44,208 nt of DNA from an uncultured Alphaproteobacteria bacterium (GTDB taxonomy: Bacteria; Pseudomonadota; Alphaproteobacteria; RF32; CAG-239). The translations under genes were made by a program, and so were the position numbers. The stretch covers positions 1 through 44,208 of the forward strand of contig CALXTE010000015.1 of assembly GCA_944391345.1 (NCBI GenBank), read 5' to 3'. The notes below the pieces were generated by a model. It had not been told where the DNA came from and ran no database searches. It saw only the letters and a list, made by a program, of their open reading frames with translations. Below, one piece after another: positions 1-44,208 of the stretch. Positions within the stretch are counted from its first letter, which is position 1; each line of letters starts with the position of its first letter.

Positions 1-95
1 GCCGATGCCATTTGCTTAATTCCATTTAACTTTCCCCCGGGACTTTTTTACTTGTCCAATTTTTGGGGGACAGTTCAGCAATCGGGGTTTTTTAT

Positions 96-129
96 AAAAA
101 AAGGCGCTTGATTTTCAAGCACCTTTTTA
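96..129 (-). terminator. Rho-independent terminator
   Basis: On the minus strand GGTGCTTG and CAAGCGCC pair (one G-U pair) around a five-base loop and are followed by a run of T. It lies directly after the stop codon of the minus-strand gene at 131-766, so it is best read as the end of that transcript. Confidence 0.75.
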
Positions 130-130
130 G

Positions 131-766
131 TCATTGCAAATTTTTTATCACGGTTGTTACCCAACTTCCCTGGTTTGGATTAATTGTCAAAAGCTTAATA
201 ATCTTGACTTTGATATCAGGATAAATATCCACTAATCCGACATTGGCCGTAAAGAACAAAACAGCACGTTCACAGTTTGTGTCCTTAATCACATCAAGAT
301 GCTTAGCCAAAGCTAAAACCATGGAATAATAATTATTTGACTTTGTTTTTTTCACAAAATCAAGCACATACTCGCTTGATAAAATTGTGTAAATAGCATC
401 CCAGTTCCAATTAAACATATTAATAGAGCTATATCCGCTGACATTAGCTTCAACATGAGCTTTCACAAAATCAAAGAAGAGATTTTCACAGTTTTTCAAA
501 ATTTCCGGATGCTTGGCAATAAGATTATAAAAAATACTAATCTGAGCATCAGGATTTTTAATAAAGTCAGTAAAGCTTTTGGGAAAATCTTTTACAAACA
601 ACAGCTGAGCCTGGTCGAGCATAACCATAGCTGATTGATGAATCACAGCCAGATGATAACAATCTTTTGGACTAACCATAGATGGCAAAGCCAGCAAAGC
701 TTCCTCAGATTTTTCTAAAGAAAGCGCCGCGCTTTCATAAAAAGTCGCAATTTGTTCAACATTCAT
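131..766 (-). CDS. Hypothetical protein, 211 aa
   Basis: I do not recognise this protein. It is predicted to be soluble, without a signal peptide or clear membrane segment, mostly helical with many hydrophobic residues, and slightly acidic at the N-terminus. The ATG start gives a protein beginning MNVEQIATFYES; no strong ribosome binding site is visible in front of it. It is the second gene of a minus-strand pair behind the HAD phosphatase at 818-1501, with a gap of about 50 bases, and is followed directly by a good terminator. Sharing a transcript with a phosphatase is inferred from this spacing and gives no functional clue. The length, intact frame and terminator support a real gene. Confidence 0.6.
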   Translation of the reverse strand: MNVEQIATFYESAALSLEKSEEALLALPSMVSPKDCYHLAVIHQSAMVMLDQAQLLFVKDFPKSFTDFIKNPDAQISIFYNLIAKHPEILKNCENLFFDFVKAHVEANVSGYSSINMFNWNWDAIYTILSSEYVLDFVKKTKSNNYYSMVLALAKHLDVIKDTNCERAVLFFTANVGLVDIYPDIKVKIIKLLTINPNQGSWVTTVIKNLQ

Positions 767-817
767 ATGATAATAATTTTAAGTTAATAATAAAAATAAG
801 CGAAAAGAAATCTAAGC

Positions 818-1501
818 TTAAACTTTTTTCTTGTCAAACAAAAATTGCTTAAGCTCGCCCATAGAATAAAAAATATTTTGGATTCCGAGTGCCTTAACCT
901 TATCAATATAGGCTTGATGCTGATAAATTTCACTGCCTAAAAATGCCACAACCGACATCTTGGCACGAATTGCCGCAGTCATACCGGCAATAGAATCTTC
1001 AATCACAAGACAGTCTTGCGGTTTTTCGCCCATTTTATCAGCAGCATAAAGAAAGAGGTCAGGCTCAGGCTTTCCGCGTTTAACACAGTCAACGGTAAAA
1101 ATATGTTCATCAGGAATAATGCCGCGAATACCGATAACATCAATTTTGTGAATTGTTTTTGAGCGAATACCACCGGTTGCAATACATTGTTTAAAATTTT
1201 TGTTTTTGAGGATATCAAGCACGCCGTCAAAAAGATCGAGCCCTTCCGTATCCATAGACTTTATATCTATATCCAAAACATCATCCCAAAACTTATCGTC
1301 TGTTTCATACCCCATTTTTTGAAGAATAATTTTTTTTGTGCTGTCGCTGGTTCCACCAAAATAAGAATTTATTTCATCAAAGGATAAATCGAGTCCAAGA
1401 CGGTCCTTAAAGTAAGCCTGACGATTTTTGAGCCAAACTTTTTCTGAATCAGCAATCACCCCATCAAAATCCCATATAAGCAACTTAAAATTATTAATCA
1501 T
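818..1501 (-). CDS. HAD-superfamily hydrolase (phosphatase/phosphomutase-like), 227 aa
   Basis: This is a cytosolic haloacid dehalogenase-type hydrolase. Motif I, WDFDGVIADSE, supplies the nucleophile Asp11 and acid/base Asp13. Motif II is the Thr of CIATGG, the motif III lysine is in RGKPEPD, and motif IV is VIEDSIAGM. The helical cap between motifs I and II is that of subclass I (phosphoglycolate phosphatase and beta-phosphoglucomutase relatives). The substrate cannot be read from sequence. An AAGG-type ribosome binding site precedes the ATG. The protein is clearly paralogous to the one at 4083-4775: both share CIATGG, GKPxPDLFL and VIEDS in the same spacing. The two genes flank mnmE and a third HAD gene. 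Confidence 0.85.
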   Translation of the reverse strand: MINNFKLLIWDFDGVIADSEKVWLKNRQAYFKDRLGLDLSFDEINSYFGGTSDSTKKIILQKMGYETDDKFWDDVLDIDIKSMDTEGLDLFDGVLDILKNKNFKQCIATGGIRSKTIHKIDVIGIRGIIPDEHIFTVDCVKRGKPEPDLFLYAADKMGEKPQDCLVIEDSIAGMTAAIRAKMSVVAFLGSEIYQHQAYIDKVKALGIQNIFYSMGELKQFLFDKKKV

Positions 1502-1560
1502 AAAATTTACAACCTTTTCAAGAAAAATATTGACCTCGTCTAAAGCTCACAGAGAGGAAT

Positions 1561-1590
1561 TTGACTCATTCTATGACATCTTTATTAACT
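1561..1590 (+). promoter_or_regulatory. Candidate promoter upstream of mnmE
   Basis: TTGACT and TTAACT are separated by 18 bases, about 100 bases before the mnmE start codon. The -10 match is poor. The 185-base gap also contains a short AGGC/GCCT stem followed by T residues at about 1613-1635. No other feature is visible in the gap. Confidence 0.3.
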
Positions 1591-1686
1591 TTCGATAAAC
1601 AAGCGCTCCATGAGGCTAAAAAACGCCTTTTTTAAGACTTGCATAAAAGAACGAATTTTATTATACCAAAGAGTAAGGAGAACAAA

Positions 1687-3030
1687 ATGGATAATAAAAC
1701 AATTTATGCCTTATCAACCGTCAGCGGCAAATCTGGCGTTGCCGTTATCAGAATTTCAGGTGACCGCGCTTTGGAAGCGGTTCGGCTGATGACAAAAATC
1801 ACCGATAAAGAAATAAAACCGCGTTATGCTTATTACACAAAATTAAGAGATGTTAAAAACGCTCAGGTAATAGATAATGTTCTGATGTTATATTTCAAAG
1901 CGCCGAATTCTTTTACCGGAGAAGACATTGTTGAATTTCATACCCATGGTTCTCGAGCCGTTATTGCCAGTGTAATTAAAAATCTTGGAATGATAGATGG
2001 CTTTCGCTTGGCCGAAGCCGGAGAGTTTTCCAAACGCGCTTTTTATAATAATAAAATGGATTTGACCGAGGCTGAAGGCTTAGCCGATTTAATAGACGCC
2101 GAAACCGAAGCCCAACAAAAATATGCCCTGCGCCAAATGGAAGGAAATTTAAAAAACATCTATGAGGAATGGCGCTCCGAGCTAGTTGAGATTGAAGCTT
2201 ATCTTGAAGCCTTCATTGATTTTCCGGAAGAAGAAATACCGGATGATATTACCAAAAAAATCGAAAACAGTGTATTTAAATTGCAAAAAGCGATTGAAGA
2301 ACACTTGTCAGCCGACAAAATCGGTGAAAGATTAAGAGAGGGATTCCGTGTTGTGATTGTCGGCCGCCCAAACGCCGGAAAATCAAGCTTGCTTAATGCG
2401 ATTGCCAAAAGAGATGTGGTGATTGTTTCAGACATTGCCGGCACAACGCGTGACGCGATTGATATACACTTAGACTTAAAAGGCTATCCGGTCATTATAA
2501 CCGACACCGCCGGAATCCGAGAAACCGAAGAAGCTATTGAAAAGCAAGGGGTCGAGATTGCTTATAAAAAAATCCAAGACGCCGATATGTTGATTGCGAT
2601 ATATGATGCCTCAACAGACAGTGTTCAGCTTTTTGATAATATTAAAAATAGCTTTGATGGCGAAATTATCTATGTTGCAAATAAGTGCGATAAATTAAGC
2701 GCGGAAGAAAAGCAACAACAAGATAAAGAAGGCCGCATTTTAATTTCGGCCAAAAATCATGACGGTATTGATAATCTGCTGAACAAAATCAGCGAAGTTA
2801 TTGCTGATAAATTTACCTCAAACTCAAATACGATTATCACCCGCGAGCGCTACCGTGAAGCTTTGAAAGAATGTCTTGATAATCTGAAAACCTTTAATTT
2901 GAATAAGGAAATCGAACTGAGTGCCGAAGATATTCGCCTTGCTGCCCGTGCAATTGGTAAAATTACCGGCCGCATAGAGGTTGAAGAAATCTTGGATAAA
3001 ATATTCGGTAGCTTTTGTATCGGAAAATAA
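1687..3030 (+). CDS. mnmE: tRNA uridine-5-carboxymethylaminomethyl modification GTPase MnmE
   Basis: MnmE works with MnmG to install the (carboxymethyl)aminomethyl group on U34 of tRNAs reading NNA/NNG codons. The N-terminal tetrahydrofolate-binding domain covers about residues 1-115. A helical domain is interrupted by the G domain, which has the P-loop GRPNAGKS at about 226-233 and DIAGTTRD and DTAG behind it. The protein ends in the family signature FCIGK, whose cysteine is catalytic. The start chosen is the ATG at 1687, preceded by AAGGAG, rather than an in-frame TTG 48 bases upstream; the result is 447 aa, normal for the family. One copy of the GTATTTAAA motif lies inside it (SVFK) and two more just after its stop. 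Confidence 0.97.
   Translation: MDNKTIYALSTVSGKSGVAVIRISGDRALEAVRLMTKITDKEIKPRYAYYTKLRDVKNAQVIDNVLMLYFKAPNSFTGEDIVEFHTHGSRAVIASVIKNLGMIDGFRLAEAGEFSKRAFYNNKMDLTEAEGLADLIDAETEAQQKYALRQMEGNLKNIYEEWRSELVEIEAYLEAFIDFPEEEIPDDITKKIENSVFKLQKAIEEHLSADKIGERLREGFRVVIVGRPNAGKSSLLNAIAKRDVVIVSDIAGTTRDAIDIHLDLKGYPVIITDTAGIRETEEAIEKQGVEIAYKKIQDADMLIAIYDASTDSVQLFDNIKNSFDGEIIYVANKCDKLSAEEKQQQDKEGRILISAKNHDGIDNLLNKISEVIADKFTSNSNTIITRERYREALKECLDNLKTFNLNKEIELSAEDIRLAARAIGKITGRIEVEEILDKIFGSFCIGK
2267..2280 (+). repeat. GTATTTAAA motif copy 1 (inside mnmE)
   Basis: Reads ACAGTGTATTTAAA, in the frame giving N-S-V-F-K in MnmE. It is one of 14 plus-strand copies of the motif in the window. Confidence 0.75.
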
Positions 3031-3034
3031 ATAA

Positions 3035-3048
3035 ACACTGTATTTAAA
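3035..3048 (+). repeat. GTATTTAAA motif copy 2 (after mnmE)
   Basis: Reads ACACTGTATTTAAA and begins five bases after the mnmE stop codon. Noncoding copy. Confidence 0.8.
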
Positions 3049-3057
3049 AATTAAAAA

Positions 3058-3071
3058 ACACCGTATTTAAA
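3058..3071 (+). repeat. GTATTTAAA motif copy 3 (after mnmE)
   Basis: Reads ACACCGTATTTAAA followed by C. It lies 23 bases after copy 2 in the same orientation, in the mnmE-HAD intergenic gap. Confidence 0.8.
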
Positions 3072-3143
3072 CTCTATAATTTTAAAAGTATTGTTAAAAG
3101 GCTAAAAATGGAGTAAACTAAAAAAACAAGGTGGGAGATAGAA

Positions 3144-4100
3144 ATGTCCCAAGAAAAAACAAATAATAAAGAAGATAAAAAACAAGCTGTCATATTAGAC
3201 GTTGACGGCGTTTTAAACAGTTATTCTAACAGCCGATTTTATTTTCAGTTTATATTTAAGAGTTTTAGAAATATGGCAAAAGTCCGCAGCCGAAAAGAGC
3301 TGCTGAAAGAACTTCCGAAATTAAAAAAGCACGGTGGACCGAATGCCCTATTCTCTTTTGCCAAAGAATTTTGTAGGGATGATGATACTTTTGAAGCCTA
3401 TAAAAATAATTTAATTAACAGTCTGAATTTTAATTTGATAAAACATGATCCTTCTCTTCGGCGTATGATGAAAAATTTAAGCAACTATGGAGATATTTGC
3501 GTTAGAAGCGACGGCTTAACAGATATATCTTACGCGGCATGGCAAAGAGTAATTGAGGACAGACCTTCCGCCAGTATTAAATATCATTTGAAAACCAACA
3601 AAAACAGCGAAACTTTCCGAACAACGGATTTTAATAATCAAAACATCACTATAAGCGGTATCGAAGATAACGGTTTTAATGTAAAAACGGATTTAGAAAG
3701 CTGGAAAAAGTTTTCTGATAAGCATAAGATAGATTTAGATAAATCGGTTTTAATTGATGACAGTCGCGACAATCTTGATACGGCAAAAAAATTAAACATG
3801 ACAACGGTTCATATCAGCAAACTTGATAGCTTATTGCAAGGAACGGGATTGGGAACAATCTATAATCACAGCCTATCGGATATTTTGGGTGAGAGATTAA
3901 GCTCAACCTTAAAAAGACTAAAAATTTCATACGGTAAAAAGGTTGATTTAAAACAATTGTTCAAAGCCCTACTGCAAGGAAAGTCCGAAGAAAAAAAACA
4001 GCCAACGCCCTTCGAAATAACTTATCCTTCGAGCGTTAAAACAATGTATTTAAACTTTTTTTTTGAAAAAAATACACCGTATTTAAACTCTTTTTGGTAA
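3144..4100 (+). CDS. HAD-like hydrolase, 318 aa
   Basis: The N-terminus has a HAD motif I, AVILDVDGVLNS (Asp19, Asp21). A motif IV-like VLIDDSRDNLDTA lies near residues 210-222, followed by a short strand as in the HAD fold. Motifs II and III are less obvious, so the enzyme class is uncertain. The long insert between motifs is rich in Lys and Phe. GGGAG precedes the ATG at good spacing. The last residues, from KTMYLNFFF to TPYLNSFW, are encoded by two copies of the GTATTTAAA motif, so the C-terminal tail looks like a read-through of repeat DNA rather than a conserved domain. It overlaps the convergent gene at 4083-4775 by 18 bases. Confidence 0.75.
   Translation: MSQEKTNNKEDKKQAVILDVDGVLNSYSNSRFYFQFIFKSFRNMAKVRSRKELLKELPKLKKHGGPNALFSFAKEFCRDDDTFEAYKNNLINSLNFNLIKHDPSLRRMMKNLSNYGDICVRSDGLTDISYAAWQRVIEDRPSASIKYHLKTNKNSETFRTTDFNNQNITISGIEDNGFNVKTDLESWKKFSDKHKIDLDKSVLIDDSRDNLDTAKKLNMTTVHISKLDSLLQGTGLGTIYNHSLSDILGERLSSTLKRLKISYGKKVDLKQLFKALLQGKSEEKKQPTPFEITYPSSVKTMYLNFFFEKNTPYLNSFW
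4041..4054 (+). repeat. GTATTTAAA motif copy 4 (3' end of HAD gene)
   Basis: Reads ACAATGTATTTAAA followed by C, translated as T-M-Y-L-N at the tail of the HAD protein. It is the only copy with A at position 4. Confidence 0.7.
4074..4087 (+). repeat. GTATTTAAA motif copy 5 (ends of two convergent genes)
   Basis: Reads ACACCGTATTTAAA followed by C. On the plus strand it encodes T-P-Y-L-N of the HAD protein. On the minus strand its complement supplies the TAA stop codon of the convergent HAD gene. Confidence 0.8.
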
Positions 4101-4775
4101 AGATTTTTTCTCATATTCATGAATAAGTGCTTCATGTAAATCTTCCATTGTTTCAAAAACATTATCCGCATCGGTTTTAATGCAAATGTTACGATAGGCA
4201 TCATTATTATTAGCCTCGGCACCGATAAAAGCAAAAACTTTCATACCGGCGCGTTTTCCGGCCTTAATTCCATCAAGTGAATCCTCAATCACAAAACATT
4301 CATGTATGGGATACCCCATTTTTTTAGCCGCTAAAAGAAACAAATCGGGCGCGGGTTTACCATGTTGAACCATATCAGCCGTAAAACAATTTTCTTTTGA
4401 AAAATAACAATCAATTCCGACGGCATGATTTTTTGTGTTGTTCTGATATTCAGTACCACCTGTTGCGATACATTGAGTAAAGCGTGAATCCTTAAAAATC
4501 TCCTCAACACCTTTTGTTAAAGTTAGAAGATTTTTCATACCATAATCATGAAGTTTATTGAGCTTATCCTTAAAACCATCATCAATTTTAAGATTCGGAA
4601 AAGATTTCTCAAGACGTACAACCTTATCTTTTTCTGAAATTCCGATAAGCAAATTTCTTTTTTCTTGTTCGCTAAGAATTATATTTTTCTCGCTTTTTAA
4701 CAGCTTTGCCCAGTTATTCGCCCAAATGCCGTCACTGTCACAAATAACGCCGTCAAAGTCCCAAATAATCAGCAT
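4083..4775 (-). CDS. HAD-superfamily hydrolase (phosphatase/phosphomutase-like), 230 aa
   Basis: Cytosolic HAD subclass I hydrolase, paralogous to the gene at 818-1501. Motif I is IIWDFDGVICDSD (Asp6, Asp8), motif II is in CIATGG, the motif III lysine is in HGKPAPDLF, and motif IV is VIEDSLDGIKAG. The physiological substrate is unknown. The chosen start is the ATG at 4775, with AGGAG 10 bases upstream; an in-frame TTG at 4784 sits too close to that site. The stop codon falls inside a copy of the GTATTTAAA motif, and the gene overlaps the convergent plus-strand HAD gene by 18 bases. The upstream side faces mnmG divergently. Confidence 0.85.
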   Translation of the reverse strand: MLIIWDFDGVICDSDGIWANNWAKLLKSEKNIILSEQEKRNLLIGISEKDKVVRLEKSFPNLKIDDGFKDKLNKLHDYGMKNLLTLTKGVEEIFKDSRFTQCIATGGTEYQNNTKNHAVGIDCYFSKENCFTADMVQHGKPAPDLFLLAAKKMGYPIHECFVIEDSLDGIKAGKRAGMKVFAFIGAEANNNDAYRNICIKTDADNVFETMEDLHEALIHEYEKKSLPKRV

Positions 4776-4845
4776 GATAAACAATCTCCTTTTTCATATC
4801 AAATTAGCACGATTTTATTAATATAAGATTATAACAACAATAAAT

Positions 4846-4859
4846 ACACTGTATTTAAA
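4846..4859 (+). repeat. GTATTTAAA motif copy 6 (upstream of mnmG)
   Basis: Reads ACACTGTATTTAAA followed by C, in the divergent gap between the HAD gene and mnmG. The bases around it, AAATACACTGTATTT, also make a small imperfect palindrome. Apart from this copy and AT-rich DNA I see no convincing feature in the gap at 4776-4981. Confidence 0.8.
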
Positions 4860-4981
4860 CTTACACCATGAATTTCTTGTAAAAAAATCATAAAAAATAA
4901 GGGCTTGAGACTTTAAAACACTTGCCAAAAGCCACAAACTGTTGTAGTCAATAATCAAACTTAAATTTAAGGCAATCAGAA

Positions 4982-6826
4982 ATGAATAACTACGATGTAA
5001 TTGTTGTCGGCGGAGGACACGCCGGATGTGAAGCTTGTGCCGCTGCAGCCAGAATGGGAGCGAAGACTGCTCTTATCACCCATAAAATTTCAACGATTGG
5101 AGAAATGTCTTGCAATCCGGCTATTGGCGGATTAGGAAAAGGACATCTTGTCCGTGAGATTGACGCGCTTGATGGATTAATGGGGCGTGTGATTGATAAA
5201 GCTGGAATTCAGTTTCGTATGCTAAACGCCTCAAAAGGGCCGGCTGTCCGTGGTCCGAGAGCGCAAGCCGATAGAGAATTATATCGTAAATATATGCTTG
5301 AAGCTTTACAAAATCAGGAAAATTTAGATATTATTGAAGCCGCAGCCGAAGGCTTGATAATTGATAACAACAAAGTTAAGGGCATAATCTTGGCCAATGG
5401 TGACAAGATAGAAGCTAAAGCAGTTATTTTAACATCAGGAACATTTTTAAACGGGGTTATGTTTACCGGCCATCAGGCAACGGTCGGCGGCCGAATTGGT
5501 GAAATTTCTTGTGCCGGTATAACACCGTATTTAAACAGCTTGGGACTAAAAGTCGGCCGTTTGAAAACCGGAACCCCTGCCCGCTTGAATGGGAAAACTA
5601 TTAACTGGAATATATTACCCAAACAAGCCGGTGATGAAAATCCCGTTCCTTTTTCTTTCCTGACAACTTCCCTACCCCAACGCCAGATTGAATGCGGTGT
5701 GACCAGAACAAATGAAAAAACGCATAAAATTATCCACGATAATTTTGAAAAATGCGCCTTGTTTTCAGGTCTGATAAAAGGTATTGGTCCACGCTATTGC
5801 CCAAGCATTGAGGACAAGCTGGTAAAATTTCCGGACCGTGACAGTCATCAAGTCTTTTTGGAGCCGGAAGGTTATAACACGGATGTTGTCTATCCGAACG
5901 GAATATCAACATCGTTACCGGCAGATGTTCAGGAACAATTTATCCATACCATGGAAGGCCTAGAAAATGTAGAAATTTTACGTTATGCTTATGCAATTGA
6001 GTATGATTATGTTGATCCGCAAGAGTTAAACAATAAGCTTGAAGTTAAAAAGGCCTCTGGTCTGTTTTTGGCTGGACAAATTAACGGCACCACCGGTTAT
6101 GAGGAAGCCGCCGCTCAAGGATTGGTTGCTGGTGTTAATGCTGCCCTTTTAGCTTTAGGCAGAAACGAAAGTTTTTCCATCGACCGTAGCGAAGGTTATA
6201 TTGGTGTGATGATAGATGATTTAATCACCAAAGGTGTTGATGAACCATATCGTATGTTTACCTCACGTTCGGAATACCGCTTGCTACTTCGCGCAGATAA
6301 CGCTGATTTGCGTTTGACGGAAAAAGGGCATCAAATCGGTGTTGTCGGTGAAGAAAGATACAGTGTATTTAAAGCTAAAAAAGAGCAACTTGATAATTAT
6401 AGAGAAGAACTAAACAACCTTCAAACCAAATATTCGGTACTTGATTCTTTAGGTATAAAGGTCAAACAAGACGGCACCAAGAGAACCGCCTTTAATCTTA
6501 TGTCTTATGAAAATGTTTCACGTGAAACAATCAACACGATTTGGCCAGAATTAAAATCCATGCCGGATAATATTTTTGAACAACTGGATATCGAAGCGCG
6601 TTATTCTGGCTATATCAAAAGGCAAGAAGTCGATATTGAATTGTTCAAAAAAGATGAGAAATTAAAAATAAGAGAAGATATTGACTACAGCAAAATTGGA
6701 GGACTTTCGCGCGAGATGGTTCAAAAATTATCAAAAGTCAGACCATCAACAATTGGAGAGGCCTCACGCATTCCCGGCGTAACACCGGCGGCTATAACCG
6801 CTATCCTTGGATATATCAAACACTAA
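4982..6826 (+). CDS. mnmG: tRNA uridine-5-carboxymethylaminomethyl modification enzyme MnmG
   Basis: FAD-dependent partner of MnmE in wobble-uridine modification. The dinucleotide-binding GGGHAG lies at residues 10-15 after a beta strand. The signatures [14 protein letters not shown] and [11 protein letters not shown] are present, as is the conserved C-terminal domain ending in a helix ([11 protein letters not shown]). At 614 aa it has the normal length. The ATG follows AAGGC. A consensus parS palindrome lies in the gene at 6514-6529, encoding N-V-S-R-E-T-I, and two GTATTTAAA motif copies lie at 5522 and 6360. A third copy begins on the base immediately after the stop codon. Confidence 0.97.
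5522..5535 (+). repeat. GTATTTAAA motif copy 7 (inside mnmG)
   Basis: Reads ACACCGTATTTAAA followed by C, in the frame T-P-Y-L-N, just before the conserved GRLKTGTPA segment of MnmG. Confidence 0.75.
6360..6373 (+). repeat. GTATTTAAA motif copy 8 (inside mnmG)
   Basis: Reads ACAGTGTATTTAAA in the frame Y-S-V-F-K of MnmG, a different frame from copy 7 in the same gene. Confidence 0.75.
6514..6529. promoter_or_regulatory. parS: parS site 1 (within mnmG)
   Basis: A perfect 16-base palindrome, TGTTTCACGTGAAACA, matching the known chromosomal ParB-binding consensus. It is read as N-V-S-R-E-T-I within MnmG. parA and parB lie 2.5-4.3 kb downstream. ParB-CTP clamps are expected to load here for origin segregation (family knowledge). 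Confidence 0.95.
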
Positions 6827-6840
6827 ACACTGTATTTAAA
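6827..6840 (+). repeat. GTATTTAAA motif copy 9 (after mnmG)
   Basis: Reads ACACTGTATTTAAA followed by C. It starts on the first base after the mnmG stop codon and ends 14 bases before the ATG of the next gene. Confidence 0.8.
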
Positions 6841-6854
6841 CTTTGGAAAACACT

Positions 6855-7472
6855 ATGAAAGGCTATCCGAACAGAGAACAGGCTTTATCAATCTGGCAAG
6901 AGGGTTTGAATTTCAGAATCACAAACTATGGTTTTGATGTTGCTGATGAATATGTTTTTCATACCAAAGGAATTGCTGAAAGCTGTGAGATAATTGCTAA
7001 GCAAATTTCAGAACTAAATGCAGAAAAAGCCTATGTTCTTGGCCTACTCCATGATTATGGAAAAAAATATCCTGAAAAAGAATTAGGTAGATTCCATGGT
7101 CGCTATGGCTATGAAGAGATGATGCAAATGGGATTTCCGGATGTAGCTCGCGTATGCTTGACTCATAGCTTTTACGCCTCAGATTTTAACAAAGACGACT
7201 ACAAAAATTATTCTTCAACAGATTTAGATTGGGCAAAAGATAAGCTGAAAAACATTGTTTTTGATGACTATGATAGATTGGTTCAACTCTGTGATATGTT
7301 TTTTGAGGGACTTAATAAAGTAACTTTTGAAAAAAGATTTGAAGGCATTATGAAGCGTCATAATCTTAGTTTTGATAATGTTAAAAATTTATATCGTCAT
7401 GCGGAAGAAAATAAAAAATATTTTGATATGAAATGCGGCACGGATGTTTATAAATTATTAGGCATTTTATGA
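6855..7472 (+). CDS. HD-domain phosphohydrolase, 205 aa
   Basis: A predicted cytosolic metal-dependent phosphohydrolase of the HD superfamily. The metal ligands visible are His36 (VFHTKG), His66-Asp67 (LLHDYGK), a downstream His in LTHSF and an Asp in QLCDMF. The arrangement resembles YqeK-type and other nucleotide-acting HD proteins, but the substrate cannot be assigned. The ATG at 6855 is preferred over an in-frame TTG at 6843; neither has a clear ribosome binding site, and motif copy 9 fills the space. The codons are notably AT-rich. Together with the next gene it separates mnmG from rsmG, which are usually adjacent. Confidence 0.75.
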   Translation: MKGYPNREQALSIWQEGLNFRITNYGFDVADEYVFHTKGIAESCEIIAKQISELNAEKAYVLGLLHDYGKKYPEKELGRFHGRYGYEEMMQMGFPDVARVCLTHSFYASDFNKDDYKNYSSTDLDWAKDKLKNIVFDDYDRLVQLCDMFFEGLNKVTFEKRFEGIMKRHNLSFDNVKNLYRHAEENKKYFDMKCGTDVYKLLGIL

Positions 7473-7498
7473 TATACCCCTCTCAACGAGAGGTTAAA

Positions 7499-8335
7499 AT
7501 GCAAAAATTTTCTTATCATACACATACAAATTCTTTTGGCTTATTTGATGGTCGTAACACAGTTGAAGAAATGATAGAAGGCGCTTATAAAGCCGGTTAC
7601 ACCGAACTAGGAATATCAAATCATTTAATTTATCACCCGAATATGCATATCAGCTCTGAAGCACAGAAGAATGATAAAATGTTTCATGCCGATAAGCAAA
7701 AGGCCAAAGACATTATGACAGCCGTGGCCCAAGAAATTCGAGAAAAAGCAAAGAAGGCGCCGATAAAAGTTTATGTCGGATTTGAAGTTGATTTTTTTCC
7801 TTCAAAGAAATGGCGTGATGATTTTGAAAATATAATTTCAGAAGCAAAACCTGATTATTTAATTGGCTCGACCCATTTTATGCGTACACCTGATGAAAGT
7901 TTGGTTTTGAATCTTTATCATTTAAAAGAAAGTAATTGTCCTGAATCGGAAATAGACAAGCTTATGATTTGCTATTGGGAAAATATTATTGAATCGATTA
8001 AAAGCGGCTATTTTGATTTTATTGCACATTTAGATATATGCAAACTTTTCGGTTTAGGAATCGGGCCTAAATGGGATGAATTAAAAAGAAAAGTAATTGA
8101 TACGCTGGATAAATATCATCATCCTTATGAATTAAACACCAGCGGTTGGCGCAAAGTTGGAGAGCAGCACCCCCACCTCTGGATGATTGAAGAACTAAAT
8201 AAAAGAGATGTTCCAATAATTATAAGTGATGATGCTCATAAGGTTGAGCATATTGCGGGGGATTTTGATAAAGCAGAAGAGCTGCTTGCGGGCATAAATT
8301 ACAAAAATCGTTACAAACCAAATATAAAACTTTAA
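7499..8335 (+). CDS. PHP-domain phosphoesterase, histidinol-phosphatase-like, 278 aa
   Basis: A metal-dependent PHP-fold phosphoesterase related to HisJ-type histidinol phosphatases. Metal-ligand candidates run in family order: HTHT (His7, His9), SNHL, the Glu of GFEVDFF, STHF, the Asp/His of AHLDICK and SDDAH near the C-terminus. No other histidine-biosynthesis gene is in the window, so a role on a different phosphomonoester is equally possible. An in-frame ATG at 7469 overlaps the previous stop codon, but the ATG at 7499 has GAGAGG five bases upstream and puts the first PHP motif at the usual distance, so I chose it. It probably shares a transcript with the HD gene. Confidence 0.8.
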   Translation: MQKFSYHTHTNSFGLFDGRNTVEEMIEGAYKAGYTELGISNHLIYHPNMHISSEAQKNDKMFHADKQKAKDIMTAVAQEIREKAKKAPIKVYVGFEVDFFPSKKWRDDFENIISEAKPDYLIGSTHFMRTPDESLVLNLYHLKESNCPESEIDKLMICYWENIIESIKSGYFDFIAHLDICKLFGLGIGPKWDELKRKVIDTLDKYHHPYELNTSGWRKVGEQHPHLWMIEELNKRDVPIIISDDAHKVEHIAGDFDKAEELLAGINYKNRYKPNIKL

Positions 8336-8451
8336 TATTTAAATTTAAGTAACGCTGTATAAGTGATTGAATTTAAAAGAAAATAAAATATGTGTTTATA
8401 ACTTTGTATAAAAGGTTTTAAATTACTATAAAAATTTATATAAATATTTCT
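8336..8451. other. AT-rich intergenic stretch before rsmG
   Basis: About 116 bases with very few G or C and many short A/T runs. It lies between the PHP gene and rsmG, ending 26 bases before parS site 2. I see no DnaA box and no clear terminator. It probably holds the rsmG promoter, but no single -10/-35 pair stands out. Confidence 0.4.
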
Positions 8452-9075
8452 ATGGAAAATATCATAGAAAAATATAATGTTTCACGTGAAACAATTTCGC
8501 TTTTAAAGGCTTATGAAGCTTCTCTGATTGAGTGGCAAAATAAGTTTAATCTTGTTAGTAAAACAACACTTGAAGATGCTTGGAACCGCCATTTTGTAGA
8601 TTCAATTCAGTTGCTTCCACTTATTCCTGATAAGGCTAAATTACTTTATGATTTTGGCTCTGGAGCTGGTTTTCCTGGGATGGTATTAGCAACAGTATTA
8701 AAAGATAGAACACCGTATTTAAAATTTAAATTGGTGGAAAGTATAAAAAAGAAAACACTGTATTTAAACTTTGTCAAAGAACAACTTGGTTTAAATAATG
8801 TTGAAGTAATAAATGACCGAATTGAAAATTTACCACTTGAAAAAGCAGACGTCATAACTTCAAGAGCAATGTGCTCTTTAACCGAGCTTTTGAATTATGC
8901 TTATAAATTTTGTTCTAAAAACACAAAATGCATTTTTCCAAAAGGAAAAAAACATCAGGAAGAAATTTTAGAAGCAAAGAAAAAATGGAATTTTAATTGC
9001 GAAATTATTCCGAGTATAACAAATGCCGAAAGTGCAATTTTAGTAATAACAAACTTATCTTTAAAAAGGAGATAA
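8452..9075 (+). CDS. rsmG: 16S rRNA (guanine(527)-N7)-methyltransferase RsmG
   Basis: SAM-dependent methyltransferase (GidB family) that modifies G527 of 16S rRNA. The SAM-binding loop is DFGSGAGFPGMV at about residues 66-77. WNRHFVDS before it and TSRAM after it are also typical. At 207 aa it has normal length. The first codons contain a consensus parS site (N-V-S-R-E-T-I), a well-known location in this family. Two GTATTTAAA motif copies 45 bases apart give TPYLKF and TLYLNF around the LVES segment. It is followed four bases later by parA and reads as the first gene of an rsmG-parA-parB operon. Confidence 0.95.
   Translation: MENIIEKYNVSRETISLLKAYEASLIEWQNKFNLVSKTTLEDAWNRHFVDSIQLLPLIPDKAKLLYDFGSGAGFPGMVLATVLKDRTPYLKFKLVESIKKKTLYLNFVKEQLGLNNVEVINDRIENLPLEKADVITSRAMCSLTELLNYAYKFCSKNTKCIFPKGKKHQEEILEAKKKWNFNCEIIPSITNAESAILVITNLSLKRR
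8478..8493. promoter_or_regulatory. parS: parS site 2 (within the start of rsmG)
   Basis: A second perfect TGTTTCACGTGAAACA palindrome at codons 9-14 of rsmG, 1,964 bases from site 1. The flanks A-T on the left and AT on the right also match site 1. It lies 0.6 kb before parA. Confidence 0.95.
8710..8723 (+). repeat. GTATTTAAA motif copy 10 (inside rsmG)
   Basis: Reads ACACCGTATTTAAA in the frame T-P-Y-L-K of RsmG. Confidence 0.75.
8755..8768 (+). repeat. GTATTTAAA motif copy 11 (inside rsmG)
   Basis: Reads ACACTGTATTTAAA followed by C, in the frame T-L-Y-L-N of RsmG, 45 bases after copy 10 in the same frame. Confidence 0.8.
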
Positions 9076-9079
9076 TTAA

Positions 9080-9859
9080 ATGCCAAGAATCATAGCAATC
9101 GCAAACCGCAAAGGTGGAGTCGGAAAAACCACGACAACAGTAAATGTTGCGACGGCAATGGCCGCGGCAGGAAAAAAAGTATTAGTTATAGACCTTGACC
9201 CACAGGGAAATGCATCAACCTCGATGGGAATTGAAAAGAAAGGACGAATGGCCTCTTCTTATGAAGTTCTGCTTGGCGAAGTAAGTTTATCACAAGCCGT
9301 CGTCTGGACCGAGATTCCAAACTTTTCAATTGTGCCGGCCTCTGCAGATTTAGCCGGAGCCGAAGTTGAACTTGTCGACATAGAAAACAGAGAATTTGCC
9401 TTGAAAAGAGCTCTAAAAGACAGTGCTGTTAATTATGATTATGTTTTAATCGATTGCCCTCCTTCTTTAAGCCTGGTAACCATAAATGCATTAGTTGCTG
9501 CAAATGCCGTTATTGTACCATTACAATGCGAATTTTTAGCACTTGAAGGCGTGACTGATTTGATTAAAAACATAAACATCATCAAAAAGAAATTTAATCC
9601 GGATTTGGAATTACAAGGCGTCGTTCTGACCATGTATGACAAGAGAAATAATTTAAGCCAAATGGTTGAAGATGATGTACGTAATTTCTTTGGCAAAAAA
9701 GTCTACCAAACCGTTATTCCGAGAAATGTCAGAATATCGGAGGCCCCTTCTCACGGTAAGCCGGTTTTACTATATGATTTCAAATGCTCAGGTTCTCAAG
9801 CCTATATTAGCTTAACCGGAGAAGTTTTGAAAAGAGAAAAGGAATTAGTTGCATGTTAG
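9080..9859 (+). CDS. parA: Chromosome partitioning ATPase ParA (Soj)
   Basis: P-loop ATPase that, with ParB-parS, moves the replicated origin. The deviant Walker A KGGVGKTT lies at residues 11-18, with the signature lysine of the ParA/MinD class. VIDLDPQGNAS follows as the A' motif and LIDCPPS as Walker B. At 259 aa with no N-terminal DNA-binding extension it is the chromosomal (Soj) type rather than a plasmid ParA with a regulatory domain. AGGAG lies seven to eight bases before the ATG. The 3' end overlaps parB by seven bases, suggesting translational coupling. Confidence 0.97.
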   Translation: MPRIIAIANRKGGVGKTTTTVNVATAMAAAGKKVLVIDLDPQGNASTSMGIEKKGRMASSYEVLLGEVSLSQAVVWTEIPNFSIVPASADLAGAEVELVDIENREFALKRALKDSAVNYDYVLIDCPPSLSLVTINALVAANAVIVPLQCEFLALEGVTDLIKNINIIKKKFNPDLELQGVVLTMYDKRNNLSQMVEDDVRNFFGKKVYQTVIPRNVRISEAPSHGKPVLLYDFKCSGSQAYISLTGEVLKREKELVAC

Positions 9860-10878
9860 AAAACGGATTTGAGGAATTGAGTAAAGCCATGAATCAAGAA
9901 AATAATCACAAGCGCAAAAGTTTAGGACGCGGTTTGGGTGCTCTTTTGGGCGACGACGACATTAGTTTTGAAGATGTAGAACAACAGGTAGAAAACACAC
10001 ATCATGCTGAGAGCAATAAAATAAACATCAATCAAATTGATCCCAGCCCCTATCAGCCAAGAAAAGAATTTGATGAAGAGGCACTGAAAGCACTTGCCGA
10101 ATCTATCAAAGAAAAAGGTGTATTGCAGCCGCTTTTGGTTCGCAAAAAAGAAAACGGCTACGAACTGATTGCCGGAGAAAGAAGATTAAGAGCTTCAAAA
10201 CTTGCCGGTTTGACCGAAGTTCCGGTAATTGTAAAAGAGATGAGCGACAAAGAAGTTTTAGAAGTTGCTTTGGTTGAAAATCTTCTGCGTGAAAATCTGT
10301 CTTCTATTGAAGAAGCCGAAGGCTTACAGCGCTTAATGAATGAATTTTCTCACACCCAAGAAGCTTTATCTCAAATTGTCGGTAAATCAAGAAGCCACAT
10401 TGCTAACACTTTAAGATTGTTGGCTTTACCGCTTTCTGTTCAAAACATGATAAAAGAAGGAAAGCTTTCCGCCGGACAGGCAAGAAATTTAGTCGGGCTT
10501 GAAAATGCCGAAGAACTGGCCTTGCTTATAATTAAAAAGGACTTAAATGTTCGTCAGGTTGAAGAACTGGTAAATAAATTAAAGTCAGGAAAAATCGCAG
10601 ACAAAAAAGAAAAAGTTGCGAAGAATGAAGACATTGCCGATATAGAAAAAGACTTAAATAAAAAGCTTGGATTACAGATAAAGATAAATCCGAATAAACA
10701 AGGCGGCGGAAAAGTCGTTTTGCAATATGGATCGATTGCTGAGCTGGATATGATAATAGAAATTCTTGATCAAAAAAGAAAAAATTATCAGAACACAGGA
10801 ATAAACCTATCATCACCGCAGCCACAGGAACAACCAGCCGTCAGTGAAGAAAAGTTCACCATGAAAATCATAGACTAA
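9853..10878 (+). CDS. parB: Chromosome partitioning protein ParB (Spo0J), CTP-dependent clamp
   Basis: ParB binds parS and spreads as a CTP-dependent sliding clamp. The N-terminus has the ParA-interacting stretch RKSLGRGLGALLGDD. The CTP-binding domain follows, with the GERR motif (LIAGERRLRASKLAG) at about residues 105-120, then a helix-turn-helix (SQIVGKSRSHIANTLRLL) that reads parS. The C-terminal part is a dimerisation domain ending KFTMKIID. The ATG at 9853 overlaps parA and has AAGGA at good spacing; the internal ATG at 9889 would also keep the ParA-interaction motif. Two cognate parS sites lie upstream in mnmG and rsmG. Confidence 0.97.
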   Translation: MLENGFEELSKAMNQENNHKRKSLGRGLGALLGDDDISFEDVEQQVENTHHAESNKININQIDPSPYQPRKEFDEEALKALAESIKEKGVLQPLLVRKKENGYELIAGERRLRASKLAGLTEVPVIVKEMSDKEVLEVALVENLLRENLSSIEEAEGLQRLMNEFSHTQEALSQIVGKSRSHIANTLRLLALPLSVQNMIKEGKLSAGQARNLVGLENAEELALLIIKKDLNVRQVEELVNKLKSGKIADKKEKVAKNEDIADIEKDLNKKLGLQIKINPNKQGGGKVVLQYGSIAELDMIIEILDQKRKNYQNTGINLSSPQPQEQPAVSEEKFTMKIID

Positions 10879-10968
10879 TAATAAAAGGCGATTAATTTTT
10901 TAAGTAAGTAAGAATATATTTACAAAATAACGCTAATCTGATAAAAACGAAAAAAAAGGAATACCGTA

Positions 10969-11874
10969 ATGTTTTTTCTTCGAAAAGTCATATTAGCAAT
11001 TACTGCGTTTATTTTAGTCTTATGGGGCGGTGCCAGCACCCAAACCAATAGTCTGATGCTACAGGGTGGCGGCTTAGTCGGCCTTATTGCCGGAATAGTA
11101 ATTCTGTTTATTTTCGGAAGAATGGCATTGCGAGCCATGGGGCTGATTCCTGCCTTAATCATAATATTTGGGATAATTTCATTTATCATTTATGCAATCG
11201 GAGGCTTTCGTGGTGGCATAGAAAATCTTGGAGACAATCTGAAAAACTTTTTAGGACAACAGGGAAAAGCAATTCCTGCAATTGAAAATTTCGCTGAAAA
11301 TACCATGGAAAAAACATCAGCTGAAAAAACATCGGAAGGCCAAGCTTCAAAAGACGAAACCTCTGAAGCCGAAGTCTCTCAGGAAGATACGCTGATGAAT
11401 TCCAACCTAGTCGCGGAAGAAGCACAAAATACACAAGCTGCAAGCAACATTCCTCAGATTCAAAGTCCGGCACGAGTTTTGACCGCCGATACATTGGAAA
11501 TCAATGGAATCAGAATGCAGCTTTACGGGATAGATGCACCTGAGATGAATCAAAGCTGCGCAAATGCGAAAGGCCGCTCTTATCGCTGCGGACAAGAAGC
11601 TGCCAATTGGCTAAAAGGTTGGATAACCGGCTATAATTTAGATTGTCAAATAATGGGGCGTGCAGCAAACGGAAATTATGTCGGTGTCTGTTCTTTGGGC
11701 GACTATGACTTAGGCGCAGCATTAGTTAATGCCGGCTGGGCAGTTGCCAATCGTGAAGAAAGCGAAGTTTATGTTCCTTATGAAGATGAGGCTCGCACCA
11801 AAAGAAACGGTTTGTGGAGCGGTCGTTTTTACAAGCCAAAAGATTGGCGAGAATATATGCAGCAAGGACAATAA
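10969..11874 (+). CDS. Membrane protein with C-terminal SNase-like (thermonuclease) domain, probably catalytically impaired
   Basis: The first ~80 residues form about three hydrophobic segments (roughly 5-23, 35-53 and 57-79), then a Ser/Glu/Thr-rich linker (110-165). A staphylococcal nuclease-like domain follows (167-290), recognisable from LYGIDAPEMNQ, YRCGQEAANWL, ALVNAGWAVA and NGLWSG. Compared with S. aureus nuclease, the Glu43 position is kept (Glu192). However, the Arg35 position is Gln184 and the Arg87 position is Asn236, by my manual alignment. Loss of both arginines suggests a non-catalytic or altered domain. The ATG has AAGGA eight bases upstream. It starts 90 bases after parB and leads into tsaE. 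Confidence 0.8.
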   Translation: MFFLRKVILAITAFILVLWGGASTQTNSLMLQGGGLVGLIAGIVILFIFGRMALRAMGLIPALIIIFGIISFIIYAIGGFRGGIENLGDNLKNFLGQQGKAIPAIENFAENTMEKTSAEKTSEGQASKDETSEAEVSQEDTLMNSNLVAEEAQNTQAASNIPQIQSPARVLTADTLEINGIRMQLYGIDAPEMNQSCANAKGRSYRCGQEAANWLKGWITGYNLDCQIMGRAANGNYVGVCSLGDYDLGAALVNAGWAVANREESEVYVPYEDEARTKRNGLWSGRFYKPKDWREYMQQGQ

Positions 11875-11879
11875 CAATC

Positions 11880-12344
11880 ATGGCAGAAATAATCTTGTCC
11901 AGTTCGTCTGAAAAAGAGACAATAGAAATAGCCCAAAAGCTTGCGCAGATTGCTCATAAAGGAGATTGCTTTGCCTTGTTCGGCACACTGGGAATAGGAA
12001 AAAGTGTCTTAGCTCGTGCTTTTGTGCAAAAATTATGCGGAATGGAAGAAGTTCCAAGCCCGACCTTTACACTTGTTCAGCTTTACGATGCTCCTGATTT
12101 CACAATTTATCACTTTGATTTATATCGCTTAAAATCAGCTGAAGAAATTTTTGAGCTTGGCATGGAAGAAGCTTTATATGAAGGTGTAAGCTTAATCGAA
12201 TGGCCCGAAAAAATGGGAGGATATTTACCAAAAAATTCATTTATGGTAAAAATAACGGGCGAACAAGATAAACGAAAAATAGAAATTTCATCGACATCGG
12301 AAGAAAAAATCAGCCGCTTGCAAAAGGTTTTTGCCTCATGCTGA
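11880..12344 (+). CDS. tsaE: tRNA threonylcarbamoyladenosine biosynthesis ATPase TsaE
   Basis: TsaE is the ATPase that resets the TsaBD complex during t6A37 synthesis on ANN-decoding tRNAs. The P-loop GTLGIGKS lies at about residues 36-43, with SPTFTLVQLY and HFDLYRL following, both family signatures, and LIEWPEKM near residue 105. At 154 aa the length is normal. I chose the ATG at 11880 (AAGGA upstream), five bases after the preceding stop, over a longer in-frame reading that would overlap the nuclease-like gene by 60 bases. Its end overlaps hprK by seven bases, implying coupled translation. Confidence 0.95.
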   Translation: MAEIILSSSSEKETIEIAQKLAQIAHKGDCFALFGTLGIGKSVLARAFVQKLCGMEEVPSPTFTLVQLYDAPDFTIYHFDLYRLKSAEEIFELGMEEALYEGVSLIEWPEKMGGYLPKNSFMVKITGEQDKRKIEISSTSEEKISRLQKVFASC

Positions 12345-12760
12345 ATATCCACACAACTTGCATAAGTCTGAAAGGAAAAGGGATATTAATCCTCGGCGCC
12401 CCCGGCAGCGGAAAATCAGATTTAGCCTTAAGGCTGATTCGTCATTGTGGTGCCGTGCTTGTTTCTGATGACCGAACCGACATTCAGATTTCCGAAAACA
12501 AAATAACTGCTCACACCCCGTCAAAAATCGCCGGCTTACTTGAGGTGAGGGGAATTGGCATTCAAAAAGTTCCATATATTAAAACAACAGAGATAAACTT
12601 AGCCATTGAATTAGTAAAAGACTTCAAGGATGTTCCGCGCCTTCCTGATGAAATGTTTTATGAAATCGGCGGCATTAAAATCCCTTGCATAAAATTATAT
12701 CCTTTTGAAGTATCCGCAACAGATAAGATTGTTATAAAATTAGAGAGTTTAGTTGAATAA
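12338..12760 (+). CDS. hprK: HPr kinase/phosphorylase, short alphaproteobacterial form
   Basis: HprK phosphorylates and dephosphorylates the regulatory serine of HPr. The P-loop GAPGSGKS lies at residues 20-27, VSDDR near 42-46, and the HprK signature GLLEVRGIGI at about 66-75. At 140 aa it comprises only the catalytic domain, as is common in alphaproteobacteria, and lacks the N-terminal domain of Firmicutes enzymes. Its presumed substrate, the HPr at 31207-31482, carries a matching serine but lies 19 kb away. The ATGCTGA overlap with tsaE suggests coupling to tsaE. Confidence 0.93.
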   Translation: MLNIHTTCISLKGKGILILGAPGSGKSDLALRLIRHCGAVLVSDDRTDIQISENKITAHTPSKIAGLLEVRGIGIQKVPYIKTTEINLAIELVKDFKDVPRLPDEMFYEIGGIKIPCIKLYPFEVSATDKIVIKLESLVE

Positions 12761-12823
12761 TTAAGCTTTTTATCTTAGGATAAATCAAAATAAATCTAAT
12801 ATTTTTTTCAAGAGAGAAATCCT

Positions 12824-13612
12824 ATGGCAAACAGAATAGAACTTTTTTTGCGGGCGTTGGGTAAACCTTTGGTAAAATTCATCGCCAGCTTAGGTGAATT
12901 AACACTCTTTATAGCAAAATCAATATATCACTGCATAACCCCGCCTTTTTATTTCAAGCTGATGGGCCGACAGTTTATGGATATTGGTTTTTATTCTTTG
13001 CCGGTTGTTGGTTTGACAACGATTTTTGCCGGTATGGTTATTGCCCTGCAAAGCTATACGGGATTCGCTCGTTTTGGTGCCGAAAGTGGTGTTGCCTCGG
13101 TTGTTTTAATTTCCGTCACTCGAGAACTGGCACCGGCCTTATCAGGTTTAATGGTTGCCGGCCGTATCGGTGCGGCGATGGCTGCCGAAATCGGTACAAT
13201 GCGTGTGACGGAGCAAATAGATGCTTTGGTAACTTTGTCAACCAATCCGTTTAAGTATTTGGTTGCCCCAAGAATAATTGCCGGTGTCATTGTTTTGCCG
13301 ATATTAGTTTTAATCGGTGATATTATCGGTATCTTTGGCGGATATGTTGTTTGCGTTTATAAATTAGGCTTCAATCCGGCTAACTATGTTAATTCAACAC
13401 TTCAAAATCTAGAATCACTGGATATTATCACCGGTGTTGTCAAAGCGGCTGTTTTTGGTTTTATCATTACTTTAATGGGCTGCTATAATGGTTATAAATC
13501 AAAAGGCGGCGCTCAAGGTGTTGGTGAGGCAACCACAAACGCGGTTGTATCAGCCTCGATTCTGATATTAGTCTTCAACTACATCATTACAGAACTGTTT
13601 TTTGCCAAATAA
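12824..13612 (+). CDS. mlaE: MlaE-family ABC transporter permease (phospholipid/intermembrane transport)
   Basis: An inner-membrane permease of the MlaE/Ttg2B family, part of an importer-like ABC complex for lipids between the membranes. After an N-terminal amphipathic stretch, about five to six hydrophobic segments are visible. The conserved core is SVTRELAPALSGLMVAGRIGAAMAAEIGTMRVTEQIDAL, of which the EIGTMRVTEQIDAL part is the family signature. At 262 aa the length is typical. It forms a two-gene unit with the ATPase gene 15 bases downstream; no MCE-domain (MlaD) gene follows in this window. Confidence 0.92.
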   Translation: MANRIELFLRALGKPLVKFIASLGELTLFIAKSIYHCITPPFYFKLMGRQFMDIGFYSLPVVGLTTIFAGMVIALQSYTGFARFGAESGVASVVLISVTRELAPALSGLMVAGRIGAAMAAEIGTMRVTEQIDALVTLSTNPFKYLVAPRIIAGVIVLPILVLIGDIIGIFGGYVVCVYKLGFNPANYVNSTLQNLESLDIITGVVKAAVFGFIITLMGCYNGYKSKGGAQGVGEATTNAVVSASILILVFNYIITELFFAK

Positions 13613-13627
13613 GGAGAGGAAAAAGAT

Positions 13628-14392
13628 ATGTCTGAATCAAAAATCAAGATAAGCAATCTGCACAAAGCCTTTGGCAAAAAAGTCGTTTTGGATGGCGTTA
13701 ATTTAGAACTGCGCAAAGGAGAATCTTTGGTCGTTATCGGCGGATCCGGAACCGGTAAATCTGTATTAATCAAATGCATCCAAGGTCTGTTGACACCGGA
13801 CAGCGGTTCAATTTTGATTGACGGAGAAGAAACCGTCGGTGCTGATAGAGAACAGCAAGCCGCTCTTCATTCAAAAATGGGAATGTTATTCCAAGGCGGT
13901 GCTTTGTTTGACAGCTTAACCGTCTGGGAAAACGTGGCATTTGGCTTGCTTGAAAATCAAAAAATGCCGCGCAAACAAGCTAAAACAGAGGCTATCAGAG
14001 TTTTGCGCCAAGTCGGACTTGCACCGGATGTTGCAGACTTGTCGCCGAGCGAACTCTCGGGCGGTATGCAAAAGCGCGTAAGCTTAGCGCGAGCCATTGC
14101 CACAAAGCCGGAGATAATCTTTTTTGATGAGCCGACCACGGGGTTAGATCCGATAATGGCTGCCGTAATTAATGATTTGATTATTGAATCAGCCAAGGGC
14201 TTAGGCGCAACCGCCTTAACCATTACCCATGACATGGCCTCTGCGCGCAAGATTGCTGATAGAATAGCCATGCTCTACAAAGGAAAAATTATTTGGGAAG
14301 GCACGGTAAAAGAGCTTGATAAAACCGATAATCCTTATGTCTTGCAGTTTATAAACGGTTCATCACAAGGTCCGATAAAAGTGGAGATTTAG
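13628..14392 (+). CDS. mlaF: MlaF-family ABC transporter ATP-binding protein
   Basis: Cytosolic ATPase subunit paired with MlaE. The Walker A is GGSGTGKS at about residues 38-45, the Q-loop lies in GMLFQGGALFDSL, the ABC signature is LSGGMQKR, and Walker B is IIFFDEPTTGLDP with the switch His in ITHD. The sequence GALFDSLTVWENVAFGL is characteristic of the MlaF subgroup. It starts 15 bases after mlaE with GGAGAGG upstream and is followed two bases later by radA. Confidence 0.92.
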   Translation: MSESKIKISNLHKAFGKKVVLDGVNLELRKGESLVVIGGSGTGKSVLIKCIQGLLTPDSGSILIDGEETVGADREQQAALHSKMGMLFQGGALFDSLTVWENVAFGLLENQKMPRKQAKTEAIRVLRQVGLAPDVADLSPSELSGGMQKRVSLARAIATKPEIIFFDEPTTGLDPIMAAVINDLIIESAKGLGATALTITHDMASARKIADRIAMLYKGKIIWEGTVKELDKTDNPYVLQFINGSSQGPIKVEI

Positions 14393-14393
14393 C

Positions 14394-15767
14394 TTGTCAA
14401 AAAAAGGCGTTGAATTCGTATGCCAAAATTGCGGCAGTACTTACCCCAAATGGCAGGGAAAATGTGATGCTTGCGGCGAATGGAATACGATTGTAGAAGA
14501 AAAATCCGGCGGAGAAGGCTACAGCAGCATCAGTCCCAAGAAAAAAGGACGAATGATAGAATTTGTTCCACTGACCGGAGAAGAAAAAGCCTTAACCAGA
14601 ATTGATACCGGAATCAAAGAGTTAAACCGCGTCACCGGCGGCGGCTTAGTCCCCGGCTCGGTGATTTTGGTTGGCGGTGACCCCGGAATTGGCAAATCAA
14701 CATTATTATTGCAGGTCACGGCCAAAATAGCCTCATCAAATCCACAAGATGAATGCTATTATATTTCCGGAGAAGAGGCGATAGACCAAGTTCGTATAAG
14801 AGCCAAACGCCTTCATCTTGAAACCTCGCCGGTAAAATTAGCCAGCGCAACCGAAGTCAAAGATATTATTGCTACATTAGAAAAATCAAACGCCACTGTT
14901 GTTGTAATTGATTCAATACAAACGATGTATCTTGATGAAGTTGAATCAACCCCCGGAAGCGTGGCCCAAGTCAGAGCCTGCGCCTATGAGCTGATAAAAT
15001 TAGCCAAGAAAAAAGGGTTTGTTTTATTTTTAGTCGGTCATGTGACCAAACAAGGCGCCATCGCCGGTCCAAGAGTTTTGGAACACATGGTTGATACGGT
15101 TTTGTATTTTGAAGGGGAACGAGGCCACCATTTCCGTATTTTACGAGCTGTAAAAAACCGCTTTGGGGCGACGGATGAAATCGGCGTCTTTGAAATGCAG
15201 GACCAAGGCTTGGTTGAGGTCGAAAATCCTTCAGCACTATTTTTGGCCGAACGTCAGGGGAATGTGTCTGGTTCATGCGTTTTTGCCGGCATAGAAGGAT
15301 CTCGCCCTGTATTAGTAGAAATACAAGCGCTGGTCAGCCAAACCAGCTATGCCAGCCCCAAAAGAGCCGTTGTCGGCTGGGACAGCAACCGCTTGGCAAT
15401 GGTTTTGGCGGTATTAGAAACCCGTTGTGGCATGAATTTAAGCTCACAAGATATTTATTTGAATATTGCCGGCGGCCTAAAAATCACCGAACCTGCGGCG
15501 GATTTAGCCGTTGCCATGGCCGTAATTTCATCCATGACGAATAAAGCATTGCCGTCAGACACGGTAATTTTTGGAGAGATAGGCTTGTCCGGAGAAATCC
15601 GCGCCGTATCTCAAGCCAGCGCGCGTTTAAAAGAGGCAGAAAAACTCGGTTTCAAAAGCGCGATTGCCCCGTCTAATTTGATAAACAAAGAAAAAACACC
15701 AAAAAACAGAAATATCGCCGTGCACGAAATCGGCAATGTCCAGCGTTTAATAAATTGGTTTAGTTAG
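14394..15767 (+). CDS. radA: DNA repair protein RadA (Sms), branch-migration helicase
   Basis: RecA-like ATPase that drives branch migration in recombination. It has an N-terminal C4 zinc finger (Cys10, Cys13, Cys24, Cys27), a Walker A GGDPGIGKST at about residues 97-106, the RadA-specific KNRFG motif, and a C-terminal Lon-like domain (GGLKITEPAADLAVAMA). At 457 aa it is a normal length. The start is a TTG one base after the mlaF stop; GTGGAG upstream supports it, and any later start would cut into the zinc finger. It is the third gene of a tight mlaE-mlaF-radA-cvpA run. Confidence 0.96.
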   Translation: MSKKGVEFVCQNCGSTYPKWQGKCDACGEWNTIVEEKSGGEGYSSISPKKKGRMIEFVPLTGEEKALTRIDTGIKELNRVTGGGLVPGSVILVGGDPGIGKSTLLLQVTAKIASSNPQDECYYISGEEAIDQVRIRAKRLHLETSPVKLASATEVKDIIATLEKSNATVVVIDSIQTMYLDEVESTPGSVAQVRACAYELIKLAKKKGFVLFLVGHVTKQGAIAGPRVLEHMVDTVLYFEGERGHHFRILRAVKNRFGATDEIGVFEMQDQGLVEVENPSALFLAERQGNVSGSCVFAGIEGSRPVLVEIQALVSQTSYASPKRAVVGWDSNRLAMVLAVLETRCGMNLSSQDIYLNIAGGLKITEPAADLAVAMAVISSMTNKALPSDTVIFGEIGLSGEIRAVSQASARLKEAEKLGFKSAIAPSNLINKEKTPKNRNIAVHEIGNVQRLINWFS

Positions 15768-15777
15768 GAACAAGAAG

Positions 15778-16497
15778 ATGACACAGCTTAATAATTTAGA
15801 TGTAATAATCTTAATTGTTGTCGGCATATCGGCTTTAATTGCCTTGAGCCGCGGTCTGATGAAAGAGGTCTTATCCATTGTCGGCTGGGTATTGGGCTGT
15901 ATAGTCGTCATTTACCTCCTACCGATAGTTAATCCGTTTACCATGATGTATGTCAAAAACGGCACCATGGCCGGAATTTTAACTTCTGTTGTGATTTTGA
16001 TAGCTTTTTTGGTCTTTTGGGTTTTGTTCACGGCCAAGATTGTCGGAAAGATACGCAACAGCAAACTAAGCAATTTAGATAGAACCTTAGGCTTGTTTTT
16101 CGGCATTGTCCGCGCTTGCTTTCTGATAATATTGCTTAACATTTTAATTGGCTGGATTGTTCCGCCCAAAAAGCAGTCGCCGATATTGCAGGAGTCAAAA
16201 TATTATAACTTAGCCGGCCGCTTTGCCGAACCGATAGAAAGCCTAATACCGGAAGCAACGCTTGAAAAAATCAAAAATTCTTCTTTCTTGAAGTCTCCGG
16301 CGCAAGAAGATGACGAAGACGATGATTCGAAAGAAGAAACCAAAGAAGAAAGCAGCAAAGAGAGCGAAGAACTGTTCAAAAAGCTGACCCAGCCGCAAGT
16401 CAAAAAGGCCAAAGCCGCGGTTAAGAAAAAAATCGAAGAAGGCTATGATAAAAAAGAGCGCGCGGATTTAGACCGCTTGATAGAAAATATCGAATAA
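15778..16497 (+). CDS. cvpA: CvpA family membrane protein
   Basis: An inner-membrane protein of the CvpA family, named for colicin V production, whose general role remains unclear. About four hydrophobic segments cover residues 8-130. SRGLMKEVLSIVGW and LDRTLGLFFGIVRA are the typical conserved stretches. A long, highly charged, cytosolic tail (about 175-239) alternates acidic and lysine-rich runs. It starts ten bases after radA, a common alphaproteobacterial arrangement, and is followed by a strong terminator shared with convergent recR. Confidence 0.9.
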   Translation: MTQLNNLDVIILIVVGISALIALSRGLMKEVLSIVGWVLGCIVVIYLLPIVNPFTMMYVKNGTMAGILTSVVILIAFLVFWVLFTAKIVGKIRNSKLSNLDRTLGLFFGIVRACFLIILLNILIGWIVPPKKQSPILQESKYYNLAGRFAEPIESLIPEATLEKIKNSSFLKSPAQEDDEDDDSKEETKEESSKESEELFKKLTQPQVKKAKAAVKKKIEEGYDKKERADLDRLIENIE

Positions 16498-16502
16498 TAA
16501 AA

Positions 16503-16530
16503 AAGCTTGGAGAAATCCAAGCTTTTCTTT
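16503..16530. terminator. Bidirectional terminator between cvpA and recR
   Basis: AAGCTTGGA and TCCAAGCTT form a perfect nine-base-pair stem with a four-base GAAA loop. T-rich DNA lies on the right and A-rich DNA on the left, so it can serve both convergent transcripts. Confidence 0.9.
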
Positions 16531-16533
16531 TAA

Positions 16534-17127
16534 TTAAAGGGTTTTGCGCGAATTAAGAGCGAGCTGAATTGTTCCCTCATCCATATAATCAAGCTCGCCG
16601 CCCATCGGAATTCCTTGCGCTAAGGTAGAAATTTTAACATCAAAATTTTTAAGCTTTTGAATAAGATAATTAGCCGTAATCTGACCGTCGATGGTTGCCG
16701 GCAGAGCTAAAATAATTTCCTTAACGCCGTCTTTTTGAATGCGGTAAAAAAGCTTTTCTATGTTAAGGTCTTCAGGAGAAACACCGTCTAAAGCCGAGAG
16801 AATTCCTCCCAGAACGTGATATTTTCCTTTGAAGAACGAAACACGCTCCATCGCCCATAAATCAGCCACATCCTGCACCACGCAAATAACAGAATCATCA
16901 CGTGTGGTTGAAGTGCAAATCGGGCAGGGTGATTCGGTGTCATAGTTACCACAAATTTCGCAGGTTTTAACGTTTTGAGCCACGTCTTGCATCGCCGAAA
17001 TCAGGGGCAGAAAAAGGGATTCTCTCTTTTTCAAAAGTTGCAAAACGATTCTCCGCGCCGAACGCTGCCCCAAAGCCGGCAGCTTAGCCACCAGCTTGAT
17101 TAGTTTTTCAATATCTTTTCCAGCCAC
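16534..17127 (-). CDS. recR: Recombination mediator protein RecR
   Basis: RecR forms a DNA clamp with RecO and RecF in the loading of RecA at gaps. The N-terminal helix-hairpin-helix (LPALGQRSARRIVLQLL) is followed by a C4 zinc finger (CEICGNYDTESPCPIC) and a Toprim domain with ICVVQDVADLWAMER and EIILALPATIDGQ. At 197 aa it is full length. The start codon is GTG. It is the last gene of the dnaX-ybaB-recR unit, starting 11 bases after ybaB. Confidence 0.97.
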   Translation of the reverse strand: MAGKDIEKLIKLVAKLPALGQRSARRIVLQLLKKRESLFLPLISAMQDVAQNVKTCEICGNYDTESPCPICTSTTRDDSVICVVQDVADLWAMERVSFFKGKYHVLGGILSALDGVSPEDLNIEKLFYRIQKDGVKEIILALPATIDGQITANYLIQKLKNFDVKISTLAQGIPMGGELDYMDEGTIQLALNSRKTL

Positions 17128-17138
17128 GATAAATGCCT

Positions 17139-17459
17139 TTAGAACGGAAGTTTAAGCCCCGGAATGTTCATACCGCCGGTAACATTTTTCATATTATCGT
17201 TCATAAGAGCTTCAACCTTGTTTTTAGCATCATTGTGAGCCGCAACGATAAGGTCTTCAAGAATGTCGGATTCATCGGCAACAATAAGAGATTTATCAAG
17301 CTCAATTTTTTTCATTTCAAATTTTCCGTTCAGGGTAACTTTAACCATACCGCCGCCGGACGAGCCGATAACTTCTTGCTGAGCGAGTTCATTTTGCATC
17401 TCTTCCATTTTTTTCTGCATGGCTTGAGCTTGTTTCATAATTCCTTGAATATTAAGCAT
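17139..17459 (-). CDS. ybaB: YbaB/EbfC family nucleoid-associated protein
   Basis: A small DNA-binding dimer of the YbaB/EbfC family, found between dnaX and recR in many bacteria. It has the typical N-terminal helix rich in Met, Gln and Lys (IMKQAQAMQKKMEEMQ), followed by GSSGGGMVKVTLNGKFEMKKIELD and a C-terminal PGL tail. The 106 aa length and gene order make the call secure. It starts five bases after the dnaX stop codon. Confidence 0.95.
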   Translation of the reverse strand: MLNIQGIMKQAQAMQKKMEEMQNELAQQEVIGSSGGGMVKVTLNGKFEMKKIELDKSLIVADESDILEDLIVAAHNDAKNKVEALMNDNMKNVTGGMNIPGLKLPF

Positions 17460-17464
17460 AATAT

Positions 17465-19192
17465 TTATTCCTCATCATAATTAAGATTATTTTCGTTTTC
17501 TGAAGTAAAGATGCTTTCATCATCTTGAGAGTCATCTTCCGCAATTTTGCGGATAATTGTTTCGATTCTTGCGCCCTTAAATTCAGCCATAATAGCTTTA
17601 ACCAGAGGCGATTCCATAATATCGCGACGCTCTTCTTCCAGCTTAGCATTTTCTTTTTGAAACAAGGTTTGCTTGAGTGTTCCGCGATAGGTATCAATTT
17701 TCCAAGGCTTTCCGGTAGCTGTTTCTAATATTTTATGAAGATTCATAATAAAATCAGGAGAAATTTTATCGGTAATAGCCATTTTTATATAGCCGTCTTC
17801 AAAAGTATCAAAAGACACATCAGACTTAAGCGAATAAACAATCAGCAAACGCCTTGTCGATTCGAGGTAGGAAATCAGCTCCTCAGGGCTAAAAAAAGAG
17901 CTTGGCTTGCTGCCGCCCTCCGTAGAAGAAGATTGCGTTTCTAGGGGCTTTACAGACACTTCAGAAGCCACTTGAGCTGTAACGGAAGGAAGCGGCCGAG
18001 GGGCAGACGCTGCTAAATTAGAGTTTTTTTTTACGTCATTAAGAATTTCGGCCGGTGTCGGCAGATTTGCGGCATAGGCGATGCGAATCAGAATCATCTC
18101 AAGCGCATCAACCTGAACTGGCGCCATCTGCATTTCATTAAGACCTTTAATCATCATCTGCCAGATTTTAGAAAGCACGGCAATAGAAACGGCAACCGAC
18201 ATTTTCTTAGCAAAATTGCGCTCTTCTTCTGATAAAGAAGAATCATCAACCGAGTTTGGAATAATGCGCGTTTTTGCAACCAGATGAGTGACGTTGATAA
18301 GGTCTTGCAAAATAAGCGTCGGATTCGCACCGTTTTTATAACTAGTTTCCAACAAAGAAAGAACCGTATCAACCTTGCCTGAGGTTAAGGCTTCAAACAA
18401 CTCAAAAGTCTGAGAGCGGTCCGCAAGACCAATCATATTTTTAACAACATCAACTTTAACATTGCCAAGTCCGAGAGAAATTGCTTGGTCAAGCAAAGAT
18501 GTCGCATCACGAGCCGAACCGTCAGCCGCCTTAGCCAAGAGCTGCAAAGCCTCATCATCAGCCTGAATATTTTCGGCAGAGATGATTTTATGATACATTT
18601 TCATCAGCTCTTCAATGGTCAGGCGCTGGAGGTCAAAACGCTGACAACGTGAAAGAATGGTAACCGGAACTTTACGGATTTCTGTTGTAGCAAAGATAAA
18701 GATAACATGAGAAGGCGGCTCTTCCAAAGTCTTTAACAAAGCATTAAAAGCATTTTTGGAGAGCATATGCACTTCATCGATGATATAAATTTTATAGCGA
18801 GCATTTGTCGGTTTATAACGCACACCGTCCAATATTTCGCGAATATCATCAACACCGGTACGAGAAGCCGCATCAAGTTCCATAACGTCGATATGACGAC
18901 CGGCAGTAATTGCGCGGCAGTTTTCACAAACCCCGCAAGGATGAACGGTTGGCCCGCCTTTTCCATCCGGACCGATACAATTGAGCGCTTTGGCAATAAT
19001 GCGTGCGGTAGAAGTTTTACCCACACCGCGAATTCCGGTCAAAATATAGGCATGATGAAGCCGGTTGTTTTTAATGGCATTCGTCAGCGTTTGCACCAAA
19101 GCATCTTGTCCGAGCAAATCTTCAAAATTTTGCGGACGATACTTGCGTGCCAAAATGACATATTGATTATTATTTTCTTCTGACTCAGCCAT
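17465..19192 (-). CDS. dnaX: DNA polymerase III subunits tau/gamma
   Basis: Clamp-loader ATPase of the replicative polymerase. It begins with YVILARKYRPQNFEDLLGQ; the Walker A GIRGVGKT lies at residues 53-60, followed by a zinc module with Cys72, Cys86, Cys89 and Cys92. Walker B is YIIDEVHML and the sensor 1 region is FIFATTE. Domain III ends near residue 370. The C-terminal third is the tau-specific region, with an acidic tail. At codons 387-390 the coding strand has nine consecutive A residues, and stops lie within a few codons in both other frames. A short gamma-like product by slippage is therefore possible. Transcribed behind the SRP RNA gene. Confidence 0.97.
   Translation of the reverse strand: MAESEENNNQYVILARKYRPQNFEDLLGQDALVQTLTNAIKNNRLHHAYILTGIRGVGKTSTARIIAKALNCIGPDGKGGPTVHPCGVCENCRAITAGRHIDVMELDAASRTGVDDIREILDGVRYKPTNARYKIYIIDEVHMLSKNAFNALLKTLEEPPSHVIFIFATTEIRKVPVTILSRCQRFDLQRLTIEELMKMYHKIISAENIQADDEALQLLAKAADGSARDATSLLDQAISLGLGNVKVDVVKNMIGLADRSQTFELFEALTSGKVDTVLSLLETSYKNGANPTLILQDLINVTHLVAKTRIIPNSVDDSSLSEEERNFAKKMSVAVSIAVLSKIWQMMIKGLNEMQMAPVQVDALEMILIRIAYAANLPTPAEILNDVKKNSNLAASAPRPLPSVTAQVASEVSVKPLETQSSSTEGGSKPSSFFSPEELISYLESTRRLLIVYSLKSDVSFDTFEDGYIKMAITDKISPDFIMNLHKILETATGKPWKIDTYRGTLKQTLFQKENAKLEEERRDIMESPLVKAIMAEFKGARIETIIRKIAEDDSQDDESIFTSENENNLNYDEE
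18024..18032 (-). other. A9 slippery tract in dnaX
   Basis: Nine consecutive A residues on the coding strand, V387-K388-K389-N390. After a one-base backward shift translation reads K-L then TAA; after a one-base forward shift it reads K-T-L-I then TAG. Both would give a product of about 391-393 residues ending just after domain III. Slippage at A9 in dnaX is known from Thermus; here it is inferred. Confidence 0.55.
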
Positions 19193-19216
19193 ATTTTATA
19201 AAACCCAAAAACAAAA

Positions 19217-19307
19217 GCGGAGGAACACTGACCCTAATGCAAAACGTTACGGCTGCTTTCTTCCGAACCTGACCGGATTGGCGCCTGATTAACCCAATGC
19301 CCTCCAA
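19217..19307 (-). ncRNA. ffs: Signal recognition particle RNA (4.5S, small bacterial type)
   Basis: On the minus strand the conserved apical core GGTCAGGTTCGGAAGAAAGC is present, the Ffh-binding helix with its GGAA tetraloop and asymmetric loop. The ends pair as GGAGG (19301-19305) with CCTCC (19219-19223). At about 90-100 bases this is the small SRP RNA without an Alu domain. It lies just upstream of dnaX in the same orientation, a common alphaproteobacterial location. The exact ends are uncertain by a few bases. Confidence 0.93.
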
Positions 19308-19312
19308 CAGAC

Positions 19313-19341
19313 AATATCCACGAAAACGCAACATTTTTCAA
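19313..19341 (-). promoter_or_regulatory. Sigma-70-type promoter for SRP RNA
   Basis: On the minus strand TTGAAA and GATATT are separated by exactly 17 bases, and the -10 lies about 7-8 bases before the start of the SRP RNA stem. Confidence 0.65.
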
Positions 19342-19369
19342 GGAAAAAATGCAACGACCCGCAGGATAA

Positions 19370-20851
19370 TTAAGGCAGAACGACATTTCTTTCTTTTAAG
19401 GCCTTACGAATAATGTCCATTTCGTTCGCTTGGTCAGACATTTGCTGATGTGACGGCAAGATTCTGCCATAAATAGCAAATTGAGCGGCTTCGCTGTTTT
19501 TACCGGTTATAATCGGTGCCGGAATATTGTCAAAGACTGACAGCGGAAGCTCATCAGGGCTTAGGTCGGAAGAAAAAGACTTTGCAGCGTTTTTAACAAC
19601 GACATTGCCGTTTTCGCTGACTTCATAAATATCCAAACTATGTTCGTTCAAACCATTCGGCAGGATTCGGAAAATCCCGTTTATACCGGCATATCCTTCC
19701 GGAGAAGTGATATATGGGGTCAAGTCTTCCGGATTCTTTTTTGCCAGAGAGGCTGCCAGCGCCACGGCATCATAGGCTAAAGAATAAATCGCGGCCGGCT
19801 TTTCCCCGAATGTTTCGGCATATTTTGATGAAAAATAGGCGCTGTGAGCTTTAGGCATAGCCGGAAACCATGAGCCGATAGCCATTGTCTCGCGGCTTAA
19901 ATCTGTCGATTCCCATACCGCCGTTCCCAAAAAACGAACCTTGGGAGAATAAACGTCATAATAACCAAACATTGCAAGGGCTGACTTTAACTTTGCGCCG
20001 GATTCGGGGATAATAACGGCATCAAAGTCAACATCTCCGAGAGCCTGCGTGCGTTCAAGCCTTTTAAGGGCTTGCGAAGCGCTGGCATCACCTTGGTTTG
20101 CCTGTTTTTGCAAGGCGCGTTTAACTTTTTGCAGACGAGCACTTCTTGTATCATAATCCGTCAATCCCTTAACCGCCTCGGTAAAATCTGTGGTGTTTGG
20201 GGTGTAAAAAGCGATTCTCACCAGTGAAACATTGTTTTTAAGCGCAGACGAGGCCGCCGCTTTTGCAATAGAAATACCGGAATCATCATCAGGAATTAAC
20301 AGCGCAAAACGAGAGCGTCCTTTGCTTGCGGCATAAGAAATAATGTCATCAACTTGTTCATTGACGAGCAAACCGAGAGAATAAACATCAGGCTTAAAAA
20401 CTTCTGAGTTTGTTGAAAAAGCCACAACCGGTACACCGGCGGAAGTTGTCTCGTTTTCAATCGCCCGAACCGAAGAGCTCAGCAAAGGTCCGACAATGAG
20501 TTTAGCATTTTGCGACAGCGCATTTTCAACGGCGATTCGCGCCCCGCTGTCAGTACTTTGCGTGTCATAAAATTGCAAAATCAAATTATCTGCCTTCATA
20601 TCGTCAGAAGCGAGCAATGCCGCATTTTTAAGGCCTTGCCCATATTTTGCGGCACTTCCCGTCAGTGGCAGCAACATACCGACCCGAAACATATTATCTT
20701 GCGGCTGCGTATATTCTATCAAATTAACACCGGAAGGAATGGTTGAGCCAAAACTGTTGTCAGCAGTCAAAGACGGTCTTTGTGAAACGGAAGAGGATTG
20801 GCAACCGCTAAGCGCCAATCCGATAAGAAGAAAAAGATATTTTTTTAACAC
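19370..20851 (-). CDS. Lipoprotein, penicillin-binding-protein-activator / LpoA-like periplasmic-binding fold
   Basis: The N-terminus is a lipoprotein signal ending in the lipobox LALSGC, with lipidated Cys17, so it should be anchored to a membrane facing the periplasm. The body has the type I periplasmic-binding (amino-acid receptor) fold: FRVGMLLPLTGSAAKYGQG opens it, and LIVGPLLSSSVRAI and VVAFSTNSEV are typical strands. This matches LpoA-like activators of peptidoglycan synthases, which alphaproteobacteria carry divergently from rsmI-yraN, as here. The start chosen is GTG at 20851, with AGGGG nine bases upstream; a TTG two codons earlier is too close to it. That gives 493 aa. Confidence 0.85.
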   Translation of the reverse strand: MLKKYLFLLIGLALSGCQSSSVSQRPSLTADNSFGSTIPSGVNLIEYTQPQDNMFRVGMLLPLTGSAAKYGQGLKNAALLASDDMKADNLILQFYDTQSTDSGARIAVENALSQNAKLIVGPLLSSSVRAIENETTSAGVPVVAFSTNSEVFKPDVYSLGLLVNEQVDDIISYAASKGRSRFALLIPDDDSGISIAKAAASSALKNNVSLVRIAFYTPNTTDFTEAVKGLTDYDTRSARLQKVKRALQKQANQGDASASQALKRLERTQALGDVDFDAVIIPESGAKLKSALAMFGYYDVYSPKVRFLGTAVWESTDLSRETMAIGSWFPAMPKAHSAYFSSKYAETFGEKPAAIYSLAYDAVALAASLAKKNPEDLTPYITSPEGYAGINGIFRILPNGLNEHSLDIYEVSENGNVVVKNAAKSFSSDLSPDELPLSVFDNIPAPIITGKNSEAAQFAIYGRILPSHQQMSDQANEMDIIRKALKERNVVLP

Positions 20852-20940
20852 TTGCAATTTCCCCTAAAAAACATCATTCTAAAAGCCATATATATGATTT
20901 AATTTAAAAAACACCTAATGTCAAAGAAAAGAACGCAAAG

Positions 20941-21777
20941 ATGAAAAAAGGATTATACATTGTCGCCACACCGATAGGAAATTTAGGAGACATTTCTCCC
21001 CGCGCGATAGAAACGCTCAAACAAGCAGACGTCATTGCCTGTGAAGATACCAGAATAAGCAAAAAACTGCTTTCTTTGCTGGGTGTGGGACTAAATAAAG
21101 AATTTATAACTTTGCATGACCATAACGAAGAAGTTCATGCCGAAGAGCTGATAAAAAAAATCCAAGAAGAAGATAAAAGCGTTGCTTTAATCAGTGACGC
21201 CGGCTCTCCATTAATATCTGACCCTGGGTATAAGCTGATTCGCCGTTGCCGACAAGAGGACATCTACATAACCGTTCTTCCGGGGTGCTGCGCCTTAATT
21301 TGCGCTTTGCAGCTCGCCGGTTTACCGACCAACAAATTTATGTTCTGCGGGTTTATTCCCAATAAAGACAAGGGCAGGGCAGAGGCTTTTGAAGAGATAA
21401 AAAGCCTAAAAGCCACCACGGTATTTTATGAAACCGCCAGCCGGATTCTCAAAACGCTGGAAGTTGTCAAAAAAATATTTGATGACCGAGAAATTGCCGT
21501 TGCAAGAGAAATCAGCAAAATTTATGAAGAATGCTTAAACGGGTCCGCCGCTGAATTAATCGCTCACTTTGAAGAACATACCCCAAAAGGCGAGATGGTT
21601 TTGATGATATCTCCGGCACCGGAAGAGGAGAAAACGGATATAGATATTGAAAAAGAACTGCGCCGACGCCTTCAAACCAAAAGCGTTAAAACCGCCGTTA
21701 AAGAGCTGTCCGAAGAAACGGGAATAAGCAAAAAAGAAGTTTACCAAATTGCCTTGAGAATCAAAGATGAAGAATAA
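20941..21777 (+). CDS. rsmI: 16S rRNA (cytidine(1402)-2'-O)-methyltransferase RsmI
   Basis: SAM-dependent enzyme of the tetrapyrrole-methylase fold that 2'-O-methylates C1402 of 16S rRNA. The N-terminal IVATPIGNLGDISPRAIETL, ACEDTR, LISDAGSPLISDPGY and LPGCCALICALQLAGLP are all family hallmarks. At 278 aa it is full length. Its end overlaps yraN by 11 bases, and it diverges from the LpoA-like gene. Confidence 0.97.
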   Translation: MKKGLYIVATPIGNLGDISPRAIETLKQADVIACEDTRISKKLLSLLGVGLNKEFITLHDHNEEVHAEELIKKIQEEDKSVALISDAGSPLISDPGYKLIRRCRQEDIYITVLPGCCALICALQLAGLPTNKFMFCGFIPNKDKGRAEAFEEIKSLKATTVFYETASRILKTLEVVKKIFDDREIAVAREISKIYEECLNGSAAELIAHFEEHTPKGEMVLMISPAPEEEKTDIDIEKELRRRLQTKSVKTAVKELSEETGISKKEVYQIALRIKDEE

Positions 21778-22117
21778 TCGCCGCGGCAAAATCAGCGAGC
21801 TTATCGCGCGAATGTATTTTCGCCTCAAAGGTTATAAGATTGTGACCAAAAACTATATCACGGGGAAGGGAACACACGCCGGAGAAATAGACTTTATTGC
21901 CTGCAAGAAAAAGACACTTGTCTTTGTTGAGGTCAAAGAAAGAACCAGCCTTGAAAAAGCCGCTTATGCTCTGCGTGCAGAACAGCAAACAAGGATTCGC
22001 AAAGCAGCGGAAAACTTCATCGCCAAGCAGAAAAAATACGCTGGATTCGATTACCGTTTTGATGCGGTTTTAATCAGCTTTCCGCTAAAGATAGAACATC
22101 TGGAAAACGCATTTTAG
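21767..22117 (+). CDS. yraN: YraN family (UPF0102) endonuclease-like protein
   Basis: A small protein with the PD-(D/E)XK nuclease-like core: the motif GEIDFIACKKKTLVFVEVKER carries the Glu, Asp and Glu-X-Lys ligands in family order. The biological role is not established. At 116 aa it has normal length. It overlaps the end of rsmI by 11 bases, implying translational coupling, and overlaps the convergent nucleotidyltransferase gene by four bases. Confidence 0.92.
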   Translation: MKNNRRGKISELIARMYFRLKGYKIVTKNYITGKGTHAGEIDFIACKKKTLVFVEVKERTSLEKAAYALRAEQQTRIRKAAENFIAKQKKYAGFDYRFDAVLISFPLKIEHLENAF

Positions 22118-23358
22118 GCCACTTGCTTAATCAGCGACTTAGCTTTTTCCAAAAGTTCCCCTTTTGAAAGTGTAAAGTTATCAAAAATCCATTCTTCTTC
22201 CAGCTGATTAAGAATAGTTCCGATTTTGCGATTATCCTTAATTCCGGCGGCAATAATATCTTTTCCTTTAAGCGGAAAGACAGGAATGTCCATCGTCTCG
22301 ATTCTTTCGAGCAAAAGCGGCAGATTCTCCGGCTCAAATTTATTAAGTGCACAAAGAATAAGCAGCTTGTTATAACAAAATTCCCGCCCAAAGCGATAAA
22401 GCAGACGACGAATACCGTCCATAGATAAAAATTCGGACATAGGCGGATTGTTCAGCGCCCATTTAACAAAATTATCGCGGTCTTTTTTCGGAAGTTTTAT
22501 GCGTAGGGCAAGACTTTCGGCAAGGCGCTCTTCCGGAGAATAAAGCACAAACAAGCGACGCAAAGCCGAAGCCGGAATATTATGCTTTTTAACCAGATTA
22601 ATCAGAAATTGAAGGTTGTCCAAATTATCTGATTCCGGCAGAATAAAGTCAAGAATTCCGTTTTGAAACATAATCCGAATAGTCTCAGCGGCTTTGTCGG
22701 TCATAATGATTTTATACATTTCGTCACGGATTCGCTCAATAGAAAGAGATTTCAAACCGTCTTTATTCTCAATGCAAGCTTTCAAAGCTTTTTTATCCAT
22801 TTCTCCCTTGCTGAAAATAGCATAAAAACGGAAGAAACGCAAAATTCGCAAATAATCTTCTTGGATTCGCTGATTCGGATTGCCGATAAAACGCACCACT
22901 CCATTTTCCAAATCATCGATTCCGTTGTAATAATCAAAAACATTTCCTTTTTCGTCAGCATAAACGGCATTGATGGTCAAATCGCGGCGCGAAGCATCAG
23001 TATTCCAGTCGCTGGTGAATTCAACTTCGGCATGACGCCCGTCGGTTGAAACATCTTTTCGCAACGAGGTCACTTCTAATACCTTAGAACCGATGACCAC
23101 GCCGACTGTGCCGAATTTTATGCCGATTGGAACGGTTTTAAGGCCGCTTTCATCACAAGCTTCAACCAGTTCTTCAGGAGAAAGGTCGGTTGCAAGGTCC
23201 AAATCAAGCTCTTTGTCTTTGATTCCGGCCAAAGTATCGCGCACAGCACCGCCGACAAATCTTAAGACACCGCCATGACTTTCAACCGTATCAAACAGAG
23301 AAAGAATTTTTTTATCCTTAATAAGTTTATTAATATCCAAATAGTTATCACGAATCAT
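22114..23358 (-). CDS. CCA tRNA nucleotidyltransferase / poly(A) polymerase family protein
   Basis: Class II nucleotidyltransferase of the CCA-adding or poly(A) polymerase group. The signature FVGGAVRDTLAGIKDKELDLDLAT supplies the GG and DxD catalytic motifs. DLTINAVYAD, FDYYNGIDDLENGVVRFIG and RIQEDYLRILRFFRF follow in family order, then a helical body with the conserved RIRDE. At 414 aa with no HD domain it matches alphaproteobacterial CCA-adding enzymes; a poly(A) polymerase role cannot be excluded from sequence. GAGG lies upstream of the ATG. It converges on yraN. Confidence 0.92.
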   Translation of the reverse strand: MIRDNYLDINKLIKDKKILSLFDTVESHGGVLRFVGGAVRDTLAGIKDKELDLDLATDLSPEELVEACDESGLKTVPIGIKFGTVGVVIGSKVLEVTSLRKDVSTDGRHAEVEFTSDWNTDASRRDLTINAVYADEKGNVFDYYNGIDDLENGVVRFIGNPNQRIQEDYLRILRFFRFYAIFSKGEMDKKALKACIENKDGLKSLSIERIRDEMYKIIMTDKAAETIRIMFQNGILDFILPESDNLDNLQFLINLVKKHNIPASALRRLFVLYSPEERLAESLALRIKLPKKDRDNFVKWALNNPPMSEFLSMDGIRRLLYRFGREFCYNKLLILCALNKFEPENLPLLLERIETMDIPVFPLKGKDIIAAGIKDNRKIGTILNQLEEEWIFDNFTLSKGELLEKAKSLIKQVA

Positions 23359-23454
23359 AGTACAAAAACCTCAAATAATGTCCGAAGTTAACAGTTTTTA
23401 TAGATATTTCAATTATTATTATCACCAAAGGGATAAATTTGTGAGTATAAAGAG

Positions 23455-23970
23455 ATGTTTACACTAAAAAAGACAATATTTGCAGGGATAATCAGTTTAT
23501 TAGCCATAGGCGAGGCTTTGGCTTCCGGCCCGAAATTAATCGGAGAATATAAAGATTGGATAGCTTATTACTATGACGATCCGCGCGGCATGGTTTGCTA
23601 TATCGCTTCCACCCCGAAAAAAGATGAGGGCAAATACACACGCCGCGGCGATATTTATGTTGTAGTAACCCATCGACCGGCCGAAGACAGCTTTGATGTC
23701 GTCAATTTTGTTGCCGGATATGATTACAAAGCCGGCGCACCGGTAGAAATAAAAATCGGAACCACCACGATTACCGACCTGTTCACCGAAGGCGACAAGG
23801 CTTGGACACTAAACTCTTCCGTTGATAAAGAGCTTGTTTCTGAGATGAAAAAAGGCCAGCGCATGATTGTCAAAGGCGTTTCATCAAAAGGAACGGTAAC
23901 CAAAGACACTTATTCATTAAGCGGTTTTATGAGCGCTTATCGTGCCATTAATGCTAAATGCAAAAGATAA
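23455..23970 (+). CDS. Invasion-associated locus B (IalB)-like secreted protein
   Basis: A secreted protein with a Sec signal peptide (Lys-rich start, hydrophobic core, cleavage after ALA near residue 22-23). The mature part resembles the IalB family: a small beta-rich periplasmic or outer-membrane protein with an initial DWIAYYYDD-like segment, a central VTHRPAE stretch and late strands. Two cysteines (in MVCYIAS and at the C-terminus) could make a disulfide. IalB is named from Bartonella erythrocyte invasion, but relatives occur in free-living alphaproteobacteria, so virulence should not be inferred. The call rests on a partial resemblance. Confidence 0.65.
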   Translation: MFTLKKTIFAGIISLLAIGEALASGPKLIGEYKDWIAYYYDDPRGMVCYIASTPKKDEGKYTRRGDIYVVVTHRPAEDSFDVVNFVAGYDYKAGAPVEIKIGTTTITDLFTEGDKAWTLNSSVDKELVSEMKKGQRMIVKGVSSKGTVTKDTYSLSGFMSAYRAINAKCKR

Positions 23971-23975
23971 ATCTC

Positions 23976-25061
23976 ATGACTGAAAAAAAAGAACTCATAG
24001 GCTTAAGCAAAGAAGAGATTGCCGCCGAGATTGAACGCTTGGGCGAAAAGCCTTTTCGTGCCAAACAATTATGGCAGTGGATTTATTTTCATGGTGAAAC
24101 CGACTTTGAAAAAATGAGCAGCTTTTCAAAGGATTTGCGCGCCAAGTTGGCCGAGAATTTTACGATTAGCCGTCCCAAGATTGTGACTGAACAATTATCG
24201 AGTGATAAAACCCGCAAATGGCTATTTGAGTTCAAAGACGGCCAAAGAATAGAAACGGTTTACATTCCGGAAGAAGACAGAGGCGCCGTTTGCATATCAA
24301 CACAGGTTGGTTGCGCGGTTGGGTGCAAGTTTTGCCACACCGGCAGCCAAAAGATAACCAGAAATTTAACCGCCGGAGAAATTGTCAGTCAGTTTATGGC
24401 TGCGCGCGATGCTTATCACGAATGGCCATCACCCAAGGACGAAACGCGTTATCTGTCAAATATCGTGGTTATGGGCATGGGCGAGCCTTTGCATAATATG
24501 GAAAATGTCATAAAAGCCCTCAAAATTTTGACCGACGGCGACGGCATAGCTATTTCCAAAAGGCGTGTAACCTTGTCAACTTCGGGAATCGCCCCGAATA
24601 TCGTGCCAATGATTCAGGCAACCGGTGTTAAACTAGCGATAAGCCTTCATGCGCCGAATAATGAAAAACGCTCGCAGATAATGCCGATAAACAAGCGTTA
24701 TCCGCTGGAAGAGGTTTTGAAAGCCTGCCACGAATATCAACAGCTGGACGGCAGTCATTTTGTTACTTTTGAATATTTAATGCTCAAAGACTTTAACGAT
24801 TCGCTGGATGATGCGCGAGAACTAATGGCTTTGATGAAAAAATTTCAAATTAATGCCAAGTTTAATTTAATTGCGTTTAACCCATGGCCGGGGTGCAGCT
24901 ATGAACCAAGCCCGCAAAGCCGAATTATCGCTTTTTCAAAGGAACTGCAAAAGAACCGCTTTGCCGCACCGATTCGTGTTCCGCGCGGACAAGATATTTT
25001 AGCAGCCTGCGGTCAGTTAAAATCTAAAAAAGACGAAAAAACAGCCCCGAAAGGAGAATAA
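23976..25061 (+). CDS. rlmN: Dual-specificity 23S rRNA/tRNA (adenine C2)-methyltransferase RlmN
   Basis: Radical-SAM methyltransferase that makes 2-methyladenosine in 23S rRNA (A2503) and in some tRNAs. The iron-sulfur cluster ligands are Cys113, Cys117 and Cys120 in CAVGCKFC. FRAKQLWQWIY at the N-terminus, MGMGEPLHN and the late FNPWPG are family signatures. The ATG at 23976, five bases after the ialB-like stop, gives 361 aa; an upstream ATG at 23958 would overlap that gene and is less likely. A hairpin terminator begins within its last codons. Confidence 0.96.
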   Translation: MTEKKELIGLSKEEIAAEIERLGEKPFRAKQLWQWIYFHGETDFEKMSSFSKDLRAKLAENFTISRPKIVTEQLSSDKTRKWLFEFKDGQRIETVYIPEEDRGAVCISTQVGCAVGCKFCHTGSQKITRNLTAGEIVSQFMAARDAYHEWPSPKDETRYLSNIVVMGMGEPLHNMENVIKALKILTDGDGIAISKRRVTLSTSGIAPNIVPMIQATGVKLAISLHAPNNEKRSQIMPINKRYPLEEVLKACHEYQQLDGSHFVTFEYLMLKDFNDSLDDARELMALMKKFQINAKFNLIAFNPWPGCSYEPSPQSRIIAFSKELQKNRFAAPIRVPRGQDILAACGQLKSKKDEKTAPKGE

Positions 25062-25088
25062 AAATCCTTTTTAAAGGGGCTGTTTTTA
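25041..25088 (+). terminator. Terminator after rlmN
   Basis: ACAGCCCC pairs with GGGGCTGT, with a second inner stem AAAGGA/TCCTTT, followed by T5. The left arm lies within the last rlmN codons. Its complement is A-rich on the left and may also end the small minus-strand gene next to it. Confidence 0.85.
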
Positions 25089-25105
25089 CTCAAAACTCAA
25101 AAAAG

Positions 25106-25264
25106 TTATTCATCAACTTCTTGAGGCTTTTCTTTTTTCTTCAAACGAGCAAGGGCTTTGTCAACCAAAGGCTCAATCTTGTCTCTGTTCTTGTAAGCGG
25201 CAATTCCGGCACCAATAAGGGCAAGACCACCGGCAATCAATCCAATAATAGTACCTTTTTTCAT
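25106..25264 (-). CDS. Small membrane protein, 52 aa
   Basis: A short gene on the minus strand encoding 52 residues. After MKKG comes one glycine- and alanine-rich hydrophobic helix (TIIGLIAGGLALIGAGIAAY), then a strongly charged helical tail with several Lys and a few Glu and Asp. This is the layout of small single-pass membrane proteins of the YtxH-like type; I do not recognise a family. AACCTTTAAA precedes the start, giving a modest ribosome binding site on the minus strand. It lies 103 bases downstream of dnaJ in the same orientation. Its base composition matches its neighbours, supporting a real gene. Confidence 0.7.
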   Translation of the reverse strand: MKKGTIIGLIAGGLALIGAGIAAYKNRDKIEPLVDKALARLKKKEKPQEVDE

Positions 25265-25367
25265 AACAAAAAATTTTTTAAAGGTTAAACAAATAAATTA
25301 ATAAACACAAAAATAAATATCTAAACAACAAAGTAGCTTAAGCCTAAAACAAAGTAAAGCCAAAAAC

Positions 25368-26516
25368 TTAAGCTACGAACAAATCTTTTATTTTATCAAA
25401 AAATCCTTTGGATTCTGGCTGACAACTTTCTTCATTGCTGATAGAGCGAAATTCTTCCAGTAACTCTTTTTGCCGAGCCGAGAGATGAGTAGGTGTTTCC
25501 ACACGAAACTGAACAAACAAATCCCCACGCTTGTTTGAACGCATAATTGTCATGCCTTCACCAACAATTTTTTTCTGTTGGTCTGTTTGGGTTCCAGCCA
25601 GCACATCAATTTCAATCTTTTCGCCTTTTATATCCGGAATTTCAATCTTTCCGCCGAGAGCGGCACAAGCCATGGAAATCGGAACGCGAACATAAAGATT
25701 GGCCCCGTCACGAATAAACAATTTGTGTTCCTTAATAGTGATAAAGACATATAAATCGCCATTATCACCGCCACGAATACCACTCTGACCTTCGCCGGAA
25801 ATCCGCATACGTGTGTTATCTTCAATACCGGCAGGAATTTTGATTTTGAGCGTTTTTTCACTTTGAATAAAGCCGTTTCCGCCGCATTTTTTGCAGGCAT
25901 CTTTAACCACGCGTCCTTCACCATGACATTGAGGGCAGGTTGTTTCCATAATCATAAAGCCGCGCTGGGTACGAACTTTTCCGCTGCCATGACAATTTGA
26001 ACAAATCGGAGCTTCTTTTCCGTCAGCCGTTCCGTGTCCGTGACAATCTTCACATTCGGTCGTGGTCGGAATTTTAATTTCTTTTTCAACGCCGTTAAAG
26101 GCTTCTTCCAGAGTTATTTCCAGATTATAGCGGATATCGGCACCATCTTGCGCCTGAGAATGAGCCGAACGCCCCCGTCCGCCGCCCATAAAATCCGAGA
26201 AAATATCACCGAAAATATCGGAGAATCCACCCCCGCCAAAATTAAAATCAAACCCGTTAAACGGATTTCCGCCGCCCATTCCGCCATTGGCAAAAGCCTG
26301 TTTGCCATAGCGATCATAAGCTGCACGTTTTTGCTCATCTTTCAAAACATCATAAGCTTCATTAATCGCTTTAAATTTATTTTCAGCTTCTTTATCTCCG
26401 GGGTTACGGTCCGGATGATATTTCATAGCCAGCTTGTGATAAGCCCGTTTTATCTCATCGGCGCTGGCGGTTTTTTGAACTTCCAAAAGTTCGTAATAAT
26501 CTGCTTCGACTGTCAT
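25368..26516 (-). CDS. dnaJ: Chaperone protein DnaJ
   Basis: Hsp40 co-chaperone that stimulates DnaK and binds unfolded substrates. The J domain (residues 7-72) has HPD at 34-36. A Gly/Phe-rich linker follows (about 75-115), then four CXXCXGXG zinc repeats ([32 protein letters not shown]), and the C-terminal substrate-binding domains. At 382 aa it is full length. It is downstream of dnaK in the same orientation, but separated by 149 bases containing a strong terminator, so it may be made partly from its own promoter. Confidence 0.97.
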
Positions 26517-26607
26517 TTTTTTGCTTTTTCAAAGAAATTAATTTCAAGTTACCCTTTATGTAGGGGTTTTTATCTTAAAACGCAAGCCCTAATTCAATAA
26601 AAAGTCT

Positions 26608-26646
26608 AAAAAAACACCGCTTAGAAAGCTCTAAACGGTGTTTTTG
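26608..26646 (-). terminator. Terminator between dnaK and dnaJ
   Basis: On the minus strand CACCGTTTAGA and TCTAAGCGGTG form an 11-base-pair stem (one G-U pair) around a four-base loop, followed by seven T. It should end or attenuate dnaK transcripts before dnaJ. Confidence 0.85.
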
Positions 26647-26665
26647 TTTCAGAGAAAGAAAACTT

Positions 26666-28579
26666 TTACTTAACTTCCTCAAAATCAGCATCAACAACCT
26701 TTTCATCTTTCGGCTGTTCAGCGCCGGCAGAAGCTCCTGCATCTGGCCCTTGAGCTGCACCGGCTTGAGATTGAGCCTGCTGAGCCTTATACATGGCTTC
26801 ACCAAGCTTCATTGAGGCTTGCATCAAAGCTTCGGTCTTTTCTTTGATGACCGTAAGATCTTCAGCTTCGGTTGCGGTTTTAAGCTCACCGATAGAGGTC
26901 TCAATTGCAGACTTTTCAGCCGGACTGATTTTATCGCCATATTCTTTCAAGGTCTTTTCGGTAGAGTTAATCAAACCTTCAGCCTGATTCTTGGCTTCAA
27001 CCAGCTCTTTTTTGCGCTTATCTGACTCAGCATTAGCCTCAGCGTCTTTTACCATCTTTTCGATATCGGCATCAGACAAACCGCCGCTGGCCTGAATACG
27101 AATAGCTTGCTCTTTGTTAGTCGCTTTATCTTTAGCCGAAACATTAACAATACCGTTAGCGTCAATATCAAAGGTAACTTCGATTTGCGGCATACCACGC
27201 GGTGCAGGCGGAATACCGACCAAATCAAACTGACCGAGCAGCTTGTTGTCGGCAGCCATTTCACGCTCACCTTGGAAGACACGAATGGTAACGGCTGTCT
27301 GACCATCTTCAGCGGTTGAGAAGACCTGAGATTTACGTGTTGGAATGGTTGTGTTGCGGTCAATCAAACGAGTAAAGACGCCGCCCAAGGTCTCAATACC
27401 CAAAGACAACGGGGTAACATCGAGCAGCAAAACATCTTTAACATCGCCGACCAAAACACCGCCCTGAATAGCAGCACCCATAGCAACAACTTCATCAGGG
27501 TTAACACCTTTGTGCGGTTCTTTACCGAAGATTTCTTTAACTTTTTCTTGAACTTTCGGCATACGGGTCATACCACCGACCAAGATAACTTCACTGATTT
27601 CATTAGCGGTCAAACCGGCATCAGCCAAAGCCTTACGGCAAGGTTCAGCGGTTTTTTCAATCAAGTCATCAACCAAAGATTCAAATTTTGCACGGGTCAA
27701 CTTCATGTTCAAATGTTTCGGACCTGTTGCATCAGCGGTAATAAACGGCAAGTTAATTTCTGTCTGAGTAGCAGAAGACAACTCAATTTTAGCTTTTTCT
27801 GCAGCTTCTTTCAAGCGTTGCAAAGCCAAACGGTCGTTTTTCAAATCAATACCGCTTTCTTTTTTGAATTCATCAGTCAAATAGTTAACCAGGCGCTGGT
27901 CAAAATCTTCACCACCGAGGAAGGTATCACCGTTTGTAGATTTAACTTCAAAAACGCCGTCACCGATTTCCAAAATAGAAATATCAAATGTACCGCCGCC
28001 CAAGTCATAAACAGCGATTGTGCCGGATGTTTTCTTGTCCATACCATAAGCCAAAGCAGCAGCTGTCGGCTCGTTGATAATACGCAAAACATCTAAGCCT
28101 GCGATTTTACCGGCATCTTTAGTCGCCTGACGTTGAGAGTCATTAAAATAAGCCGGAACGGTAATAACAGCTTTCTCAATTTTTTCGCCAAGATAACTTT
28201 CGGCATATTCCTTAATTTTCTGCAGAACAATAGCCGAGATTTGAGAAGGAGCATATTTCTGTCCTTTTACTTCAACCCAAGCATCACCATTGTCACCTTC
28301 AATAATTTTGAACGGAACGAGCTTTTTGTCTTTCTCAACTTCCGGAGAATTAAAGCGACGACCGATTAAACGTTTAATGGCAAACAAAGTATTTTCAGGA
28401 TTGGTTACAGCCTGTCTTTTAGCGGCCGCACCGACCAGTCTTTCGGTTTCGGTAAAAGCGACCATAGACGGCGTTGTACGAGCACCTTCACTGTTTTCCA
28501 AAACCTTTGGATCTTTACCATCCATAACGGCAAAGCAGGAATTGGTTGTACCCAAATCGATACCAAGAACTTTACTCAT
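26666..28579 (-). CDS. dnaK: Chaperone protein DnaK (Hsp70)
   Basis: Hsp70 ATPase chaperone. The N-terminus [13 protein letters not shown], the ATPase-domain signatures [16 protein letters not shown] and [14 protein letters not shown], and the linker [13 protein letters not shown] mark the nucleotide-binding domain. The substrate-binding domain follows, with an Ala/Gln-rich lid ending [13 protein letters not shown], the typical C-terminal EEVK. At 637 aa it is full length. AAGGAAG lies upstream of the ATG. An RpoH-type promoter is visible about 45 bases upstream. Confidence 0.98.
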
Positions 28580-28622
28580 GATTTTTACTTCCTTTTTTGT
28601 TTCAGAACTTTTCTAAAGGGAT

Positions 28623-28651
28623 ATATAAGGAGCAAAAATGCGATAAGCAAG
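28623..28651 (-). promoter_or_regulatory. RpoH (sigma-32) type promoter for dnaK
   Basis: On the minus strand CTTG is followed 18 bases later by CTTATAT, matching the alphaproteobacterial heat-shock pattern CTTG-N17/18-CYTATNT. It is about 45-70 bases before the dnaK start codon. No CIRCE inverted repeat is present. Confidence 0.75.
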
Positions 28652-28688
28652 AGCCGGAACAATTTTTTTGAAAAAAAGTTTAAAAATT

Positions 28689-30191
28689 TTAAGCTTCTGT
28701 TTCTTCGGAAGAAACAATTTCATAACCGGTATAAGCATCCACCACCGAGTTAGCAAAGGCAAAATCCGTAGAATTGCAAGCATAAATACGATAAATAGGC
28801 TCACCTTGCTCAACCGAATCACCAACTTTTTTAAAGAGGTCAATTCCGGCACCTGCATATTGCCCCGCACCGGCTAAAACGCCGATTTTATTGATTCTGG
28901 CATTGTCTATGGCTTCAATAACCCCGCTGACATTCGCTGTAATATCACGAGAAAGTTTTCCGATTTTGGGTTGCGGAACTTTTCCTTGTGCTTTAATAAT
29001 ATTGTTCATCATCTCCAACGCCCGACCGGAATCCAAAATCTCTTTTGCCACAAAATAACCTTGCCCGCCACGCAGCTTGGGGTCAAATTCAAGCATGCGC
29101 CCAGCCAAAAAGAGCGATTTTTCGCGCAAATCCTGTGGTGCATCTTCACTGTTTTTCAGAACTTTAATCACATCGCGCGCTTCAAGCACCGCGCCGATTC
29201 CATTACCGATAGGCTCACTTCCGTCGGTAATCACCACATCAATATCAATTGAGAGCATATCACCGACAAATTCCATAAGCTTGCGCAGGCGCATTGCTTC
29301 ATTAGCGCTTTTTATGCGCGATTTTGCACCGACCGGAATATCAATTAATAAATTTGTCACACCGGCCGCCATTTTAATGGCAAGAATAGAGGCAGCAATA
29401 TGTTCTTGTTGTGCAATGCCGATTTGTCGTTCAACATTGCTGATAATACGGCTTGCGGGGCAAATATCGAGCTTATCATAGCTAACGATTGCGGCGCGGT
29501 TTTCTTCAATCAGAGTTTTAAGCCGCTCTTCATCAAAATCAACATTTGTCAAAACGCCCATTGTATCAGCCACACCGGCACAAGACGTCAAAGAATGAGA
29601 AGCTGTTTTAGGCATAGCTAATCCATAAGCACCGACAATTGCCGTAATAATAATGTCGGTTTTATTCCCCGGAACACCGCCGAGCGAGTGGCAATCAACC
29701 ACCAAACTTTCGTTATCCCAGTGTAAAACCTTGTCTCCGATCATCGCCTCGGTCAAAGACAAAACCTCCGGCGCAGACATAAAAGAACCGGAAGCCACCA
29801 AAAAAGAGGCAATATCCATATTTGAATATTTTTTAGAGGTAATATCATTAATAATGGCGCTATATTCGGCAGAGGTCAGAATGTTTCCGGCAATTTTGCG
29901 TTTTATGGCATTTGTGCTGACCGGCACCGGAGAAAGTGTCAAAGAAACTTTTGCGCCTTCAGGAAGATTAATTTGCTTAAAAGCTTCATCATTAAGGGCC
30001 AATTCATCAGGAGAAACCAGAGCCTCATCATCAACAATCTGCAAAAAAGCGGTAATTGTTTTAATTCCGCCATGCACCTCAATCTTAACCAAAGAATTAA
30101 TGTCATCGGTTTTATAAGCCGCGCAGTTTCGGCTGAGATAAACAATATTTTCATTAAAAGACGCAATGGGCAGATGTTTAAGAGTCAACAT
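28689..30191 (-). CDS. Thymidine phosphorylase / AMP-phosphorylase-like family protein
   Basis: A nucleoside phosphorylase of the long (about 500 aa) class found in alphaproteobacteria and related to archaeal AMP phosphorylase. An N-terminal beta-rich domain (about 1-90) precedes the DeoA-like catalytic domain, in which VVDCHSLGGVPGNKTD, the TSCAGVADTMGVLTNVD region and ITDGSEPIGNGIG are typical phosphate- and nucleoside-binding segments. Whether it acts on thymidine, uridine or AMP is not decidable here. The ATG at 30191 with AGAGG ten bases upstream is preferred over the in-frame extension to 30221, giving 500 aa. Confidence 0.88.
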   Translation of the reverse strand: MLTLKHLPIASFNENIVYLSRNCAAYKTDDINSLVKIEVHGGIKTITAFLQIVDDEALVSPDELALNDEAFKQINLPEGAKVSLTLSPVPVSTNAIKRKIAGNILTSAEYSAIINDITSKKYSNMDIASFLVASGSFMSAPEVLSLTEAMIGDKVLHWDNESLVVDCHSLGGVPGNKTDIIITAIVGAYGLAMPKTASHSLTSCAGVADTMGVLTNVDFDEERLKTLIEENRAAIVSYDKLDICPASRIISNVERQIGIAQQEHIAASILAIKMAAGVTNLLIDIPVGAKSRIKSANEAMRLRKLMEFVGDMLSIDIDVVITDGSEPIGNGIGAVLEARDVIKVLKNSEDAPQDLREKSLFLAGRMLEFDPKLRGGQGYFVAKEILDSGRALEMMNNIIKAQGKVPQPKIGKLSRDITANVSGVIEAIDNARINKIGVLAGAGQYAGAGIDLFKKVGDSVEQGEPIYRIYACNSTDFAFANSVVDAYTGYEIVSSEETEA

Positions 30192-30300
30192 ATCAAAACA
30201 ACCTCTGGCAAATAAAGACAAATAATAAAAATCATAACCTGAAAAAGGAATTTCTGCAAGGCGATTTTTTTCGGGAAAAAGAGAATTTATTAACTCAAAA

Positions 30301-30329
30301 TTGACAGATTACAAATAATAATGTAACAT
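30301..30329 (+). promoter_or_regulatory. Sigma-70-type promoter for the 138-aa gene and PTS genes
   Basis: A perfect TTGACA is followed by a 17-base spacer and TAACAT. A start site near 30336 would give a leader of about 27 bases. It is one of the clearest housekeeping promoters in the window and probably drives 30363 onwards. Confidence 0.7.
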
Positions 30330-30362
30330 ATAACACTAAAGAAAACAAAGAAGGTAAAAACA

Positions 30363-30779
30363 ATGGAAAATCAGTATTACACTTTGGTTGAAAAACAGGA
30401 CTTTTATGAAATTATTGAAAACAAATATGGCGAATTGGCCATATTTATTGACGCCAGAGAAGGTGCACCTAAAAATCCGGTATTAGAATTTGATGGCAAA
30501 AGCACGGCGATTCTCCGTCGTGATGACCGTGTTTCGGTATTGCTTGAAAATATTGATGAAGAAACCAGAGCTCCACTGGCTGAAGCCGAATTTGTTTTGG
30601 TTGTTGAATTAGACGGCAAGATGGTAAACCGCACCTATGGTGTTCCGCTTGATAATGTTGAAGAAGTCAATATGAAAGGCCGTCGCACCCGCGCTGATGA
30701 AATTATTAAGTCAAAGAGCCGTGAAGAATTAATCAAAAGCTTTGGCGCTGTCAAAGTTTGGAGCTGCGGCAAGAAATAA
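30363..30779 (+). CDS. Hypothetical protein, 138 aa
   Basis: I do not recognise this protein. It is a soluble, acidic-to-neutral protein with alternating strand-like segments (LAIFIDAREG, TAILRRDDRVSVLL, EFVLVVELDG) and an Arg/Lys-rich helix near the C-terminus, ending WSCGKK. There is no signal peptide or membrane segment. AAGG lies before the ATG. It follows a strong promoter and precedes the EIIA gene by 25 bases, so it is probably expressed with the regulatory PTS genes; a role in that system is only an inference from position. Confidence 0.75.
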   Translation: MENQYYTLVEKQDFYEIIENKYGELAIFIDAREGAPKNPVLEFDGKSTAILRRDDRVSVLLENIDEETRAPLAEAEFVLVVELDGKMVNRTYGVPLDNVEEVNMKGRRTRADEIIKSKSREELIKSFGAVKVWSCGKK

Positions 30780-30804
30780 TAAAACTTTTTTAAGGAAACA
30801 AAAA

Positions 30805-31203
30805 ATGATAGGCTTAGTTTTGGTCACCCATGGAAAACTGGCAGAAGAATTTATATCGGCAATGCAACATGTTGTTGGTCCGCAAGATCAAGTTCGCGCC
30901 GTATGCATCGGCCCCGAAGACGATATGGAAATGCGCCGTGCGGAAATTTTAAATAAAGTCGGCGAAGTTGACAACGGCAGCGGTGCAATTGTTTTGACCG
31001 ATATGTTTGGCGGCACACCGTCAAATTTGGCCATTTCGATTATGGATAAAGCTAAAGTTGAGATTATTGCCGGCATAAATCTTCCGATGCTGATAAAGCT
31101 TGCCAGCTTAAGAAAGGACAAATCCTTGAAAGAAGCGGTTGAGGGGGCGCAAGAAGCCGGAAAAAAGTATATTAATGTCGCATCAAAATTGCTGGGAATG
31201 TAA
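30805..31203 (+). CDS. PTS EIIA component, mannose/fructose (EIIA-Man) type
   Basis: A stand-alone EIIA domain of the mannose family. It opens MIGLVLVTHGKLAEEF with the phosphorylatable His9, and contains VLTDMFGGTPSNLA, a conserved loop of the family. At 132 aa only the A domain is present; no IIB, IIC or IID genes are nearby, so a regulatory role is more likely than sugar uptake. The start is the ATG at 30805 with AAGGA seven bases upstream. HPr follows three bases after its stop. Alphaproteobacteria often use such a protein as the end point of a regulatory phosphorelay. Confidence 0.93.
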   Translation: MIGLVLVTHGKLAEEFISAMQHVVGPQDQVRAVCIGPEDDMEMRRAEILNKVGEVDNGSGAIVLTDMFGGTPSNLAISIMDKAKVEIIAGINLPMLIKLASLRKDKSLKEAVEGAQEAGKKYINVASKLLGM

Positions 31204-31206
31204 GCA

Positions 31207-31482
31207 ATGTCTGAAGAAATAAGCGTAGAACTTGAAGTTAAAAATAAAAAAGGTATCCATGCACGTGCGGCGGCAGCCTTTGTCAAAACCATTGAAGACA
31301 TGGACGCCGAAGTCACTGTTGAAAGAATCGGCCAGACGGTAAGCGGCTGCTCAATCATGGGCTTAATGATGTTGGCCGCAGCCAAAGGCACCACCATAAA
31401 AATCAATGCCCGCGGTAAAGAAGCCCAAAAAGCCATAGATGCCTTGACCAATTTGATAAACAGCAAGTTCGGAGAAGAATAG
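31207..31482 (+). CDS. ptsH: Phosphocarrier protein HPr
   Basis: Small phosphocarrier between enzyme I and the EIIA above. The active-site His18 lies in GIHARAAAAF, and the regulatory serine is Ser49 in SGCSIMG (equivalent to Ser46 of Bacillus HPr). Having both residues fits regulation by the HPr kinase encoded at 12338-12760. At 91 aa it has normal length. Enzyme I is not in the window. The methyltransferase gene starts one base after its stop. Confidence 0.95.
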   Translation: MSEEISVELEVKNKKGIHARAAAAFVKTIEDMDAEVTVERIGQTVSGCSIMGLMMLAAAKGTTIKINARGKEAQKAIDALTNLINSKFGEE

Positions 31483-31483
31483 G

Positions 31484-32410
31484 GTGAAAGAAAAAGCACC
31501 ACGTAACAAAACGCTTGAACTTAGCCCTAAAGAAATGAACGAATACGCCAAAAGGGCAATTAAATTAAATTTTAAAGCTTCAATAGATTATATCTTAGAT
31601 AAAACCATTCATCAAGACATGATGAAAACACTGGATTATCTGCCGGATTCATCGGTTGATTTGATAGTGGTTGACCCGCCGTATAATCTAACCAAAGTCT
31701 TCGGAAACAGTGTATTTAAAGAGCGCGATTTTAGCGAATACAAAAAATGGCTTGAAAAATGGATAAAAAAACTTCCGCGTATCTTGAAGGAAAACGGGAG
31801 TTTGTATATTTGCGCCGATTGGAAAACATCAATTGTCATACCGGAAGTTGCCGGCAAATATTTTATCTTGCAAAACCGCATTTCTTGGGAAAGAGAAAAG
31901 GGCCGCGGCGCTAAAGATAACTGGAAAAATTGCTTGGAAGATATCTGGTTTTTTACCAAAAGCAAAGATTATACATTTAACCTCGATGCGGTAAAAATTT
32001 TGCGTCCGGTTGTCGCCCCTTATCGCGATGAACAAGGCGAACCCAAAGATTGGGTTGAAGAAAGCGGCCGTCGCAGCCGTCTGACTTATCCCTCAAACAT
32101 CTGGACCGATATCTCCATTCCGTTTTGGTCAATGCCGGAGAACACCCCTCATCCGACACAAAAACCAGAAAAATTAATTGCAAAATTGATTTTAGCCTCA
32201 AGTAATGAAGGCGATGTCGTCTTTGATCCCTTCTTAGGCTCCGGCACAACTTCTGTCGTCGCCAAAAAGCTCGGCCGCCACTATATTGGCATTGAAAAAG
32301 AAAAAGAATATGTTGCTTATGCTGAGTTTCGTCTTGAACAAGCGGATAGAAACAAAGAAATTCAAGGCTACGAGAACGGTGTATTTAAATCACGCAACGC
32401 CGAAATGTAG
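31484..32410 (+). CDS. Solo DNA adenine N6-methyltransferase, beta class
   Basis: A SAM-dependent DNA methyltransferase. The catalytic motif DPPYN is at residues 64-68, and the SAM-binding motif DPFLGSGTT at about 248-256. This catalytic-first order marks the beta class, to which CcrM belongs. At 308 aa it lacks a C-terminal domain of the kind CcrM uses for recognition, so GANTC specificity should not be assumed. No restriction endonuclease is adjacent. The start is GTG one base after the HPr stop, with GGAG upstream, so it looks translationally linked to the PTS genes. Two GTATTTAAA motif copies lie inside it (SVFK and GVFK). Confidence 0.88.
   Translation: MKEKAPRNKTLELSPKEMNEYAKRAIKLNFKASIDYILDKTIHQDMMKTLDYLPDSSVDLIVVDPPYNLTKVFGNSVFKERDFSEYKKWLEKWIKKLPRILKENGSLYICADWKTSIVIPEVAGKYFILQNRISWEREKGRGAKDNWKNCLEDIWFFTKSKDYTFNLDAVKILRPVVAPYRDEQGEPKDWVEESGRRSRLTYPSNIWTDISIPFWSMPENTPHPTQKPEKLIAKLILASSNEGDVVFDPFLGSGTTSVVAKKLGRHYIGIEKEKEYVAYAEFRLEQADRNKEIQGYENGVFKSRNAEM
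31707..31720 (+). repeat. GTATTTAAA motif copy 12 (inside methyltransferase)
   Basis: Reads ACAGTGTATTTAAA in the frame N-S-V-F-K, identical over 14 bases to copy 1 in mnmE and in the same frame. Confidence 0.7.
32376..32389 (+). repeat. GTATTTAAA motif copy 13 (end of methyltransferase)
   Basis: Reads ACGGTGTATTTAAA, in the frame N-G-V-F-K, about 21 bases before the stop codon. Confidence 0.65.
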
Positions 32411-32480
32411 ATATAAAGTTTAAGTCATAAAATAAAAATCACCACTTGTAATTCGGTTAAGGAAGCATAAATCCATTTGT

Positions 32481-32497
32481 GCCGATGAAATTCGGCA
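32481..32497 (+). promoter_or_regulatory. Small hairpin in the leader of the 34-aa gene
   Basis: GCCGA and TCGGC pair around a six-base loop, about 40 bases before the start codon, with an AT-rich run behind it. It could be an mRNA leader element or a weak attenuator. The stem is short. Confidence 0.35.
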
Positions 32498-32535
32498 GGA
32501 CGAAATCTTTAATAATTTTTTTAGGAGAAATCTTA

Positions 32536-32640
32536 ATGAGTAATAAGAATACGAGTAAAACTGCCTCGAGCAGTGAAAACTCAACAAATAACAGCAATAA
32601 TACGTCAAAAACCGGATGCGGTTGCGGCAAAAATAAATAG
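32536..32640 (+). CDS. Small Ser/Thr/Asn-rich peptide with GCGCG tail, 34 aa
   Basis: A 34-codon gene with a textbook ribosome binding site (AGGAGA at good spacing). The first 26 residues are almost all Ser, Thr, Asn and Lys, and the C-terminus is TGCGCGKNK, with two cysteines spaced by one glycine. No signal peptide or hydrophobic segment. A strong terminator follows about 70 bases later. The Cys-Gly tail could bind metal, form a disulfide or be a modification site; I do not recognise a family, and no maturation enzyme is adjacent. Its separation from the methyltransferase by 126 bases suggests its own transcript. Confidence 0.7.
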   Translation: MSNKNTSKTASSSENSTNNSNNTSKTGCGCGKNK

Positions 32641-32710
32641 CTGTTTATAAAAAACATAATACATATCGTTTGCACGTTTATTATTATCATAATATCACCT
32701 TAATTACACA

Positions 32711-32749
32711 GTCCCGACAAAAAACACACTTGTCGGGACAATTTTTTTT
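32711..32749 (+). terminator. Strong terminator after the 34-aa gene
   Basis: GTCCCGACAA and TTGTCGGGAC form a perfect ten-base-pair stem with a nine-base loop, followed by A-A-T8. It separates this unit from lolA. Confidence 0.93.
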
Positions 32750-32788
32750 CATTATATTAGTCAGAGAAAAATAACAAAGGGGGATATC

Positions 32789-33400
32789 ATGCGAAAATTA
32801 GCATTACTGGCGGGAATACTTATGTTGTTCAGCCCGAAGGCCTTTGCACAAAAAGCATCGGACGTTTTAGAAATTGAAAATTATTTGAACAACATAAAAA
32901 CTTTGCAAGCATCTTTTGTTCAAACCGCAAGCAACGGCAATACATCGGAAGGAAAAATCTATATTGCCAAACCAAACAAGATCCGCATGGAATATGATGA
33001 GCCTGTCAATGTATCCATTGTCGGCGACGGAAACTTTATTGTTTATCATGATAAAGAATTAGATCAAATAACCCATATTGACTATGACGATGTTCCCGCG
33101 AGCCTAATTTTGGCAAATGATATAAAGATTGATGGCAAAAAGATAAAAATAACCGATTTTTATAAAGATTCGGGAACGACTGAAGCTGTTTTTGAATATG
33201 AAGTAAACGGCGAAACACACCCGATAACCTTGGTCTTTAACAATAATCCTTTTGAGCTGAAACAGTGGAAAATCACGGATCCTCAGGGCATAGAAATAAG
33301 TGTCTTTTTATATAATATGGAACAAGATAAAGACCTTGATGAAACACTGTTCACGGTTAAAGAAAAACAAAGCCCGGTAAGAAAGAAAAATCGGAGATAA
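32789..33400 (+). CDS. lolA: Outer-membrane lipoprotein carrier protein LolA
   Basis: Periplasmic chaperone that carries lipoproteins from LolCDE to the outer membrane. A Sec signal peptide ends at KAFA-Q near residue 21. The mature protein has the LolA core: EIENYLNNIKTLQASFVQTASNGNTSEGKIYIAKPNKIRMEYDEP, with the remaining beta strands of the half-barrel. At 203 aa it is normal length. AAAGGGGG precedes the ATG. The next gene, xthA, follows one base after its stop, a pairing common in alphaproteobacteria. Confidence 0.92.
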   Translation: MRKLALLAGILMLFSPKAFAQKASDVLEIENYLNNIKTLQASFVQTASNGNTSEGKIYIAKPNKIRMEYDEPVNVSIVGDGNFIVYHDKELDQITHIDYDDVPASLILANDIKIDGKKIKITDFYKDSGTTEAVFEYEVNGETHPITLVFNNNPFELKQWKITDPQGIEISVFLYNMEQDKDLDETLFTVKEKQSPVRKKNRR

Positions 33401-33401
33401 T

Positions 33402-34208
33402 ATGACAAACATAAAACTTGCAACTTGGAATGTAAATTCCATAAGAATAAGACTGGAACATCTGGCAAGATTTGCCAAAGAAAAACAACCGGATGTCATT
33501 TGCCTTCAAGAGGTCAAAGCCAAGCCGGAAGACTTTCCTTTTGATGACATTCGCGCGCTGGGATATGAAAATATTGCCTTGTATAGTCAGGCCGGCTATA
33601 ACGGTGTTGCCATCCTGTCAAAATATCATCTGGATAATATCGAAGAACGCGACTGGGTCGGCAAGCATGACGCCCGCCATATCAAAGCCACAATATTAGG
33701 TGATGTTGAAATCAACGATATTTATATTCCGGCCGGCGGTGATATTCCGGACCCGATAGAAAACCTCTCTTTTGCCCATAAATTAACTTTTATGGATGAT
33801 ATCGCCGAATATTGGGAACAGCATAAAAAAGAAAACCAAGATAAAAAAATGATAATCTGTGGTGATTTTAATGTTGCTCCGCTGGAAAATGATGTTTGGA
33901 ATCACAAACAAATGCTAAAAATCGTATCTCATACGCCGGTTGAGGTCGAACGCTTAAGCAGATTAAAAAAATCACTTGATTTTATTGATATCGGACGAGA
34001 ATTTCATCCCGAGCCCGAAAAAATTTTCAGTTGGTGGAGTTATCGCAATCCAAACTGGCAAAAAAACAACAAAGGCCGTCGCCTTGACCATATCTGGGCT
34101 ACACCGAAGCTTAAAGAAAACATCAAAGGCTACGAGATTTTTACCGCCACGCGTGCATGGGAGCGCCCGTCCGACCATGTTCCGGTGATTGCCGAATTTT
34201 CTTTGTGA
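33402..34208 (+). CDS. xthA: Exodeoxyribonuclease III
   Basis: AP endonuclease and 3'-5' exonuclease of the ExoIII family used in base-excision repair. LATWNVNSIRIRL carries the catalytic Asn, CLQEVKA the metal-binding Glu, ICGDFNVAP the Asp/Asn pair, RRLDHIW the late Asp-His and PSDHVPV the final His. At 268 aa it is full length. It starts one base after lolA and ends exactly next to the convergent response-regulator gene. Confidence 0.96.
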   Translation: MTNIKLATWNVNSIRIRLEHLARFAKEKQPDVICLQEVKAKPEDFPFDDIRALGYENIALYSQAGYNGVAILSKYHLDNIEERDWVGKHDARHIKATILGDVEINDIYIPAGGDIPDPIENLSFAHKLTFMDDIAEYWEQHKKENQDKKMIICGDFNVAPLENDVWNHKQMLKIVSHTPVEVERLSRLKKSLDFIDIGREFHPEPEKIFSWWSYRNPNWQKNNKGRRLDHIWATPKLKENIKGYEIFTATRAWERPSDHVPVIAEFSL

Positions 34209-34817
34209 TTAAATATTCAATAAATAGCCGCCGTCTTCGGTTTTAATAAGTTGGGCAGAATCATCTTCATGCTCAACTTTTTGCCGCAGACGATAGATAT
34301 GCGTTTCAATCGTGTGGGTTGAAGCTTCTGGGCTATATCCCCAAACTTCTTTAAGAAGCTCATTTTTTGATGTAATATTGGGAGCAGCCTTGTAAAGATG
34401 CTTGATAATAGCCACTTCCTTTTCGGTTAGTTTAACCGTTTCATGGGTTTTCAGGTTAATAATTTCTTTGGCTGTCGGGCGAAGCTCATAATTTCCGAAT
34501 TTCAAAAAACCTTCTGCCGAATTTTCAAAACGATTAATGCACGAATGCAAAGAATCAAGCAATGCCGCAAGATGAAAGGGCTTAACAAAAACATGAACAT
34601 TTTCAAGAGACGCCATCTTTTCATCAGATGAAAACAAAAACAGAGGAACTTTAGCATCAATGCTTTTCAGCAAAGAAACATCTTCATCAACTAACGCAAT
34701 ATCAAAATTCTCATTTTTATCGCGCACAACCGAAAAGCCATCACTCATACGCTCAATTTGCTCGCATAAATCACTGGCAAAAAAATCATCAGAACTCAGC
34801 AGTAAAATATTAGTCAT
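34209..34817 (-). CDS. OmpR-type response regulator, orphan
   Basis: A transcription regulator with a short receiver domain (about 1-110) and a winged-helix DNA-binding domain (about 120-202). In the receiver the acidic pair is SDD near residue 10, the likely phosphoacceptor Asp is in IALVDED, and the conserved Lys is in KPF. The C-terminal KLTEKEVAIIKHL and THTIETHIYRLRQKVE are typical of the OmpR/PhoB class. The receiver is shorter than usual. No histidine kinase gene is near, so the partner is unknown. It is the last gene behind the porin on the minus strand, 14 bases downstream. Confidence 0.85.
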   Translation of the reverse strand: MTNILLLSSDDFFASDLCEQIERMSDGFSVVRDKNENFDIALVDEDVSLLKSIDAKVPLFLFSSDEKMASLENVHVFVKPFHLAALLDSLHSCINRFENSAEGFLKFGNYELRPTAKEIINLKTHETVKLTEKEVAIIKHLYKAAPNITSKNELLKEVWGYSPEASTHTIETHIYRLRQKVEHEDDSAQLIKTEDGGYLLNI

Positions 34818-34831
34818 AAAAACTCCTTTGG

Positions 34832-35947
34832 TTAAAAGCTCAAGCCGATTCCAAGAGCAAAGGCATAACCCTTTCGATTTTTTTCAAGAGCGGGATCTTC
34901 TCCGCGAAAATTAACATGCGCCGCGAGGGCATAAACATGGGTATATTTGTTGACTTGAAAATCATTGGCCAAAAGCCAAATCTGGTCTTTGTTTGATGAA
35001 TTATCGGCTTGAGATTCAAAATAGCCAAGAGAAGACTTAATTGGTCCGAACTGATAGCCGATTCCGGCGTTCCAAGTCTGACCTTCGCGATAACTGTCAA
35101 ACAAGCCGAGAGAAGAATCTTCGCGAGAAATTTCAAAATCATCACCATCAACATAAGTCTTGCGAAAACTTCCGCCGACTGACCAATTTCCGTAAGATAA
35201 GAGTAATCCGGCCGATAAGTCGTTGTCATTTTTATGATAAATCCCATATCCGAGAGAAAGCTCTGCTTGAACAGGACCAAAATTATTTTGATGATACAGA
35301 CCGAGAACATAAGCATCATCACGGTCATAAGCAGCATTAGAACTAACCAACCCCCGGCGGTTTTCCGTGTCGGGAACATACGAAAAACCAAGGGTCGAAT
35401 TATAAATTTCAGGAGTAAAATACGAAACTTTCGGAGCAACGCCGTCAGTATTAATTTCGGTAGAGTTCAGCGTTTTAAAAGATGTTTGAACTCCTTTGCG
35501 CCTTTGCCAGTTTGGGTTAGCAATAAAATCAACAATATCCGAGTTATTAAGTTTTATGGGAGAAACCGAAGGCGCACCGACTGACAACACCGCTGCAGCA
35601 TTAAAAGTTTCACCGACAGAAAGGGTTCCGAACGGTGTATTTAAATCAGCTGAGAGCTGTTTTCCCCAACTTCCGTTATTAAAATTTTGCACTTCTTTAT
35701 CACTGGCCGCCATAAGGTCAAGAAAAACCGTTGCGGAATAATCATCAGAAAAAAAGTAAGAATAAGCCGCATTAAGATTTCCGGCCGCTTGCAAAACATT
35801 GTTTTTTTGCAAATTCTCATAAGGCTTAGTCACATCATTATAGGCATAGAAAAAATCGGCATCACCTCCGATTTCAAAAACACTTTCAGCCCGAGCCGAA
35901 GCCGCCATAAAAACAACCCCGCCCAAAACAAGAAACAAAAATCTCAT
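34832..35947 (-). CDS. Gram-negative porin-like outer-membrane protein
   Basis: A signal peptide (MRFLFLVLGGVVFMAASARA) is followed by a body of alternating short amphipathic strands with many Gly, Asn, Ser and Tyr, and a final Phe in GIGLSF, the classic outer-membrane barrel signature. TPFGTLSVGETF and the general length (371 aa) match general-diffusion porins, 16-stranded by inference. The start chosen is the ATG at 35947 with GGAG upstream; a TTG 12 bases earlier is less likely. On the plus strand it carries a GTATTTAAA copy antisense to LNTPF. The response regulator follows 14 bases later. Confidence 0.85.
   Translation of the reverse strand: MRFLFLVLGGVVFMAASARAESVFEIGGDADFFYAYNDVTKPYENLQKNNVLQAAGNLNAAYSYFFSDDYSATVFLDLMAASDKEVQNFNNGSWGKQLSADLNTPFGTLSVGETFNAAAVLSVGAPSVSPIKLNNSDIVDFIANPNWQRRKGVQTSFKTLNSTEINTDGVAPKVSYFTPEIYNSTLGFSYVPDTENRRGLVSSNAAYDRDDAYVLGLYHQNNFGPVQAELSLGYGIYHKNDNDLSAGLLLSYGNWSVGGSFRKTYVDGDDFEISREDSSLGLFDSYREGQTWNAGIGYQFGPIKSSLGYFESQADNSSNKDQIWLLANDFQVNKYTHVYALAAHVNFRGEDPALEKNRKGYAFALGIGLSF
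35632..35645 (+). repeat. GTATTTAAA motif copy 14 (antisense in porin gene)
   Basis: Reads ACGGTGTATTTAAA on the plus strand; the porin gene is on the minus strand and reads L-N-T-P-F through it, a segment porins often have. It may therefore be coincidental. Confidence 0.5.
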
Positions 35948-36125
35948 GCTAAACTCCAAATCATAAAACAGAAATAAGTTTAAGCATAAAAAACAAAGAT
36001 ATCAAGAACAAAGAAAATTTTTATAAATAAACAGCCTTTTCCCAAATAACACAATGATTTTTAGCATTTTTTAGTAAATAGGCGCTATGCTGAACAAAAA
36101 TCGCAATTTTAAGAAAGGCAAAACA

Positions 36126-36692
36126 ATGGCAGTCACATTAGGTATAATCGGCGTAATTCTCTTAGTGATTTTCTATGGAATATATGTATCACTGATTCGT
36201 AAAAGAAACAAAGTCAAAGAGGCAACTTCCGGCATAGACGTTCAGTTAAAAAAGCGCTATGACTTAATTCCGAATTTATTGCAAATGGCCGAAAAATTCA
36301 TGACACATGAAAAATCATTAATGACCGAGATTGTTCGCTTGCGTACGGAGGCCATGAAAAAAACATTTGACGCCAATCCGCAAGAAGCCATGAAACTCGC
36401 CGGTGAGCTTGATGCTTGCATGAAAGATTTTATGCTTTCGGTAGAAAATTATCCGGAACTTAAATCAAATCAAACCATGCTGCAAGCCATGCAAAGCTTT
36501 AATGAGGTTGAAGAGCACATTGCAGCGGCGCGCCGCTTTTATAACGCCAGTGTCAACGATCTGAAAAACACGGCAGAAATCTTCCCCGGAAACATTGTCG
36601 CGGCAATGGTCGGGGTTAAGGCTGATATGCCGTTTTTTGAGGCCGAAACCGAGGCTAAAGAGCGTATTGACGTCAGCAAGTTTATGAAATAA
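36126..36692 (+). CDS. lemA: LemA family protein
   Basis: A membrane-anchored coiled-coil protein of unknown function. One N-terminal transmembrane helix (about 5-25) is followed by SLIRKRNKVKEATSGIDVQLKKRYDLIPNLL, the LemA signature, and an all-helical body with AARRFYNASVNDLKN near residues 140-155. The ATG at 36126 with AAAGG upstream gives 188 aa, typical of LemA; the in-frame ATG at 36087 would add a charged stretch before the membrane helix. The stop and the next start overlap (TAATG), so the pair is translationally coupled. Confidence 0.92.
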   Translation: MAVTLGIIGVILLVIFYGIYVSLIRKRNKVKEATSGIDVQLKKRYDLIPNLLQMAEKFMTHEKSLMTEIVRLRTEAMKKTFDANPQEAMKLAGELDACMKDFMLSVENYPELKSNQTMLQAMQSFNEVEEHIAAARRFYNASVNDLKNTAEIFPGNIVAAMVGVKADMPFFEAETEAKERIDVSKFMK

Positions 36693-37672
36693 TGACAATA
36701 ATATTATCCAAAGAAGAGCAGCAACAATACGACGAGCTGAAACAAAATTTTATAAACTATTATAACACTGTTTTAGTTCCGCAGCTGCAACAAAAAGAAG
36801 ACTTCCGCCTCCAATGCGTCAAAAGCTTTTGGCGTCTGGTTTGGATTGCCGTTTTTGTACTTCCGCTCCTTATGTTTTGCGGATACTGGGCTCAAAGCCA
36901 TTACCAATTTGATAGTGAGATTATATTTAATCTTGGCTTTGGCCTCTGTGCCATAACCGCTTTTGTCCTTCGCGGTCCTTTTGCAAAATATCGCAAAAGA
37001 ATAAAAGACGATATTATGAGCGTGTTCATAAAGTTTTTTGATGGTTTTAGCTACCAACAAGGCCAAAGAATGGATGCTCAGGCAATGGAAAACAGCCTTA
37101 TTTTTCCAAACTATGACGAGTATGAAGCAGACGACTGCTTTTTTGGAACATATAAGAATGTCGGCATAAGCGTATACGAACAAAAACTCAAAGAGATTCA
37201 TTATAACTCCAAAGGCCAAAGAAACAGCGTGACGGTTTTTCAAGGCATTGCCGTTGAAATGGATATGAAAAAAAATTTCAGCGGACATACCATTGTTCTG
37301 AAAGATAAAGGCCTTCTGAATAAATTTACCCGCTTTGATAAAATGGAACGTGTCACGCTAGAAGATGTTGTGTTTGAAAAACTCTTTGAGGTTTATTCAA
37401 CCAATCAGATTGAGGCGCGTTATATTTTAACCACCGGCTTTATGGAACGCATTTTAAGGCTAAAAGAACTCTATGCCGGCAAAAAGATTGAAATAAGCTT
37501 TAACAATAGCAAAATCTTGCTGGCAATAGACACGGGAGAAGATATGTTTGAGGCTTGCTCTTTTTTCAAAACCAACCTTAATCAAAAACGCTTTGAAAAA
37601 GTCTTTGAAGAATTTTGGACACTGTTTTCAATCGTAAATATCTTAAAACTCAACCAAAACATCGGAATGTAA
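36692..37672 (+). CDS. DUF3137 family membrane protein
   Basis: A 326-residue protein of the DUF3137 family, commonly encoded next to LemA; the function is unknown. Two hydrophobic segments (about 48-70 and 78-95) lie near the N-terminus, with a long cytosolic part. The family motif VYSTNQIEARYILTTGFMERIL is near residues 237-258. Its start codon overlaps the lemA stop codon, and a terminator follows directly, making lemA-DUF3137 a two-gene operon. Confidence 0.88.
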   Translation: MTIILSKEEQQQYDELKQNFINYYNTVLVPQLQQKEDFRLQCVKSFWRLVWIAVFVLPLLMFCGYWAQSHYQFDSEIIFNLGFGLCAITAFVLRGPFAKYRKRIKDDIMSVFIKFFDGFSYQQGQRMDAQAMENSLIFPNYDEYEADDCFFGTYKNVGISVYEQKLKEIHYNSKGQRNSVTVFQGIAVEMDMKKNFSGHTIVLKDKGLLNKFTRFDKMERVTLEDVVFEKLFEVYSTNQIEARYILTTGFMERILRLKELYAGKKIEISFNNSKILLAIDTGEDMFEACSFFKTNLNQKRFEKVFEEFWTLFSIVNILKLNQNIGM

Positions 37673-37675
37673 AAA

Positions 37676-37704
37676 AACGGCGGGATGATCTCCTGCCGTT
37701 TTTC
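37676..37704 (+). terminator. Terminator after the lemA operon
   Basis: AACGGCGGGA and TCCTGCCGTT pair (one wobble) with a short loop, followed by T5. Confidence 0.85.
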
Positions 37705-37724
37705 ATATATAGAATCACATAAAA

Positions 37725-38354
37725 TTAACGAATAAAGTTTGTTCTTGCACCATATTTGCATTCCGGCATAGGCAGCATAGTTTCTTTGCCGGTCTGAATC
37801 AATTTAAGCATCCAAGCCATATTTTTAGCCAGATTATAAAGCGTTTGTACCCCTTCTTCATCTTGTGCAACATCTTCTGCTTTTGCCCCATGAACCATGT
37901 TCCAGTAAGAGGAAGAAACAACCGGCATTCTGTTTATGGCAAAATATTTGTTGAGAACATCAAGCGCAGCGCTCGTACCCCCACGTCTTGCAGAAGCAAT
38001 GGCTGCCCCCGGTTTAAAGGCAAAAGCATTACTTCCGGCATAAAAAGCCCTGTCAAGCACAGACAATATTCTTCCGGTCGGATGAGCGTAATAAACCGGA
38101 GACGCAAAGATAAAGCCATCAGATTTTTCTGCTTTTGCAATAATTACGTTCACTAAATCATCATCAAAAACACAGCGGTTATTTTTATTTTTACGACAAC
38201 CCTGACAGCCGATACAGTCGCGTACGGGAGCTTTTCCGAGATGAATAATTTCGGAATCTATACCATCGCCGCGCAAAACTTCTGCAATTTCATCAAGAGC
38301 ATTTGCAGTGCATCCATCATCACTGGCACCGCCGTTTATCATTAAAACTTTCAT
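37725..38354 (-). CDS. Flavodoxin-family NAD(P)H-dependent reductase (iron-sulfur flavoprotein-like)
   Basis: A predicted FMN-dependent reductase with the flavodoxin-like fold. The N-terminal phosphate-binding loop is INGGASDDGCTANAL, FASPVYY and the following segment line the flavin site, and a Cys-rich stretch CIGCQGCRKNKNNRC (residues about 47-61) resembles the iron-sulfur cysteine motif of iron-sulfur flavoproteins. At 209 aa the length is typical. The substrate (quinone, azo or nitro compound) is not decidable. It lies alone on the minus strand between two terminators. Confidence 0.82.
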   Translation of the reverse strand: MKVLMINGGASDDGCTANALDEIAEVLRGDGIDSEIIHLGKAPVRDCIGCQGCRKNKNNRCVFDDDLVNVIIAKAEKSDGFIFASPVYYAHPTGRILSVLDRAFYAGSNAFAFKPGAAIASARRGGTSAALDVLNKYFAINRMPVVSSSYWNMVHGAKAEDVAQDEEGVQTLYNLAKNMAWMLKLIQTGKETMLPMPECKYGARTNFIR

Positions 38355-38414
38355 ATTTTCCCCCTAAAAAAATAAAACACATAATTAATATAATAATTTT
38401 TTTTATTTTGTCTA

Positions 38415-38442
38415 TTGCAATTAGAAAAAATTATGCTATAAA
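38415..38442 (+). promoter_or_regulatory. Sigma-70-type promoter for the 116-aa gene
   Basis: TTGCAA, a 16-base spacer and TATAAA, followed by a short ATGC-loop hairpin sequence. The start codon lies about 50 bases downstream. Confidence 0.55.
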
Positions 38443-38492
38443 AAGCATGTTTTCTTTATAATTCATTGTATAATTTTAATATTTTAATTTTT

Positions 38493-38843
38493 ATGAACAA
38501 AGTAAATTTCAGCGATGAAGCATCAAGAATGTCAGTTCTTCGCAACATTTTGGAATCAAACCTTGCGAAAGACAGAGATTGCGCCACAACAGATCTTCTG
38601 AATGCAGAACTCAAGCTTTACAATGCCGTCAGTGCCTTGCAGCTTTTTTGTGAAGAAGGTGCTCGTATCGGAAAAGTCGAGAACAAAGAAATTCCTCAGA
38701 TTCTGGCTCAAAACCTATCAAGCTATCTTCAAACTGAAGAGTATAAAAAAGCAGAGTCGCAAAGCGAAACCGGCATTGCCGACCGCAACCTTAAAACACG
38801 TTTTGAAACGGTAATCAATTTGGCACAAGCGCTGAGTGAGTAA
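38493..38843 (+). CDS. Hypothetical protein, 116 aa
   Basis: I do not recognise this protein. It is predicted to be soluble and mostly helical, with conserved-looking acidic and basic residues and two Cys (CATTDLL, LFCEEG). It begins MNKVNFSDEASRMSVLRNILE. The ATG at 38493 is preferred to an upstream TTG in frame; no strong ribosome binding site is visible. It has its own promoter candidate and a perfect terminator four bases after the stop, so it is a monocistronic gene. Confidence 0.7.
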   Translation: MNKVNFSDEASRMSVLRNILESNLAKDRDCATTDLLNAELKLYNAVSALQLFCEEGARIGKVENKEIPQILAQNLSSYLQTEEYKKAESQSETGIADRNLKTRFETVINLAQALSE

Positions 38844-38846
38844 AAC

Positions 38847-38880
38847 AATCCCCTTTAGAAAAATATCTAAAGGGGATTTT
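38847..38880. terminator. Bidirectional terminator between the 116-aa gene and the nitroreductase
   Basis: AATCCCCTTTAGA and TCTAAAGGGGATT form a perfect 13-base-pair stem with a six-base loop, flanked by A-rich and T-rich DNA. It can serve both convergent transcripts. Confidence 0.93.
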
Positions 38881-38886
38881 GCTTGT

Positions 38887-39522
38887 TTATTTAGATTTCG
38901 GCCAACCGAGCGCTTGCCCGATAACCACAAAGTCTTTTTCCGTCAGGTGCAGCTCTTTGTGCAGCATATCACGATCAATCATTCCAAGAACAACATTACT
39001 CATACCGGCAGAAGCAGCATATAACCCAACATTTTGGTAGGCTGAACCGGCATGCATGGCTCTATAGTCCTGATTTTCGTTGTTAGAAACATATACCAAT
39101 AAAGCATCGGCGTCTTTTACAAAACCTTGCTTAGCAGCCATATAAATCAACGCAGCCGGATTAACAAGCTCCAAAGTATTATCTTCGGCATTATAACGAT
39201 AAGCACCGCCTTGCTTAATGATATAAACCGACAAATCACGAGCATCACGTGCCGTCGGAATAGTGAGCTTGCCATTCGGACGATTAATTCCGACCGCCGC
39301 CCACAAAAGGTTAGACAAGTCTTGATCATTAATTTTGCGTACGCTGAATTCACGAGTAGTTTTGCGATCATTAAGCGCTTTCATCAAAGGAACACCGATA
39401 TTTTTTTGCGGCTCCGGCAAATAAACAACCGTTTCTGGCTTATCAGAATCTTCGGCATGCACTGACGGAGAAATCCCGACAAGAGATAAAAGACAAACAA
39501 ATAAAAATCTAAATTTTTTCAT
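38887..39522 (-). CDS. Exported nitroreductase-family protein
   Basis: A nitroreductase-fold flavoprotein (SagB-like branch) with a clear Sec signal peptide: MKKFRFLFVCLLSLVGISPSVHA then EDSD. The nitroreductase core is seen in LNDRKTTREFSVRKINDQDLSNLLWAAVGINRP (first FMN-contact region), YQNVGLYAASAGMSNVVLG and VIGQALGWP near the C-terminus. The start is the ATG at 39522 with GGAGG upstream, giving 211 aa; an upstream extension adds no recognisable domain. An exported form is less usual than a cytosolic one. It is the last gene of a three-gene minus-strand group behind the DUF1349 and CbpA genes. Confidence 0.85.
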   Translation of the reverse strand: MKKFRFLFVCLLSLVGISPSVHAEDSDKPETVVYLPEPQKNIGVPLMKALNDRKTTREFSVRKINDQDLSNLLWAAVGINRPNGKLTIPTARDARDLSVYIIKQGGAYRYNAEDNTLELVNPAALIYMAAKQGFVKDADALLVYVSNNENQDYRAMHAGSAYQNVGLYAASAGMSNVVLGMIDRDMLHKELHLTEKDFVVIGQALGWPKSK

Positions 39523-39532
39523 AAAACCTCCA

Positions 39533-40096
39533 TTAATCAAAATCGAGTTTAGCAAGAACAGGTTCAAAATCTTCAGAATTTGGCGCACAAAGATAAGCAC
39601 CGGCCTTAATTTCCACATCTTCGTTCAGAAAATTAAAGACCCTTATTTGCTGAAAAACGCTTCCGTCAAGCGACACAAACAAAACATAATCACCATTCTG
39701 ACGTTTAACGCGCAACCATAACGCGGTCAGCTCCTTAGGCGCCGGCATCAACGCCCAGTCGGTAAGACCATTGTTGCAAACACAACTTCCGAGCTTTGGA
39801 TGCTCAGGATTATCAAACATCAAAGACGCTTTCATCCAGTTTTGTTCATCAAAACGAAGCATGATTCCGCATTGCTGAAAACTTTTAAGCGGCACAAAAC
39901 ACCACTTAACCGTCAGTGTAAAATTTCCGGCTTTGCGTGCAAAAAAGAAATGCCCGTCATCTTTATGGACGTTACGCGATTTGTTTTGCCAAAAATCCGT
40001 GTGGCAAAGCGCCAGAATAGACATTCCCCCATCATGAAAGTTCACTTCTTTAGGTTCATTGAGCCATTCAAAATCGCGTAACTGGTCCAAAAGCAT
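39533..40096 (-). CDS. DUF1349 family protein
   Basis: A soluble 187-residue protein resembling the DUF1349 family, a concanavalin-like beta-sandwich whose members include yeast Ree1 and Bacillus YesU. The initial FEWLNEPKEV, the central FARKAGNFTLTVKWCFVPLKSFQQCGIMLRFDEQNWMKASL and the late DGSVFQQIRVF are the recognisable strands. Function in bacteria is not established. It begins two bases after the CbpA-like gene and ends ten bases before the nitroreductase start, so all three are probably cotranscribed. Confidence 0.85.
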   Translation of the reverse strand: MLLDQLRDFEWLNEPKEVNFHDGGMSILALCHTDFWQNKSRNVHKDDGHFFFARKAGNFTLTVKWCFVPLKSFQQCGIMLRFDEQNWMKASLMFDNPEHPKLGSCVCNNGLTDWALMPAPKELTALWLRVKRQNGDYVLFVSLDGSVFQQIRVFNFLNEDVEIKAGAYLCAPNSEDFEPVLAKLDFD

Positions 40097-40098
40097 GA

Positions 40099-41043
40099 TT
40101 AAAAGTTCCTGACATCCACATCGGGCAGGGCAGAGACTGTACTCTCCAACGCCGAGCTTTTAGACTTCGAGGTAATAATCTTCAACGTGATGATTTGATC
40201 ACCAGTTGCATTACGAGATTTAATGCCTTTTCCTTTAAGACGAAGCTTTTCGCCGGAGTCAGCATAAGGCGGAATTTTAACCGCAACTTTTCCCGAGATT
40301 GTCGGCACGGTCACCTTTGCACCCAAAACAGCTTCTTTGAGCGAAATCGGCAAATCCAGCAAAATATTATTTCCTTCTGACTTAAAATAAGGGTGAGGTT
40401 GAACTTTCAGCGTAATCAGAACGTCGCCGCTTTCACCGCCGTTAGGGCTAGGTTGACCAAGTCCTTTTAAGCGAAGAGTTTGCCCGTCTTCCGAGCCGGA
40501 AGGAATTTTAACATTAATGGTTTTATTACCGATAAAAACTTTTTGCTCAATACCGAGAGCTGCATCAAGGAACGATATATTCATGGTATAGGCAATATCT
40601 TCGCCTTTACGCACGCGCCTTGCACCGCCGTTAAAATTTTGCCCTCCGCTAAATTGAGAAAAAATATCATCGCCGAAGATTGAAGAAAAATCAAATCCGG
40701 CAGAACCGCCGCGTTGTCCAAACGGATTTCTTGAAGACGAATAAGAATAGAACCCTCCGTCTTGTCCAAATCCTTGTGCGCCGTTAAATCCATTACCGAA
40801 ACCGGCACCGAAACCGGTAGGCTTTCCGTCGGCATCAATCTCGTTATTATCATATTTTTGGCGTTTTTCTTTTGAACCAAGAATATCATAAGCCGCTGAA
40901 ACTTCCTTAAATTTTTCAGCCGCATCTTTATTATCTTTATTAAGGTCGGGGTGATATTTACGCGCCAGTTTACGATAAGCTGATTTAATTTCAGCCTCAC
41001 TGGCCGTTTTTGCCACACCGAGAACAGAATATAAGTCTTTCAT
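40099..41043 (-). CDS. DnaJ-like co-chaperone (CbpA type)
   Basis: A J-domain protein without the zinc-finger region. The J domain has HPD at residues 31-33 (KYHPDLNK), followed by a Gly/Phe-rich stretch (about 75-140) and the C-terminal peptide-binding domains; no CXXCXGXG repeats are present. The total of 314 aa matches CbpA-type proteins. It can act with DnaK but lacks the thiol functions of DnaJ. It is the first gene of a minus-strand group with DUF1349 and nitroreductase genes. Confidence 0.92.
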
Positions 41044-41105
41044 AGTAACCTAAGCCTCAAAAAACAAAATCATACTAAGACATATATAGTGAATCAAAAG
41101 CCAAG

Positions 41106-41606
41106 TTACAAGCTGACACAGTCAAAAGTCGCAAGCCGAGATCTGTTTTGATAAAGCGTAATTTTTTGGAGCAAGGCCTTGCTTTTTTTCTGGTTATAAC
41201 AATATTCAGCCGCAAGAAAGGCCAGTTCATCAACTCTGGCATCATTATAAACGTAAGTAATCTGAGTTTCCGACTGATCTCTGACATTAACATTATCAAG
41301 CAGGCGTTTTACGGCATTAGGATATTGTTTATAGCGCCTATCATCAAGGGCCACATCATTTTCCGAACCAACCGGTTCCAAGTTATAAGAATAATTTACC
41401 GAAAAAACACTCACATTTTCACCAAGACGCGGCGGCTGCACTTTAGCGTTTTTATGCTTAGCCTTCCAGTCAGCAACTTTTTGCTGATAGACGGCAGTTT
41501 CTTGTTGTTCAAGCTGTTTTCTAGCTTCTTCGCCGGTCTGAGCAAAAGCCTTCGCCGAAAAAATCAACACTGAACAAGACAGAAGAAAAAGGCACAATTT
41601 TTTCAT
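41106..41606 (-). CDS. Secreted hypothetical protein, 166 aa
   Basis: I do not recognise a family. A Sec signal peptide (MKKLCLFLLSCSVLIFSAKAFA) is followed by a Gln/Glu/Lys-rich helical stretch (about 22-45), then a Val/Ser/Tyr-rich strand region and helices with two Cys (near EYCYN and FDCVSL) that could pair in the periplasm. The protein ends with a Ser-Leu tail. It lies 62 bases behind the CbpA-like gene, downstream of the 26-aa gene. A role in the envelope is likely from the signal peptide only. Confidence 0.7.
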   Translation of the reverse strand: MKKLCLFLLSCSVLIFSAKAFAQTGEEARKQLEQQETAVYQQKVADWKAKHKNAKVQPPRLGENVSVFSVNYSYNLEPVGSENDVALDDRRYKQYPNAVKRLLDNVNVRDQSETQITYVYNDARVDELAFLAAEYCYNQKKSKALLQKITLYQNRSRLATFDCVSL

Positions 41607-41623
41607 TGAGCGACCTTTCGTAA

Positions 41624-41704
41624 TTAAATGGTTTTAAACAAGCTCAAACGCAGAGCCTCAATTTCTTCAAGAACGGACTTTGTTTCGGGTTCAATTTTTG
41701 TCAT
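41624..41704 (-). CDS. Small protein, 26 aa
   Basis: A 26-codon gene with a near-perfect ribosome binding site (GGAGGT, four bases before the ATG). The peptide is a single amphipathic helix, MTKIEPETKSVLEEIE followed by ALRLSLFKTI, acidic at first and hydrophobic at the end. It lies between the two secreted hypotheticals, 17 bases before the 166-aa gene, in the same orientation. It could be a leader peptide of that gene or an independent microprotein; I cannot tell which. Confidence 0.55.
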   Translation of the reverse strand: MTKIEPETKSVLEEIEALRLSLFKTI

Positions 41705-41765
41705 GATGACCTCCGTTAAAAGAAACAATATACGGGAAGTATAGAACAATAAGATTAATCAAAGT

Positions 41766-42068
41766 TTAATTAAGCTCGTTATAAATATCTTTGCCTGCCT
41801 GCAAAAGGATTTTATAAACACGCTGGTTTACGGAATTTTTGTTTGTGTCGTTTGTCAGTTTATCAAGCATTTTTTGCAGCTTTTTATTAAATGATGGGCT
41901 CTGACGCAGTTCCTCAACTTTTTGCAACTCTTCTTGATCATTAATTTTGAAGTTGGCCACCGCTTTGATTGTGGCAAGATAGGCTGCATCTTTCTGAGAT
42001 GAATATTGCGCTTTGGCAGAAGAAGCAAGCACGACCGAGCAAAAAACAAAGAAAAAAATGTATTTCAT
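41766..42068 (-). CDS. Secreted hypothetical protein, 100 aa
   Basis: I do not recognise a family. A Sec signal peptide (MKYIFFFVFCSVVLASSAKA) is followed by an all-helical, Gln/Lys/Asn-rich mature region of about 80 residues with no cysteine. It opens QYSSQKDAAYLATIKAVANF and closes QAGKDIYNELN. No strong ribosome binding site other than an AAGGAG is visible on the minus strand before the ATG. With the 26-aa gene and the 166-aa gene it makes a run of three small minus-strand genes. Confidence 0.65.
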   Translation of the reverse strand: MKYIFFFVFCSVVLASSAKAQYSSQKDAAYLATIKAVANFKINDQEELQKVEELRQSPSFNKKLQKMLDKLTNDTNKNSVNQRVYKILLQAGKDIYNELN

Positions 42069-42142
42069 AAAAAAACTCCTTGAGAAAAAACATATAAGCA
42101 GTAGTATAAAGACAATGAATTAACATCAGGTTAGCAAATGGC

Positions 42143-43117
42143 ATGAAAAAAAGAGTATGGATTTTAACCGATGACCGCATGGGCAGCAACAATCAGGTCC
42201 GAGGCATTGCTGAACAACTCAACCACGAAAACTATGAAAGCGAAGAAAAACCGCTGAAATACACTAAACTTGCAGCTTTGCCAAACGTCCTCCGCGGACG
42301 GAGCTTAATCGGCTTGGCCGATGAGAGCAAAGAAGGAATAAGCAAAAACTTTCCTGATATTATACTATCCGGCAGTCGAAGAGCCGCCCCGATAGCGCGC
42401 TGGATTAAGAAAAAATCCGGCGGCAAAGCAAAAATTATTCAACTGCTATACCCCGGATTCTTTGGAAGACAAGATTTTGAAATCATCGCTGTTCCGGAGC
42501 ATGATAAAGACAAAATAAAAGGCCAAAATGTAATGTATACGACAGGCTCGCCGCACCGCATTACAAAAGAAAAACTTTCAGAGGCCAAAGAGCAGTGGCA
42601 ACCTCATTTTGCCAACTTAAAAACACCTTACACGGCGGTCATTATCGGCGGCAGCATAAAGGGCAAAGCTTTTAGCGCCGAAAATGCTTTTGCCTTGGGA
42701 CAAGCGGTCAAATCTTTTGCTGAAAAGGTTGGTGGTTCATTGCTGATAACCGATTCAAAGCGCACCGGCAAAGAAGCCGAAACGATTATTGTGAACGCAC
42801 TGAAACACCTTCCGCAAAACGCTTATCTTTGGGGCGATAAGTCAGAAAATCCCTATATGGGATATTTAGCCTGTGCAGACAGAATAATTGTAACCGGAGA
42901 TTCTGTTTCCATGTGTTGCGAAGCCTGCGGAACAGGCAAGCCGGTATATATCTTTTGTGGTGAAGGTTGGTTAACGCCAAAACACATAAGATTTGTAAAA
43001 TCTTTAACAGCCGGCGGCTATGCCACCTACCTTGAAGATGAAAATATAGACTTTAAACCAAAATCAACACTCAATCCGGCCAAAGATATCGCTGAAAAAA
43101 TAGAGCAATTTTATTAG
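42143..43117 (+). CDS. ELM1/GtrOC1-family protein (mitochondrial-fission ELM1-like)
   Basis: A cytosolic protein of the ELM1-like family (formerly DUF1022). It begins RVWILTDDRMGSNNQVRGIAEQL, has PDIILSGSRRAAPIARWI near residue 75, TAVIIGGSIKGKAF, GGSLLITDSKRTG and later YLACADRIIVTGDSVSMCCEACGTGKPVYIF, which match the bacterial ELM1 core (a glycosyltransferase-like fold). The bacterial role is not established, but involvement in cell-surface glycan synthesis has been proposed for relatives. The ATG at 42143 is preceded by a weak CAGG. It converges on the metallophosphoesterase gene. Confidence 0.88.
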   Translation: MKKRVWILTDDRMGSNNQVRGIAEQLNHENYESEEKPLKYTKLAALPNVLRGRSLIGLADESKEGISKNFPDIILSGSRRAAPIARWIKKKSGGKAKIIQLLYPGFFGRQDFEIIAVPEHDKDKIKGQNVMYTTGSPHRITKEKLSEAKEQWQPHFANLKTPYTAVIIGGSIKGKAFSAENAFALGQAVKSFAEKVGGSLLITDSKRTGKEAETIIVNALKHLPQNAYLWGDKSENPYMGYLACADRIIVTGDSVSMCCEACGTGKPVYIFCGEGWLTPKHIRFVKSLTAGGYATYLEDENIDFKPKSTLNPAKDIAEKIEQFY

Positions 43118-43121
43118 GTCT

Positions 43122-43916
43122 TTAGATAAAATTCACAACAACGATTTCTGGAGAACAAAAGAGGCGCAAAGGCAAAATACTTGTTCCGATACCTTTGGTA
43201 ACGAGCAAGGGACGATTATTTTCCTCAATCAAGCCATAAGCAAAGCGCCGTCCATAGTCAGAAGAGGTAAATATCGCGCCATAAAAAGGGAGCGCGATTT
43301 GCCCGCCATGCGTATGACCGCTAAGGGTTAGGGCAACCCCTTTGGGAACGGAGGGAAAAATATCAGGATTATGAGAGAGCAGAATAAGCGGTTGCGCCGT
43401 ATTTTTAAGGGCTGTCGCAAGGTCAGATTTCCCCGTGGTAAAATCATCAACACCGGCAACATAAAATTTCTTATCAGGAGAATTGATAAAAACATTTTGG
43501 TTAGATAAAACCTCGATTCCGTTACGAGTTAGGGCTTGCGCAACTTCATTACCGTCATACCACCAATCATGATTGCCTAAAACGGCAAACACCCCATATT
43601 TTGAGCGAATGTTGCCGAGTTCATCGGCAATTTGTTCCGCAGAAAGGGAAGACTTTTTCTGACGTCCTTTCACAAAATCCCCACCAAGAAGGACGATGTC
43701 AGGATTCTGCTGATTAATCAAATCAACCGTTTTTTTCAAGAAATTAATTTGGTCCGGAGAAACATGAAAATCACTGGCAAAAACAATTTTTAGACCGGCG
43801 AGCTGCGGATTTTTGATATTATATTTTTTCACGCCGAGCCAATTGGGCTCAACAAAAAACGCCCAAAGAAAAAGGATGAGCAAGAAACAAAAAGAATAAG
43901 TCAAAAATTTTTTCAT
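43122..43916 (-). CDS. Membrane-anchored metallophosphoesterase (calcineurin-like, YkuE/LpxH-type)
   Basis: A calcineurin-like phosphoesterase with one N-terminal membrane helix (about 5-22) placing the catalytic domain outside the inner membrane by inference. The metal ligands are in ASDFH (Asp49, His51), LGGDF (Asp80), LGNHDWW (Asn115, His116) and SGHTHGGQ near residue 200. This resembles YkuE- and LpxG-type enzymes, whose substrates include lipid precursors, but the true substrate is undecided. At 264 aa it is full length. It converges on the ELM1-like gene. Confidence 0.9.
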   Translation of the reverse strand: MKKFLTYSFCFLLILFLWAFFVEPNWLGVKKYNIKNPQLAGLKIVFASDFHVSPDQINFLKKTVDLINQQNPDIVLLGGDFVKGRQKKSSLSAEQIADELGNIRSKYGVFAVLGNHDWWYDGNEVAQALTRNGIEVLSNQNVFINSPDKKFYVAGVDDFTTGKSDLATALKNTAQPLILLSHNPDIFPSVPKGVALTLSGHTHGGQIALPFYGAIFTSSDYGRRFAYGLIEENNRPLLVTKGIGTSILPLRLFCSPEIVVVNFI

Positions 43917-44059
43917 ATTTAAGGCAAGACAAGAGGTTAAAACATAGAATTAAAATAAAAGAGGAATAAAGAAAAATCAAGCACTAAGAAATGGAGCGAA
44001 AAAAATAAAAATTTTTGTTGCAAAAAACGAGTTAATAATATAGGTTTAAGCAAAACCGA

Positions 44060-44150
44060 GGATAGATGGCCGAGTGGTCGAAGGCGCACGATTGGAAATC
44101 GTGTGTACCCCCAAAGGGTACCGTGGGTTCGAATCCCACTCTATCCGCCA
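44060..44150 (+). tRNA. tRNA-Ser, anticodon GGA
   Basis: A type II tRNA of 91 bases with an encoded CCA. The acceptor arms are GGATAGA and TCTATCC with discriminator G. The anticodon stem CACGA/TCGTG holds loop TTGGAAA with anticodon GGA at 44094-44096, reading UCC and UCU serine codons. The long variable arm TACCCCCAAAGGGTA and GTGGGTTCGAATCCCAC as T-arm are as expected for tRNA-Ser. Confidence 0.97.
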
Positions 44151-44161
44151 TTTACAAGAAA

Positions 44162-44187
44162 GCCCTGCAAAAGCAGGGTTTTTTTGT
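44162..44187 (+). terminator. Terminator after tRNA-Ser
   Basis: GCCCTGC and GCAGGG pair around a four-base loop, followed by T7, about 12 bases after the tRNA. Confidence 0.88.
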
Positions 44188-44208
44188 AAATGTTGAGGAT
44201 AGGGGATG

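Follow-up and report, generated by a model that had tools for sequence, protein, structure and literature searches.

An exactly conserved, asymmetric 14-bp DNA word clusters in one orientation around oriC and parS in a family of Alphaproteobacteria

The window (the whole 44,208-nt stretch of DNA that was analysed, from the 1.63 Mb source genome G000) carries mnmE, mnmG and rsmG, followed by a parA-like ORF (9080-9859, plus strand), for which the best models are below cut-off, and by parB (9853-10878, plus strand), which is above the TIGR00180 cut-off. The parS word TGTTTCACGTGAAACA lies within mnmG (6514..6529), and a parS word is also found within rsmG (8478..8493); neither has an assigned strand. 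Adjoining parA and parB is a cluster of a different word, with the core GTATTTAAA, of which there are 14 copies in the window, all on the plus strand and all at the coordinates first noted. Eleven are located at 2267-8768, around parS, and three at 31.7-35.6 kb, which agrees with the two clusters described in the initial annotation. Scanned against Rfam at gathering thresholds, the window yielded a tRNA and an SRP RNA and no other match.

The first copy (2267..2280; all copies listed here are on the plus strand) is in mnmE, in sense, in an N-S-V-F-K frame. One copy comes directly past the mnmE stop codon (3035..3048), and an intergenic copy follows 23 bp past it (3058..3071). The ORF at 3144-4100 has a sense copy towards its 3′ end (4041..4054), another is placed where this ORF (plus strand) converges with ORF 4083-4784 (minus strand; copy at 4074..4087), and the next is intergenic, between ORF 4083-4784 and the divergent mnmG (4846..4859). 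There are two copies in mnmG, at 5522..5535 (T-P-Y-L-N frame) and 6360..6373 (Y-S-V-F-K frame), the second starting 154 bp ahead of parS, and one directly past its stop codon (6827..6840). The two in rsmG are at 8710..8723 (T-P-Y-L-K frame) and, 45 bp past it, 8755..8768 (T-L-Y-L-N frame). Further away, ORF 31484-32410, which resembles an adenine-specific DNA methyltransferase (best models below cut-offs), has a copy at 31707..31720 and another 669 bp past it, towards the 3′ end (32376..32389); this spacing is identical in G001, G003, G007 and G009. The last copy (35632..35645) is antisense to the minus-strand porin-like ORF 34832-35959, and antisense copies are also present in G001, G004, G005 and G009, in ORFs matched by similar length and place rather than by alignment. 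The earlier description of two sense frames and one antisense copy is thus correct.

Dinucleotide shuffles of the window give a mean of 1.22 occurrences of GTATTTAAA, counting both strands together, and none of 100 shuffles reaches 14, which bears out the claimed excess of plus-strand copies with no reverse complement. The 14-mer pattern ACRVYGTATTTAAA fits all 14 copies. The consensus originally given, ACASYGTATTTAAA, is too narrow, since it fits only 11: the copy at 4041 begins ACAAT, while those at 32376 and 35632 begin ACGGT. A genome-wide count, which had been proposed as a check, found 16 matches to ACRVYGTATTTAAA in G000 against one for a reversed control pattern, yet 14 of the 16 are inside the 44-kb window, with two on other contigs. 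The word is therefore not a genome-wide signal.

Across 21 mnmE-parB loci from 12 genera (318,837 bp), 167 exact copies were found on the mnmG strand and none on the opposite strand. Forms with one mismatch numbered six and one on the mnmG strand and the other strand respectively, and the bare 9-base core had one opposite-strand occurrence in 5 of 20 loci. Comparison of homologous positions in relatives, another check that had been suggested, showed the mnmE site to be kept in 17/17 aligned genomes, the two mnmG sites in 20/21 and 19/21, and the two rsmG sites in 17/21 and 20/21, with variable flanks. The mnmE alignment covers 17 of the 21 loci, from 11 genera, leaving out L056 and L068 (no mnmE match) and also L051 and L054, both of which have the mnmE site. 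Among all 14-bp windows of mnmG and rsmG, the 12 best conserved overlap either parS or the word. Identity in third codon positions is 0.9-1.0 at the mnmE site and at the first of the two mnmG sites, compared to gene means of 0.45-0.46. Exact conservation holds even at places where the word fixes residues of MnmE, MnmG and RsmG, and this retention of silent bases across family genomes supports the original suggestion that selection acts on DNA and not on protein.

Within the order, 151 of 154 genomes carry the word, the dispersed copies in a genome numbering from several to about 20, while 380 other genomes of the class have 0-3 copies each. We checked mnmG in 18 of the 154 genomes, nine of which have 0-3 copies of the word. 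Six of these nine lack a full mnmG (G101, G085, G155, G138, G173 and G117) and three have it (G122, G024 and G033). G122 keeps two parS sites and has no copy of the word, and in G033 (family f2) parS or parS-like words are present and the word is absent. The word is therefore dispensable for ParABS as such. A search with gapped k-mers for a replacement word in G122 returned mostly GC-rich or A-rich simple words. When origin-near genes of G113, which has the word, were compared with 40 kb of G122, several G113 ORFs had no match, and no clear candidate for a binding protein emerged. A scan of viral contigs for close pairs gave one match (L254), with two copies 24 bp apart, apparently in a local repeat.

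The position of copies relative to genes bears on whether the word acts in RNA, for example as a protein or small-RNA target in mnmE-mnmG-rsmG-par transcripts. Most copies in the mnmE-parB block are in sense or between co-oriented genes, there is a slight sense excess among far coding copies (39/57, against 33.7 expected), and G-U wobble pairing could in principle accommodate R at position 3 and Y at position 5. However, among 106 copies classified against mechanically called ORFs, 18 are antisense, which argues against a role in RNA, and 32 are intergenic, some of them flanked by genes on the strand opposite to the copy. Wobble pairing would also not be expected to require the strict A seen at positions 1, 8 and 12-14 in the alignment of copies from the 21 loci, and the copies form an oriC/parS domain rather than a scattered set. 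An RNA-level word is considered unlikely. A site for a transcription factor regulating the tRNA/rRNA-modification and par genes would explain the intergenic copies upstream of genes, such as the one at 4846 ahead of mnmG, but many copies are deep within genes, the orientation is fixed over tens of kilobases, near-matches are rare (the six one-mismatch forms against 167 exact copies), and the clustering tracks oriC/parS and not gene function, making this quite an unlikely explanation.

Among the matches listed, a hand count found one orientation only in 37 of 40 contigs with at least two copies. The three mixed contigs, again among the matches listed, are G006:C1 (one plus copy among at least six minus), G022:C3 (one copy each way, separated by 51 kb) and G032:C13 (two overlapping copies in opposite orientations); as roughly one copy per genome is expected by chance, the odd copies can be noise. 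Fourteen genomes were placed against rho/oriC, using presumed, degenerate DnaA-box patterns and considering copies within the stretches examined, with rho confirmed in G001 only. The majority of placed copies are on the mnmE arm, directed away from oriC, and in one genus (G028:C1) they extend, among the matches listed, to about 110 kb from rho, a reach wider than a tight centromere flank. An exact, asymmetric, one-strand word distributed in this way is what a replication-fork polarity element might look like, whether a Tus-Ter-like barrier, a KOPS-like translocase guide or a Chi-like site, and such a replication-polarity signal was among the roles first put forward. This is contradicted by the five genomes with copies to the left of rho/oriC, where 15/15 have the same absolute orientation, and by G016 and G113, in which the rho block is inverted and the word does not follow it, keeping its orientation relative to mnmG-parS. 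The lack of a polarity flip at oriC excludes KOPS- or Ter-like fork polarity, and the word is not genome-wide. Although the word slightly resembles the core of E. coli Ter sites, we rejected Tus-Ter: the Tus family (PF05472) was found in 0/38 genomes, with a positive E. coli control, and the sites surround oriC/parS instead of the terminus. Overall, fork polarity is very unlikely.

A methyltransferase target, also among the roles first put forward, gained no support here, and such a target, or a restriction site, is highly improbable. The ACRNYGT segment has the degenerate palindromic form that these enzymes recognise, and two copies are inside the methyltransferase-like ORF, but we know of no modification target resembling a 14-bp word that numbers 16 per genome and keeps to one domain and one orientation. 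Despite close pairs and tandem copies 13-74 bp apart, a mobile short repeat or product of recent gene conversion, as initially entertained, is scarcely credible and is contradicted by the same homologous positions being filled in up to 12 genera with freely varying flanks, and by only 2 of 16 G000 copies being on other contigs.

The word is conserved exactly as DNA, clusters around parS and oriC, has a single polarity on both sides of oriC, is restricted to the family, and has been lost from a genome that kept parS. On balance we think it probable that (A/T)-ACRNYGTATTTAAA, as the 14-bp word can be written, is recognised by a putative dedicated, family-specific DNA-binding protein and acts in the oriC/parS domain in segregation or origin positioning. 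This fits the earlier idea of a chromosome-organisation target. The word would serve as a marker of the domain containing oriC and the parS centromere, and its position suggests that it helps to segregate the chromosome or to position the origin, alongside ParABS and separable from it. An orientation kept over tens of kilobases could be sensed only by a factor moving along DNA or reading a single strand, and the word may therefore gate a sliding or translocating complex in one direction, load it or orient it; candidates for this complex would be ParB-CTP clamps or a DNA translocase, rather than the replisome. More tentatively, it is possible, though we regard it as doubtful, that the word is a unipolar centromere code: an asymmetric word whose direction is independent of replication, such that the tracking complex (ParB clamps or translocase) moves or loads one way.

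Profile searches found SMC above cut-off in 0/12 genomes of the order and ScpA in 0/34, and both seem to be absent from it. DnaA was above cut-off in 6/6 genomes, so the existence of the word is not explained by lack of the standard initiator. PF10691, which we take to be PopZ, was above cut-off in 5/12 genomes; these include G122 and G033, neither of which has the word, and the distribution of PF10691 thus differs from that of the word. If the unipolar code were true, the word would belong to a system for handling the origin in bacteria where SMC-ScpA was not found. Through the word one could study how bacteria manage an origin domain without this condensin, and it is a ready bait for finding its protein.

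Several known systems can be compared. DNA uptake sequences and Chi occur in hundreds of copies genome-wide; with only 16 copies in 1.63 Mb, both were rejected, including the uptake signal raised initially. The ram site is a GC-rich inverted repeat, whereas the word described here is asymmetric, exact and unipolar, although both form a cluster near the origin. In the cited passages on Bacillus subtilis, ram is an origin-dense short word whose bound protein, RacA, tethers the chromosome at the cell poles, and ram is also found throughout the chromosome (PMC6593407). The matS site of the MatP system, given in the cited passages as GTGACRNYGTCAC (PMC6907758), is likewise domain-specific and, in that form, shares the centre ACRNYGT, degeneracy included. 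It is a palindrome of the E. coli Ter domain, whereas our word has different outer positions and a one-sided ATTTAAA, and lies in the origin domain. The common centre may be coincidence. MatP (PF06303) was above cut-off in 0/17 genomes, G024 giving one weak match (18 profile positions, E 0.03, internal stop), and with only the centre shared, this system was rejected. MaoP/maoS also provides site-specific organisation of an Ori region, that of E. coli, but with a single maoS site (PMC5023128), whereas the copies of our word are dispersed and number from several to about 20 in a genome. KOPS, read by FtsK, is similarly exact, asymmetric and orientation-sensitive, but according to the cited passages is oriented from origin to dif on both replichores (PMC4786541), whereas our word is local and keeps the same orientation across oriC. 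ParB/parS occupies the same domain, and parS is the only comparably conserved word in mnmG and rsmG; it is, however, a 16-bp palindrome, whereas our word is asymmetric and is missing from G122, where parS stays. To our knowledge, chromosome-organising words are either palindromes (parS, matS, ram and Noc sites) or words polarised by replication direction (KOPS and Ter). The present word looks like an undescribed directional signal for chromosome handling, and its fixed direction across origin and centromere, kept family-wide, implies a reader of DNA direction yet to be described.

A recount confirmed, coordinate by coordinate, the 14 plus-strand copies reported around parS in the initial annotation. 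The 9-base core GTATTTAAA occurs 14 times in the whole window, on the plus strand every time, for which the chance probability is about 1.2e-4, and all 14 copies match the longer asymmetric 14-bp word ACRVYGTATTTAAA. In 100 dinucleotide shuffles of the window the core appeared on average 1.22 times, both strands summed, and 14 was not reached once. The source assembly (1,634,679 bases in 44 contigs, of which the window is contig 15) holds 16 copies, against one for a reversed-pattern control. Of the 16 copies, 14 are confined to the window.

The cluster of copies spans mnmE, mnmG, rsmG and the stretch leading to parA-parB. It includes two parS words, at 6514-6529 within mnmG coding DNA and at 8478-8493 within rsmG coding DNA, both kept intact by all 21 aligned genomes (11 positions scored). 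ParB (9853-10878) scores best with the Noc model, yet below that model's cut-off, and its best matches in the scan outside the family are mostly Bacillota proteins.

Codon alignments show that the word is kept at homologous positions. All 17 aligned genomes (11 genera) have an intact mnmE site, and across 12 genera the first and second mnmG sites are intact in 20/21 and 19/21 and the two rsmG sites in 17/21 and 20/21, while the codons beside these sites vary freely. The top 12 of 1862 14-bp windows in mnmG, and the top 12 of 629 in rsmG, all overlap parS or the word. Among 1400 windows in mnmE, the word scores 17/17 and the best unrelated window 11; the best windows in parA and parB score 16/21 and 12/21. 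Eleven further family loci have the first mnmG site in nine cases and the second in six. Where a site is lost, silent bases are altered, and mostly residues as well, which indicates that the DNA word constrains the protein and not the reverse. The earlier proposal that selection acts on DNA is therefore upheld.

The word consists of a degenerate palindrome, ACRNYGT, with an AT tail, ATTTAAA, on one side. Across 21 loci from 12 genera, 318,837 bp in all, the mnmG strand carries 167 exact copies and the opposite strand 0, compared to 6 vs 1 with one mismatch and 19 vs 47 with two. A or T directly precedes the word in at least about 99 percent of cases. In 20 loci, a small number of plus-strand cores lack the AC part, and the bare core is found once on the opposite strand in five. 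An all-or-none match pattern of this kind is not typical of transcription-factor sites.

The word is present in all 33 genomes of the source family (15 genera), and in 7 of 24 other Alphaproteobacteria, as a single copy each. At least one copy of ACRNYGTATTTAAA was found in 151 of 154 genomes of the order, the exceptions being G115 (70% complete), G122 and G033, the sole genome of a second family. A scan of the class gave 0 to 3 copies in each of 380 genomes outside the family (67 with any) and 8 to 16 in each of the five family genomes included. Within 21 kb, the public contigs CALXTD010000007.1, CASFMW010000013.1, CASFLB010000014.1 and JAQWBS010000001.1 have 8, 13, 10 and 7 copies respectively, in each case all on the same strand. 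The presence of mnmG was checked in 18 genomes of the order, nine of which hold 0-3 copies. Six of these nine have no full mnmG, and their low count is attributed to an origin region missing from the assembly. The six (G101, G085, G155, G138, G173, G117) are rated 92-100% complete; the origin region was probably lost along with mnmG, with binning loss the likely cause. G122, G024 and G033 have mnmG, and nevertheless few or no copies. In one genus, g4, copies overlap in pairs arranged head to tail, with a period of 13 bp (locus L178, 12402-12428; locus L181, 2057-2083), so that adjacent units can stack head to tail; pairs of this type are also listed for G058, G060, G061, G064 and G065.

The initial annotation listed a replication-polarity signal among the possible roles. 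The origin is not within the window. In relatives oriC is assumed to be immediately upstream of rho (identity confirmed by TIGR00767 in G001), because all 15 genomes having rho show 9-mers resembling DnaA boxes close to where the gene begins, and a GC-skew minimum lies within a few kb in the three genomes profiled. The mnmE copy of G001 is 3.4 kb past the rho start. Copies inside the fetched stretches were placed relative to rho in 14 genomes, and in 13 every one is oriented as rho, mnmG and parB. The orientation is the same on both sides of rho/oriC: 15 copies left of rho/oriC, reaching -41 kb, are unchanged (one each in G001 and G018, three in G023, five each in G066 and G060). The suggestion is therefore not borne out, and the lack of a flip at oriC rules out the replisome as reader. 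G016, the fourteenth genome, has an inverted rho block, as does G113, and in both the copies stay oriented with mnmG-parS instead. We conclude that orientation belongs to the centromere domain, not to the replication arm. G028 has twelve copies on one contig in a single orientation, to about 110 kb from rho. Among the matches listed, 37 of 40 contigs with at least two copies have a single orientation; the only mixed ones are G006:C1 (29103; one plus among at least six minus), G022:C3 (one each way) and G032:C13 (an overlapping pair, 2297-2317).

As far as tested, the word is not bound to RNA. The 106 copies placed relative to ORFs comprise 56 in the sense direction, 18 in the antisense direction and 32 in intergenic DNA. 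Among the 57 coding copies that lie beyond the mnmE-parB block, 39 are sense, compared to 33.7 expected from local gene strands, an excess that is weak at most because the expectation counts the host gene itself and the genomes are related. Both orientations together were seen in none of the loci scanned for outlying copies. A minus-strand ORF at 34209-34817, with an OmpR-type winged helix and no receiver domain recognised, neighbours the antisense copy at 35632; an ORF similar in length and place in G001 and G004 (unaligned comparison) carries an antisense copy itself.

Proteins meeting via flexible loops would not sense an orientation kept over kilobases, so a DNA-tracking or one-strand-reading factor would be the natural reader. 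SMC would be a candidate reader of orientation in other bacteria. Here 0 of 12 genomes gave a match over the cut-off (partial matches only, the best with an E of 7e-8 and some falling within long coiled-coil ORFs), and ScpA was found in none of the 33 family genomes nor in the one genome of the second family. In other Alphaproteobacteria ScpA was found in 12 of 23 and not in 11. SMC and ScpA thus seem absent from the order, which nonetheless has parB and parS. This leaves two candidate readers, a DNA translocase or ParB clamps that slide away from parS. In G122, rated 100 percent complete, the gene order from mnmE to radA is preserved along with both parS words and ParAB, and G033 has parS-like words; both genomes have 0 copies. 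The word is therefore separable from ParABS, and its putative reader can be lost.

The word is a genuine directional element of the centromere domain, present across the family and conserved at the level of DNA, with a putative reader. Its place and conservation suggest a role in segregation, where it might act as a one-way gate or loader. The word is undescribed among the matches listed in literature on origin motifs near parS in Alphaproteobacteria, the matS centre, RacA/ram, motif orientation, macrodomains, polar centromere motifs and condensin loss, a set mostly without subscription papers, and no match listed for the core string was relevant by title. Nothing in that set covered chromosome segregation in RF32 or oriC in CAG-239. 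MatP was not found in the genomes searched. The matS site is given as GTGACRNYGTCAC in PMC6907758, and the first half of the word, ACRNYGT, is identical to its centre.
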